NCBI GenBank assembly: GCA_002286715.1
Contig: NSJX01000080.1
Coordinates: forward strand, 7,155 to 71,154
Origin: Dentipellis sp. KUC8613
Taxonomy: Eukaryota; Basidiomycota; Agaricomycetes; Russulales; Hericiaceae
Length of the DNA: 64,000 nucleotides
Direction of reading: 5' to 3'
Shown here: piece by piece, positions 1 through 64,000 of the stretch
Layout of the letters: the number at the start of each line of letters is the position of its first letter
How positions within the stretch are numbered: the stretch's first letter is position 1
The notes under the pieces: generated by a model
The model's input: only the letters and a program-made list of their open reading frames with translations
The model's database searches: none
Told to the model about the DNA's origin: nothing
Position numbers and translations under genes: made by a program

Positions 1-351
1 GTTGAACGAGTTGTTGTAGTGCTTCAAGTCGCGGTATAAGTAAGAGCTTGGCTTACGTACTGAACTGACTTGAAGCGTTTGTTTGAATCAGAAGCTTTTG
101 GACAACAACTATCAACAAATCATAACAACCGCTTTGCAAAATCCAAGCTACTGCTTTCAGTTACTCGCCTATTCTGCCTTTGCTTCCATCTTCTATTGCT
201 TCTCCCATTTCATGTCCCCTGTTTGACGCTGTCGGGAGAAAGTCTGTTTCGTGACGGTACGTTCATACCCGCCTGCTATCATATGTCGGGCTCATTCATC
301 TCCAGCCTGATTCTACTGCTCGCGATTTCTTGTGCATGTAGCTCTGGCTGG

Positions 352-2307
352 ATGAGCGCGTTGCTTCGATGTGCTCTCCGAACATATGATTATCGCAATG
401 CTCTCTTTATGACGTCCCGACACGTAACTTTCTACCTCCCCTTGCGCCTCGCCAGCACCGCCCTTCGCACTGCAGATCCTTCAGCTCGAGTAGGGGCTCA
501 CGCCGAGTCTTCGACTCCGGGAAATTCGAATGCGCCCACCGCAGGTCGGCAGAACGCTGGAGCTAAGCTCAATCACCTCCGCTTCATGGTCCGGCGACTT
601 CTCAAATACAAGTCCGCGGATGACGCCTACGGGTACTTCACCAGGCAGCTTGCGTCGCAAGCCTCTGGACGCGAATTTGTTTTCGATGCGTATGAACGCA
701 TAATCCTCGTATTTCTTCGCACAGGTCACTTCAACCATGCGGAACAAATCTACGAAGACATGCGTTCCGCTGGCCTGTACTCATCGTCGCGCACCCGCGC
801 CATCATGCACGCCGTCGAGCTTGTTCAGTCGCCGGATTATGACCATACGTCTTCCGATGCTCTTTTCGAGCGCCTCACACCTACTATCTCTCTTCCATCA
901 TTCACGGACGAAGGCATGCGGGCCCTCGTCGACGTCCTCCAGCACGCACTCCACATCAGCCCGGCAATTTGTGCAGAACTCATTGAGCACTATCAAGACC
1001 TCCATGGAGACGAAAAAGAACTTAGCCCAGAACTTTTGGATACCCTCGTTCGTTGCCACGGGGAGTCCGGCTCGATCGATGCGGCCCTTCTCCACGCCGC
1101 TGAGGCGGCAGAGGCAGCGCCGTACACATCGCTCCTCACCTTGCTCTCCGCCGCAGGCCGTCATTCTCCCGCCACCGCGGATACTGTGCTCTCCTACATG
1201 GCGGCCGCGCACGTCACGCCAGACCTGCCCTTCTTAAATGCCCTCCTCAGCGCCGCGGTGCGCGCAAAAGACTTCGGGACGGCATTCGCAGTATACGGCG
1301 CAATCCTCAAGGCTCCGACGATCATGCCCGACGCATTCACCTTCAGCAGTCTCTTCAAGGCCGCGCAAGGCGTCGCGCAGGGACGCGCTGCGCGCACGAA
1401 CCCCGTACCGGCGCCGCCCAACGCCCGCAGCCCGCGCCTGCTGTTCTCCGAGATGATGCTCTTCCACACGTTGAACACACGCGGCGTGCGCCGCCGCCGC
1501 TCGCCCGCCGTGCGCGCGTCGACGCTCGGCGTCGCCCTGGGCCTGTTCATGCGCTCGCGCGACTACGTCGCGGCCCTGGTCGCGCTGCGCGCCTTCCGCA
1601 CTCTCGAGCTCAAGCCGCACGCGAAGGTGTTCCGCACCGTCGCCGCGACGCTGCTCGCCCACGTGCGCCTGGAGCTGATCCACGGCGAGGAATATGACGG
1701 CGTGCGCTGGGCGGACCGCTTCCTGGGTGCGGACGTGATGAGCCGGCTCAGCCCAGGAGACATCAAGCATGAGCTGATCGACGAGCTGCTGCGTACTGGT
1801 ACCATCGGCGGTGTGCCAGCGGAGGAAAACGTGCCGGAACGCGGAGGCCTGGGGAAGTGGGCCAGACGTCCGCGCGAGCCTGACTGGCCTCGCGTGCCGC
1901 GGCTTGCCGTGATACTTGGGAAGGAGCCCGAGCCCCGGGAAGCGAAGTGGGACATCGGGCCTCTTGAGCGTGTGTTGGGCCGCGCGGTGCTTGCGACGCT
2001 GGAGGAGTACACCTATTCGGACGAGGAGGCGCTCGAACTTGTCGTCGGCGATGCTGAGCGCACGCTTATGCCGACGATGTCGAGGAAATCTGCTGTAGAT
2101 TTGATGGAGGGGCGAGCAACAGTAGGGGAGCTGGATGATGATGCTGAGGTGGAAGAAGTGGAGGAGGAGGACGAAGAAAATGAAGAGGTGGCGAAGGAGA
2201 GGATAAGGCAGAGGAGGAGGATCGCCAGGAGGAGGAAAAGGATGACAGGGACTGAGACGGACACAGATGACGTCTGCACGGATGAATCGCCGCTCAAGCC
2301 TCTGTAA
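352..2307 (+). CDS. Pentatricopeptide-repeat-like mitochondrial protein
   Basis: Single long exon of about 650 aa when started at the ATG at 352; the frame stays open upstream to an ATG at 70. I prefer 352 because the product then begins MSALLRCALRTYDYRNALFM, an arginine-rich, acid-free stretch typical of a mitochondrial presequence. The middle contains degenerate helical repeats of PPR type, for example the segments beginning NHAEQIYEDMRSAGL and FAVYGAILKAPTIMPDAFTF. The last 70 residues are a Glu/Asp-rich stretch followed by an Arg/Lys-rich one. PPR proteins bind organellar RNA, so a role in mitochondrial RNA processing or translation is inferred. The subfamily cannot be assigned from sequence alone. 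Confidence 0.72.
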   Translation: MSALLRCALRTYDYRNALFMTSRHVTFYLPLRLASTALRTADPSARVGAHAESSTPGNSNAPTAGRQNAGAKLNHLRFMVRRLLKYKSADDAYGYFTRQLASQASGREFVFDAYERIILVFLRTGHFNHAEQIYEDMRSAGLYSSSRTRAIMHAVELVQSPDYDHTSSDALFERLTPTISLPSFTDEGMRALVDVLQHALHISPAICAELIEHYQDLHGDEKELSPELLDTLVRCHGESGSIDAALLHAAEAAEAAPYTSLLTLLSAAGRHSPATADTVLSYMAAAHVTPDLPFLNALLSAAVRAKDFGTAFAVYGAILKAPTIMPDAFTFSSLFKAAQGVAQGRAARTNPVPAPPNARSPRLLFSEMMLFHTLNTRGVRRRRSPAVRASTLGVALGLFMRSRDYVAALVALRAFRTLELKPHAKVFRTVAATLLAHVRLELIHGEEYDGVRWADRFLGADVMSRLSPGDIKHELIDELLRTGTIGGVPAEENVPERGGLGKWARRPREPDWPRVPRLAVILGKEPEPREAKWDIGPLERVLGRAVLATLEEYTYSDEEALELVVGDAERTLMPTMSRKSAVDLMEGRATVGELDDDAEVEEVEEEDEENEEVAKERIRQRRRIARRRKRMTGTETDTDDVCTDESPLKPL

Positions 2308-2593
2308 TGTACCATATTTGCCTGATAATTACTCACACCTCACATACCTAATTCATCTGCCCCATAGACCATGCTGAAGATAAATCACAGTTCATTGTAC
2401 GACCTGAGAGCTCCAGTACGACCTCATGCTCAGCTGCCCCTGCGTGGCAAAGTCTGTCAGGTGGGCGGCAAATTCCGAAGTCGTTCGCTTAGACGAGGGC
2501 TCGTGCTGCTACGTAAGGTCCTTGCCTTACTTTTAGACTCTGTAGGTAGCAAGACGGTGGGATCTCTTAAATGCTGACCCATCTTCAATAGAA

Positions 2594-4472
2594 ATGTCCA
2601 TGGAAGAGATGCAAGAAATTCTAGATGCCAGCCTAGAGGAGAATCTTAAGCTGCAAGCCATCATCACGCAGCTACGCACACGTGTCAAGCAGCTAGAGGA
2701 TGAAGTAGCGCATCTCACTAGTGCGAAGGTAGCGATCTCCACTTCTTACGACGTCTGCTTATGTCTCACTATACTGGGAATCTGCAGCACGAATCGTTGC
2801 AAGTCCAGAACAAGCGATCTGCTTCACCCTCGTTCGACGTTGGATCATCCACGTCTGTAGCACCGGACATAGAAATCGATGGTGCAAAACCTCGGTCGTC
2901 CAAGAAGCCACGGTTGAAGGCTGAGGTTGTCATTGAGCGATCGTCGTCAAGAGCTACACAAAAAGGAAAGCAGAGAGCATCCGTCATCCCCAAGACCGAG
3001 TCAGTTTGGTTTTACCTACCGATGACCGTCGTCACTCTCTTTTTCTAATTCATCTCGAATATCCAGAATCGAAGAAGACCCGAAGGTGCCCACTGAGCCC
3101 GAGCCTGAATCCTGGCCTGAGCAGGTCGCTGCAGATGACTTGGCAGATAGCGAAGAGATCCCGAGAGAAGACGATGACGACGGAAGTCATCTGGAAGACG
3201 TCGAGAAGGCACGTAATGCCGGGGATGAAGAAGTTGCTAAAACATATGCTTCAGCCGCCGCCGCCTTAGCCGTGAGGATTCCCCGTCTTCTGTATCCACC
3301 ACCTCGTCTCACTCCAGATGGCTGTGGTCTGTTTAGCCCAAAATCAAAATCGACGTCAAGAAAGGACTAGAGCTCGATGCTGCAACCATACAGTCCCGCA
3401 TCGATGCCATCGGCCGCGACCCCTTCCCAGTCACTCTCGAACCCGAGATTCGTGACGTGTGGGTTTCTCGCAATTACATGCGCGTCGCATACGGCGGGAA
3501 CATGCAAGAAGCGTTCCCGGGGATTGGCGAGGAGATGCTCAAAAAGCATGGGCTCAACGATTTCTTCTACCTCAATCTATTGTATCACCCTAATGGTCCG
3601 AGAGAGCCTGGATACCCGGGGTTATGGTACGATACTGAGCCCTTCGATCGCGCAGATGACAGGCCTGCGCGAACGTTTATCCGACTAAGATCGGGTATGT
3701 GACTTTATGTAGGCCAGTATATCTTTCACAACGCGCCTCCGCTTTCGCGGGAGGAATGGTTGCTGCAAAGTACACGGGTGTGTAGTTTCATCATTGAATT
3801 GCTCACTCGAGGGTCTGAATGTATCCGAGGTCCAAAATGCGTGGGCACGCGAAATTCTGCGCCAAGGATGGGGATGGGGAGTCCGTGCGCGGATTACATA
3901 CCGTCGTGACCATGGGCGGGAGCCCACGAAGCAGGAACTGAAGGATGCAATGAAGGCGAAACAAGAATATCAGGACATAACGGCGGATGACATTCTTGCT
4001 GCGTATAACAACGGCGAAGAGGTAACAACCTCATCACTAATCAATTTGAGGATAACTCAACATCGCACAGAATCTCGGGATCGCCGCTATCAAATGCGTC
4101 GGTTACGACGAAGAGTTCCAGCGCAAAATCGCGGCCGAGTTCTCGACTTGGGAACCTCCTCCACCAAAGACGAAGGGCGCTCGAAAGGGTAAGAAGGCGA
4201 ATGGGAAAGGGAAAGGACGGGTAGGGAAGCAACAGAAGAAAGACGACGAAGACGTCAGTGAAGAGCAGGGGGTCAGCAAAAAGAAAGGAAAAGGCCGTGC
4301 CGCAAAGCGCGGTGCTGATGCGGAGAGCGAAGACGACGATGAAGACAGCGATAACGACGAACTGAATGTCTGGTATCAGGAGGACGATGAAGAGGACGAC
4401 GACGACGACGTGGTGCTCGTCTTGCCTTCGACATCAAAGGGAACTCGGAGTCGGCCACGGAAATCGATCTAA
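2594..4472 (+). CDS. Basidiomycete-specific nuclear-type protein (DUF6697-like), with in-frame stop
   Basis: Multi-exon gene. Exon 1 starts MSMEEMQEILDASLEENLKL, a leucine coiled coil, and ends before the GT at 2729. Later exons carry a basic, Ser-rich NLS-like stretch (KPRSSKKPRLK), an acidic segment, and a conserved globular part with WVSRNYMRVAYGG, GLWYDTEPFDRADDRPARTF and KCVGYDEEFQRKI. The C-terminus alternates Lys-rich and Asp/Glu-rich tracts. The layout resembles agaricomycete DUF6697-type proteins of unknown function; that match is from memory. A TGA at 3700-3702 interrupts the frame where the context (RLRSGM-stop-LYVGQYIF) suggests a Trp codon. Removing 18 bp, gtatgt to tag, would keep the frame but is implausibly short for an intron. 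The allele may therefore be broken. Confidence 0.6.
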
Positions 4473-4835
4473 TTAGTTGTCTGGTGTCGATTTTTTTGAC
4501 TGAACATATTTTGCGAAGTTTGATCTCTAGTCAGTTTGTCAGACTAATGCTATAACTGTTCTATAATATTCGACGAATCCTTTGTTTTTTTTGCCTCGAT
4601 CGAAGCAAGTTGACGCGACGAGTGCACGTGGACCTAGAAAACGCTCACGTGCACTCATGAAACGAGATAAGATAAGATGAACAAATTTGCGACTTCCGCC
4701 TCCGTCCCGTCTCCGCGCCGCTGGCCAGCGTGCTCTGAGTCAGTCCTCCTCTGCGTTTGTGCTCACCTTCTCCTCGCCAGCTTTCCCAAGACCCGCGCAA
4801 GCCCCTCGAGTTTGTGCTCACGCCGAGTCTCACAC

Positions 4836-5820
4836 ATGCAGGACACGCAGGCCGTCGCGCATGTGACGATTGGCATCCTCGGTGAGCAGAGCCCGCCTAC
4901 CGACCTCGCGCCGTTGTAGGTGTGTGGAGTTGGCTGAGACATTCGACTTCCCAGCGCTGCAGGGCGCATTCGCGGAGCACCAGGCGATGCTGCAGAAGCT
5001 GTCGTCAAAGACGAAGGTGGTGGTGATGCAGGTGCGCACGGCGGAAGAGCTCGCGGCGTGCGATGCGCTCGTCATCCCCGGCGGAGGTAAGTCTATCCTT
5101 GTAATTGCGTATTCGATTGTGGGCGGCGTGCTTATGATTCCTACGATGATGGGTAGAGTCGACAACGATTGCACTGCTGGCGAAGCTCTCCGGCCTGCTT
5201 GAACCTCTGCGCGAGTTCGTGCGCACGCACCCCGTCTGGGGAACCTGTGCGGGTGCGATCCTGCTCGCGCAGGCCGTTGCGAATCCGAAGCAGGGCGGGC
5301 AGGAGCTCCTTGGCGGCGTGTCTGTCACCATCGCCCGCAACGGATGGGGCTCGCAGGTGCGTGCGTTGCGGTTGAGCCCGTTGGTGTCAGCATCGCATCC
5401 TCTGAGTCACTAACGTCGGCGTTTGTGTAGGTTGAGTCGTTCGAGGCGCAGTTGGAGGTGGAGGGCATGCGGAACCCCGAGGTGCCGTTTACGGGTGTCT
5501 TCATTCGGGCTCCTGTGAGTTCTGGAATTTCCTTTGCGGGTGCATTTTGATTGGCGCTAAAGCGCGTCGGTATGCAGGTCATCTTGTCTCTGCTTCCCGC
5601 GCCCGAGGGACAACCCATTCGCCCCATCGCCCGTCTACCTGCGGGCTTGCTGCCGCCTGCGCTGGCCGGCGGGAATGCCGAGCACGACCAGACGATCGTC
5701 GGCCTCCGCCAGGGCCACCACCTGCTGACGACGTTCCACCCCGAGCTTACGCACGACAACCGCTTCCACGAGTATTTTGTCCAAGAGTGCGTCGTGCCCT
5801 TTGTTGCTGCTCAGGCGTAA
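4836..5820 (+). CDS. SNO1: Pyridoxal 5'-phosphate synthase glutaminase subunit (PdxT/Sno family)
   Basis: Class-I glutamine amidotransferase that supplies ammonia to the PdxS/Snz synthase for vitamin B6 synthesis. Five exons: 4836-4881, 4955-5086, 5157-5356, 5431-5514 and 5578-5820. Splicing gives IGILALQGAFAEH at the N-terminus, the family signature. It continues with VIPGGESTT (oxyanion and substrate loop), the nucleophile elbow PVWGTCAGAILLA (Cys nucleophile), and TFHPELTHD near the C-terminus with the catalytic His and Glu. The product is about 235 aa, normal for the family. The start at 4836 is chosen because the signature lies about 13 residues in. No PdxS gene is in the window. Confidence 0.95.
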
Positions 5821-6837
5821 TGCATAATGTACAATCCCACATGGTTGTTGCGGATCTACTTTATGGCGAGTATCTCTACTATAATTTCGAGCATAGAGTG
5901 GTTCACGTTAGACAGCTTGCGTTACCGTACTTACCGTCCCGTAACACATATACTACGGATGTGTGCTTCCTGCTTTGTGGCATTGGTTAGTTGGATATAT
6001 ACATTTGCATGGCTTTGACTACAGATAGCGTCCATGAGTATACGTACGTAGGAGCCGCTCAGGCAGCGGTCAAGTTTTTGGCAGCAATGATTGATCCTAT
6101 CGCCGAATTCGGATTCACAATATCTACATGGCTTTGACTTCGACAATCTGACAGCAGACGCTCTCGAGTTACATCACTGGCGTCTGCAGCAAGTCCTATC
6201 TTCAATCCTTCGACCTCCATGTGTACACGGCGTTTAAAGACGACCGCTCCGCGCGGTTCTCACTCATAAATTCCCATCCTAGGACCCGAAACATCATAGC
6301 ATCGAATCGTGCGCAGTCGCTGCACGATCATCATGCCGTCTTCTCCAACAGGATCTCAACTCAAGTGCACAGCTAGGAAAATCCGCGGGCGACTCGTACT
6401 TACCAGGACTCGCTGATATATTGCAATCGCGTGCACATGGCTCGCGATCCAACCAAACAGCACCCGCAGCTCCTCGCTCGACGCATCCTGGATCGAGTCG
6501 CTCCCATCGATGGCCCACGAACGATGCCCTCGAGCTTCACTGGAGTCCGATGACTCGAAGCACCTTCCAGGCGAGAATAAAGCGCCCTTTACGGCGTCCG
6601 TCCTGGCAGAAGCTCGCGACGATGACGGGGCACCGCCGCATCGGGCGAGCCCTCTCCCATGTTCTCATCAGGCCCTCGGGCGACCGCATGGAGCGCGTCT
6701 TTATCGCGCCCCGGGTGTGCATATGATGCTGTGCTAAGCATAGACGATCGCACAACTCTGGATATAAGAGCCCCGGACGCGTACGTACTTGGGCCCTTCG
6801 CATCCGCATTCTCCTCCACCCGACCATTCTTAGACCG
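5821..6837. other. Intergenic region upstream of the carboxypeptidase gene
   Basis: About 1 kb with no convincing gene. Short frames on both strands lack similarity to anything I recognise. The right end holds the promoter of the carboxypeptidase gene. A short phrase, catggctttgact, occurs twice (about 6008 and 6127) with no evident meaning. Confidence 0.5.
6762..6769 (+). promoter_or_regulatory. TATA-like box of the carboxypeptidase gene
   Basis: ATATAAGA lies about 70 bp upstream of the ATG at 6838, a usual spacing for a fungal TATA element. Confidence 0.4.
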
Positions 6838-9347
6838 ATGGCACGGTTCTCGTTGGGCTCTCTCGCGGCCCTCGCGGTGCTCATGTGCACGCTTGCAATC
6901 GCGCCTGCGTCTGTGCATGCGCGCCAGACGGCCCCGCATGTGGTGAACGCGAAGCGGGCAGAGGCGGCGCGCCGCTGGAGCGAGGCCCGCGGCGCGGAGG
7001 AGGACATCGCGGGCACGCTGCGGAAACGCGCGGGCGGGGGCCCGGGCACGGTCAAGAACATCACGTTCTCGAACCCCAAGGCATCTGGTGCGTGTCTCTC
7101 TTCGCTGTCGTTGGTCGTGTGCGTGGGGATGGTTGCTGAGGGCGCGTTGCGGGGGCGCAGAGTTCTTCGTGAATGGCACGGGCATCCCGTTGGTTGACTT
7201 TGATGTCGGCCCGTCGTGGTCGGGGCTTATCCCCATTAGTGGTGCCGCTAATGAGACGCGTAAGGTGGGTGATGTCGAGATGCTTCCATTGAACTGGTTG
7301 TTGGGTAATTGACGCGTCAATTATCGATGACAGCTGTTCTTCTGGTTCTTCCCACCTGGACCCGAAGGAAGTTTGGATGACTTGATCTTCTGGTGAGTTT
7401 TAGGTATCCATTTGCTTGCTATGAAGTTGTGAATGAAGTCTGCTCGTAGGACCAATGGCGGTCCCGGTTGCTCGTCTCTCGAGGGTTCGTTCCAGGAAAA
7501 CGGAGTGAGTGACGCCCAGGTCATCGCGTCTGTGCACTATGGAGGCTGACTGGGGTATCGTTCAGCCTTTCACATGGTCTCTAGGCCAGGCAAAGCCTAC
7601 TCCGAATGAATGGAGCTGGACTAATCTCTCCAGTCTCCTATACGTCGAACAACCTGTTGGCACAGGCTTCTCCCAGGGCAAGCCTACCGCACGTGTACGT
7701 CTCATTCATTGATTTCCTTGGGTACCGTGTTTGAATCAGGATTTGTTCAGGATGAGAATGACGTTGCGGAGCAACTTGTCGGCTTCATGGCGCAGTTCTT
7801 GGAGATCTTCAGCGAGCTCAAGGGTAAGAAATTGTATCTGACTGGTGAAAGTGTGAGTCTTCGCATGCGTGCATTCCAAGGCAATCACTCAATGAATTGC
7901 TAGTATGCTGGGATGTATGTGCCTTGTAAGTGAACCCTTTCATGTATAGGGAATGAAATACTTACCGGCAGGTAGACATCGCCAACTTCATCTACGAAAA
8001 CCCGACTTCCGTCGATCTTGACCTTCAGGGAATCTGGATCAGTGATCGTCAGTAGTATTCAGATTTGTTTGTGTGCCCAAGGGCTTACTGACGGAATGAC
8101 ATACAGCCGTCATCGGGTGGGACGTTGTACAGAGCCAGATCCCCGCCGTCGCATTCGTGCATAAATACGAACATGTCTTCTCCTTCAAGTGAGCACTTCC
8201 ATCTGTTAGCATCGCTTCTAAAATCTCATCTCATCTCACACGCCCGCCGTGCAGCCAATCCTTCATGTCCGAATTAGACTCGATCGCCGCGAAATGCAAC
8301 TACGCGGACTACTTCGAGAAGCACGTCTCGTACCCGCCAAAGGGCCTCCTGCCCCTCCCTGGAAAGTCAACTGAGAACGATCCTGGATGCGATGTGTGGG
8401 ATATGATCTTCGACGCTGCAGTCATCGTCAACCCGGCGTTCAATATCTACAGGATCTTCGATACCGTGAGTCTATCTTTTGCGCTAAAGGATTTCGTCTG
8501 AATTTTGACTCGCTGCGATTGCAGTTCCCCATTCTGTGGGACGTGCTCGGCTTCCCGTGCGTTTTGCCTAACTACGATAACCTTTTCTCAATAAGCTGAC
8601 TCGTCGAATGGCTTCTCAGTGGCTCGTTCGAGCAGGTCCAAGTCGCTCCGATCTACTTCGACCGTAGCGATGTGAAGCAAGCGATCCACGCCCCTCAAAA
8701 CGTCGACTGGAAAGAATGCTCTGACATCAACGTATTCCCTCGCGGCGACGCAAGTCTCCCGCCTGCGTTCACGGTGCTGCCGAATGTCATTGAGAAGAGC
8801 AACCGCAGTGTCATCGTGCATGGTCTGGGCGATTTCATTTTGATCGCAGAGGGGTGAGTCGTGATTCGAGTGTCGGAAGGAGCTGAATGGAATGGCTAAT
8901 GCGCTGAATTTGTGCTCAGTGCAAGGGTGGTCTTGCAGAAGTAAGTGGTTATTATGGAAATCATGGTGTACATAGCTGACGCCTCCTCGCTGTAGCATGA
9001 CCTGTGCGTTGCCTTTATCTCCCACCATATCGCTACTCTCTGACAATCACTGACGCCGCTTCCAGGGGCCGGCAAACAGGGCTTCCAAACGCCAATCGCG
9101 AACGACTCGTTCATCGTCGACGGCGTCGGCGCGCTCGGCAACACGCACACCGAGCGCGGGCTCACCTACTTCGAGGTCGCTCTCAGCGGACACATGTACG
9201 TCTTCTATCTCGTCCCTCTGATTACTCCCTCGTAGTGAACTGTGCTAATGGACTCATGACATACTATGCTGCAGGGTACCCCAATTCTCGCCCGTCGCTG
9301 CATTCCAGATTATGTCGTATTTGATGGGCTTCAGGGAGAATCCTTGA
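6838..9347 (+). CDS. Secreted serine carboxypeptidase, peptidase family S10
   Basis: Many small exons. The N-terminus is a classic signal peptide (MARFSLGSLAALAVLMC, then Ala-rich), so the enzyme is secreted or vacuolar. After splicing the S10 landmarks appear in order: FFWFFPPG, the oxyanion segment FWTNGGPGCSSLEGSF, NLLYVEQPVGTGFS-like text, the nucleophile elbow GESYAGMYVPYI (Ser), the Asp-containing HGLGDFILIAEG, and the C-terminal SGHMVPQFSP with the catalytic His. The stop is at 9345-9347. The enzyme removes C-terminal amino acids from peptides. The intron between FEVALSGHM and VPQFSP sits at 9196-9276. A decayed copy of this 3' end lies at about 13.7 kb. Confidence 0.93.
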
Positions 9348-9731
9348 TAGAAATGTCGTCGCTTGCAATTTGTACCCCAATTTATTTCAGCCACTATACG
9401 CATGGTTTTTCATTGCACTGGCAACAGAACTGCTTGTCTGGCTTTGGACGGAACTCAGAAGCCTCTTGGGGGCGTAAGTGCGCCACCCTACCGGAACACA
9501 GCGTGACGCGACACGATCACGTGTGCTGACGGAAACGGTAACAACTCCAGACTCCGCGGCGCTTAGCCTGCCTGCAGGCGCCTCCGGCTCAGCCTCAGGT
9601 GAGCACTTGCCAACAAGTTGTTGTACTTACCGCCTCTACGTCAAAGCCTCCTGCGACGATTACTACGAGTAACAAGAGACTCCGTCAAACTATAAATGGA
9701 ACGCTGTCGCATCGATAGTCGTGTATAGTCA
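9348..9731. promoter_or_regulatory. Spacer with promoter of the 9.7 kb gene
   Basis: No coding sequence is seen. TATAAAT at 9691-9697 lies about 40 bp before the ATG at 9732 and is a good TATA candidate. Confidence 0.45.
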
Positions 9732-11248
9732 ATGCAATACACTACCACCTCACAGCCCACCTCCCTCAGGCTGTCCTCCGCATTCCAGAAGTTCTTCCTT
9801 CGCCGCGGCGCGCGTATCGAGGCCGCACACGCAGCATGGCTTGCTGCAGGGAAACCGAGGGACGATGCGTGGCTGAGAGGCTTTGCGGCGGAATCAGTGT
9901 GTCATGACTCACAAGCTTATATATCGCTAGCGCGAACTACATACCGACTGATTGTGTAGGACAAGTGGAACGCAATGCTGGGCCTCTGCAGGGCGAATGG
10001 GCTGGATTCATACTCGTCGGCTGTCGCGTGGAGCTTGTCTCGACAAATCGCCAACGTGGACTCGATGAGTTTCCGACATCTCGAGAAGGTGTCGGCGGAG
10101 GACGAGGGCCTTGATGATGTCCGGGTGGAAGAGCCGGGGTGTGTGCTCTTTCCGACCTTGCAGTGGCTCGACTATGAAGAGCGGGGGGTCACTGCGCATG
10201 AGGGGAGGTGGTGGGAGCTCATAAGTAGGTGGTGTTTATATTCAGAGTGCTACTGACGTTACGACGATATATACTACAGGTATGCAGCCCTCGCGATCGA
10301 CGAAGGGAGAGGGTTCCACACAGCTCAATCTCCCTTCGGGGTCAGGAGCGAAGGCATCATCGAGCGGGATTCGAGGCATTGCGGCTCGGGTGAAGGACTT
10401 CTCAGCGGACGCAGGGAGCCGGCGCCCGTTGGCCAAGATCGTGGCCCCACCTGTCAACGCTGCACGGAGGAGGAAGCACCAACAGATGGATATTCCTCCA
10501 ACTCCACATCGCGGGATCGTGGTAAGAGGCCATGAAACGTACAAGATTGGACCCCCTGTTGGAAATAGAGCCAAACCACGCAGAAGCAGGACAAGCAGGA
10601 CTGGAAAGGAGAAGGCGGAAGATAGAACCGTCGTGGAGGAGCTGACGGACGAAGTTGGCAAGTCTGATGAAGAATTGGGCCACGCCCTGCCAGCCAAGAA
10701 CAGCTCCCTAGGGAAACGCTCGCGCAGGGTATCCCCGGCGGGCGAGATGACAGACGATGAAGATGAGGGCCCGGGATCTAACACGCAAAGTCCTCGTCGA
10801 CTGAAGAAAGCGAAGACAGCTCCGACAGCGGCGCAAGCGGCGGAGCGATCCTCCGTGGATGCCGTGAAGGGAAAGAAGAGGAAAATAAGCGCAAGGGTGG
10901 GTAGCACATCTACTGAAATTCCCTTCATGAAGCCTATTGAACTCTTGACCCCTTCCTCGAATCGTCGATTTGCTTTAACTTATCCATAAACATTCTGGAC
11001 AGGTCTCCCTCGCTTCCTCTGCAGAGCTCAAGGCCCCTCGAAAAGACTACTATGGCCTTCGGGCAAAGTTGAAAGCCATTCGGGCAGAGCTCAAAGTCTC
11101 TATGAAAGCACTGAAGGACATTCATGAAATGATGAAGGACATCAAGGGTTGTTTGGACGCACTGGAACGCATCATGATATTAAATAACAAAGTTGTCGCT
11201 GCGCTGGTTGCTACAATGTCGAACCCCGAAAACGTGGGCGAAGATTAA
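9732..11248 (+). CDS. Lineage-specific protein, chromosomal paralogue of the element cargo gene at 34.9 kb
   Basis: Four exons: 9732-9896, 9960-10224, 10280 to about 10894, and about 11004-11248. The N-terminal 130 residues form a conserved module: FFLRRGARIEAAHAAWLAAG, then SSAVAWSLSRQI, then QWLDYEERGV and a WW pair. The same order and spacing occur in the gene at 34876. The middle is basic and Ser-rich with NLS-like KKRK and RRLKKAK. The C-terminus is a coiled coil (KLKAIRAELKVSMKALKDIH). It lacks the cysteine cluster found in the cargo paralogue. The function is unknown; nuclear location is likely from its composition. Either the mobile element captured a host gene or this copy is a remnant left by such elements. 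Confidence 0.7.
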
Positions 11249-11982
11249 AGCACGTCTAGTACGGGAACGAAGCGAATTGACCACCGATTTAATGCAGTGC
11301 TTGTAGAAGGATCTCGAGTGCTGAATATGTATGTGTGATCGTGTATATACGGTCTGTAGAGTCCTCGTAACATGTACGTAGTTTGCGGTCGGCCGCGAAC
11401 GACTAAATGATTTGGCCGGCTCGTCCGGGCCGGGTATCCGGCCTGCCCGAGCCTCCGCGAGGCAACTGTCTTCAACTCCTCCTTGGTTCGTCGTGACTCT
11501 GTCATCTGAATTCCGTTGAGCTCATAGATCTCACATCTCCAGAAAAGCGTCGAGTTGCCGCAGCTCGATGTCCTAAATCGTAAGTCCGGATATTCTGTCT
11601 TGGTCAAAGAGGTGACTCACAAGTTGCGCTTAGGCGTCCATGTCGACTCGGAAGTTGTGTCGCCGTAGACAAAGCAACGTCTGTCTAGAAGTAGTCGACA
11701 ATGCACGTCGTGTCGTGGCACAGCTTTGTGTGGCATGTCATGCGAAGTGTCGTATCATTGACTACGTTGGGGTCCACAATCTCGAGCTCTAGCCTGCGCA
11801 TTGTCCTATCTTGGCGGTATCGGTTTGCTACATAGTCTCTAGGTAAGACATGCTCAAGAGGCTAGTCCACATATGTCTCGTGGCACAGGCCTCTGTGGCC
11901 GCCATTGTCTATGCCTCACGAGCGTATAAAACGCCCTCACCCTCTTGACTTCGCAACTCATATCCCCCACTACACGCACCCC
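11249..11982. promoter_or_regulatory. Intergenic region with TATA box
   Basis: No gene is seen in 734 bp. TATAAAA at 11925-11931 is 52 bp upstream of the ATG at 11983 and is the probable core promoter of the next gene. Confidence 0.5.
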
Positions 11983-13593
11983 ATGGCGCACGTTTATACT
12001 ACCGCAAAGCTGGAGACTCCAGTCATAGTAAGTGCCATTTTTTATAGCTCGCCGCTCCACGCCGTTATCTGACTTGATAATTGCAGAATTCCCTGGTGCA
12101 TTCCAAGATGGCAGGACTGCTGAGCCGTCTGGAGCAGCCGAAATTCCTAAGCGACCATTCGAAGCGCCTCAATCTCTTTCTCGAATTGGCCGAGCTGATC
12201 GGCGCAGACATGCCCGACAACTGGAAGGCCTGTTTCGAGCTGAACGTCCCGAAGCTTCTCGGCCGCATTTTGATGGACCGACGGACGAACGCAGATCCGG
12301 TACGGACTCCCTACAGTGGCATTTTGCGTCGCGAGGATATGTCTCTGACTCTGCGCGACAGGAACTCAGCGCACGCGTTCTCAGCTTGCTCGCGTACATA
12401 GTCAACCGCGTGTTTGAACTCGAGCGGTATATCAAGCAGCCGATCGTCGAGCAGTTGCTTAGTTGGAGCAATCTGTTGTTTCAAGTGTTGGTCGCCATGA
12501 GGGACACGATACGCACAGCGGTGACTCAGTCTCGACCACATCCTAGTGATGGTGTGTTGAATCTTGTGGCGGCGTATGGCCGTCTGTACAGGCAACGGTA
12601 CGTGTCGCGAATGGACTACCGGCCTGGGGTGCCTGCTCACGATTATTCGCTCTATGTTATATTCAGAGACAACTACCCGCAACTCCTTCCAAGCCATTTC
12701 GGCATCCTCGTGATATACGCCTGGGCGCACTATGCGAACCGCAGCAATAGCGGGGGCGGCACAACGCTGCAGATCTTCGACCGCATGCTCATGCACGCGC
12801 CGGACCAAGTGTGCGTCCCATTCCGCAAGCTCACGACAATGGGCGGCGTGCCCCCAGACACCCTTGCAGCTCGTTTCAACGACGAACTGCAGCGGGAAGA
12901 CCTGGACGGCGAGATGTTTGGCGCCTGCCTGCGCACGATGTGCTTCTTTGGCGGCGCGGGTGACCATTCGATCCTGCCCGTGCTCGTCACGCACGATGTG
13001 TACAGGTCTCTCTACGACGCGTTACTGGGACAAAGGAAAACGATAAGCCGGGAAGTCGAGTGGAAGGCTATCTGCATGATGCCGGGTCTTTTGTGGTGAG
13101 GACATGCATCACTATTGGCAAACTGAACCCGCGACTCACCACAAATATGAATACTCAGGACGATGTTCGCCCGATGCGTGAGGCCGTCCTCCCCCGAGAC
13201 ATTCAGGCACATGGAGTACTTGCTTGCGTTCATGGCCCGCGCAGCTGTGCTCGCGCCTAAATTCGACAGGCCCGACGGCACCTACACAGGTCAGTCATCA
13301 TGCCTTGCTACTCAGATGGCCATGCCGCTGACGCACATGCAGAACAATGGACGGGCCTTTGTAGCAATGTCTGCGCGTTCCTTCGATCTAGTCCCGGTGC
13401 GCCAGATCGCGCCTTTATGGTCGAAACGATCCGGCGCTACTGGACACCGACGGTTGGATACCTGAGTGCTGTTCATGTCCGCGCGACTGAGAATTCGACC
13501 AGGATGTTAGTCGCGTGGAGAGAGTTAGGTCTTGCGATCGGGATGGAGAGGGCCGCATGTGCAGTCGCGATGGGTCTCCCGACTTCCAAGTAA
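11983..13593 (+). CDS. Protein of unknown function
   Basis: I do not recognise the family. Reconstructed exons: 11983-12027 (MAHVYTTAKLETPVI), 12087-12299, 12362 to about 13097, one from about 13162, and a last exon ending at the stop 13591-13593. The product is roughly 450 aa, mainly helical, with Leu-rich stretches (LLSRLEQPKFL, VLSLLAYIVNRVFELERY) and no clear transmembrane segment or catalytic motif. A long frame from 12032 to 13099 reads straight through the first part, but its N-terminal translation is Arg/Pro-rich and protein-unlike. Using the 62-bp GT-AG intron 12300-12361 restores a natural sequence. Such orphan genes are common in agaricomycetes. Confidence 0.55.
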
Positions 13594-13674
13594 GATAGAC
13601 TCTAGCGTATAATGAGATATTTTGACGCCCAATAGACTATGGTGTGAAGGCTCCCAAGCGCCTATATGGAATGA

Positions 13675-13900
13675 TGTGCGTCGTAGACGCCGTAGACGAA
13701 GCGATGAAGCGTGGGCTCATCTACTTTGAGGTTGCTCTCGTGGGGACACGCACACTTTCTGGTGCTTCTGATTGCTTCCGTGGTGCCGATGGAGACTAGT
13801 GTAAGTATACGATGCCGCTAGCTCTCGCCGTCGCGCGGCATCCCGGGTTATATGTATGTCGGGATTGATGGCATTCCAGGAGTTCAATTCCTTGATGGAA
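13675..13900 (+). pseudogene. Decayed 3' fragment of an S10 carboxypeptidase gene
   Basis: The stretch starting gcgtgggctcatctactttg near 13706 translates RGLIYFEVALVG, matching RGLTYFEVALSGH at the end of the carboxypeptidase gene at 6.8-9.3 kb. The resemblance continues into that gene's last intron. It resumes at gcattccag with cttgatgg (13871-13897), like its final exon. The catalytic His is lost (a GTR replaces GHM) and the frame is broken. It looks like a relic of a local duplication. Confidence 0.55.
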
Positions 13901-14152
13901 TCGTGGACTAAATACCGTTCAATAGCGTTAAAATAAAGGCCCACGAGGTTTCAATTATGGGAAACGGGCTTCTTGTTGCCTTGGTCGAAGCCAGGATACC
14001 ATACTTTGGCACGAGTTAGACTCTGGCATGTGTAGATCTGAGGATCTGGGGCAAGAGGCTAGGCGCCGGAGCGTGAGAAATCATGTGACTCACGGGCTTG
14101 ATTGAGCGCGCAGGCGAAAAAAGCGCCAACAGCCTCTTGCCTCTCTACCACC

Positions 14153-16299
14153 ATGTCCGAACTTGACGCTGATCTCTACGGGGGTGCGTTCGCCCTTTCA
14201 CTACTCCCTGCGTCGTGCTCACTGTTTTTTTGCAGACCTGTACGGCACGGAGGAGACTGAGTTCACAGGCGGCAAGGACTCTATCACTGAAGAAGCACAG
14301 GCACCAACGTCACCTGCTGCTGAGTCCTCGGCGCCTCCAAAGCCCGCAACGACGCCCGTCGTGAAGGAGAAGGAGGAGCCAAAGCCCATTCCCAGTCTTG
14401 CGTCGACACCTGCACCCGCCCCAAGCGCGACCGCAGCGGCCAACCCCCAACCATCAACTTCCGCCGCACCCCAGCCGCCGACCCCTGTGACGCAGCAGAT
14501 TCCCACGTACCAGGAGAACCATGAAGAGAGCTATGTGGTACAGACCATGCCCTATGGCCAGCAACAGGGTGGGTATTCACCGGCGGCGGCGGGTCAAGAA
14601 CGCTCTGTACGGCCGTCAGAGATGAAAGACGAAGGGTGAGTTGAACTGCGTTAACCTAGACTGATCCTTTGTCGAACAAGGGGCGCCTACGCGTGTGTAC
14701 ATGCTGGCGTGAAGCGCCCCCGGTCACGGATGTCGGAACTGCATCTGTAGCGTGGCTCGCTGTAGATGCCTATCGTCTACACAACACTGTCACCTAGGAG
14801 TACGACTAGCTCTACCGTCGCTCTAGCGTATGCGTTCTCTAGGTCTAGGCTAGCACATAGAAGATGTCCGCCGTACAGTCATCTTATCTCTCCTCTTTGT
14901 GCTGTGATCCTGTGTTTTAGGTTACCGGTGCTAATAGCTATCTCCGCTTTTTCCGCATGTCGTGCGTCTGCTGCACACCTGAACGCCCCGTCCACCCTGT
15001 CCCACGCTGCGATAATCACGTCGCCGTCACGTTGCCATTTCAAATCCGCTCGGGTCCCCGCCATGCAGCAAGATGTTCATTGGTGGGCTCAACTGGGACA
15101 CTACAGACGGTACATAGCCAACGCTTCTTCTGTAGTCGTTTTCGTAGTACTGAAATAGCACGTAGAATCCCTCCGAAAGTACTTCACGCAGTTCGGCAAG
15201 GTCGACGCGTGCACCATCATGCGCGACGCCGCAGGCCGCTCACGCTGCTTCGCGTTCCTTACGTTTGAAGACCCTGCGTCCGTAAACGCGGTCATGGTCC
15301 GGGAACACTTCCTCGACGGCAAGATCGTAAGCCGCCTCGCCGCTTCTTTGTATAGAATTATAGAATTCTGATCCCGACGACTGAATGCGCTAGATCGACC
15401 CGAAACGTGCAATTCCGCGCCAGGAGCATCAGCGCGCGACGAAGCTGTTCATCGGCGGGCTCGCGGGCAGCGTCACCTCCGAGTCCATGCGCGAGTTCTT
15501 CTCGCAGTTCGGCCGCGTCGTCGACTCGACCGTCATGCTCGACCGCGAGACGGGCCGCAGCAAGGGCTTCGGCTTCGTTTCCTTCGAGGACACCGACGTC
15601 ACGCCGTTCCTCGGCTTCGGCAATCTCGAAATCGACGGCAAACTCGTGCGTGCTTCTCATGTCTCATCATCTTTCGTTAAACATCGTCTTATGCCCGTCT
15701 GTCTGTTATAGATTGACGTCAAGCTCGCCCAGCCGCGCTCCCAGCGCGACTTCGAGAGCGGGCAGGGCGCAGGCCGCGGCGTCGGCGGCTTTGGGCAGGG
15801 CGCAGGCGGGTACGGGCACCAGGGCGGCCAGTTCGGCGGCGGCCAGGGCGGCGCGGGCGCAGGGATGATGGGCGCGCAGGGCGCGGGCGCGGGCGGCAGC
15901 ACGCCGTTCGACCCGCAGGCGCTCGCCGCGCTCTACACGCGCATGTTCGCGCAGATGGGCGGCATGAATCCCATGATGGGCGGCATGAACCCGATGATGG
16001 GCGGCATGGGCATGGGCGGCGCCGGCGGGAGCGCCGGCGCGCAGGGTATGGGCATGGGCATGGGCCGGGGTGGCGCGGCGGGCGGTGGCGCGGGGATGGG
16101 TATGACGGCCGACCCGCGCGTTGGTGGGATGGGGCGCGGTGTCCCGAATGGGCCTGCGGCGGGCGCGGGGATGGGTCCGGGACCGAATGTGCCGAGGGGC
16201 CCGAGAGCGGCAGCGGGTGGGGGCCCGCAGGGCGTTGGGCCACAGAGGGCGGGCGGCCGTGGGCAGCACCAGCATGGTTATCACCCGTATTCGCGCTGA
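14153..16299 (+). CDS. HRP1: Hrp1/Nab4-type hnRNP with two RRMs (cleavage factor IB)
   Basis: Binds the efficiency element of pre-mRNA 3' ends and takes part in cleavage, polyadenylation and export. Exon 1 (14153-14183) encodes MSELDADLYG. Exon 2 encodes a Pro/Ala/Ser-rich low-complexity region, followed by a long intron from about 14635 to 15068. RRM1 begins KMFIGGLNWDTTDESLRKYF, reaches HFLDGKIIDPKRAIPR at its end, and leads to RRM2 KLFIGGLAGSV with RNP1 KGFGFVSF. The linker sequence is diagnostic for Hrp1 against Musashi or DAZAP1 relatives. The C-terminus is a Gly/Met/Asn/Ala-rich prion-like tail with GGMNPMMGGMNPMMGG repeats. RNP1 of RRM1 reads RSRCFAFLTF where the family usually has Gly-Phe-Gly-Phe. 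Confidence 0.9.
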
Positions 16300-16835
16300 G
16301 CTGCGAGCTGCAGGCGAGGTGGGGTAAAAATTGATGCTGTTCAGAGCAGAGAGACAGACAGAGACAGAGGGTGGACGCTAGCTTATTTATGTAGCATCCT
16401 GGGTCCGGGTCCGTGTTGTTCGAGCGTGGTGGCGTGGTTGCCAGTGTCTTTCTATCGTGTATTATTCGCAGCAGCTATCGCTAGTGACTACAGTAGGTTC
16501 GCGTACAAGTACATGAGTAATTTGCCCTCCACTCAGCGGTCTTGATGAATTTCTTGGATATATTCATTCGCATCTCGTTGTTTCGGAATCCTGTGCTCGT
16601 GGTGTACGCTAAGCAACTTCGGTCTCTATTACGACTTTGCGAGCTATGACATGCATATATAGACAAAATTTTGGACACTGAGTACATGGTTGAGGACTAA
16701 AAGGACAGAACGAGGACTACAGTCGTTCGAGTATCAGCGGATCGGACTCGGTATAGACACAAGCAACAGGGACAGATATCCTACATACGTATAACAACAA
16801 AATAACAACCTGGGTCGTACATATGTCATACCCGC
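16300..16835. other. Spacer between two convergent genes
   Basis: 536 bp between the HRP1 stop and the ENGase stop. Nothing coding is seen; it presumably holds both 3' UTRs and poly(A) signals, including A/T-rich text near 16790-16805. Confidence 0.5.
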
Positions 16836-19452
16836 TCACCGCAGCATCGCATCCACAAAGACGCATCTATTCCACGCCAACACCTCCCCGCGATCCGTCA
16901 CGCCCTGCACATAGAACCGCACCTCCCGCGCCTCAGAGTCCAGGACCTCCTTCGGCAGCACCTCCTTGCCGATGTGGATCTCATTCGCCTTCCCGTCGAG
17001 GCCCGTCGTCCCGATGAACGTCGCATCCTCCGGCCCGCCGACGTACCCACTGGGGGAGTGCGCATGTACGTAGATGTTGAAGTACGAGAATGCGGGCATC
17101 CAGCGGTCGGAAGTGTCGAGGTGCCAGATCGGGTTGGGGTCCTCGACGGATGGGATGTTCGTGGAGACGCTCACTGACGGGAAAGTTGCTGCAATCTCCC
17201 AGGACAGTGTCCCTAACGAGGTCGTCTTCGCACCCGCTTCCGGTGGTGGAGTGCGCTGAAAATCCGCCCACAGGATGCGCGGCGCGGCGATGGTGACCGG
17301 CGGGCTCGGTGCACATGCATGCACGCTGATCTGCCCAAGCACGACGGCGAACTCGAGCGGCTGCGACGGGTCCTCGGCTGCGACGCCGACGACGAGGCCG
17401 ATACTGACGCGACGGTCCTCGAGGCTCGCGTTCGAATCCACGGTGAATTGCACGGACTGCTTCGTCCACCCGTGTGGGAGATCCTCGGCGGTGGATATGG
17501 CTGACACGTCGAGTGGTGTGTCGTTTGTGCTGTTCAACTTCGGGACGAGCCCGATGTCCAGATCCGCCGTTGGCCCACTATCGGCTTTGAAGATGACATG
17601 GGCGTCGTAGGAGACGCCCGGAGTCACAGCCAACGTCTGCACAGGCAGCCATACGCAGCGGAAGAATGCGTCCTCTGCATCTGATCCTTGCAGGGTGAAC
17701 GCAACGCGCACACTGTTGCCGCCAATCCAGCCATGGGCAAAGTGAAGCGTAGGCGTCGCGACTGGCAAAGCCTCGTCTCGCTCCCCGTGCTCCCAGCGCA
17801 GCGCCGGGCGCGGCCACAACAGGTCTCCCAGCGAGCTCTGCTTCTGGACATCCGTCCAGCCCTTATCCGTCTGCAGCACCCTCTCACCCCGCACGAACCA
17901 CGACCACCCGACGCCCGGGCAGAACGCCGTCCAAAATGGCAGCCGCGCAGGATCCGGGGATGTACGGGGCTCAAAGAACGCGCGCAGAGGTTTGAACGGT
18001 CCATGCGGGCACTCCTGCTCGCCCTTGCGCAGCGGCGCGGGCGGGACGACGACGGCGGTCTCATCTGACTCGGGCCCGAGCCACAGCAGGCGCTCGAGCG
18101 CCCACCACGCGTCCCAGTCCCACCCGGGCGCGTCCTGCTGGCTCTCCCACGTCCAGCCCTGCCCGAAGAGCGCGGTGCTCGTCCCCGCGGGCGTGATGTG
18201 TTCGAGCGCGCGGAAGCACCCGAGGCCGCCCCCGCCGTGCGAGCCGCGGCCCCAGACGTCGATGCCGGTGTAGACCGAGCGGGGGGTCTTGGGCCCGCGG
18301 ATGGGGGGCGCGAGGGAGTGCAGGTATTGGGCCGTCAGGGAGGGGTATGTGGGGGGCCACTGTGAGTGCAGGCGGATTATTAGTTGGGTTTATTGATGGA
18401 GGTGGAGATCGGTACTCGCGGTATAGTTTGTGAAGAATCCGGTGGAGGGGATGAAGAATGGGAGGTTGTAGTTGTTCAGGCGGTCTTGCCAGCGCAGCTG
18501 CCCTGTAAAGACGACGCTGTCGTACCTGTACATTTGCCAGATTTAGGATCGTTTAGCCTGCCATGCGAAGATGCCCACCATATCACTTCTGCGTGTGGCC
18601 CGACCTTGGTTTTGAGCTCAGCAGTGAGCAGCGCAATCCAAGCGGCCAGTGCGCGCGTCTGCCCGACGCCTCCACCTGCGCGTAAATGGTATTCAAAATT
18701 GAGTAAGTAGCCATCAAATCCGCGTTCGCGCGCGAGATCTGCGAGAACACGCGCGTAGTGGGGAGACGTTGGCACGGTATCGTCGTTCGAGGATTCCGCA
18801 GGGCCGGTCTTCGATGTTGGGAGTTTGCCAAAGAGTAAACGGAGGCAGTCGCCCTCGCTTTCCTGATGCTCGAAAATCCTACAATATATGAGATTGAGGC
18901 CTTCTGCTTTCAATACAAGACTCACAGCGTGCCCAGCATCTTCGTGCCGTGTCGGTGAGCAGTAGTTGTCCATCCTGATGGAGGTATAGTGACTCGGTGG
19001 TGAGAGAAACTGGTAAATCACTGTTATTCAATCGGTCCGCTGGATGCCCAGTGGCGACGCACTAGATGAACGTGCTGCACAGTGGCCAGAAATTGAATGT
19101 ATATGTCACGGCTGATGGACTTTCATAGTAGCCGCCCTAAGACGTACAAAAGAGTGCGAGAGACTTAGGACGTGATTGTGATTCCCTCATGCGACAGGAT
19201 GGCCAGTATGTACCTTAAAATCATGGCACGCCTTGTACCCAGACTGTCAACAGACGGACATACGGACAAAATGATGATCCTTACAAGAAGCTTTCCTTTG
19301 GATCCACCATCATCGTCGGGAGGATGGTATGGCAATACACCCCGCGACGTGTGGTGGGCTTTGTCTGACCATGCATCAAGATCAGCCAATGAATCAAAGA
19401 AAGGTGCCTCGTCCTGAAAGGCCGGCGAATGTTGTGTTCCACGAAGTGGCAT
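16836..19452 (-). CDS. Endo-beta-N-acetylglucosaminidase, glycoside hydrolase family 85
   Basis: Cleaves the chitobiose core of N-glycans, usually in the cytosol. Read on the minus strand, exons join as MPLRGTQHSPAF (start 19452), FFDSLADLDAWSD, then CHDFKGGYYESPS, TFIYFSHHRVTIPPSGW, TAHRHGTKMLGTLIFEH, and the catalytic GFDGYLLNFEY, where the N-x-E pair matches the GH85 Asn/Glu. WYDSVVFTGQLRWQDRL and FFIPSTGFFTNYT follow, then the large 3' exon from about 18361 to 16836 with the C-terminal beta domains. There is no signal peptide, consistent with a cytosolic ENGase. The intron before WPPTYPS appears to start with GC (gcgagt) at about 18411, a probable GC-AG intron. Confidence 0.88.
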
Positions 19453-19719
19453 ACTTTCGTTATTGTTTTGTCGCCGTCGCCGTCGTCGTTGTCGCCGACA
19501 GCGTGCGCGCGTGCGAAAGTTGGTGGCCTAGATGAACCGTGACGCCGAAAGTGGCTGCCGTTCATTTTCAACGTTTCTTTACTACCACCCACTGCCAGGT
19601 CCACAATAGCTGCTCAAGCTTATAAGGCTGCATAGGGACCAACCCCCTTCTACGTTCTCGCAAGCTCTTACAAGGTCTCGCCACAGTCGGACAAGCAGAT
19701 CGAGAACGCCGCGGACGCC
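19453..19719. promoter_or_regulatory. Shared divergent promoter region ENGase/RNA14
   Basis: 267 bp between the start codons of two divergent genes. It probably contains both core promoters; no motif was recognised with confidence. Confidence 0.4.
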
Positions 19720-22700
19720 ATGTCCGAGCCACCTCCCGCGGAACAGCAGCTGTCGCAGTCGAGCGATACAACGCAGCCTTCTCAAGAGATACTTGAAGTT
19801 TTGCAACAGTTGAATGTCGTGCGCAAGACAACCCCACCAGACGGGCAGAATGGCTCAATGAAGGAAGAGCCGGATGTACCGATGGAACCGCCCTCGGAGT
19901 GGGATCGTCAGCGAGCTCAGCTTCGGGAGAAGCCCCACGATCCTGAGGGATGGAATAAGCTCGTAGACATTGCTGAGAGCTCGGGGGACCTTGAGAAGAT
20001 CAAGGAGACGTATGAGGCTTTGCTCGAGATGTATCCGAACACTGTGAGTGCCTCAACGTACTTGGTGGCCCTACCGCTCACGGTTTGCATAGGCATCTGC
20101 ACAGATTGCTTATCTGAACCACTTCTTGAACCCCGGTTCCTTTCAATTCGCTGAGAGCTTGTTCAAACGCTTTTTACTGAAGTCGCCGTCCGTCGAGCTT
20201 TTGAGGTTTTATGTTACCTACGTTAGGTCTGTCGTCACCTCGATCGCATTCCTCTTTCTTTGGGTTGCTCACAGCCTAATGCAGGCGAATGAATGTTGAG
20301 CCCGACACGCGCGATACCGTCCGAAAAGCATATGAATTTGCCTTGAACCATGGCGGTCAAGATAAGGACAGCGGCGACATCTGGATGGACTACATCCAGT
20401 TTCTCCGAGCCGGTGAGGTGTGTAGTATTTACTCGCTTACTTTTTGTCACAGGCTGCGCCATCGTGTGTCTACCGGAGAAAAATCATCATTATTTGACCT
20501 TCCGGCTCATCGACCTCGAGTGATATGTGCGAGCGTGCGTACACGAGTGACAGCGACGGACTGCTCCACCCCTCTGTGCTGTGCTGTGCTTTTTTGTGCT
20601 GTGTGACACCTGGCTGGCGTCTGGTTGCTCGACTTTCGCAAACGGCTTGCTTCTCAAATGACACCAATGCTCACGAATCTTCCCTATCTCTGCTTCCAGA
20701 CCAACTCGACGTGGGAAGAACAACAGAAAATGGACGCGCTCCGCAAGGTATACCATCGTGCCGTGCAGATCCCGCTCGAGAATGTTGAGACGCTTTGGCA
20801 AGAGCTGGAAGCGTTCGAGAACGGCTTGAATAGGATAACGGTGAATCACCTCTTGCGGCGGCTGTGTAATGACCTCGGGCTTGGACTGACTTCGCGACTG
20901 ACCAGGCTAAGAAGTTCATGAATGACCTTTCGCCCGCATATATGCAAGCCCGTACTGTACTACGCCTATTGCAACGTCACCTTGGTCCCTTGTTCCCGCC
21001 TCTGCCTCCTTCTGCATCATCGCGACCGCCTCTGTATCTGCCTCGTCTGCCGACGTTCAATACCGCTGAGAGGGCATTGGTTGGCGCGTGGAAGAGCTAT
21101 CTCCGCTGGGAAGAGAGCAATCCCCTTGAGATCGAAGAGAGAGACAAAGCCACGCTTATTGCGCGTGTGCAAGGCGTGTATCGCAAGGCTCTTATCCGAA
21201 TGCGGTTCTACGGCGAGATATGGTGCGTTGTCTTTCCAGGTCAGATGCGCAACTGCTGACTCGAGTTCCTGATAGGTACATGGCATACGTATGGACTAAC
21301 AGCGTCGGTAAGTCTGAGGAAGCTGTCAACATTCTCAAGGCAGGCATCGAGGCGAACCCATCGAGGTGACTATCTAGCGCTTCGGTTTTGCGGACTGTTC
21401 TAACAATAATCCAGCTTCCTTCTCAACTTTGCGTATGCCGAAACACTTGAGGTCAACAACGCGTATGCGGAAGTCCATGCAGTGTACGATAAGTTCCTCA
21501 ATGTCCTGCGGCAGGACTTGGACGAGTTTGAGAAGCGTGTGACGGAGGCTGGGCCCACCCCGCCGTCGACCCAGTCTCAGTCGCAGGGTAATGAGCTGGG
21601 CGTCCAGTCGCAAAATTCGTCCTTCAACTCACAGGCGTCTGACTCCGACAAGCCGCCGAGGTCCAAGGACCTGAAGGAACGCCGAACTGAGTACGGTCTT
21701 GTATGGACGATGTACCTGCGCTTTGCGCGCCGCGCGGAGGGGTTGAAGTCGTCGAGGAATGTGTTCGGTAAGGCAAGACGAGAAAAGTGGACCCCTTGGG
21801 AGGTCTACGAATCGGCTGGTACGATCTTCGTCTCCCCTGGCTATGGGATGTATGCTAAATTTGACATACAGCGCTCATGGAGTATCATTGCACGAAGGAC
21901 ATGGGTGTCGCGAGCCGGATTTTTGAGAAAGGTCTCGAGGCCTTTGGTGACGAGGTTGACTTCGTTTCGCACTATCTTGGATTCCTGCTTTCTGTGAACG
22001 ACGAAAACAGTACGTTCGTTCCCGATTGCCTTCACTGCTGCTCCTCACCACGAAATAGATGCCCGCGCGCTCTTCGAACGAGTCATCAACTCGTTCCCAG
22101 CCGACCGTGCTCGCGTTCTCTGGGAGCGCTGGGCACGCCACGAATATCAATACGGCGACCTCGCTGCAGCACAAAAGCTCGAGAAGCGCATGGCCGAAGT
22201 ATACCCTAACGGTACGGCGCAACGGCCTTCCTTACCAGCTTGGCTAAGACTCACTTTTACTCGACAGATCCGCCTATCAAGCGCTTCGCCCAACGCCACA
22301 CCTACCACTCCACCGACGCCATCGCATCACGCGACCTTGGCCTCGCAATGGCGCGGCAGACGAGCAACGGCAGCACCAGCGGCTCCAGCCCGTCACTTGG
22401 TCGTACCGAGACGCAGCAGTCCTTGCTCGGACCACCCCCCAGCCAGCCTCCCCCCGCGCCTGTCCAGACGCACGCCCCAGCCCCACCCCCGCAGCACAAG
22501 CGTGCGCCGTCTCCCGAGGCAAAACGCCGCGAAGACTCGTACGGCCCGCCCGCATACAAGCGCCAGAGGCCGTCGTCGCCTCCGCCCCGTGATCGCTGGG
22601 AGGGCCATGGACGTCGCCGATACAATAGCCCCAGCTGGGACCGCGACCGTGACCGCGACGGGCCTCCTCCACGAGGCCGGGGCGGCGGTCCCATCGGCGG

Positions 22701-23071
22701 ACCTCCCCCGCCGAAGGAGGAGGAGGAAAAGACGGTCACGCTGCCATTGCCGATCGCGAAGTTTGTGGGCGCTCTGCCGAACCCAGCGACTTTCGACGGT
22801 ATGTGTGCTTTTTGTCCGTTTGAGGTGTAGCAAGGCTGATCACTGTCGTGTCGGGTAGGCCCTGTATTCCGCACCGATGATCTCATGCAGGTGTTCCGCA
22901 ACGCGGTGATCCCGAGCGCGACGCGCGCTCGGTCGCCTCCGCCTCCGCCCCGTGGTGGTGCGTATCTTTAGTTAATGCACAGCGCATTTACTGATTGGAT
23001 ATACAGGAGGAAGGCCGCCGCCGGATTATGGTCCGTACCAAGGCCCCGGAGGGGGCAGACGGCGATACTAG
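19720..23071 (+). CDS. RNA14: mRNA 3'-end-processing protein Rna14/CstF77
   Basis: Scaffold of cleavage factor IA, built of HAT (half-a-TPR) repeats and the Suf domain. The N-terminus MSEPPPAEQQL is disordered. HAT repeats follow across many exons: WNKLVDIAESSGDLEKIKETYEALLE, AQIAYLNHFLNPGSFQFAESLFKRFL, and TWEEQQKMDALRKVYHRAVQ, where the family's long insertion starts. Later come LVWTMYLRFARRAEGLKSSR, ALMEYHCTKDMGVASRIFEKG and RALFERVINSFP. The tail is Pro/Arg-rich with DRDRDRDGPPPRGRG and a terminal FRTDDLMQVFRNAVIP that resembles the conserved C-terminal monkeytail region. The stop is at 23069-23071. It lies 3.4 kb from HRP1, another CF I subunit. Confidence 0.9.
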
Positions 23072-24124
23072 TACGCCGTATTACATGCACAGGTAATCCA
23101 CATGCGTTCCGAAGACGCTACTTGATATGCCGCGACGTAGTAACTTTGTGAGCTCTACGAGCGTTATGATACATGAGCATGATCAATCTTACCTGCTTTT
23201 CTGCGTTCTCGATTGGTATGACACAAGATGGCATCGCAGTGCTTTTGAAGGTCCCATTTTGAATGGAAGGACAGCGTTGTATTCGGTGAATTCAGATACA
23301 TGGGGTGCTATACTGACTGAGCAATGAGTGGCACTCGAATAGCGCATACATACACATAATCATTTTGCACGATCTCCTGTGGTTGGCTGCTGTACATAGT
23401 TAGGACAATCAAGTCATGCAGAGTGCTCTCAGTTGGGTAGGTTCGTGGAGTCTGACTGAGGTCGAGGCGTGAGGTGAGGTGGTGCTTTGAACGAGGAGCC
23501 TGAGGCGCGTCGTACTAATGTCAGACCACGGTTACATTTTGCTCTTGACCACCACGTCTTTCTCGCTGGCACCTAGCTACGGCTCACACAGCGACCACTG
23601 GCACACACACAAACACATTGTCGACGAATGGTTGTGGCTCTGACCTATTCACATCCAGCGAAGAGCTGGCGAGGAACAGCAAGTTTGACTTCCCTGCATG
23701 CGCAGACTCGAACGAGGCACGATGCATGTGCGTCTCTTCAAAGATAGGGCTTTGATGGTACGCTTCTACATGATGATCTGAATAACGGATTGATCGATGA
23801 TCATCGTTGAAAAACAAGTGTTCGCAAAGTGCATGTAGGAAAACAATAGGCACGGGCGCTACCAGAGTCGGGTGCAATTGTCAATGGCATCATCCGAGAA
23901 GGGAGGCACATGCTTTTGTCCAATGTTATTTGGTATATATATGGAAGCTGTTGTCTTCTCTTCGTGTTCTCTCTTCCCCCCTTTCTGTCCTCTCTCCAAA
24001 GCACTCGGGTCCACTCTTACTACTGGGCATCTACTGGGCATTGACGACAGACACTCTGACTTGGGCAACACACTTCTCTGGACCTTGAAAGTTTGAACGC
24101 TCGAATTTCGAAGCTTGATCTGTC
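23072..24124. other. Intergenic region, no gene seen
   Basis: About 1 kb with only short unrelated frames. It is A/T-rich near 23900-23960, just upstream of the next gene. Confidence 0.5.
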
Positions 24125-26367
24125 ATGGCCCCGCCACATAACTCGATGCACAATACGGGGTTCGTTTTGTTGCTCTTTCGGCAGCTTTTCCTGTATCTGA
24201 CTTCCCTTGACTTCAGGCTTGCGGAAATCTACGCTTCTTTGCCATCTGATGCGAAGCTGGACTTGCTGGACAGACTGCTTCCATTGGTCGACGCCATCGC
24301 AGACCAGACGAGTCATGGCCTCCTTGACTCCGTGAAATTGCTAGGGAATTGCTTCGCTGGAATGCCCGATCTGGACTATGACGGCAAGACTGCTGAGCTT
24401 GCGGGCCTCTGGGACGGATACAACGCCGCGCAAATTCGCGGCCTTAACAAAGACGCAACGCGACGTGCGGAACTGCTCCGAGAATGCATCGAAAGCGTGC
24501 TGACTGACTGGCTGAACGATATATGGTCGGTTGCGTACGAGTTTCAAACGGAATTCGAGCTGGTGCACAAGTGTCTCAAATTCGCGGCGGATACGGTGGG
24601 AAAAGTCGCAACCACCAAACACTCTGCGTGAGTTTGTCGTCTTTTGTCTTTAGGGTTATTAATGATTCTTCTAACCATGGCTCGCAGTTGTGATTGCTTC
24701 TGCTCAACATATAACCTGATTTTGACGCTGGAGCGAAGGAAATCGAAAGGTTCCGTCTGTATGTTTCACTTGAGGAGCATAGAAAGCTTTTATTTGCCGC
24801 TGCTGTGGGTATGGAGAGATATGATCCTGACAATGCTTTCATACGGCCAAGAACGTCACAAAAAGCTCCTGCCAGAAATGTTGGACGATATCCGACGCGC
24901 AGTGGGGTGGGGTGGACTAGAATATCTGTCGAATGGGGGAATCAAGTGTAAGCGTATGAGTTCTAACACTAAAGCCGTCACTAATCACATATCTATTGTT
25001 TAGTTGACGACCACGATGAAACATATGGCCCGGCTTGCGAGAGCGAGTGGCTTAGGGAACATCGCAGGTCTATCGAGACGTTGACACCTCGTTTGGCCCC
25101 GAACCGGCCAGAATACTGGTCGGCAGCGATCAAAGCCAGTATGCCGGATTTGCTCGCATGCATCGATGCGCAGATGCTCGACTATTTCAATGAACATCCC
25201 GACCAGGCACTGTATCGAAGGATCCTACGCATGACGACTCCGAGTCGTCGAGAGGCCGTCGAGAATCAACTCCGTCGCACCTTGTATGACTACGCCTACC
25301 TGAGCTCTGACTGCTTTGCTGTTGCTCTGGACCTATTTACACAAGACCGGGTCTTCGACAAAGTCTTTGAATTGCTGTTCAAGGGCGCGCATCTTCTCCG
25401 ACTTCGCGACAAGCCGATCTACCAGCACGCCGTCACCGCACTCGCTCTGGAATGCAGACAGCCCTCTAGTATGCTAGACACAGTACTGCCTCGGAAAGAA
25501 CTTCCCGGTATATTGCTAGCTATCGTCGAGAAAGAACTCCTTGATACAGTGCGTAGTATCCACGTACACTTGCTGTACGTCTTCTCTGGACTTGACAACA
25601 AAGTGCATGCCAAAGAACTGCAGAACATTCTGGGACTACAGCCGGGTAGTCCGACGCGCCAATCTCGCCTGGAAGCGTGGATTGCTGCTGTTGCAACGTC
25701 TCAGACATTGGATTGGAGGGTAGTAGCAGCAATGGCATTGGGTTCACCCCTTCCCCTTCGTTCATATCTGTCGACAAACGTCCAGGGCGAATCCGATGAA
25801 TTCGATGAATTCGATGAAGCAGACGAATTTGACGAAGGGGACGAATCTGACTATGACACGGACGACACGGACTTTGCTTCGAATGCTATTCCTGGCCTAG
25901 AGGTCGAGCCAGTGGTTCGCATCCAGACACTTGACAGAAGGGATGCGCTCATTCCCGAGGATCTCCAAGACTTAGCGGATATCTTGAAGCCAGAGATACA
26001 TCATCGTTTTGTGGAATGGGTACAGGTTTTGAGGGAGCTTCCGTGTTGTACGGATACTGTGTCACGTGTCTATCAAGAGATGATTTCACGCATGTCGTTC
26101 TTGGCTAGCGGAGATGTCGTAGAGGGGTTGGCCAATCGGTACGTTGCCGTGTATGCTCCAGGTATGATCAGAGTGCTCATTGCTGGGGATAGGATCTCGA
26201 AAATGTCCTCCCACGACACGTATATTGTCCATGCCATTCGTAATCTACGTACGTTCGTGGTTTCAATGGAAAGGGATAGGATCAAGAATTCGGCCAAGGC
26301 AGCTGTTGTCGCAGGGTTCCACCGCCTTCCCCCAGGTCAAGTTTTGCCAGCTGGAAACCATGAGTAG
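24125..26367 (+). CDS. Unknown protein, first of a tandem paralogous pair
   Basis: About 650 aa over several exons; no known domain recognised. After a short first exon (MAPPHNSMHNT) the protein reads LAEIYASLPSDAKLDLLDRL, then DWLNDIWSVAYEFQTEFELV, LLWVWRDMILTMLSYGQE, LPEMLDDIRRAVGWGG, FKGAHLLRLRDKPIYQHAV, and EKELLDTVRSIHVHLLYVFSGLD. An acidic Glu/Phe/Asp repeat lies at about 25790-25890. The order is collinear with the next gene, so the two arose by tandem duplication. The final coding exons (YVAVYAPG through VLPAGNHE) are divergent. Composition suggests a helical, soluble, lineage-specific protein; I cannot assign a function. Confidence 0.6.
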
Positions 26368-26698
26368 CAATGAGAGGAATGCTCTTCAGTAGCCTAGTTT
26401 CATAACGCTGCAAATAAATGTGGCACAAACATCGTCATGTCCACGAATTTCTTGTGTGTTTGAACCTAGAGCCCATGGACTCGTTCCCCCACTAGTGTCT
26501 GTCGACTGAAATTACCTGTGCGCGCCTAATTACTCAAATCAGTCACGTGGTAACGCGTGTCGGAAATCGCGTCAAGCGCTCGTCTGCCATAGTCCTTCAC
26601 TTCATTACCGTTGCACCGCGCCCCATATCGATATCCTCACTCATCTGAAGGAAAAACATATCGCACACAAGGGTCAAACACGCAGGACATATATCGCG

Positions 26699-28851
26699 AT
26701 GTCTTTACCTGAAGACACGAAGCACAGCGCGAAGTGCGATCTTCTTTGTCGCTAGCATCACTCCGGACTGACGAGGTTAACCGAGCATCAGCTTTCGCAA
26801 GATATACGAATCTTTGCCGTCAGATGCAAGACAAGAATTGCTGGAGAAACACCTCTTCCCGCTTCTTGATCGCGTATCGGGCTCTATGGCACAGGAGGTC
26901 GTCAACTCCGCGGCGCGATTGGAAAGGCGCTTTGTGGGGATGCCAGATCTCAATTTCCTTGCCAAGGCCCAGGAGATCGAGGGCTTGCTGAAGGAGCTGG
27001 AAGCAGACGGAAAGCGCGCGTTCTTGAAGGAGAGGTCGCGGCGGAACGAGCTGCTGCTCGAGCTTTTGGACACCGTGTCGGTCTGGCTAAGTGATATCTG
27101 GTCGGTCGCGTGCGAGTACAAGACGGAGTTCGCGCTGGCGCATCGGTGCTTGCGCTTGATCACAGACGCGCTCGACGGCCTCAATAATGGTGGGAACGGG
27201 TGAGTCTATTCCGCCAGCATCTGTGAATCCCAGTGCACATGCCGTCACAGATGTAAATGTTTCCTCCACAATATGAATGTCTCTGTCGTCATCAAGCGGA
27301 TCAAGACAGGGAAGACGGTGCAATCTTTCCATCTCAAGGGGGCATTCAATGCAACTGTTGTGCTACTCTGGGTATGGAGAGATCTGATCTTGACGATGCT
27401 CACGTACGGCACAGAGAATCAGAAGAAATATATCCCAGAAATGCTTGAAGACATTCAAGCAGGCATGGGCTGGATTGGCCTGCCCCGGCTACTCATGGGA
27501 GGCAAAAAATGTAAGCCTATTCAACATGCGCACGTCCAGTGTCAATATCTTCATATTTCTGCACAGTCGACAGTAGTGACGATGACGAAGAGTTCACCGA
27601 CTGCGGAGACGATGAAGAAGAATGGTATGACGAGGACGCCGACGAACTCAACGCACGTTCCTCAATCTCGTGTCCCGTCCACCCAGATCACTGGCCCACA
27701 GCCATGAACGGCCACTTGTCCACGCTGGCCGGGCTCATCAACACACACCTGGTCAGCCTTTTCAAAGCAAGCCCCTCCAAGCCCCTCTACCTCACGATCC
27801 AAAAAACGCCACTCCTGCACTGGAACTCCCTCCGATCACAACTGCTCTCGATCCTGCGCGAGCACGCCTATTCCAGCCCGGACTCCTTTGCCGCCGCACT
27901 CGACATCTTCTCCTACGAGAACCACAACGAGCAGGCGCTCATGCTCCTCGACAAAGGCGCGCACCTCCTGCGTCCGCGCGACGCGCCGATCTTGCAAACC
28001 GCCGTGATCATGCTGAGCCAGAACCGGCTCCTGCGCACGCGCATGCTCGCGCTCGTCGAGAAGGAACTCTCCGACACGGTGCGCAACATCCACGCCGCGC
28101 TGCGCACGCTCTTCTCGGGCATCGACGCGCCCGTGCACGTCACCGAGGCGAAGGCGATCCTCAAGCTCGCCGCGGACAGCAGCGCGCGGCAGGACCGCAT
28201 CGACCAGTGGATCGAGGCGGTCACGACGCCGGGCTCCGCAGCGCCGAACCCGTTCGCGTTCGCCGCGCTCATGATGGGGCTTCCGCTGCCGGGTTCGGAG
28301 GACGCGTCGGGTGAGGCGGATCCGTTAGGCCTGCTGGATCTGGACGACTCGGACCCGGAGCTGGAAGACCTAAGGGATGAGTTTAGGCCGAAGATGCAGG
28401 AGCGCTTCCGGGGCTGGCTGCATGCGGCGTCGTCCATCCCCGGCGGCGCGGCGATACAGCTGCAGGTCTTCCAAAAGGCGGTGGGCGCCATGCCGTTCCT
28501 GGTGGGCCCGGACATCGTCGAGGAGATGCTCAACCGGTATGTACAATAATAGCCTGTGAATATGATCAATGCGAGTGATGCTAACATGCTTGCAGGATCT
28601 CGGATAAGCCTAACAAGCACTACGTCGGCGACGCACTCGACGCGCTGCACTCCTTTGCGAAGGCGCAGCGCAGGAAGCTGGCCAAGAAGCAAGCGAAGGC
28701 GGCGCATTCTGGGAAGAACCGCCGCAGCGATACGGCTTCGGCCTCAGGTTCTGGGACGGCTGCAGGACCAAGTGCAGGCTTGTCGCCAGGCGTGATATCG
28801 TTCACGCTTCCAGCGTTTCACTCATTTGGCGGCATCGAAGACGTGGACTAG
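26699..28851 (+). CDS. Unknown protein, second of a tandem paralogous pair
   Basis: Collinear with the preceding gene: FRKIYESLPSDARQELLEKH, VWLSDIWSVACEYKTEFALA, LLWVWRDLILTMLTYGTE, IPEMLEDIQAGMGWIGLP, DKGAHLLRPRDAPILQTAV, EKELSDTVRNIHAALRTLFSGID. Exon 1 encodes MSLPEDTKHSA, then a 58-bp intron. The last exon (after about 28595) is ISDKPNKHYVGDALDAL with a Lys/Ala-rich basic tail, ending at the TAG 28849-28851. It is GC-richer in its second half than its sister. Function is unknown. Confidence 0.62.
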
Positions 28852-31640
28852 GACCGGGCAGAGCTTTCTGCTCTCGTGCGTAATTCTCCTCCTAATAGTT
28901 CCGTCGCCTTACTGACACCATCTCCCAGATTTGCACCTAAATTGTATTGATAGCGCTTTCGACTTTGTTCTTACCTCTACCCTCTTCGCCTCCACGGACT
29001 CACGGACTTCCGCCGGCTGCGCGTGCAGCAGGCCTATCATACGTCGCACCTAATCGCACCATCGTACCATCGCAGCATCGCATCGTAGAATATTCTTTTG
29101 CCTGTATTGCACTTGTAACGCTGACATATATGCATTCTCGTTGAGGTCAATGTACATCCTTTCGCATCATACGGCCGATGGACGACCATACGGCGTCAAA
29201 GAAGTCTCACCATGCGTTCCTCTGCAAGTGCTCAGGGAAGAGTCGAATGGGCCGCCGGCGTCGAGCCAAGCCCGTACAGTGTGCTGTGGTCAAGGACATC
29301 AGTGCGAAGACCGACGACGCAGAAGAACCCCTACACCCTGCACAGGCACACTCAAGCAGGCAGACACCTCTCACATCAAGGCCAAAAGCCGCAGCGCACT
29401 GATATACATGTGCGGGGTAGAATCACCTCCGCTGTGAACCACGCTTCTAAAATCAGCATTCGCGCTCGAAGCTACCGGGTCCGGCATACCAAATCCTACG
29501 ACCAACCGCAAAATGGAGATAATTAATTGCCTCCGAGCACGGAAGCGGGGCCGGGGGATGGAATATGCAAAATGGTTGCCATCATCGCCGTTACAGTGTT
29601 TACGGCATGCGCACACCTGGGTCCTGATGGCAGTGGCAGGCCGGCCAGTGAGCGGTCGGAGACGGTTCGGTCTCGCACTGCGTCCGACTCGGTGGGATCG
29701 AACGCTCCAGTTCGACCAAGTTGGATCGCCCGTCCGCTGCGTCTGGTCGTCAGGAGGAATCTGGGCTCTGGACGTTTGAACCCTGGAGCAATCAAAAGCC
29801 CCGGATTGATCACGATGGCGATCGTGGATTCTGGCATCCGGCCGCAGGCTGAAACGCATTTTGTCACTGCACGGGCCCCATTGACCTCATGGGACGTTTG
29901 GAAGGGAGAACTTTCGACGCAGCATGTGCGGTCTGGTGTCCTGAATTACGGGCATAGAAATGATATATTTGTTAGCGGCTCGAAGTCAAATTTTTCTGGA
30001 CAAAACGAAGATATAGCCATGAGGTTCTGAGAAAGTGATTCATGAGAAGGAAACACCGCATTCGCGTTTACTCTGGCGATCTCGGTGGATAAGCGGCAAA
30101 CAAACTGAAAACCTGCAGTTGTCACCACACCTACACCTTCGCGCGGGCAGCAATCTCACGGAAAATTCCGAGTCACCTGGATGGAGCGAGAGAGGGCCAG
30201 GAACGTTATCCAGAGAAAAGGTATGCGGACCTTGTCGGCATTTTCATCAAGGTGGAGCCTGAGTCCTGAAAAACTACTTCCAGTCGGCCTCCGCCTGCTC
30301 AAATAACAAATAACAACATTCACGCCCCCCTGGTAAATGAATAACGTACTGGCATCCCGCTCTGGACCCGCCCTTGAGTACTTCCGTCTTCGAGTGGGCG
30401 AACGGACGTGTAAAGCTGCAGCTGATCATGAAGCACGCCAGGATAAGTATCTATTCAAATACCCGCCTGTCCGCGATGCTTTCCGTATGGAACATGGCAA
30501 GAGCTCAGCCTGAGCAATCCAGGGTCCAAGCGCCCGTCGTCTGCATTTGACGACATGTCGAATTTAATTTTCGGGAGATTGACAGAAGGCACGCAAACAC
30601 TGACCGCATTCTGATGCCAGCTCCAGCTCACTGACAGGCCGCAGCGTGAGGGCCTAGGCGTCGACGACGCTGTCAGGCTGGAGTATCTAGAGCTCGATAT
30701 GCCTCCCAGTAGTACTAGTCCTGCGTAGCGCTGGCCGTAAGAAAGATTTCACTGACACGTCACGATCCAACAAGTCAGAACCCACCGCATGGAGAAGGGC
30801 TCGAAATTGACAATGATATACACCGGCCGTTGATGCAGTCACGGTGATGGGTACTTAACTTGATGGAAGCGGGCTGCGTGCCAAGCGCTACAGTATAAGC
30901 GGCGGTGCATCAAGTAAATGCGCAGGGGACGATTCAGAATTGCAGGGAAAGGCCCCGAGTGACGAGTCCGCGACGATACCGGCCCATCTCATGCGAAAAT
31001 TTTTGAGTACAGTATAGTGGGATGCGTGGCAGCGCGCCGGCTATGTGGGCCCAGCCAGCCATTGAATCGTCGGTGGTGCTGTGAAGTTGTCAAGATGAAA
31101 CATTCGAAGGATGTTATAGCTATAGTTATCCCGGTCCAAACATACGAACATGATCATTCAATTTACCGGCAAATCGTCAGTCCGCTTGCTAGCCGTGGCA
31201 CTGCCTGCACCGTGTCAAGAAGCACAACAGCGACGTACTATGCTGTACCCCGAAATGGAACGCGGTGGGCTAGAAGTGGAACATGGCTTCACTAGCTCGT
31301 TATACTCCAAAACAAAGGCCCTATGTGATGCATATAGTCATTCTAAGCATGTTTCCTTCTTTTCAAATTTTTTTATGCAGAGGAAATACTGCCAGAGAGA
31401 TGCCGGAGTAGAGGTCGCTCTGCCTGCGAGGAGGCATGGTCTTGTCACAATCAGTCACGCTTTGTCAGCTCGCGCCAGTGTCATGGATTCCCGTCGACAG
31501 CAAGTGAAGTCGAAGTCGGTGAAAGGATGATATTGAAGTCATTATATACATTGCAGTCGTGAAATTATGCCTGACTGCAGGCAGTAAGGATTATACATGA
31601 AGGGCATTAAATCATTAGTAGATGAGTCAATTTCAAAAGA
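28852..31640. other. Gene-poor region flanking the pogo locus
   Basis: About 2.8 kb. Frames up to 167 codons occur on both strands (29371-30030), but they overlap each other, have no recognisable domain and look random. The stretch may contain the 3' flank of the pogo-type element; I could not find its terminal repeats. Confidence 0.45.
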
Positions 31641-32390
31641 TTAATCTGGGAAACTCGAGCTTGAGGCCATGGCGTGCGACGAATGGCCAGAGCCTGAAGT
31701 GTATGTAAACGAGAGTGGTTGGCTGTATCGGAGATAATTCAGACCAGTATCTTCATGTAATAGTGGGGTATAGTTTGAGGTGTGCACTTGTGGATGATTT
31801 GCGACTTGTGAAGGACCCATTTGACTGTATCCATGAAATACGGCTGGGTCGGGTGCTATGGTTCCACCACGGAACCCTGGGTCGGGTGAGGCAGTCTCTT
31901 GGAATGATTCGGGGAGCTGTAGGAGTCCATGCTGCATTGGGTTGATAGGTGGCTGCACCAGTGTCCGTGTTCGGCTACCTGGCGGCCACAGTGACGCAAA
32001 TCGAGGATCCAGACGAAGAGCTGGGCACTCGTGGAACCGGACCTCGATGCAGTGACGGAGATCCTTCATGTTTCCATCTTCAGAAAGAGAAAGAGCCCAT
32101 GCGACATCCAGCAGATCGGATTTTGGCATAGCCTTCAGCAGTTTACGACCCGTGAAGTTGATTTTATCGCGGCCAACAGAGCGACGTTTGAGCATATCTG
32201 CGAGAGCGACGGCTTTTTTATCGCTATTCTGCTGCTTCCGGGCCTGCTTTTCAGCTCGTTGGATGGCCTGTTCATGCACAATCTTCTTTCCCTCTGCACT
32301 TGAGATAATGCCACTAGTAACATGGACGTTACGACGCTTTTTGGTTGTTTTTGAATTAAGCTGCCGTTGAAGTCCTTCAATATGTCCGCG
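31641..32390 (-). pseudogene. 3' part of a pogo-like transposase gene, separated by insertion
   Basis: Minus-strand frame reading RGHIEGLQRQLNSKTTKKRR at its start, then HVTSGIISSAEGKKI, a Lys/Gln-rich helix, and KINFTGRKLLKAMPKSDLLD with VAWALSLSEDGNMKDLRHCI, a SAP-like segment. It ends in a Pro/Ser-rich tail at 31641. This is the C-terminal layout of agaricomycete pogo/DDE_1 transposase-like proteins, where a Lys-rich tail follows the DDE core. The DDE core is missing here and lies on the same strand 21 kb away (56142 to 53779). The break falls at the GTCCGCG repeat, so the gene was split by the mobile element. Confidence 0.8.
32384..32390. repeat. Target-site duplication, left copy (GTCCGCG)
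   Basis: GTCCGCG is repeated exactly at 53779-53785. Joining the pogo gene across one copy restores a continuous, family-like reading (THCVLARG followed by HIEGLQRQL). KDZ/Zisupton elements are reported to make 8-bp duplications; an eighth base would differ here. Confidence 0.75.
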
Positions 32391-32423
32391 CACACAATGC
32401 AGTCGATCAGGTACATGTTAGAC
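32391..32423 (+). repeat. Left imperfect terminal inverted repeat
   Basis: Starts CACACAATGCAGTCGA and ends with AGGTACATGTTAGAC. The reverse complement of the right end starts GACTTAGTTCAGCGA and ends with AGGTAACATGCTTGAC. CAG, CGA and the AGGTA(A)CATG core are shared, with a 6-7 bp length difference between the two blocks. Confidence 0.6.
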
Positions 32424-32470
32424 GGTAGACCCCACCTGACAACGGGTTAAGGTACCTTGACCAGTCGATC

Positions 32471-32839
32471 TGGGCCCATGTACATAGTGATAGTGTATAC
32501 CAATGAATGGGCCCATGCCCTCCATCTTCCATTCTGGTATGTTGGGCCCACGCTCCCCATCTGGCCTTCTGTCATGTTGGGCCCAAGCCTCCATGATTCT
32601 GATTCCATTGGGTGGGCCCACGCCCGTCTAGTATGGTAGATAGCCGCAATGTACCTGGCTGGGCCCATAGTGTCATACCTCCTTACGCATTGATGGGCCC
32701 ACAATCAGGACTATCATTCTTGATTCGTGGGCCCAATGAATGCTGTCTCATGTATGGTGGTTGGGCCCATGGCCAGTCTGTACCGTCGGACATAGGTAGG
32801 CCCAGGATATCGCGATATCGTGTGGGATAGATGGGGCCA
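32471..32839. repeat. Left subterminal array of TGGGCCCA palindromes
   Basis: Nine exact TGGGCCCA copies start at 32471, 32508, 32543, 32578, 32613, 32660, 32694, 32728 and 32762, followed by degenerate ones at 32797 (TAGGCCCA) and 32832 (TGGGGCCA). Spacing is 34-37 bp with one 47. The DNA between the copies is not repeated. This looks like regularly phased protein-binding sites, a usual feature of large DNA transposons whose transposase binds subterminal repeats. Confidence 0.85.
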
Positions 32840-33569
32840 CCCTCGGGGACTGACTTAGACAGATTTGTTGCTGCTGTGAGATTGCCCGTCCCAGACCAGT
32901 CGTCCTTCCGTCCAGGGTGCGACTCGACGAATGAGAAGAAAAGAAAGAGCCTGCTACAAACAAAACGCGGTTCAATCCGACGAATTCATGAAGGATTGCA
33001 GCGTTCAGTTGTTATTTCCATTGTTTTATGTCGGAATTCTCACTTGATAGGCAACTCCTTTTTTTTTGACGAACCAAGAGAGAGATTGACTGGTATATAT
33101 GGGGTAATCGACCTTGCTCAGAAAAAATATGAAAAGGCTCTAAGCACCTCGGCTCAGGAGTTTAGCTAGCTTCTGGCCGAAGATGTCGCACTCATTAGCC
33201 GCGGGTATTCTGTGCTATAAGCACGACCACAGAGATGCCCGCGGGTATACGATGACATGGGGTAGGGTCTCCTTACTCTCGAGGCAGGTTATGGAATCGT
33301 GCATAGTCATACATTTATGAATTGGAGTGAAACATATCCATGGTTTATGCTACACTGTATGGGTCAATCAACCCAAGTTTCGCTCGCGAGAAATATCTCG
33401 GACCATGATATTCCCGCGGGCATTGTTTTTGTGTGAACAGGTCACAGTTTCGTATGCCTGTGGGTACCTTTGAAATTGCATAACAGACGCCATAACTACA
33501 GATCGTATGTCACGCAATAGCATAAGTAATCATTATCGCTGGAAGCCGGTTACAAGAGAGTCATGGCTA
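32840..33569. other. Left element spacer with CCGCGGG palindromes
   Basis: No gene is seen. It contains AGCCGCGGGTATT (33198), ATGCCCGCGGGTAT (33235) and TTCCCGCGGGCATT (33411), the first members of the dispersed palindrome family. Confidence 0.6.
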
Positions 33570-34644
33570 CTAATTTGCTCCGGTACTCTCCTGTCGAAGG
33601 AGCCAGAGCCTGCGCAATTCTAAAGCCTCCAGCTTGACATCCCTGGTCATCTCGTACATAGCCATGTTCATTTTCATCATGTGTGTGACACGGGCCTGCT
33701 CTGCAGCAATAGCCTCTCGGGATACTATGAGAGGGAACCTGTTCAGGTTTGAAGGCGGCCACAGAATTTCCTCCCAAGGCAAATGGGGAGTAACCTTTGA
33801 GAACGTTATTCGGCGGGATACACAAAGTGAGTGTATGCACGTACCAATTCTGGTTGAGGTGTGGGGTGTTCGTCCCTCACGAATCGTGAGGCTGACCTGG
33901 GTTTCGCCTCTCCGAGAATCTCAATGGAGGGAGACCTGCGTCTGCCCTCGGTCCCATCTTCTCCCTCGGTGCCACTAACGTATCGTGGAGACTCTATTTA
34001 CATGTATAATGCTCGTGAGCGTAGAATACACAGAAGGGTTTCGCTGACAAACCTGCTCCTTCATCCTTAGCTTCCGTCTCACTAAGGTGAATGCCCGCGG
34101 GCATCGCTGTCGGGATCGATGGCTCGATAGAATGCTGATCTTGAGGGGCAGGAGATTGACCATCCCGTTCTAAAAATGATAGGCCTTGTTAGTCACTGCT
34201 GCCCACCTGTGAGATACCTTGTTACCTATTTTCTGTTGAGTGAAGTCGAACGACCATAGTCAGTAGGAGGACAAGATGAACTATGAAGGCTAACCGAAAA
34301 TTGATCGATTTGATCAGCACCCAGTGCAATTCTAAACATATCCTCTGGCGATAATTCATCTCCCTATTGAAGTTGAGACTGCATTTATGTCCAGGATCGA
34401 CGGAGATGTGTAAAATGCTTACTAGCTCATCCTCCTCCATCTTGACATCCATCGTGGTGGGCAATGTGCCATCAGACGCATCTGCCATCCCTTCTTGCGG
34501 AATAAAAGGCTGCAGCGGCTGCCCATGGATCGCCTGCAAATGCGATGGGGGAGGTTCCTCAGTCAGAAGTCGTACCATGTCCATCACGTCCATTTCGACG
34601 TCATCTTCGTTTACTGTAGGTTCAAGCGTCGAGTCAGATGACAT
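33570..34644 (-). CDS. Element accessory gene 1, small acidic protein of unknown function
   Basis: Minus-strand gene with at least five short exons. It starts MSSDSTLEPTVNEDDVEMDV; the first exon ends before a gtaagc at about 34424. Later exons give GDELSPEDMFRIALGADQID, a Pro/Gln/Ser-rich stretch with TAMPAGIHLSETEAKDEG, then RRRSPSIEILGEAKPRS, and the last exon encodes LPWEEILWPPSNLNRF with a helical end HMMKMNMAMYEMTRDVKLEA. The stop is at 33570. AMPAGI is encoded by a perfect ATGCCCGCGGGCAT palindrome (34091-34104). It is divergent from the next gene with 231 bp between starts, probably a shared promoter. Exon borders in the middle are uncertain. No domain is recognised. Confidence 0.55.
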
Positions 34645-34875
34645 CGGGCGTTTGAAATCCGGCCTGGAACCTACGGGACATGATGCAGCTCTCGTTGAGG
34701 TGTGATACTAGCTGGAGAGATGCGCTGGTGATGATTGAATTCGCGCCCACGTGATCTTGGCGCGGCGCGTCCGTGGAGTTGCCAAACTCTAAGTCGACTC
34801 GGTCATCTAAGGTCTCATCAATCATCTCGTCACCGCTAGCTCTTCACTTCCTCATTTTTCCATACATCGCTCAGC

Positions 34876-37800
34876 ATGGACTCGTACTCGAACCTGCAAA
34901 AATGCTTTCTCCGCCGCGGGGCTCGTATCGAATCAGCACATGCCGCTTGGCTATCCGCGGGCAAGCCAGACGATCAAGCTTGGTTTGCGGGCTTCAATTC
35001 TGAGAAGGTAAGGTCTCAGGCTTTACAGAATTGAATCATCTGACGTGTCGTGGAAGGAAACACTCACATCCGAGTTCCTCGCCGTCAACAAAGCCCATGA
35101 GACTCCCTACACGTCTTCGGTCGCGTGGAGCTTCCTGCGGAGAACTCTCCGGAAGTCTGTGACAATGGTCGAGATGGAGCATGTCCGTTCCGGGGACTCT
35201 GCATTGGAAGGGGTTCGCAAGGCTATGCCCGACTCTATTCTCAACACATGTGTGGAATGGCTGGACTATGAAGGACCGGGGGTTCCAGAAGGCGAGTCGA
35301 AGTGGTGGATTTTCGATAGTAAGTTCAATTCGCGTTTTAGTCATGGCATGATTCACAGTTAGCAGGTTGCGTTAGTGGGATGAAGGTTGTTGCGTCCACG
35401 AGCGCGAGCCCTATTCCGTCGACCTCTGTGCTGAACGTGGTCGCGGTGGCCGCCAGTCCCGAGAGGGATGTAACCATCGTGCCCATGGATACCGAAGATA
35501 GCCAGGTATCGCGTGTAGTATCGTCTCAAGACAATCGCAATGCGCAAGAGGGAACAGGTGTCCCAGATTCACACTGGGATGCGGCGAGCGGCGGTGTTGA
35601 TTTCGGAGCCCGGGCAGAGGAACGAGGTGTTGACATTGACCGGGAGTGGATGCGCCATGCGCAGTCGCCGCTGACTGCCCCATCTCCCGAGGACGTCATT
35701 ATGGATGGTGGTCCATCCGACGCTGGGTTGGTGGGCGAACAGGAGATGGGCGAATCGTCCCTTCAGGGCGGGCCTGCAGAGGGGACTCGGATGGATGTCG
35801 ACGGCGCTCAGTCCGCGTCGGGAAGAGAAACCGGAGGATGTGAGTATTCTCATCCCCGACCAATACTATGCTAACATGTCCGCGCCAGTGCCAGACCTCC
35901 GCCAGTCAGCCACTGACGGCACAGATGGTCCACCGGTGGACGCCGTGATGGACGTAGACGCAGACGGTCGCCCCGCAGGCGGCCATGTGTCGTCACCTAC
36001 ACCCGCTCTCCCCGCACGCACACACACTCCGCCTGCACTCGCCACACCGGCAGAAATCACGGCATTGCGAGCAGTGGCTTTGCCTGCGCCTCCACCCACC
36101 GTGCAAGCGCCTGCCTCGCCACCGCCCGCTATGCCCGTACCCACATCCGCTTTGCCTGCGCTCCCCTCCTCATCAGCAGCCTCGCTCGCACCCGATTTCG
36201 CCATGCAGACTTTGCCTGCAGCCCCACTGACTTCGCCGGCTCCTGCTTCGCCAGCTGGGCCCGCACCCGCACCCGCGCCCGCACCCGCGCCCGCGCCTGC
36301 ACCCGCACCCTCACCCGCGCCCACGCCCGCACCCGCACCCGCACCCGCACCCGCGCCCGCACCCGCACCCACATTTCCTGCGCCTGCTACACCATCCCAA
36401 GGACCGACATCGCCAGCAGCCGCCTTGCCCGCCCCTGCACCAGCTTTGGCAGCCTCGCCCCCTCCCGCGCTCCCTCCACCCACGTCTCCCAGACTCGCGT
36501 CTGCCCCTGACGGTCGGTCGACAAGGAAGTTCGGCCCTCCGTCGAAGAGGAAAGTCGAGGCCGCGGTCCCGCCTCGTCCTCGCCGAGGAAAGCGTGGTGT
36601 ACCTGAGGAAGCAGGTGTGGCATCTGGGTCGCAACCCAAAGCGAAGGAAGATGTGAAGGGGAAAGGGAAGGCCAAGGACAACGATTCGGAGGGCTCACTC
36701 AGAGCCGGAGACGCCCCGATGTCTGGGAAGAGACAGCGGCGGGTGATCCTCCGCATCACGCCGAAGCCTAGCGCAAATGCTGAGGAGGAGCAGGAAGATG
36801 AAGAGGTTGACGAACTCGACCAAGACTCCGACTACAACGCCTCTGGGAACAACACAAGCTCCAAGCGAAAGCGCCTGGCTTCGAATGTAGCCGCGGAAAC
36901 CACGGATCCCAGCGACGGTCAAGCTAGGAGGTCCAAGAGAGCGAAGACCGCCGTGGCCACAGCCGAGTCCTTGGCTAACGCAAAACCCAAATCGAAGGCC
37001 GCGGGCAAGGCGAAATCAAAGGGTTGGGCAACGAAGGATTCCGCGGAGACACGAAAGGTTGCGCTGAGTCTTGCAGTAAGTCGATTTCGCTTCGGAAGGG
37101 AACTCAATATTCATAATATTTCTCATAGGGCAAGCGCAAGTTCACTGACGCAGAAAAGGCATTCATGAAAGAGGCGGTGAAGCATGTAAGTTGATTTCTC
37201 AGCCTACGATTAACGATACATCTGACAAGTCTCAGCCCATCACGGGTTGCTACACATGCAAGGGGTGTAAGCTCACTTGCAATCCAGCAGAGTTCGGAAC
37301 CTCTTGTGGGCGATGCAGGACTTCCAAGCACAAATGCTCGTACGTCTCGAAGACCCGGCGTGCAAACGTTGACATGGACCCCTTCGAAATGTGGGAGTGT
37401 CTTGCGATGCACCCCCGGGAGCCCGTGCAAGAACTCCCTCCTGTTCCATACCTGCCGCCTCTCCACCTTGTCAAAGCACACAGACTGGACGTTACCGTCT
37501 TACTCGGACAGCTGCGAGCTCCCGCATCCTACGAGGAAGCCCTGACGCTCAAGTTCGATCCCTCCATCTTCCCTGTTGGCGTGTCGAACGCGAAGGAACA
37601 AGGGAGCTCAAGACAGGTGGTTCCCGCGGGCAATGTCGCTGGGCCATCGCAGCCAGGACATTTTGCATTCGGTGCAGTGGAGGCATCGTCTCCGCCTCCC
37701 CTCGCTAACCCTCCAACCGCCTCCACGCCAGGATCAATGTCTCGCGAAGGTAGCGCCGATGCCGACATTCGGCGAGCAAACATGGCGCTCAACAGCAAAA

Positions 37801-38120
37801 TGCGGACGCTCACCGGTATCGTCGAGCAACTGCGGAGTCGCGTCGATGGTCAGGCGTCCGACATTTCGGTCATTCAGACCGACATGTCATCTATGAAGCA
37901 AGAAGCTCAGGCGCACAGGGAAAAGGTTGACCAGGACATGGAGGGGCTTCGAAAGGCTTTCAGCGACGCGCAGCTCGGCATCAATGGCATGAACGACGCC
38001 CACAGGAAAATCGACGACTGGGTCTCCGAATCGAGATCAAAGACTCAAGCTCTGGAAGAGACTTTGGCCCGATTGTTGGCGAAACAACCTGCCTTCCAAC
38101 CACCGCCATCTTCGTCGTAG
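34876..38120 (+). CDS. Element accessory gene 2: cysteine-cluster coiled-coil protein, paralogue of the 9.7 kb gene
   Basis: Exon 1 (34876-35007) encodes FLRRGARIESAHAAWLSAGK and exon 2 has SSVAWSFLRRTLRK, EWLDYEGPGV and a WW pair, the same N-terminal module as the gene at 9732. A long disordered part follows, with an Ala-Pro dipeptide run encoded at 36247-36372, basic NLS-like RSTRKFGPPSKRK and KSKAAGKAKSKG, and short exons. Then comes a cysteine cluster: CYTCKGCKLTC, then CGRCRTSKHKC, with spacing that resembles a Zn2Cys6-type finger. The end is a long coiled coil (KMRTLTGIVEQLRSRVDG). The layout suggests a DNA-binding protein that may recognise element or target sites. This is inference; the family itself is not one I can name. 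Confidence 0.68.
36247..36372 (+). repeat. Ala-Pro coding minisatellite
   Basis: An in-frame run of near-exact cccgca and cccgcg hexamers encodes about twenty Pro-Ala dipeptides inside accessory gene 2. It is a low-complexity linker likely to vary in length. Confidence 0.8.
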
Positions 38121-39090
38121 AGGCAAGTCAGATCTTGTGGACCGTCTTTAGCATACCCGCGGTTATCAGCAATTCGTCTCGAATCGTCGAGCTTTGACGA
38201 TCTCGCATTATTCTCCGTTCCCTTTGCTTGCTAGGACTATTATCCATGTATATACTATATGTTGTTCATCATACCTCTCCCCCTGATCTATCGTTTCACT
38301 AACAGTACCTCTTGCTTTAATAAACATCGTTCAACTTACCCCTGCGAATTGCCCGCGGGAAACAGTAATAGAAGCAGTAACGCTTTCGAACGAGGAAAAG
38401 TCGGGTAAACGACAGCACCGACAAGAGTCTGTCTGAGCTACAGTTATTAAAACAACTTCGGGAGTACAAAGCTGCAGCAAAGAGAGCCCGCGGGTATCGA
38501 TCCACAGTAGAAACTCCGGAATCCTGCAAGTCTGAGGTAGCCGCGGGCATATGTGATTCAACTTGCTGGAAGACCGTAATCTAATCAGGAGGTACGCAAT
38601 GCATCACTCCTCCCCTCTGGCCCGGCTGCTCGTAGCATGTTGCCGTGTACCCTCCAAAATCAAATTAAAATTGACCTGATCCTCTAAATGACTTCGGGAG
38701 TACAAAGCTACAACAAAGAGTGCCCGCGGGTATCAATCCACAGTAGAAACTCCGGAATCCTGCAAGTCTGAGGTAGCCGCGGGCATACGTGATTCAACAT
38801 GTTCCAAAACTGTAATCTAATCAGGAGGTACACAACGCATCACTCCTCCCCCCTAGCCCGTCTGCTCGGAGCGTGTTGCCTCTTACCCTCCACAATTAAA
38901 TTGACATCGACCTCATCCCTAGCCTTTCTTGCCGATCTCGGCTTCGATGCAAGTCGGTCGCTGTAAGGGACCGTCGCATGCTTATATTTTTTTGTTTGTC
39001 TCTCTGTAGGTGCTTCGGTCTCTGCCAAACGCCGTTTTCCTACTGATTTGTCAGATTTCCGCGGCGACCACAGAGGGTAAGGAAAAGCCC
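38121..39090. other. Spacer between accessory genes 2 and 3
   Basis: No gene is seen. It holds several CCGCGGG palindromes and a 235-bp tandem duplication. Confidence 0.6.
38456..38925 (+). repeat. Two-copy 235-bp tandem duplication
   Basis: Copies start at about 38456 and 38691, both with ttcgggagtacaaagct, and match at roughly nine bases in ten. Each contains two palindromes of the CCGCGGG family (GCCCGCGGGTATC and TAGCCGCGGGCATA) at the same offsets. The palindromes are conserved while neighbouring bases differ. Confidence 0.85.
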
Positions 39091-42000
39091 TTAGAGGCTG
39101 TAATTCTCACCAATGGCAGCCGCCGATTTCTTGTGGTTGGCCGCGGGCTTCTGAGGGGCTTGGTTCTGAGAGCTTCTAGGAGTTGCTTCACCTCGACCTG
39201 AGGATGTTCCCGCTCTTTGTTTTTGTCCCAGTCTGGAGGTTCCCGACACCACCTGACGGCTACCTCCGTCCTGTCGCAGCTGTGTCGTCACGGCGGTTCC
39301 CGCGGGGTCAACGTTTGGAGTCGACTTGTCCTGTTGGCCTGGCCAGTTCTTCTCAGAGGTTTGACTAAATTGAGATCGGCCATCCAGCACGCTTTCAACC
39401 GCTGCCGCAGAAGAAGAGGCTGAGTGAGACTCTGGAATAGTTGGGAGATTGGGTCTATGAGTGAGTGACTCCCTTTGCGGCAACGGTAGTTGTACAGTAT
39501 CAGTCCGTTGGGACGCATTTGCTGCTCCAGGGTTTTGAGAAGACATAAAGGAGGGATGAGATAGTAGCCACTGAATAGGGTCCATTTGATCACCGCCATC
39601 TTGTGTGTGGGGGAGGACTGGTGTGTTCTGATCGAAGACAGGACTTCCTTGGTACTGGGATGGGCCGGGGCGGAGGTACGCCATACTTCCATGAATGTGA
39701 GAGCTTTCTGGGAGCCCTTGGTACGACGAGTGGGCATGAAGGGGTTGTAATTCTAACCTTGGTTGTACACCAAGACCTGGGAACTGAGACCCTTGCCAGG
39801 GCTGTGGAGTTCTAAGATAAGGCCCTCCTCCATTGACCAGTTGATAGCTGGCAAAGTCCATGTTTTGGTGTCCAGAATCACCAGTCGGAAAAGACATGGA
39901 GGGACCACTGACAGCCGATATGGATCGGCCAGAGGCATTGAAAGTCTGCTCTGCCGGAATCCCCGCGGGTATTGAGGGAAGAAAGGTATGGGATGGCTGC
40001 GTCTCTCTAGTAGCCGCGGGCATTAATGAAAAATTTCCTGGTGAAGATGCATTCTTTCCTACGCCAGCAGAAAGCAAGCTGGGCGCAGTACTTGATGATC
40101 CGAGGCTGGTATGGTGATCGTTCCGGACAATCCGACTAGTAAATCGAATGATTGCCGGGTGAATGTGCCGTTCGACTTCATCTTCTTCGATGTCGCTTCC
40201 GACGATATAGGGTAGGAGCCCTATGTTACCTGCTTCCTCGTCCTCTAAAGCAGCCCACTTTGCGTTCGCATCATGGATCATATAAGCAAGGAACAAAAGA
40301 AGTTGTTCCAGAGACGTCTTGTCTCGTAAACCTCCCGTCTTCGGGTTGACCCAGGGATCTTCGGATAGCCAGTCGTTGATTTCAGAAAGACGCGCACGGG
40401 TATGAAAGCTGGGAGGGAGATACTGTTCATCGTAGGCCCAACCCGCAAATTCTTCAGCCCACTCTGAGGGCAACTTGAATCCTCCTGGGGCTCGAGTCCC
40501 GGGAATAGCCTGCCGTAGACCATAAGTATGGGCCAAACGGGTAACAAAACGCATAGCAATTCACCTTCAAAGAAGAGAACGCCGCAAGGAGGCTGTCAAA
40601 AACCTCATCTCCCCCACAAAATCCTGACAAAAACTTCAGCCTCGCATCTGAGCTTGCAGGGACGTCGCAAGGAAGCCTTGGTTGCGAGTGAGAGGAATAG
40701 AGGGACGCAGTCCCATCCAGAAGCCTTTCGAGCTCATCATAGTGCTCCTTGTCGTTGTGGCCTTCCATCCCGCCGTCGTCGTCTTCTTCGTCCTCGTCCT
40801 GCTTGTCCAGGTCTTCATCGAATTCTGCGTCAATATCTCGGAGGTCGTCCTCATCAATATCCGGTATGTCCTCTTCCGCACCATGCGGAACCTGAACCTC
40901 TTCTTCATCCGACTCATTGGTTTGCGTTCGAGCTACCGCGGATTGCCCGCGGGCATTCCCTCCTCGTCGCCCGCGTGCTTGCTGATTTGCCCGGCCTGCA
41001 CCAGCACAGCGGCCCCTCTGACGAGATGTTTGAGCAATGGCAGAAGAGGACTCCAGGGGTTTGTCCCATGCAGGACGCAGTTCCCCTGTTCCGCCTTTAG
41101 AGTTTAGTCTGACGTTCTTGAATTGAAACGTCCGAAGCCCTGAAGCTTGTCGAGCGTCCCAATGACGAAAAATCTTCTCCAAATGAGCTGTCTTTATTTT
41201 CGCAGGGTCTGCTTTGTTATCAGACCAGTCGTAATTGTTTGGTAGATATATATCGACGTCAAAGAAGGCGGAATCAGGTTGCCAAACCTCGTTCCAAGGC
41301 ACAGCGACACCTTCTCCCTCTCGTGCGATGTCTAAGATTGCAGCTAAGAACACGATGGAGCAGAATTAATTGAAACACGTACCATAGTGGGCTTGAACAA
41401 ATTTTCTGAGGAACTTCTTTCTGGTCAGAAGCTGTGAGTTGAGCAACGTCTGCAAATCAGGCATTATAGGCCATCCCGTGGTATCGTATTCAAAGATGAC
41501 GTCGGGTTCCTGCTTTCGTAGTCCCTCGGCAGCATTCTTTGCCTCTATCCGATGACGTGTCAAGATGGTACCATAGTATCGGTGAAAAGACTTACTCCAC
41601 ATACAACAAAGATAGTCACGCCAATATTCTTCACACCCGCAATTCTCGGCGGCTGGGTAAGCCTTTCGGAAAGACTGACATCCATTGAACTCCCCCGCCT
41701 TGTCGATTCTGAATGAGACAGAAGGACTAAGTACTGAACAAATAAATGAGCTGCTTTACACAACGTACACCGCGCCGACGACCTCGTCATCTGCATCAAC
41801 GAAGCCGATCCTCATGAAAAGCTCCACTCCCAGATTGTCATGCATGGCCGCGGCGAATGCGTGGCAGAGCCGTCGGGCATTGTCTTGAGCACGACTTCGT
41901 GTTTTCAGGTCAGATACCATAGCCATGACAAGAACTCGAGGGCGTACGATTTCTTTATCTCATCTGGGATGGCTTTCTTCCAGGTCTTCGCTTCCTCCAT

Positions 42001-42647
42001 GCATTCCATCTTGACCTCTGGATTCCTCTCGCCGAACAAAGTGATGGCCTTCTGATAGAATTTGATCCAACCGGGGTCTCCGACCTTGATGTCGTACTCA
42101 TCCTCAAGGAGTTGGTATAGCTCCTGTTTCCGTGTCTCTCCCAGTACCACTCGCCAGTCAGGACGACGGAGGAGGGACATCTTGGGTGCAGACGGTCTCT
42201 CGCATGAGTGATTCCGGAACCAGTTGGTAATTTTCTGAACAGCGCAGGCGATTTATTATGCTTGTTAGTGGACGTGACAAAGAGATGGTCCTAGGACGCA
42301 CCTTGATCAAGACCCCCATACCCTGCTCCCATGGATCCCAATAAGACCCATCTCGAGTTCGTATCTGCCGGACACAGTCCTTCACCAACAAGTTCCGTTT
42401 TGGACTATCACCGTCCTTCCAGATAGCGAGCTTTGGAGAGAGTATCGCCTCGATAGTGGCAACAGAGATTCTCCGGTCTTCAAGCGGTGTGTTGACGTTA
42501 TTAGTGGCCGCGGGCATCGTCGAAGATAATTCTGGAGCGGGAGACGCGATGTACTGTATGGTGGGACGCAACGAAAGGAAAATTGGTATTAACCCCTACC
42601 AATACTTTCTTGGATCCTTGCCTTAGCCCGGTTGCCATCTCAGTCAT
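39091..42647 (-). CDS. Element accessory gene 3, large protein of unknown function
   Basis: Minus-strand gene of about eight exons and roughly 1,050 aa. It begins MTEMATGLRQGSKKVL (42647), then YIASPAPELSSTMPAATNNV, IEAILSPKLAIWKDGDSPKR, LRRPDWRVVLGETRKQELYQ, MHDNLGVELFMRIGF, FHRYYGTILTRHRIEAKNAA, and DIAREGEGVAVPWNEVWQPD. A long Asp/Glu-rich tract follows at about 40740-40890, then VTRLAHTYGLRQAIPGTRAP and a long Ser/Gln/Pro-rich tail ending at 39091. MPAATN, MPAATRE and SIPAGIPAE are all encoded by CCGCGG-type palindromes. No domain is recognised. The acidic and Gln-rich composition suggests a chromatin- or transcription-related role, which is a guess. Confidence 0.6.
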
Positions 42648-42689
42648 ACCAGGCCTGGCTCAGATGGTCAGCCGGAGATAGATATGAAT

Positions 42690-43200
42690 AAAAGCAAGAG
42701 TGTCAGCTGTCTTTGAAGGCCATATCCCTCGCAACTCACAATCTCGCAGAGGGCTATGGTCACTGAATACGATTTGGACATTTCGATCTACGCATGTCCT
42801 CAGACTCACTGCAGCCCACGACAATTGTCTGACACTGAAGTTGACTACTGAACATCATTCCGAATGAGAGTGATGGAAGCCAAAAGCTAGGCTTTCCATC
42901 AGGTTGCCGGACGCTCAATCGGGTCGTGATGGGATCTGTCCCTTCCTCGTGCTTCAGCTTGATCAGAACATCAGCCTGGCTCCAGGCCCCATCACTAGTT
43001 AATATTGCATGTCGTGAGATACAATCCAACCCTCACCTCAACTATCCTTCCTCACTGCAGACCCGATCCCAAGAACAATAGAGACGAACGGTCTTGTATC
43101 CGTCTACAATTGAACAGTTAGCAACGCTCGTCAGTGGGGCCGGTGACATACGGTCTTAGGCTTCGCTGATGCCCCCTGAAGGCGTGCCTTGATGGCGGGC
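42690..43200 (-). other. Possible small gene or gene remnant next to the TET/JBP gene
   Basis: Minus-strand pieces look coding: MPAIKARLQGASAKPKT (from 43200), then GYKTVRLYCSWDRVCSEE, then DGAWSQADVLIKLKHEEGTD and RLSVRQPDGKPSFWLPSL. I could not join them into one frame: the second piece stops at a TAG and no GT-AG choice I tried continues it. The paired cysteines in the middle piece recall a small zinc finger. It is either a gene with unusual splicing or a remnant. Its 5' end faces the start of the TET/JBP gene. Confidence 0.3.
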
Positions 43201-43390
43201 ATTGCTGGCAACGATCATGATGGTTGGCATCGTCGGTGATTGCCGGCGCTCTTCATCAGCAGTTCTGGCCGGTGTTCAACGGCAATATCAACAACTGCAG
43301 AGATCGACGACTGCTGCAGAGTCCAAGTCGAGAATCGTCTTCGGTTTCGCGTCAAAACGCGGTCAAAACCGCACACTAATTAACAGTAAA

Positions 43391-44727
43391 ATGTCCATAG
43401 ATCCCTCCCTCCACTGCGAAGAGACCTATAGAATATGCGGTCTGGTTCCTCTCATGTCCCGCTATGTTCGGGACAGATTTTTCAACCGGTTGGAGCAAAC
43501 TGCGGCTGAAAAATCCGGAAAGTCTTCTCCGCCTGACATCCCGCGTCCCATGGAATTGCGAACGGAAATCCTCCTGGACCTCGATGTCGCCGTTGACCAG
43601 ATGGCGATAGCAGTCCATAATCCAGGTGCGACTCCCGGCTATTCGTTTTCGTCTTATCCTCACAAAAATTGTAGTGAAAGTTGATTGGGACGCGGAGAGG
43701 TATGCCTCGGGCAAACGAGGGAAGGACAGCGAAACCTTCGCCTTGAAATATCCGCCTCTGGAGGACCAGGAAGTCAGGGAGCTGCCCTGTGTTGTGGTGG
43801 ACGTTCATGAGGTGATTTTGGCCTGGCACCTTCCAGCAGTCCTTTCTGAGGAACGACAGGTAAGCCATGAATTCGAAGATTGTAGTACTTCTAGATCCAC
43901 GCCCTGACGAATTCTTCGAATAGCGAGATCTGGAGGAGGCTGCCAGACTCTTGCAGCCGATGCTCGTCGTGGGCTCACCCCAGAAACATCGCTCTGGGAA
44001 GACTATTGGCCGCGACGACCCGTCGCAGTTTCTCTCTACCGAGGAGAGCAAAGATTTTCGTGGTATCGTAACCCTTTCGCCCGCTTGGTATCAAGCTGGA
44101 CACGAGGTAATGTGGAATTGTCGTGATCCTGCTCCGTTTCTTCGCTGATAAGAGGGATAGGGACCACAATTCCAACCCGAGATCTCCGCCTCACTCAAGC
44201 CAACGAATAAGAGACAAGAAGGTAGACTCTGCCTCCGAAAGATCGCGGAGACATGCGCGATCATCAACGCATGCATGATCGTTATGCACCCCGCCCTCTA
44301 CGAAGCCGGATTTGAGGTCATACGCGATCTCCGCAGCAAACCAGACTTCTATCCGGTCATTATGGAGTGGGTATCCATCTTCAACGGAATACAAGTCATT
44401 GTCAATCGGCGGACGAAGCCTCATGTCGACGGTCATACTAGATCGCCATGGTATGATGTTGTCTGTTCGGTCGGGCCGTACACTGCCGCCATATTCGGGC
44501 TTCGGAAACTTGGGGTCTATCTCGCCTACCCACCTGGAACCTTGATAGCTCTTTGTGGTAGCTTTTTGGAGCATGAGGTCCCCGATTTCGATGGTGAGCG
44601 AATATGCTACGCGTTCTTCATGCGAGATGCTATCCATGAACTCCTTGGAAAGAAATCGCCTGGCTGGATGTACCGAACACAGTACATAAATCTTCACTGT
44701 TCTCCTCCCACTACTGCCCCAACATAA
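43391..44727 (+). CDS. TET/JBP-family 2-oxoglutarate/Fe(II) dioxygenase
   Basis: TET/JBP enzymes oxidise 5-methylcytosine, or thymine in JBP, in DNA. Four exons: 43391-43625, 43675-43859, 43924-44106 and 44161-44727, giving about 389 aa. The catalytic core lies in exon 4: NRRTKPHVDGHTRSPWYDVV holds the H-x-D iron ligands. YTAAIFGLRKLGVYLAYPPG matches the fungal TET/JBP strand order. GSFLEHEVPDFDGERICYAF holds the distal His and the Arg that binds 2-oxoglutarate. All four key residues are present. The frame is open upstream to 43202, so a longer N-terminus is possible. It is encoded on the same strand as and just before the KDZ transposase (266 bp), matching the known fungal TET/JBP-KDZ partnership. 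Confidence 0.88.
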
Positions 44728-44993
44728 TCACGTAGTACAGTAGCTTTTGACTACTCTGTATCCTTTCCTTTAGTCTTCTAAACTACTACTTTGACTAATG
44801 CAATTTCTCGTCATCCCAGTCTCTCACGTGCACATCACGAGGCCGCGGTCATCATGCAACCTCGTGTTGAAGGCACGAGGTGACGGGACGCCTCGGAGCA
44901 TGAGAAGTCCAAAGCCCCTTGCTCTAGACGACCGTATACAACGACTCTGTGACTGGATATCTATCCGTCGTCTACCATCTTACAACAGCGGCG

Positions 44994-47900
44994 ATGACTC
45001 GTTCCCCTCCGAGACCCAGGATCAAGAAGCTCAAAGGCGGGCATCTAGAACACTATGGAAAAGTCGGGGACAATCCGGCCAGGCGATCTCGTCAAATCGA
45101 ATGGATTGAGAAAACAACCACCCGCGGTGTCCGGTACATCGAAAAGGATGTTACCGATGAGAGGCGGTCCTCGCAGAAGGCTGGAAAGTCGAAAGTCAAG
45201 AATGCCCGCGGGGACTCTGTTAGAGAGTTTCTCGGGACTCAGAGCATTGACGAGCGCCTCTTGTCTGATGAGAATACTCATGGTGCTCAATCACTGGTAT
45301 GTAAAGCTATTTGATTTGCTATACACGCACCCCTGACGTTGTTCTAGGGGCAGCACGATTATCTGCACCAGTGGCTTCAACTTCGAGGCGAGTTTCTCCA
45401 CCGACTATTAGATTCAGAAAAGGCACCAACTACAAAAATATGCCCTGGCTGTCACAAACGCCCTGCCCTTTGGAGATGCAAGGACTGCCTTGGTCAGCCT
45501 GTCGAATGCGACGTTTGCTGTGTGGATCGCCATTGCCATCTTCCATTTCATCGAGTTGAGAAGTGGCAAGGAGACTTCTATGCGCCTGCTTGGCTACGAG
45601 ATGCTGGGCTCAAACTTTATTTGGGCCATGGTGGCAGTCCCTGCCCATGTGCATCCCCGGTCATTCCAGAGAACCCAACATCGTCATCCTCAAATAAAAA
45701 CGATTCCCGCGGGCAATACGACGACCTCACTGAGGAGGAGACTGAATTGGCCGAGGAATCAGAGAATGATACTTCGAATCCGGACGAGCTTCACTTCTTT
45801 ACAAGCTTTGCACCAGAGAGCTCCTGTGATAGAGACGGAAATCCTCTACTTCTTTTGATCGACTCATCAGGCGCTCACCAGCTGAATGCAGTCTGGTGCA
45901 CTTGTGAAACTGCCGCGTCACATGCAATGCAACTGTTTGATATGGGGCTTCTTCCAAGCTCATTCAAAGCTCCTCGTACGGCTTTCTCGTTTCGTGCTCT
46001 CGATGAATTTTACCTGGCAAATGTCGAGTGCAAAATGACGGCTTACCATTACTATCTCCTCATTCGGCGTAGAACAAGCAATGCCTTTCCTCATGCTGTT
46101 CCGGTTAGCTACTCTGCTTGACTGTTGGGTCTGTTTTTTGACTAACCGCTTCCTATACCAGAATCGATATCGAGAGCTATTGAGGGTGTCCCGTCAATGG
46201 GCAGACTTGAAGGCTCGGAAATGGGCCGGAGATGGATACGACGACTATGAGGACTCCCCAGGTTCCCTTGCGACCCCCTCCTTTTGCCCGACATGTCCTC
46301 AGCCAACTCATAATCTCCCGGAGAACTGGAGAGAAAATCGGGATCCCCGAAGGTGGGTACTACTCTCATCGCCAGTTCTATTCAGGTCTAATTCGCCATA
46401 GATGGATATATTATAGGTTTTTTAACGGAGACGGCAACATGAAATTGACAATGGGACCAATGAAGAAACCAGAAAATGATGTGGCTCTCAGCGATGGTCA
46501 AGGATACATGTCAAATGAAGAAGTATACAACAAGCACGTGGCAGATGCGATGACTCGATATGATCCGAAGACGGGTGATGTGAGTAACGATCTATGGCTT
46601 TGGATTCACAAGCCAAATGGTATGGCCGCGGGTGTTGTATGGCCATAGGCAATGTATGGCCGCGGGCACCATATGGCCGCGGGCATCCTATGGCCGCGGA
46701 TGATAGCCGCGGGCATACCTTTGCAGGCAACTGCGGACAAACGATCTCGAAAGGGATCCTGCCACTTATTTGTTGGGATATATTGTGTTGTTTTTGATAT
46801 AGAAGCTCTAACGAATTCTCATTTCAGAGAGCTACCTGTAATCGACATAAAGCGGCGGACCAGAACAAGAAGGGACGTCGGAACGCCCATTTTACCGGAG
46901 TAGGGGCCGTTTCGTGCTCTCACGGGTTCTTTTTCCCAGCATCAGTGGTTAACTTTCTCGTCTCCGAGCGGTGAGAAGTTTTTTTATCAATGTCTCTTAT
47001 TTTATAATTGACAAATACCAGACAAATGTATATGGACTTTGCCTACAACGGCGCCTTCTGTTATCGGATGGAGGGAATTGAAGACGCCGTCATCCTCTAT
47101 GACATCATATGCCAATACGGAGTGCACTTTCTCAAGAGGTTGTTCGAGGGAAAGTATTTGAGGAATGTACCGGACGAGCTGACCATTTGCCATGCGATCG
47201 GATTGTTCCATGTTCACGGCCACGTCGACGGATGCATCCCCAAGTTCTCCCCCACATACATGATTGGTGGGCGGCAGATCGATGGAGAAGTAATTGAAAC
47301 CTTATGGTCCGATTTGAATGGCGCCGCAAGGAGTACAGGGGGAATGACCGTCTCTCATAGGCGAGAGAACTTGGACAGCCACATATCAGATTCGAACTGG
47401 AAAAAAAAGGTGAAATCGAGTAAGTCTGCAGCTCTCTGATCCGAGCAGAAAAGCACTCATCATGTACAGCCTCGACCCTGAAGAGAAAGTATCGGGAAGG
47501 GAAGCTAGGTTTAGCTGCGGCGGAAGAGGAGTGGAGACGCGTCCAACATGCAACTCGTCCGGAGGACGCTGAGCACTGGGGTACGCAGGAGATTGAAGCA
47601 TTGCGAAATCGAGAGGATGATAGGGACGGGATGCTTATATACAACTCTATGGGAATAAAACGTGAGTCCTTCGTGTCCGAGGCTACGACGACATTATCTC
47701 ACGACATTTCTGGCGTTCTCAGCTCCGAGCAGGGCCCAGATACTGCTTGAGTTGAATGAAAAGGAAGAAATGGCTGGAGAAATCACTGGACGAGCTTCAT
47801 GGATAGCCGCGGGTATGAAGATCCAAGAGGCACAGTAAGTCATACGGTATCAACAGGGTCATGTCTATGCTAATTTATTTGCAAGGCTTCTGCTGGCAGC

Positions 47901-49019
47901 CTACGTCCGTCGACTTGGAAAGTCGCCTTCTACAGCTGAGAAAAATGACCTTATTGATCGCCGTCGCCGCCTGAAGACGAGGATAGACGCCCTGAGCCGA
48001 TCCATGTCTGAGGCCATCGGAATAACACCTGAAATTTCTGAAAGCATATTGGGGTACGATGGCTTCCAGGGCTCAGAGTTTGATGAGGTGACTGGGGATG
48101 AGGCAGTGGGGGTCCAGCCGTACCACGGTGATGGTGCTGGATATGCCCGCGGAGAAGGAAACCCTTATACCCACGGGCAACGGATACAGATTGAGAACCA
48201 ACAGCTCCCGCTTCCCTCAAGCTTTGGAAAGAAGTGGAGAGAGGATGCAGATCTCGGAGACGCAGTGGCCGACGAAATTTCCCTCCGAAAAGGACAAGCT
48301 AACAATGCATTGGAGAACCTCCGAATGGCGCTAGCCCATAAAGCCACTACCTACCGGGTAGACATACGTCCGGCGAAATCCCAAGCGGAGATGCAGAAAG
48401 CATGGCGAGCTTTGAATCAAGTGGAGAACAGTGTTCAGCAGCAAGCTCGCATATACACGAAAGCTCGATTTTCCCTGATACGTCTAGGTGCAGATGCGAC
48501 GACGCTCGCAAAATATCGGCTGCTGGTTCCCGCGGACATGCGAGTGGAGACTGCCCTGGTGGACCCGCATGCCCGCGGGAATAGAAATGCAAGTCGATCC
48601 TGGATCTGGTCAACGGACATCCACGATATTCAGGATCAGGGTGAATGGTTACGTGATTGTAAGTATGGCTACCTCACGACGCTGCATTCCAAACTGATCA
48701 TAAAGGATTAGTCTACAGAGTGACTTGGCTTCGAACAAAAGCGCGATATAACAGATGGTGTGAGCAGATGGTTGTCCTGCCATTTGAAATGCAATGGACG
48801 ATTGCGAGCTTTGAGAATTCAGCAGAGCTTTGGTGTAGTAGGGCGGAGCAATCTCAAAGGAACAAATTCCTTGGCCACCAGGCCTATGCAAGAAGGCAAG
48901 AGGCAATGTGGAGACAATTTGCCTGTGATGCAAGACAAGCGTTTATTGAAACTATTGGAGAGGACAACATGCTTCGGTGGGGACTTCCAGGAGAGGAAGG
49001 GGACGAGTACAATTTGTAA
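44994..49019 (+). CDS. KDZ (Kyakuja-Dileera-Zisupton) transposase with CxC2-type cysteine cluster
   Basis: Ten exons: 44994-45296, 45348-46103, 46162-46352, 46402-46579, 46828-46970, 47022-47419, 47470-47661, 47723-47834, 47886-48658 and 48712-49019. The product is about 1,120 aa. The N-terminus is basic. Exon 2 carries the cysteine cluster CPGCHKRPALWRCKDC with ECDVCC and HCHLPFHRVEKW, the CxC2 type linked to KDZ transposases. The core has FFNGDGNMKLTMGPM (first Asp), VILYDIICQYGVHF (second Asp), GLFHVHGHVDGCI, and GEVIETLWSDLNGAARSTGG (Glu), consistent with an RNase-H-fold D-D-E site. The C-terminus is long and helical. No frame break was found. It converges with accessory gene 4, only 27 bp away. 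Confidence 0.9.
46580..46827 (+). repeat. Palindrome-rich intron of the KDZ gene
   Basis: This 248-bp intron is four to five times longer than the other introns of the gene. It contains five CCGCGG sites between 46623 and 46716, each in atggccgcggg or tagccgcgggcat context. It is the densest dispersed cluster outside the right-hand array. Confidence 0.8.
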
Positions 49020-49046
49020 CATAGAGCGCGGGCAATATATACGACT

Positions 49047-50625
49047 TTACTCCTCTGTCTGGACTCCTCTTTCTTGTTGTCGCTTTGATCCGCCAAACTC
49101 ATCGTCAAGAAGCTGCTGAACCTTCGCCCTTTTCAACTCCAGTTCCCACCATTCCTTGTACAGGGACCTCGCCCTCACCATCTTCTCGTTACAATCGGCA
49201 TCTACAGTTGTGATGATTCGATGTAGATGTTGATAAATCGGATCCTCCATTCTCCTCTTAGACCTGATGAGCAAGTTCAATATGATGCATTCAAAATACG
49301 AACTCACCCTCTCTACTACCTCGACTACACAAGTCATCGTTTCATTGACGATTTCTGGTGTCATTTTCAAAGAGGGAAGGGGATCGGGAGTTAGCCACCA
49401 TTCCGTAGCGGCGAAGGTAAAGTCGGGTTTCACGACATTGAACTGCTTCTTGTAATCCTCGAATGCTGGAGCTCCCTGTAGCCACAACTCAGTCAAGTAC
49501 ATGAGGTTGTGGTCGAGCGCGTGGAGGCAATAAGGAATGTAGGGTCGTTGCCCAGCCAACAACCCCAAACCTATGATGACAGATGCAGATGCCTGTGATA
49601 AGAACAGTGAGATAGAATCTACCCAGAGTGTAATACCGAGAAACCATTGGCCGCGGGGATTCCTCGACAGGAACGGATACCCGCGGGCATCGTGGGGATG
49701 AGTGATAAACAACCTTGCGGGCAATGTCTGATCCCAAGTGTCGTTCCAGTCTTCAAGAGAAAACATACACACCATTTCGTGATACAGACAGGCCTCCCAA
49801 AAGTTCCATCGATGCGTTCCAGGTTCCCCGATAGTTTGAAGGCCCTGTTCGATGCGCCAAACTATACAGTCTAATACTTTGTCGGAAAGACGACCAGGAC
49901 TCTCAGGGTATGCTCGTCTAGACATAGCCTTAGTTACGGGTGGTAGATGTAGGAGATAGAAGGCATCACTGGAGTGGCAAATCCTCCTCGCTTTCCCAGT
50001 CCGCCTCTTCGTTGTCCATGGCTTTCGCAGACCAGTCTTCTGAACAATGGTCGGAATCCTGGTCTTCATCAACATCAGAGTGGTGCTCGGAAGGGGGTGG
50101 GGAATCCACAATGTCGTCTTGAATCTACACCCTGTGATTGAGACAGATACACTGCAATATGCAGACGCACGACTCTACCTCCTTGTATCGAGATAATCCT
50201 TCTCCCTCCCTGCCAGCGTCGCGCAAAGCGTCTCTGAGCTCCTGCCTTGCACAATGTTGAAGACACGCCAGGGTGCCTCGGGTATCAGAGCTATCGGAGT
50301 AGCTTGCTGCAACAACCCGCTTCCTGTGCTCCTGTTCAAAGATGTCAATTCAGCTCCATTCCTCAGTGGCTATTGATTTAACCTTGACCCAGTACTGTAG
50401 AGGAATGAGTATACAAGAAGCATTCGTCGTTAAACATTGTCTTACCTCTACCCTCTCTGCCTCCGTTCTCTCCAGGTGTTCTTCTTTGTCTTCGGGGCTG
50501 TCATCCCTCTCCGGTTCAAATGCTCTTGGACGAACGGAAACAGACATCCTTGCTGTGGGGGGTTGCCTCCCCATACTCCCTCCACGAGCGAGGGGACGTC
50601 TGGCCACATTCTTGGTACGAGGCAT
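49047..50625 (-). CDS. Element accessory gene 4, unknown protein
   Basis: Minus strand. Exon 1 (from 50625) encodes MPRTKNVARRPLARGGSMGR and an acidic/basic stretch. The next exons give HRKRVVAASYSDSSDTRGTL and IQDDIVDSPPPSEHHSDVDE. A 54-bp intron (gtgatg to tctag, about 49975 to 49920) joins EEDLPLQ to RAYPESPGRLSDKVLDCIVW. The large 3' exon is Trp/Leu-rich: FWEACLYHEMVCMFSLEDWN, FLGITLWVDSISLFLSQASA, and a helical end KEWWELELKRAKVQQLLDDE. The stop is at 49047. No known domain is recognised. Arrangement next to the transposase suggests a helper role, which is inference. Confidence 0.62.
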
Positions 50626-50750
50626 AGTTGGATCGGTCGTCAGTGCGTGGGATGGGGAAAGCGCAATCGCCAAGGCGCAACTCTGAGCAAGAAAGACCTT
50701 TGTTACGTAACACATTGTTTCGCGCTTGCTACAGAGTGCACATATGTAGA

Positions 50751-51779
50751 TTACTCGCGTATATTACTGGGTCCCTCTCCCTGCGGATTTAAAGCCTCCC
50801 CCCCGAACACGTGTGAGAGAACCTGCATCCCGCCTTTAAAGTACTCTAGCTGCTCTCTTGACTGTATGACACCGTTTCCCGCGGCCATATCCAGAGCTTC
50901 GGCCAATTTGCACAAACGATCTATTACGGCGGTCAGTTCTCCATCGGCTTCGTCAGAACCCGCCTGAGATTCTTCCATCGATTTAGGCTTAGTGGAGAGC
51001 CCTCACATCAGTATGTGAGACACAGCGGAAGGTAGAGCCTCGTACCTCGCAATATAGTGCAGACGCAATGTCGAGGACGGCGGTTGGTCTGGAAATCGGG
51101 AAGAAATCACGGAGTGATCTCTCTTCCTGACAGCTGTCGAAAGGAGAAAGCCCGCGGGCTTGAGTCTCGAAATCGAGTTCTTCTTGCTCATACTCCTCCC
51201 CGCTCAAACACTCCTTCTCATCGTCTTCACTTGAATTTTCAGATTCCAAAGGAATCTCCTCCGAGTCGGAAAGCTCCGCTGCAGGTCCTGGGTAGCGGTG
51301 CATGAAGTCGACGATTTCGCCACTCATGTGGAACTCAGATCGAAAGCGCTCCACGATCTCTCTAGGGATATAAGGGAGATATGACGGTGGGACAGCGATT
51401 GTCCTGGCGTTGGGTGGGAGTGGGATGTCTTCTCGGAAATGCCTTTGATAGGGCCACGGCCCTTCACGGCGTAGCTGGCGTCTTGCGACCCCAATGGCAC
51501 TGGCTCCAACGGATGCCGCCAGGCGATACTACTAAGTTGAGTTAAGACGTTATCTACAAACGGACCATCACTCACCCATAGCCCTGCATCTCCCTTTGTG
51601 CTGAACTCTCGACCTTCTTGCTTCTGAAGCCTGATCCGCTTCAAAGTGATAATTTGAAGCTTCCTTCGCGCTGAGGCCAATCCGATTATCGTGCAATCCT
51701 TCCGCGCCATGAATTCTAGATTACGAGGTCGATGGTAATATGCTGGAGATGGAGAGTCGTCTCGGTGGCTAGGGTTCAT
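50751..51779 (-). CDS. Element accessory gene 5, unknown acidic protein
   Basis: Three exons on the minus strand, about 310 aa. It starts MNPSHRDDSPSPAYYHRPRN; the first intron (about 51573 to 51528) leads to YRLAASVGASAIGVARRQLR and the conserved-looking PPNARTIAVPPSYLPYIPRE, then an acidic Glu/Asp/Ser tract. The second intron ends with ctaag, which alone keeps the frame into PKSMEESQAGSDEADGELTA. The last exon has LDMAAGNGVIQSREQLEYFK, where MAAGN is encoded by a CCGCGG palindrome, and ends at 50751. It lies head-to-tail with accessory gene 4 with 125 bp between them. Function is unknown. Confidence 0.6.
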
Positions 51780-52331
51780 CGTGTGTCAGACGAAAGGCGA
51801 AAGGTACATGACAAGGACTAAGCCGGACAGACGGGTGCCAGGAATGGTAACGATGACATCATAGTCCGAACAACAACCTTATCGTGTTAAAATGGAGATC
51901 CAATAGCGACGAGCACACTTGCATGCATAATCTGGGAATGTCAAAATCAGAAGGTGTAGGGAATTGCAAGCTGTACTTCAATCTTGACTTACGGAGGATC
52001 GTTGTTGAAAACGGATGCCTGCGGGCACATCAAAATGTTCATAGAGGGAATGAATGGACATCCATAGTTTTTACAGAATGGCTGCAGGAATATATGGTGT
52101 TAGTTTACCACTTGCAATAATGCTACACAGCTCACTATCATACGAACCACTGGCCTCTAAATCAAGGCTACCTGCAATTGCCCATGGAGGTTCTCACTCT
52201 GTAGATGGGAAGACTGCATGTATCTTGGAATGATTCGGTAGTGATCCACGCTGTATGACATCCTGTCCAATGTATCCAACCAGCTGACAAAATTTAGAAA
52301 CTAGATACCACGGCTGATGAAGAGTACATAA
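51780..52331. other. Right element spacer
   Basis: No gene is seen in about 550 bp. It includes one palindrome variant (atgcctgcgggcac near 52016). Confidence 0.5.
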
Positions 52332-52929
52332 GACATGCCCGCGGCTATTCAGTGCAGTGGAGGCATGCCTGCGGCTATTGAACATAGCGGAGACATGCGC
52401 GCAGCTATCTAACCCAGTGCAGACCATGCCCGCAACTATTGAAGGCAGCGGATACATGTACACAGCTATTGAACACAGCGCAGACATGCCCGCGGCTATT
52501 GATCGTGGTGGAGACATGCCCGCGGCTATTGAGGGCTGTGGAGACCATGCCCACAGCTATTGAAGGCAGGGGATACATCCACAAAGCTATTGAACACAGC
52601 GCAGACATGCCCGCGGCTATTGAGGGGAGTGGAGACATGCCCGCGGCTATTGAAGGCAGCAGAGACGTGCCCGCGGCTACTGAAGGCAGCAGAGACATAC
52701 CCGCAGCTACTGTAGGCAGCGGATACATGCCCACAGCTATTGAACGCAGTGCAGACATGCCCGCGGCTATTGAACGCAGCGCAGACATGCCCGCGGCTAT
52801 TGATATTGATCGTGGTGGAGACATGCCCGCGGCTATTGAGGGCTGTGGAGACCATGCCTGCAGCTATTGAAGGCAGTGGATACACGCACACAGCTATTGA
52901 AGGCAGCGGATACATACCCGCGGCTAGTG
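52332..52929 (+). repeat. About twenty 30-bp tandem repeats built on ATGCCCGCGGCTA
   Basis: The unit is close to GACATGCCCGCGGCTATTGA plus about ten variable bases (aggcagcgca type). It repeats about 20 times, with decayed copies where CCGCGG has become cacag, gcgcag or caaag. The core equals the reverse complement of TAGCCGCGGGCAT, which is scattered elsewhere in the element. Open frames across the array exist on both strands but only reflect a unit length divisible by three. Confidence 0.9.
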
Positions 52930-53177
52930 GAAGTGAGAAAATAATATCCACGCCCTTTTGCTGTCAGGGCAGCCAGGGTGGTCAGGGTGGTCAGGGCGGC
53001 TTGCGGCCATTGACTGTTGAGGTGGTGGCAGCTCTTAAATGGTAGAAACAAAAGATTGTATTTACTTAAGCCGCGATCATCAATGTAATTGTCAGAGGCC
53101 ATAAACAGACTGCAGGCTGCATGGACAGGCCATGACCTGGAGGTATACCCGCGGCCATCCAGAGAGACTAGGTCCGG
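52930..53177. other. Short spacer between the two right-end arrays
   Basis: No gene. It contains a cagggtggt triplet-like repeat at about 52966-53000 and one CCCGCGGCCAT site near 53150. Confidence 0.6.
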
Positions 53178-53698
53178 TGGGCCCATCGACCAAAAGGGAG
53201 CATAGCTCTGTGGGCCCATCATCATATCATGAGGGAAAGACAGTCGCCCATGAATATCGCTGGATAGGCCCAGCGATGCAGGTTGGAATATATAGGCCTG
53301 GGCCCATCAACAAAGACGACGAAATGTTAACATGGGCCCAGCATGGGAGGCGGCCTTGAGTTACATGGGCCCAGCAACCTAGGACAATTCTGCTCATGTG
53401 GGCCCACCATGGCGCGATGGTTTCACTGCTAAGTTACTGATGTGGGCCCATCATCGTGCCATGGATATCCGAATGTGGGCCACGCAATGTACGACGAACT
53501 CACTTGACCATGGGCCCATCAACTTAGAATGATCCACTTAGTCCTGGGCCCATCTAGCAAAGACAGCGGACGATCGAGTTGCTTCTGATTGATGCCATCA
53601 CTGCACTGATCAACACATATGGGCCCATCAACCGTGATGCTACTAGCATTCTCATGGGCCCACCCTGTTAACATATAGCTATATCTACCGTGGGCCCA
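53178..53698. repeat. Right subterminal array of TGGGCCCA palindromes
   Basis: Exact copies start at 53178, 53211, 53299, 53333, 53366, 53399, 53443, 53511, 53545, 53620, 53655 and 53691, with degenerate ones at 53265 (TAGGCCCA) and 53476. Most intervals are 33-36 bp; the larger ones fit two periods or a lost copy. It mirrors the left array at a similar distance from the element end. Confidence 0.85.
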
Positions 53699-53738
53699 CA
53701 TGGGCTGACCATACATGACTGCTGCAATATGCTCTGGG

Positions 53739-53778
53739 GTCAAGCATGTTACCTAAATGACCCTCGCTGAACTAAGTC
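53739..53778 (-). repeat. Right imperfect terminal inverted repeat
   Basis: The reverse complement reads GACTTAGTTCAGCGA at the tip and AGGTAACATGCTTGAC inside, matching the left end as CAG, CGA and AGGTA(A)CATG.T.GAC with a short length difference between blocks. Confidence 0.6.
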
Positions 53779-53785
53779 GTCCGCG
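53779..53785. repeat. Target-site duplication, right copy (GTCCGCG)
   Basis: Identical to 32384-32390 and located where the pogo coding sequence resumes. Confidence 0.75.
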
Positions 53786-56142
53786 TGCAAGGACACAATG
53801 TGTCTCAGCAATGTCGCGCTGTTTCCGTGCAAGAAGACACAGCCCGCGATATCGAAGAGCTTTCGCTTTGTAGAATGCAGCTCGTAAGTCTGGATCTTCG
53901 GGCTCAGTGTCGTCATCAGATAAGGATTCGTCATCATGTCGACTTGAGCGATGCGAAGGAGGGTTCGCTCTGGGGCCAGTTGAGAGACGAGTACGTAGCC
54001 GAGTTTGCAAGCGTTCGGTTGATGTAGATTCAGCTCGTGTACTGCTAGGCTGGTTTGACGACTGGCTAGTTTCTCGGGTAGATTCTGCCTCTGGGATGCT
54101 GTTCTGCGATTGGGACCATGACGATGCGGCTGGAGACGACTCTTGTAGTAGACGGAGGAGGGCATGAGCTGCTTCATAGTCGCCATCTGGATCTACACAA
54201 GCGGCATTATAGGCTGCGCTCCAGTCTTCTTCACGATATAGTGGACCAAGAATTCCACGCATCTCATCGTGAAGCTGAGGAATTGACATCTGAAATGTCG
54301 GCGAAACAAATTGGTGCAATAAGTTCCAGGCCTGCGTAAATGAAGCACTAGCATCTTTGGCGTTTATCGAGTTGGCAACTTCCTTTGGAGCGGAGCGGTC
54401 ATCCATCAGAACATGAAGCCTGCCATCGGCACCATTGTTCGAGTGGGTATCCTCGTCTTCAGAATCCATCCCTGCATTTCCGGCCATGTCGCTGTCTGAC
54501 TCGAAATCATTATCTGAATCCTCGCCTGAGTCCTCGCCGCCTTCATCCACGTCCATGGTATCTTCCTCGCCATCACTTAGGTCACCATCGTCACTAGCCT
54601 CAAAGCCCGTCGACTGAATCTCCACTTCGAGTTGAGGCTGTGCGAGCTCCTCAGGGACGGAAGCCCAATCTGGGATGACGGCAGGCATGTCGACAGGAGA
54701 CAGCCCCGGAAATGTCTCAGGCAAGTTGGCTTTTGTTGAGAATGTCGTACTGGGTGCGAAATCCGATGGCGTGAACGTCTCCGGTATGCATACGCAGTTT
54801 CCATCAACATCCACACCAATGCCAGACTTCCGCCAAGCTGATTCAATTGTTGTGCGCTGGAATGCTTCGTCTCGCGCCGCAGTATACACCATGACAACAT
54901 TTTCACAGGCTACGGGATTCCCAGTCTCAGCCATAAACAGATTGCAAGCCGTGTTCCAATGTTTCTTCAATGGGCCGAATGCGCCAACGTCACATGGCTG
55001 CAAACGGTGTGTTGTATGCGCAGGAAGCAGAACAAGGTGGACATTGTGCTCGCGCGCAGCGTCGATCATGCGTTCGGTGAGATGAGAGCCATGACCGTCG
55101 TAGATGAGCACGATGGGAAAATTGGGATCTGCATGTTTCGTCGCCTGAGGTATGAAGCACTCCAGGAACCAGAGAGCGCATATGTCATCGTTTGTCCAGC
55201 CAGTAGGCGAAGTTGAGAGACTATGGAGAAAATTAGTATCTTGCTACGGAACGAGAGGAAGGTCCTACAATATATCATCATCTTCTTCATACCACTCCTC
55301 ACATTGCTGGCCCTTTCCCGCGAAGACGATGCACGGCTTCACCGGCGCGGTTCCGTCTGCGCATACAGTTTCAAGAACAGTAACGAGCTCGAGGTCATCG
55401 CTGACAATGCGATACTTGGACTTGTCTTTCACGTGGTAGATATGCGCCCGCCCGTTATTTGTGCGTCCGCCGCCTAATTGAATGCCGAGCTCATCGAAAT
55501 TGAAAACATTGCGCGGCGGAATTCGTCCATCGAAAAGGCACATCAGAACCTCAAAGTATTGATTAACGGCATGAAAATTGAAGGCACTGAAACATGTTTA
55601 GTGCTACAAAAAGATTCGAGAGAGAGACGTATTGCGTACCTCGCACGTTTCTTATCGAGACCTGATCCCTTTGCGACTCGCAGCTCCGGGTGACGCAAGA
55701 GAAAGCGCCGTACCCACTTGCGCGATGGGTATTTTCCACGGATGGCCAAGACCTTGAGACGGATCGTCTCGTAAGACCATGGGATGCCGGCCAAAGAAAG
55801 GAACTTCGCCCATTCTACAAGGACGTCTTCTTCGTCTTGGGTAAGCCATGCTTGACGAGCATGTGCGGCTTGGCGTGAGGTGGTTTTTCCCGTGGCACGG
55901 TTGAATAGCGTAGTCTTTGGTATATCGTACTTTTTCGAGACCGCCGTGTAAGTGCTTCCGCCGTCGAGCTCCTTGATTGCGTCCTTCAAAGTCTTCTCGC
56001 GCGCATCCCGTGCTGCTTGGGAAATGGATGAGGTCGGTTTTTTTCTGGGAGTTGAGGAGCGTGGCTTGTTCTTGCTGGGTTTCACCTGCCGAGGTCTCGA
56101 AGGACGCTTTTTTGCAGCTGTCGGCGTCGTGCTAGAACGCAT
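53779..56142 (-). pseudogene. 5' part of a pogo-like (DDE_1) transposase gene, separated by insertion
   Basis: The minus-strand gene starts at 56142. Domains in order: a Lys/Pro/Ser-rich N-terminus; an HTH of psq type (LKDAIKELDGGSTYTAVSKK); a CENP-B-type HTH (DEEDVLVEWAKFLSLAGIPW, then WVRRFLLRHPEL); then the DDE core with FNFDELGIQLGGGR (first Asp), VLIYDGHGSHLTERM (second Asp) and QPCDVGAFGPLKKHW (third Asp). A long acidic/Ser-rich region follows. The frame runs past THCVLARG into element sequence and stops at 53753. Introns lie near 55640-55590 and 55264-55220. All three catalytic Asp are present, but the C-terminal tail is displaced to 32390-31641. It may be a domesticated transposase gene or an old transposon copy. 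Confidence 0.85.
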
Positions 56143-59100
56143 TGGCGGGGATAACAGACGGTAGATCCGGATAGACTGGCCTACAATGACGGAATCTTCG
56201 CTAATTAAAAGACCTATGACATTAAAGAGAGTGGTTAGTTGAATAAATAATCAAACGAGTGTAGCTGGTCGCAAGCGACCGTGGAGGAGAGACGAGACAA
56301 GGAGAAGAAGACGCCGCTCAGGCTGCACGCGTCTACCCCGTCGACGCGCCCACATGACCGTCCGACAGTCTGTCTCGCAGGTAGCCGAACGGGCTTTGAA
56401 TCCGTACTGTCACGCTTTGACGGCTTCGAGTACACCTCCCTTCGTTATACAGTCTGAAGAATGCGATCCTCAGGGCAGCTGCATATCTCGAATGTGTACT
56501 CTCGTAAATCCCTCTCCCCTTTTTTTTCGTAATTTGTAGCAATAAATTCATCCCAGCCCTGACGGATCAATCTGTTCCATCTCGAATTGTCTGCACTGCT
56601 GGATTTTTCCTGCATCCAAATTACATCGGCTTCGTCCCGGCACCAGGTATATAATGGAGGACATGTTAAAGTATCTGTATGTAAATTTAGAAGACGAGAA
56701 GAGCATGTGTTGAAGCTCGGTGAGAGGAACATTGGCCCTGTTCCATTACTAGCCCGCGTTCCATTTCGGGGTACAGCATAGTATGAAATGCACTGGAGTT
56801 TCTTGGCTTCGATGCAGGCGTCGAGGCCTTTGCAAAGGCACTGAAAAGCAGTACTTACGGAAGTGCCGAGCTTCGAGGCTTAGCTTGACCCACGGAAAAG
56901 TCCGAATCGCCATCTAATCTTATCAGATCGTCTGGGCATCAACCAGGCAAGACGAGACAACTCTTTCTCTCTCAGACCACAACATCAAGCCGTATGCGAG
57001 CGAGGGTAAGGATATCTTCCGACAATGAAACGCGTTCAATTTAGCAGTAAACACCCCGTCGAAATCATTTGACGAAACAAAGTCGCTGCCAGCGGTCGAG
57101 ACCAAACGCGCACCGTACTCATGATCAAGTCCTACTAACGTATGTCGCCACGAAACGACATCGGCACGAACAAAGCGCCGCTCGCGGCTCTACATATCCA
57201 TATCACCATATGCGCATGTAAGTACATACATACCCGTACATTCCCCATCTCGGCGCGTCAACTGACCTCCCCCATCGACCGCAGCTACCTTCATGCCTAA
57301 TGGGCATCCAGGAAATGCGGCGCGGAGCACACACCACCACCGCGCTGGTCCTCGCGGGTCAGGTGGTACTCGGTCACCCTGAGGCTCGTGCATATGTACG
57401 TGTATGTTTAGATGTTAATCTCATCTAACCTAAGCTACAGTGGCACGAAAAGCTTCAGGATACAGTGACCATGGCGCTAGTTCGCTCGCTCGCTGGACTC
57501 GGATAGCGGTCACCATATGCATTCGACGACCTCCGTTGAGGAGCGCCAGCCGCCCTCCGCGCCCGAATCCCGACCGCCCCGCCTATCTAGGAAACCCCAT
57601 ATCCCAAAGCCCGAAGCCTACATAGCTGCGCCGGGACGCCACGATCGCAGCCAACACCGCGGACCGGGCGTCTCATATATGTATTGTAGCAGCAGAGTAA
57701 GTGCTGGCGCACACAATCGATCGATCTAGCTACGCGTATGCCACCATCATCGTCACCACCCATCCCCATTCCCGTCCCCATCCCCATCTCCCCCGGGACC
57801 GCGCCCGCTTATCTCCATGCCCCACTGCTGAATCCTGACTCTGATCCTGATGGGCCAGTGGCGCGCTGGGAGACTCGCTGCGCCACTGCTTTTCGAACTT
57901 GGACTTTCCGCAGACGTCCCTGCTATCGCGTCTGCTGCCTGACGACTTGGGGTGTCCTGTCGAATTCTCACCTTGAGGTGCCTGTGGTCTTGTTCCCAGC
58001 GTTCCACCCACCAGGGTCTCGCGTCGCGCGTTTTGGATCCCCTGTCTCGGCCCACCTAAACGCAGCACTCGCACTCGAAGACATAACACGCCACTAGAAC
58101 GTTATATTCCCTTACACAGCGCCCATATGCTCTCCACGTTTACCGGGTTAGTAAGTCTTACAGGTGCCGCAATCGCATCTGTCGCATAGGCTTCAGTGTA
58201 CTTTACACGTTCGTACGCACCCCGCATGTGGTCGTCACGCGCCAGGCCCTGGCCTGGACTTGCAGTCTTCCGCTCGAGCACGTCATCTCCGCCCCCTCCA
58301 CGTACCAGGCCATAGGACTCGGACGCACTCTCAGTACCTTTACCACCACCAGCGTTATAGTAACAGACTCCCAGTCAGCCGGCCACTGGCGTGTCACCAG
58401 TCACTGTCAGTACTATTGCCGCATGGATCCACCTTTACCCTCCACCCCTCCACCCCTCTCCATCGCAACTTCGACTTCGACTTCGACTTCGCAGCTTCGA
58501 AGAAGCAGCACTGCGTGAAACTCAGTTGGCCACGGGCTTCGTCGGGCTTCAGGGCCACGGCGATGATCGACCGTCGATGGTCGGCTGGCAGCCTAGCAGT
58601 GGGGTGGGTGGGCGTTGGGCGTTGGGCTCGATGAGTGCCGCCTTCGGTGCCGCCGGTACAGTACAAACGTCGCCTCCAGCTTCGCATCTCCTCGCCTTTC
58701 TGTAAGGACGGCGATGTCTGTGACGGCGATCCCTTGGGTCTTTCGTTGCCCGTCATGCTTACCTAGGCCGGCTCCTTTGCGACATGAATCTGATTCCTTA
58801 TGATGCCTGCTGGGCGTCGTTGAATTTCCTAGTTATGCAGGAAACCCCCTCGCGGTCGTGCATCCCCGGACACGGGCGGTCACAGAAACTAAGCACTTGC
58901 TTGCTTGCTCTCATTCTCGACCACTGCGCGCCGCAAACCACAAGCCGTAAATCGCACACGCCAGTCCACAGCCCACGATAAGTGTTAATGTTCTCTGCCC
59001 TCTCGCTCTGCATCCGCGTGCCCCCGTCAACGCAAATTCCCGACGAACGCCATCCCGCTTCACTCTTCCCGCATACTTACTGCCTGCCTGCCTGCTGGTA

Positions 59101-60835
59101 CGCTTTAATTTTCTCGCTACCCGGGTGCGCACGGCCATACTGGCGGGCGCAGACAGTGGATGCCTCGATCGCCGTTTTGTCGATGTTTGTGGGCTGTTGG
59201 TTGATTCTGGCTGCCAGTGGATGTTGCGCGGCAATAATGATATGCAGCATGGACAAATCGAATAAGGATCCCCGCCGCTGGAGTTCTCGAGTTGGCGTCG
59301 ACCTTCAACTTGCCTTCTCTGCCTTTCTCTTCACTTCTTGCTGATGTTGCTCAATATCATGATTCTGGTGCCGTATCTTGTGCCTGCAGCGTTACGATAT
59401 GTACTACACGTGAGACTCCTGCCCTGCTCTGCGCTCGACTCCACACCCTTGCCGTCAATGCGCAACGCACCGCGCATCGTGCATCTGTCTGGCCTCACAC
59501 CCGCATGAGGGCATTACTCTGACACCCAAATAATCCCATCCAACCAGACAGCCTTCCGGATCGGTGCCCGCCCGCCCGCTCGCGTTCGTGATTCTGCATC
59601 CATCACGTTACGGTACTTACCTCGCCTTCACCTTTCCCTCAATGAACGCACTCCTCCGGCCGCGCCACGCCTCCTTCTCATAATGAACGCATAATTGCCT
59701 GCGATCCGTTCCTTGGTCTGTCCCCGGTGCGCGTTTGCGTGCCTCTGATTTTGGACGCGGTCGATCGTATCATAGCCGGACGGTGGATGGCCGGTACCTC
59801 GAACTCGTTCCTCGGGCCTCGCTCTCTCGTTATACTGTTACCGGTACCGCTCTCGTAACGCCAACGCAAGAACAACGACAGCAACAGCAACGGGTGTCTC
59901 CACGCGCCGCGGTCCGCGGTCCGCGGTGTGCCATTCGTATTTTCGGAGCGTACGTACGTGAGCGCTGCCGTGAGCATGAGCTATACTACAGCTCGTGTAA
60001 ACGTTCCGCGGGATCCGGAACCACGACGGCTGTGGCTGTAGCTATCCCCGGCTTCGTCTCTTCTTCTCTTCCCTCTGATCTAGGCTCATAAGTTATAAGT
60101 GACCCGCGCGGTCCATCCTGGTGTACACGGTGCCCAGTGTCCAGTACCAGTGCACGTCCCATCGGATGGCGCGACAACCGACAACCGACAACCCAGTAGG
60201 CATTCAGAGAACGCGAGGCCTAGGAGCCTTCGTACAGGTACTCAGAAGTCAGTACAGGTATATACATGCAGTACGTATATCGTATCGGTATCAATGCCAA
60301 CTCCGGTGCCTGGTTTATATCATGAGGGACCCGAGCATACTGACGCTGATGCGGAGGCAGACGCGTCTACGGACGCTGATGCGGACGGTGAAGAGGACGA
60401 GTATGAATTTCAGAAAGACAGAGGAGATGCAGCGGGCCCGGGGTGGTACTACTAAAACAAACAGCAAACAACAAACAAACAAACAGCAAGTGGAATACGA
60501 TAGGGAATAAGAAAGATAAAAGAAAAGGGCCAGGACGTCGACGTGATCGGAGTGTACAACAAACAAACAAGCGGACAAACAAAAACAAATGGAGAAGCGA
60601 GCAAAAAGGCAACCGGGTTCCCAAACTCGGAATGGAATGTAACACGGAGAGCAAGGGTGGCAGAAAGGTCCCTACAGAATCGGGATCGGAGTCAGAATCG
60701 GATGGCGGTCTACAAGCGCGGAGTGAGGGCGCTGGAGTGTCGTTGCTGGGTGGTGTTGGTGTTGGTGGTGGGTTGGCGTGGGTTGGGTTATTGCGCGTAT
60801 TCGGACGGGCGGATGGGCAATATGCGGCGCGGATC
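56143..60835. other. Gene-poor region
   Basis: About 4.7 kb without a convincing gene on either strand. Frames up to 156 codons are present but overlap each other and lack coding character or domains. There are short simple repeats, such as cttcgactt near 58470-58490 and aacaaaca near 60460-60480. It may contain UTRs, non-coding RNA or decayed transposon sequence; I cannot tell. Confidence 0.45.
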
Positions 60836-61593
60836 TCAGAGACGCGCCTGGGCGGCGACGGAGCTGCGGATGGCGCGGAACACGAGCATCGCGAGGTACT
60901 CGGGCTGCTCTTGCGGGACCTGCACACGTCATCGTCATCGTCATCACCACCACCATATCAGCACACGCTCAAACCACCGCATATATGCACCACTCACATA
61001 ATGCGACGCGCCCTGCACGACCGACACCGACGCGAGCGACGCGCGGTGCGTGTCGATGATATGGTGGCAGCATGCCTCGAGCGGCTTCGGCCTGTCACAC
61101 GTGAGACGTCACCACCAGGAATGCAAGCACTCAGACGCACCAGAAGCCCTGCTGCGCGCCCATGACGAGGTGCACGGGGATCGCGTCGAGCACGCCCACG
61201 ACGCGGCGCACCGTCTCGAGCGCGCCGGGGAAGTCGTCGAACGCGGCCGTCTCCTCGCGCGGCGGCGTCTTGGTCGTCACGCCGCTGCCCTCGCCGTCCT
61301 CGTCGGCAGGCCGGAAGAACGAGCGCGCGGCGAGCCGCAGGACGTCCGGGTGGAAGCGGCGCCACGGGAGCGCGGCGCCGAGCTGGCGCACGGCGTGCGC
61401 GGGCGACGCCCAGCGCGTGGGGCGCCGCGCGTTCGCGGTGCGCACGCGCGCGGCGATCGCGGCGAACGCGGGCTGCGCGTGCGCCTCGAAGAAAGGCGGC
61501 TCGACGAGGATGAGCCCGCGGTACGGGATCCAGGCGAGGTCGCGTGCGATTTGCAGGATTCTGTGTTGTGTGGGGGAGTGGTGGTGAGTGGGT

Positions 61594-61647
<54 letters not shown>

Positions 61648-62996
61648 GGAGGGAGGGAGAGGAAGAGGCGTACAAGGGACCGGTGCCGGCAGAATGCCCG
61701 AGCCCGACGAGGTGCGCGCGCTCGTGCGGCGTGAGCACGTCCGACTTGAGGAACGCGCCGAGCGCGGCGATGTAGTGCTCCGACGCGCCTGCCGCACGCC
61801 ACCGCCATCACGTCCGTATCGTGTCAGCGCATGCGACGCGTCCATCAGCGTTAGCGTATTGTCGTATCATCAAACAAGACACGTCCATGCCATGTCCGTA
61901 TCAACATACGAGATCCGCATCGGGCGGGGCGGGGCGGCGCGGGCCGATTGGACATTGCGTCGGACGGACGGATATTGGGTCGGATGGAAGGATGGATGGA
62001 TGGATGGATGGGGAGAGAGAAGAGAAGTCGGCAGTGGCGGCGATCCGGGGCAGACGGGGCATCAGCAGCGTGGGAATGAGGAGGGGAGGGGAGGCAAGGC
62101 AAGGCAAGGCGAAGTCAGCGCTACTCGTTCGCGGACAGCAAAGGAGACAGGGAAGCTGCCGCGGCGCGACAGCGACAGTGTAGACAAGCAGCAAAGGGCG
62201 AACGAAGCGGCGAAGGGCGGATGAAGGCAGACGCAGCGAAGGGTGATGGAAGGGCAGAAGAAAGAGGAAGAATAGAGAAAGAAGGAAGAACCAAGACAAG
62301 CGCGACTCACAGAACTGCCCAAACGTCCGCTCGAGCACATCCGCATTCATCACCGCCGCGTCGCCGTGCGTCGGGCGGTCGACGGCCCACACGCTCGCGA
62401 TGCGGAACGGGCTCTCGGGCTGCGCCTGCAGCGCGAGCAGCCGCTGGACGACGGGCGTCCAGAGGTCCGAGGCTGTCGGGGTTCCGTGTCAGTTTCAGTG
62501 TTAGTGCGAGGGAGGGAGGGGTGTTTCAGGGGACGCATCGCCGACAGGGGAGGAGTGAAAGGTAAAGGCAGAAAGGTAAAGGTCAAAGTGCAAGCGACGA
62601 GCGCAAGTGATAAAAGAAGCACGGGATGGGAATGGGAATGGAAGAGAAGGCCAAGCAAGGCGAGAAGAGACACTCACTCAACCCAACCCCGCTCGTCACC
62701 AGCAGCGCAAACGTCGGCATCAGCGTCGATGCCTGCGCCTGCGTCGGTGTCTGTGTATTTATCGGGGCGGCCCACGCGAAGCGCGTCGCGACGTAGCAGA
62801 GCGGCTCGGGGACGCCCGCGACGCGGTATTGCAGCGTGTGCGCGGTGCGCGTGAGGTGGCCTTGTGTCTGGGTCTGGGTTGCGGTGGGGGCGGGGGTGGG
62901 GGTTGCTGAGGGGGCGGGAGAGGCGGGAGTAGAGGTGGAGGTGGAGGGCGTGGGTGCGGGGGAGGGGGAGGAAGGTGGGGCGTGGTGTGAAGGCAT
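60836..62996 (-). CDS. Alpha/beta-hydrolase fold protein (Lpx1-like)
   Basis: The minus-strand gene starts MPSHHAPPSSPSPAP (62996), a Pro/Ser/Thr-rich leader. Exons continue with QYRVAGVPEPLCYVATRFAW, LWTPVVQRLLALQAQPESPF, ASVWAVDRPTHGDAAVMNAD, then HERAHLVGLGHSAGT, whose G-H-S-A-G is the nucleophile elbow of alpha/beta hydrolases. ILQIARDLAWIPYRGLILVE, a helical lid region and AIPVHLVMGAQQGFW follow. The end is ASVSVVQGASHYVPQEQPEY with the likely catalytic His, and a final VAAQARL. The layout recalls fungal peroxisomal lipase/epoxide-hydrolase-like proteins (Lpx1, toxin-biosynthesis-like). Six or so exons; a 39-base G run lies in one intron. The substrate is unknown. Confidence 0.8.
61590..61646 (+). 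repeat. (GT)n followed by a 39-base G homopolymer
   Basis: A GT dinucleotide run leads directly into 39 consecutive G (61608-61646) within an intron of the minus-strand hydrolase gene. It could form quadruplex structure; its exact length is prone to sequencing error. Confidence 0.9.
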
Positions 62997-64000
62997 AGCG
63001 TCGTCGTCGTCGTCAGTCAGTGTGAGTTCGTGCGTGCGTGGGGCGTCCGTTATCCGTGAGCTATCTGTCGTGGTGAGTATCGTCGCAAGCGTCAGCGTCA
63101 GCGCGGACCCAGTATCGTCTCAGCGTCGACGTCGATGTCGATGTCGAGGGAACAGAGACGGGGACGGGGACGGGCAAAATGAAAAGCGCGTGGCTTCTAT
63201 ATCGCACGCGCATATTAATATTAAATACATGCCCCGGGTGCGCTCGGTCAGTCCGTCGGCAGGGCAGCCTGAGCAGGAACGGCAACGTTAGCAGTATTGG
63301 TATTCGCACCGGGCGGCGATTGGCTGCCCTGCCTGCCTGCCCTGGCGATCCAGAACCCGCACCCGCACCCGTCATCCGTAACCGTGACCCGCGCTTACGG
63401 ATCCGGAGGGCTTGGTTCGTGCTTCTTGCTTCTTGCACGTCGTCCGTCGTGTGGTGCGGATGGCTTGGGTGCTTGGAAGGCTTGGAATATCGAATACTAC
63501 TGTACAGGTGCAGGTGCGGGTGCACAGCGCGTCGTCTGATGGATATTGAGTCTGCCGCGCTCGCGCGCGAGCTGTACAGTGTCCAGCGTCCGGTGTCGCC
63601 CTGGGCTAGCACATCTATAGCCATAGGCTGCCTGTCATTCATATGCATGTTGCAATTGAATATCGAATATCGAATGTTGAAGCCGCATGCCATATGCGTA
63701 TATATGTCGCGCATCGCATCTCTCCGGGCATACTTAATATATGGTATATGACATATGGTATGACGCTCCGTGCCCCCGAGCTAGCTCTCGTTAAGCTTCC
63801 GCACATCTTGAGTACTTATCTGTCTCTCCAGATCCCTTTCAGTTGTCCCTTTGTACATGTCCCTCCGATGCAATCGACCCGACTCGGATCGCCCCGCGGC
63901 CGCATACAATGCCCACTTCCGTGCTGTACTCTGCTGCTTCCATGCATAAGTAGACTGATAAGCACGCTATTCAATACCACCCTTCCCCCCCTTCGCCTTC
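62997..64000. other. Upstream region of the hydrolase gene, no gene seen
   Basis: About 1 kb with only overlapping unremarkable frames and small simple repeats (gtcgatgtcgatgtcga near 63130). It presumably includes the hydrolase promoter. Confidence 0.45.

Follow-up and report, generated by a model that had tools for sequence, protein, structure and literature searches.

What kind of unit has split a pogo-like gene in Dentipellis sp. KUC8613, and how could the enzyme that it carries be kept to its own DNA? Transposons with an enzyme of their own for oxidising methylated DNA are known in fungi, and the question at stake is how the enzyme spares other transposons from waking. Kojima has speculated that the AG type of TET works without target specificity (PMC12730594). 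The locus lies in a stretch of 64,000 nucleotides (the window), and positions 32391-53778 of it are a complete TET-bearing KDZ transposon of 21388 bp. This single element holds a private, dispersed and conserved palindrome together with a candidate reader, which makes an alternative to unspecific action directly testable.

Ends, target sites and second copy

The preliminary description postulated a unit with exact ends, flanked by a 7-bp direct repeat and inserted in a host gene, and proposed a search for a further copy with common ends. The features on which this rests are as follows.

32391..53778, + strand: complete element, 5'-CACACA...AAGTC-3', both ends being the ends of the independent pieces C45 and C116
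32384..32390, no strand: left target-site duplication GTCCGCG, exact repeat of 53779-53785
53779..53785, no strand: right target-site duplication GTCCGCG, exact repeat of 32384-32390
53786..55243, - strand: upstream part of the pogo-like gene (DDE_1, 66.4 bits; from the joined frame and a paralogue), the rest being at 32390-31641

The ends were mapped with window 30001-57000 as query, left free to extend past the element. The C45 piece begins precisely at 32391 and the C116 piece ends precisely at 53778, which fixes both ends to the base. Since the outer flanks of both pieces read CGTAGTC, we take them to be the halves of one second copy with its own 7-bp duplication; this copy shares both ends, is split over two contigs and has an unassembled middle. 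There are thus two insertions with different duplications, GTCCGCG in the window copy and CGTAGTC in the second. When the flanks are joined at one duplication they give a single 735-aa frame with no stop, 342 of 638 residues of which are identical to an uninterrupted pogo-like paralogue on C118, with no gap across the junction, and the split host gene is thereby borne out. The C118 paralogue, from the same genome, substitutes here for an empty site.

The left terminus is 5'-CA and the right terminus TC in both copies. The ends had also been described as related inverted repeats. This had to be given up: outside the arrays described below the inverted likeness is not significant, 16% of 2000 shuffles reaching the same score, and terminal inverted repeats beyond the arrays were rejected.

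Genes of the element

Five accessory genes had been counted earlier; the gene models give four (A, B, C and D) beside the transposase and the dioxygenase.

34876..38120, + strand: gene D, splice model with 6 exons, 998 aa; Pro/Ala-rich, with a six-cysteine zinc-cluster-like motif and a coiled coil
38840..42517, - strand: gene A, splice model with 8 exons, 1094 aa; no known family; dN/dS 0.18
43454..44727, + strand: TET/JBP dioxygenase, 4 exons, 368 aa; upstream ATG at 43391; dN/dS 0.15
44994..49019, + strand: CxC2-KDZ transposase, 10 exons, 1117 aa; dN/dS 0.07
49047..50625, - strand: gene B, 4 exons, 452 aa; no known family; dN/dS 0.26
50751..51779, - strand: gene C, 3 exons, 307 aa; no known family; dN/dS 0.25

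All six are open in the window copy, dN/dS against the second copy ranges from 0.07 to 0.26, and each of the 24 introns compared has kept its splice sites there. That the element is a dead relic, intact by chance, would fit the age of the copies (KDZ dS 0.37) and the in-frame stops of the second copy in A (1), KDZ (2) and B (2), as read under the exon borders of the window copy. The six open genes and exact duplication of the window copy, and an interrupted gene that is stop-free over its joined 735 residues, speak against such a relic, which we consider very improbable.

Profile searches agreed with the preliminary description on the two enzymes. The transposase scores 135.1 bits with the KDZ profile PF18758 (cut-off 26.6) and has a CxC2 cysteine cluster in front of it (79.6 bits, cut-off 27), and the dioxygenase scores 54.7 bits with Tet_JBP (cut-off 34.9). 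The first 655 residues and 6 introns of gene A are identical to the deposited DENSPDRAFT_854954; its first 684 residues found no homologue beyond two Dentipellis proteins among 7988 candidates scored, and a structure predicted from the two sequences was unusable (mean pLDDT 32). In gene D a pattern search found the spacing CX2CX6CX8CX2CX6C, which is the Zn(II)2Cys6 pattern, with a PF00172 score of 10.3 bits, under the curated cut-off of 21. Its last exon has a dN/dS of 0.19 and the coiled coil as its sole confident part, and residues 700-800 gave no homologues among 16 candidates.

The best solved relative of the TET protein is CcTet of Coprinopsis cinerea (PDB 7vpn; PMC11040006), found at E 1.5e-25. 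The HxD and H iron ligands and the Asp337 position match in the alignment, as in the AG type. The element has Thr at the Gly331 position, where the AG-type rule is Gly or Ser, and Val where CcTet has Arg between H and D. A protein search that scored 2138 candidates with shared words gave no homologue at E 1e-3, which is a limit of the tool, CcTet being a clear relative. The TET protein quite likely oxidises the 5mC of the element and so would permit its expression in a methylating host; that it favours 5mC over 6mA because of the Thr has, in our judgement, somewhat less than an even chance. C to T changes occur at 0.091 of CpG sites against 0.043 at other C, an excess which is expected if the element family has been methylated.

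Terminal arrays and relation to known transposons

32471..32769, no strand: left subterminal array, 9 TGGGCCCA, spacing mostly 34-37 bp
53178..53698, no strand: right subterminal array, 12 TGGGCCCA

The palindrome arrays reported earlier at the ends are present: TGGGCCCA occurs 21 times within the element (9 left, 12 right) and twice in the remaining 42.6 kb of the window, against a mean of 0.76 and a maximum of 4 in 200 order-3 Markov sequences. Genome-wide there are 35 TGGGCCCA pairs, 33 of them within the two copies, and the reversed control gave 0. The core of the motif is without CpG, and the CxC2-KDZ transposase or a partner probably assembles on these arrays and would cut both ends. Large CACTA elements, such as the 20.5-kb soybean element, are comparable in size and in having asymmetric subterminal palindrome arrays beside short ends; they differ in transposase, in a 3-bp duplication and in inverted terminal repeats (excerpts of PMC2613891).

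Kojima (2025; PMC12730594) has described TET+ Kyakuja elements that are complete and flanked by 7-bp duplications, and the novelty claimed earlier for a whole TET-bearing KDZ element with exact ends does not hold. The Dentipellis element has in common with them the KDZ transposase and the TET/JBP gene, the host range (Agaricomycetes including Russulales), the 7-bp duplications, the 5'-CA and the absence of terminal inverted repeats. It differs in the Thr at the Gly331 position and in its right end, TC in place of TG. The 5'-CA..TG-3' rule was stated by Kojima for two Laccaria families, and with its TC end the element is a candidate member of Kyakuja proper. Neither its accessory genes, four in number, nor its two systems of palindromes have a counterpart in the main text of that paper. 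Taken jointly with a transposase working on the arrays, the element is very probably a potentially autonomous cut-and-paste transposon of the KDZ superfamily, Kyakuja-like and with an AG-type TET.

A dispersed palindrome

33238..51158, no strand: 15 dispersed CCCGCGGG sites, extended consensus ATGCCCGCGGGCAT, at 33238, 33413, 34094, 37623, 38352, 38487, 38723, 39299, 39962, 40946, 45205, 45706, 48572, 49680 and 51151
46620..46699, no strand: 17-bp minisatellite carrying CCGCGG, within the 248-bp fourth intron of KDZ
52331..52926, no strand: 30-bp minisatellite, 19.6 units, consensus containing ATGCCCGCGGC

The dispersed motif is enriched with a z of 23, where control stretches do not exceed 9.4, and the ATGCCCGCGGGCAT signature, unlike the element type, seems not to have been described before. 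One explanation, to which we give nearly an even chance, is that this is an ordinary TET+ KDZ element with a functionless palindrome, which tandem duplication and gene conversion have spread and recombination between copies has conserved. The motif is indeed found in the minisatellites and in a 236-bp duplication, and between roughly 38.8 and 43.4 kb the copies share 94-99% identity, from which it follows that such recombination occurs. Most CCCGCGGG sites, however, lie outside tandem repeats. They are unchanged between the copies at 11 of 12 comparable sites (8-mers generally 0.51), and with minisatellites excluded the core has 3/168 differences against 48/419 in the flanks; the palindrome is also conserved above other CpG words. 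A CpG-transition test at the motif, in the reverse direction and with minisatellites included, was not significant (10/160 against 139/1636, p 0.37).

The palindrome could also be a genuine protein site which serves plain transcription control or transposition and not the targeting of demethylation. CCGCGG is an everted CGG repeat of the kind read by Pdr1/Pdr3 (excerpt of PMC3091778), and accessory proteins of CACTA elements can recognise subterminal and internal repeats, according to the excerpts of PMC2613891. Nine of the 15 CCCGCGGG sites are in coding sequence, which is unusual for promoter sites, and we hold this explanation to be rather unlikely.

Other TET+ families of the genome bear on the functionless palindrome as well. 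In its favour, the C171/C46 family is without the conservation footprint, and two other TET+ families, C24 and C84, have no comparable motif: the top z is 11.6 on a part of C24 and 10.8 on the whole contig stretch examined, and 10.0 for C84, where a GC-rich word that occurs clustered reached 13.5 on a part of 7.4 kb. A dispersed motif as a trait of all TET+ families is thus unsupported. TET-free KDZ stretches gave top z values of 10.4 (C101), 10.7 (C22) and 9.3 (C96); C1 was examined over 6 kb only. The C171/C46 stretches examined contain no zinc-cluster pattern.

In another TET+ family the dispersed palindrome is a different one, TCGGSCCGA. That two families differ in their codes, and that one of the two shows a footprint, suggests that the palindromes may be read as addresses. 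We propose, as yet unproven, that DNA-binding proteins encoded by the element would read the signatures and confine anti-silencing to it, as VANC does in Arabidopsis. The best candidate is the putative DNA-binding protein of gene D, which, tentatively and with the balance against it, would bind ATGCCCGCGGGCAT and so target the element's own DNA for regulation or anti-silencing. The general form of the hypothesis is that TET+ KDZ families address their demethylase by a private CpG-containing palindrome code, grown in part by tandem repeats and co-evolving with an element-encoded reader, so that erasure would be confined to the element; this we regard as a speculative and rather improbable generalization. 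With its own oxidising enzyme the element would, we infer, be the 'self-contained epigenetic system' that the preliminary description saw in it.

If true, the address code would give VANC/VANDAL a counterpart in fungi, one that brings an enzyme with it. As in VANDAL21 (PMC5735166), a short family-private motif is repeated in the element, partly in tandem repeats, and related families carry other motifs. The Dentipellis element differs in encoding an oxidising enzyme and in having its motif also in coding sequence, and the likeness would be one of working and not of membership.

Structure of the Element and of Its Second Copy

The TET-bearing KDZ transposon at window positions 32391-53778 is bounded on both sides by an exact GTCCGCG. 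The genome (34.1 Mb in 171 contigs, the window being C151:7155-71154) was searched with a query allowed to extend beyond these ends; the alignment to a piece on contig C45 starts precisely at 32391, and that to a piece on C116 stops precisely at 53778. Because CGTAGTC is the outer flank of both pieces, we read these two contig ends as the probable halves of one further insertion with its middle unassembled. A relic left end is carried by C88. The left flank (31600-32400) occurs at a single place in the genome. A minus-strand pogo-like DDE gene has been broken by the insertion; fusing its flanks at one duplication yields a stop-free frame of 735 residues, and this product is identical to an uninterrupted paralogue on C118 at 342 of 638 residues, gapless across the junction.

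Splice models with GT-AG introns gave six open genes:

gene D, + strand, 998 aa
gene A, - strand, 1094 aa
TET, + strand, 368 aa, domain Tet_JBP
KDZ, + strand, 1117 aa, domains KDZ and CxC2
gene B, - strand, 452 aa
gene C, - strand, 307 aa

For Dentipellis sp. KUC8613 (Russulales, Hericiaceae) the product of gene A is on deposit under DENSPDRAFT_854954; its first 655 residues and six introns match our model, and the two diverge after that. A, B and C matched no Pfam family above cut-off. The six-cysteine spacing of D matches the zinc-cluster pattern, with a Pfam score below cut-off, and is followed by a confidently predicted coiled coil. Zinc-cluster-like cysteine spacing is also seen in an open frame of 286 aa at C24 29593, on a contig bearing another TET+KDZ element.

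Aligned to the Coprinopsis cinerea enzyme CcTet, the element TET retains HxD, H and the Asp337 position and has Thr at the Gly331 position. According to PMC11040006, the lack of a side chain at 331 leaves space for 6mA, and 5mC requires Asp337; from these two positions we infer that the element TET would prefer 5mC.

The 24 introns compared (A 7, TET 3, KDZ 9, B 3, C 2) all retain their splice sites between the two copies, and dN/dS is 0.07 for KDZ, 0.15 for TET, 0.18 for A, 0.19 for the last exon of D, 0.26 for B and 0.25 for C. With the window's exon borders applied, in-frame stops interrupt A (1), KDZ (2) and B (2) of the C116 copy. Since dS is uneven by gene (A 0.09, TET 0.17, KDZ 0.37, C 0.40) and non-coding sequence is more alike beside A (identity 0.97 vs 0.75-0.85 elsewhere), the sequences indicate that the copies have recombined; most 400-bp steps of 38811-43400, non-coding ones included, are 94-99% identical to the C116 copy, the rest of the element about 80-93%. 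Genes D and A converge on a 236-bp direct duplication (38455-38918) containing CCCGCGGG sites; additional matches suggest that its copy number is not the same in the C116 copy.

Dispersed Palindromes and Subterminal Arrays

The palindrome CCCGCGGG occurs 15 times in the element and once in the other 42.6 kb of the window, and 200 order-3 Markov sequences contained it 1.6 times on average (maximum 5). In a scan for 8-mers spread over 250-bp bins, with no motif picked beforehand, CCGCGGGC (z 23.3) and CCCGCGGG (z 21.6) stood out in the element; the top values of control stretches were 9.4, 7.8 and 8.8. The extended consensus is ATGCCCGCGGGCAT, and the 12-mer TGCCCGCGGGYA occurs at 18 places genome-wide, 8 of them in the two copies.

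Between the copies CCCGCGGG is unchanged at 11 of 12 comparable sites, vs a fraction of 0.51 for all 8-mers. At 28 sites, minisatellites excluded, the CCGCGG core differs at 3/168 positions and the flanks at 48/419. CpG transitions at the core are given below.

CpG transitions at the core, in one direction and in reverse
All sites: 3/140 vs 160/1644, p 0.001; reverse 10/160 vs 139/1636, p 0.37
Minisatellites excluded: 2/112 vs 159/1628, p 0.002; reverse 4/128 vs 133/1614, p 0.039
Non-coding only: 0/32 vs 54/372, p 0.013; reverse 0/36 vs 39/377, p 0.037
Coding only: not significant, p 0.084; reverse p 0.31

The pattern of transitions and footprint fits a protein-bound site, and does so equally with local hypomethylation present or absent.

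Another TET+KDZ family has a dispersed palindrome of its own, TCGGSCCGA (z 23.5 in C171), at 33 sites in C171, 18 in C46 and none in the window:

C171 3564-19954, TET+KDZ element with dispersed TCGGSCCGA
C46 11117-20279, TET+KDZ element of the same family

A footprint was absent between these two copies, and CCCGCGGG is found once in 18 kb of C171. No comparable motif was found in the TET-bearing C24 and C84 or in the TET-free KDZ stretches on C101, C22 and C96; a dispersed palindrome is thus present in 2 of the 4 TET-bearing families examined, a count without C1, for which the analysis covered 6 kb.

Pairs of the subterminal motif TGGGCCCA with 20-32 bases between them number 35 in the genome (C151 14, C45:2961-3422 11, C116 8, C88 1, C45:564619 1) and 0 in the reversed control. 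Both arrays are CpG-poor, the spacers having an observed/expected ratio of 0.65 and 0.71 (element 0.89, rest of the window 1.12). The isolated pair at C45 564619-564662, roughly 3 kb short of that contig's far end, is perhaps another relic.

A Possible Mechanism

Complete TET-bearing Kyakuja elements, with 7-bp duplications, CA..TG ends and no inverted repeats, have already been described, as has their reading as escape from silencing (Kojima 2025, PMC12730594). Subterminal palindrome arrays and dispersed family-private palindromes were found neither in its main text nor in the literature searched, Iyer et al. 2014 lying outside that scope. Subterminal palindromes have been described together with a divergent accessory binding protein (PMC2613891).

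We propose that the CxC2-KDZ transposase would act on the arrays for cut-and-paste and that TET would relieve silencing. D, with its zinc-cluster-like spacing and then a coiled coil, would possibly read address labels. CCGCGG is read by Pdr1/Pdr3 (PMC3091778). The analogy is VANC21, the anti-silencing protein of Arabidopsis VANDAL21, with a nine-base motif accumulated via tandem repeats and family-specific loss of methylation (PMC5735166).

TET-Bearing KDZ Elements in the Genome

The PF12851 profile matched nine places in the genome, seven of them above cut-off, and all seven are followed on their own strand by a KDZ match, 1.8-2.2 kb further downstream. The two below cut-off, at C1 2538078-2538464 (26.3 bits) and C102 289002-289289 (26.0 bits), are Tet_JBP-like with no listed KDZ match nearby. 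Among the best candidates scored in the genome search, A, B and C were located in the two copies only; for D, five distant relatives (29-39%) cluster on both strands of C80 within 22 kb (496141-517411). A tree built from 14 KDZ core stretches places the seven TET-bearing ones, with weak support, in a group with a TET-free one from C26, and the TET tree recovers the same three pairs as the KDZ core tree. This KDZ gene without a TET match (C26 21725-22415) perhaps reflects TET loss or a truncated contig.
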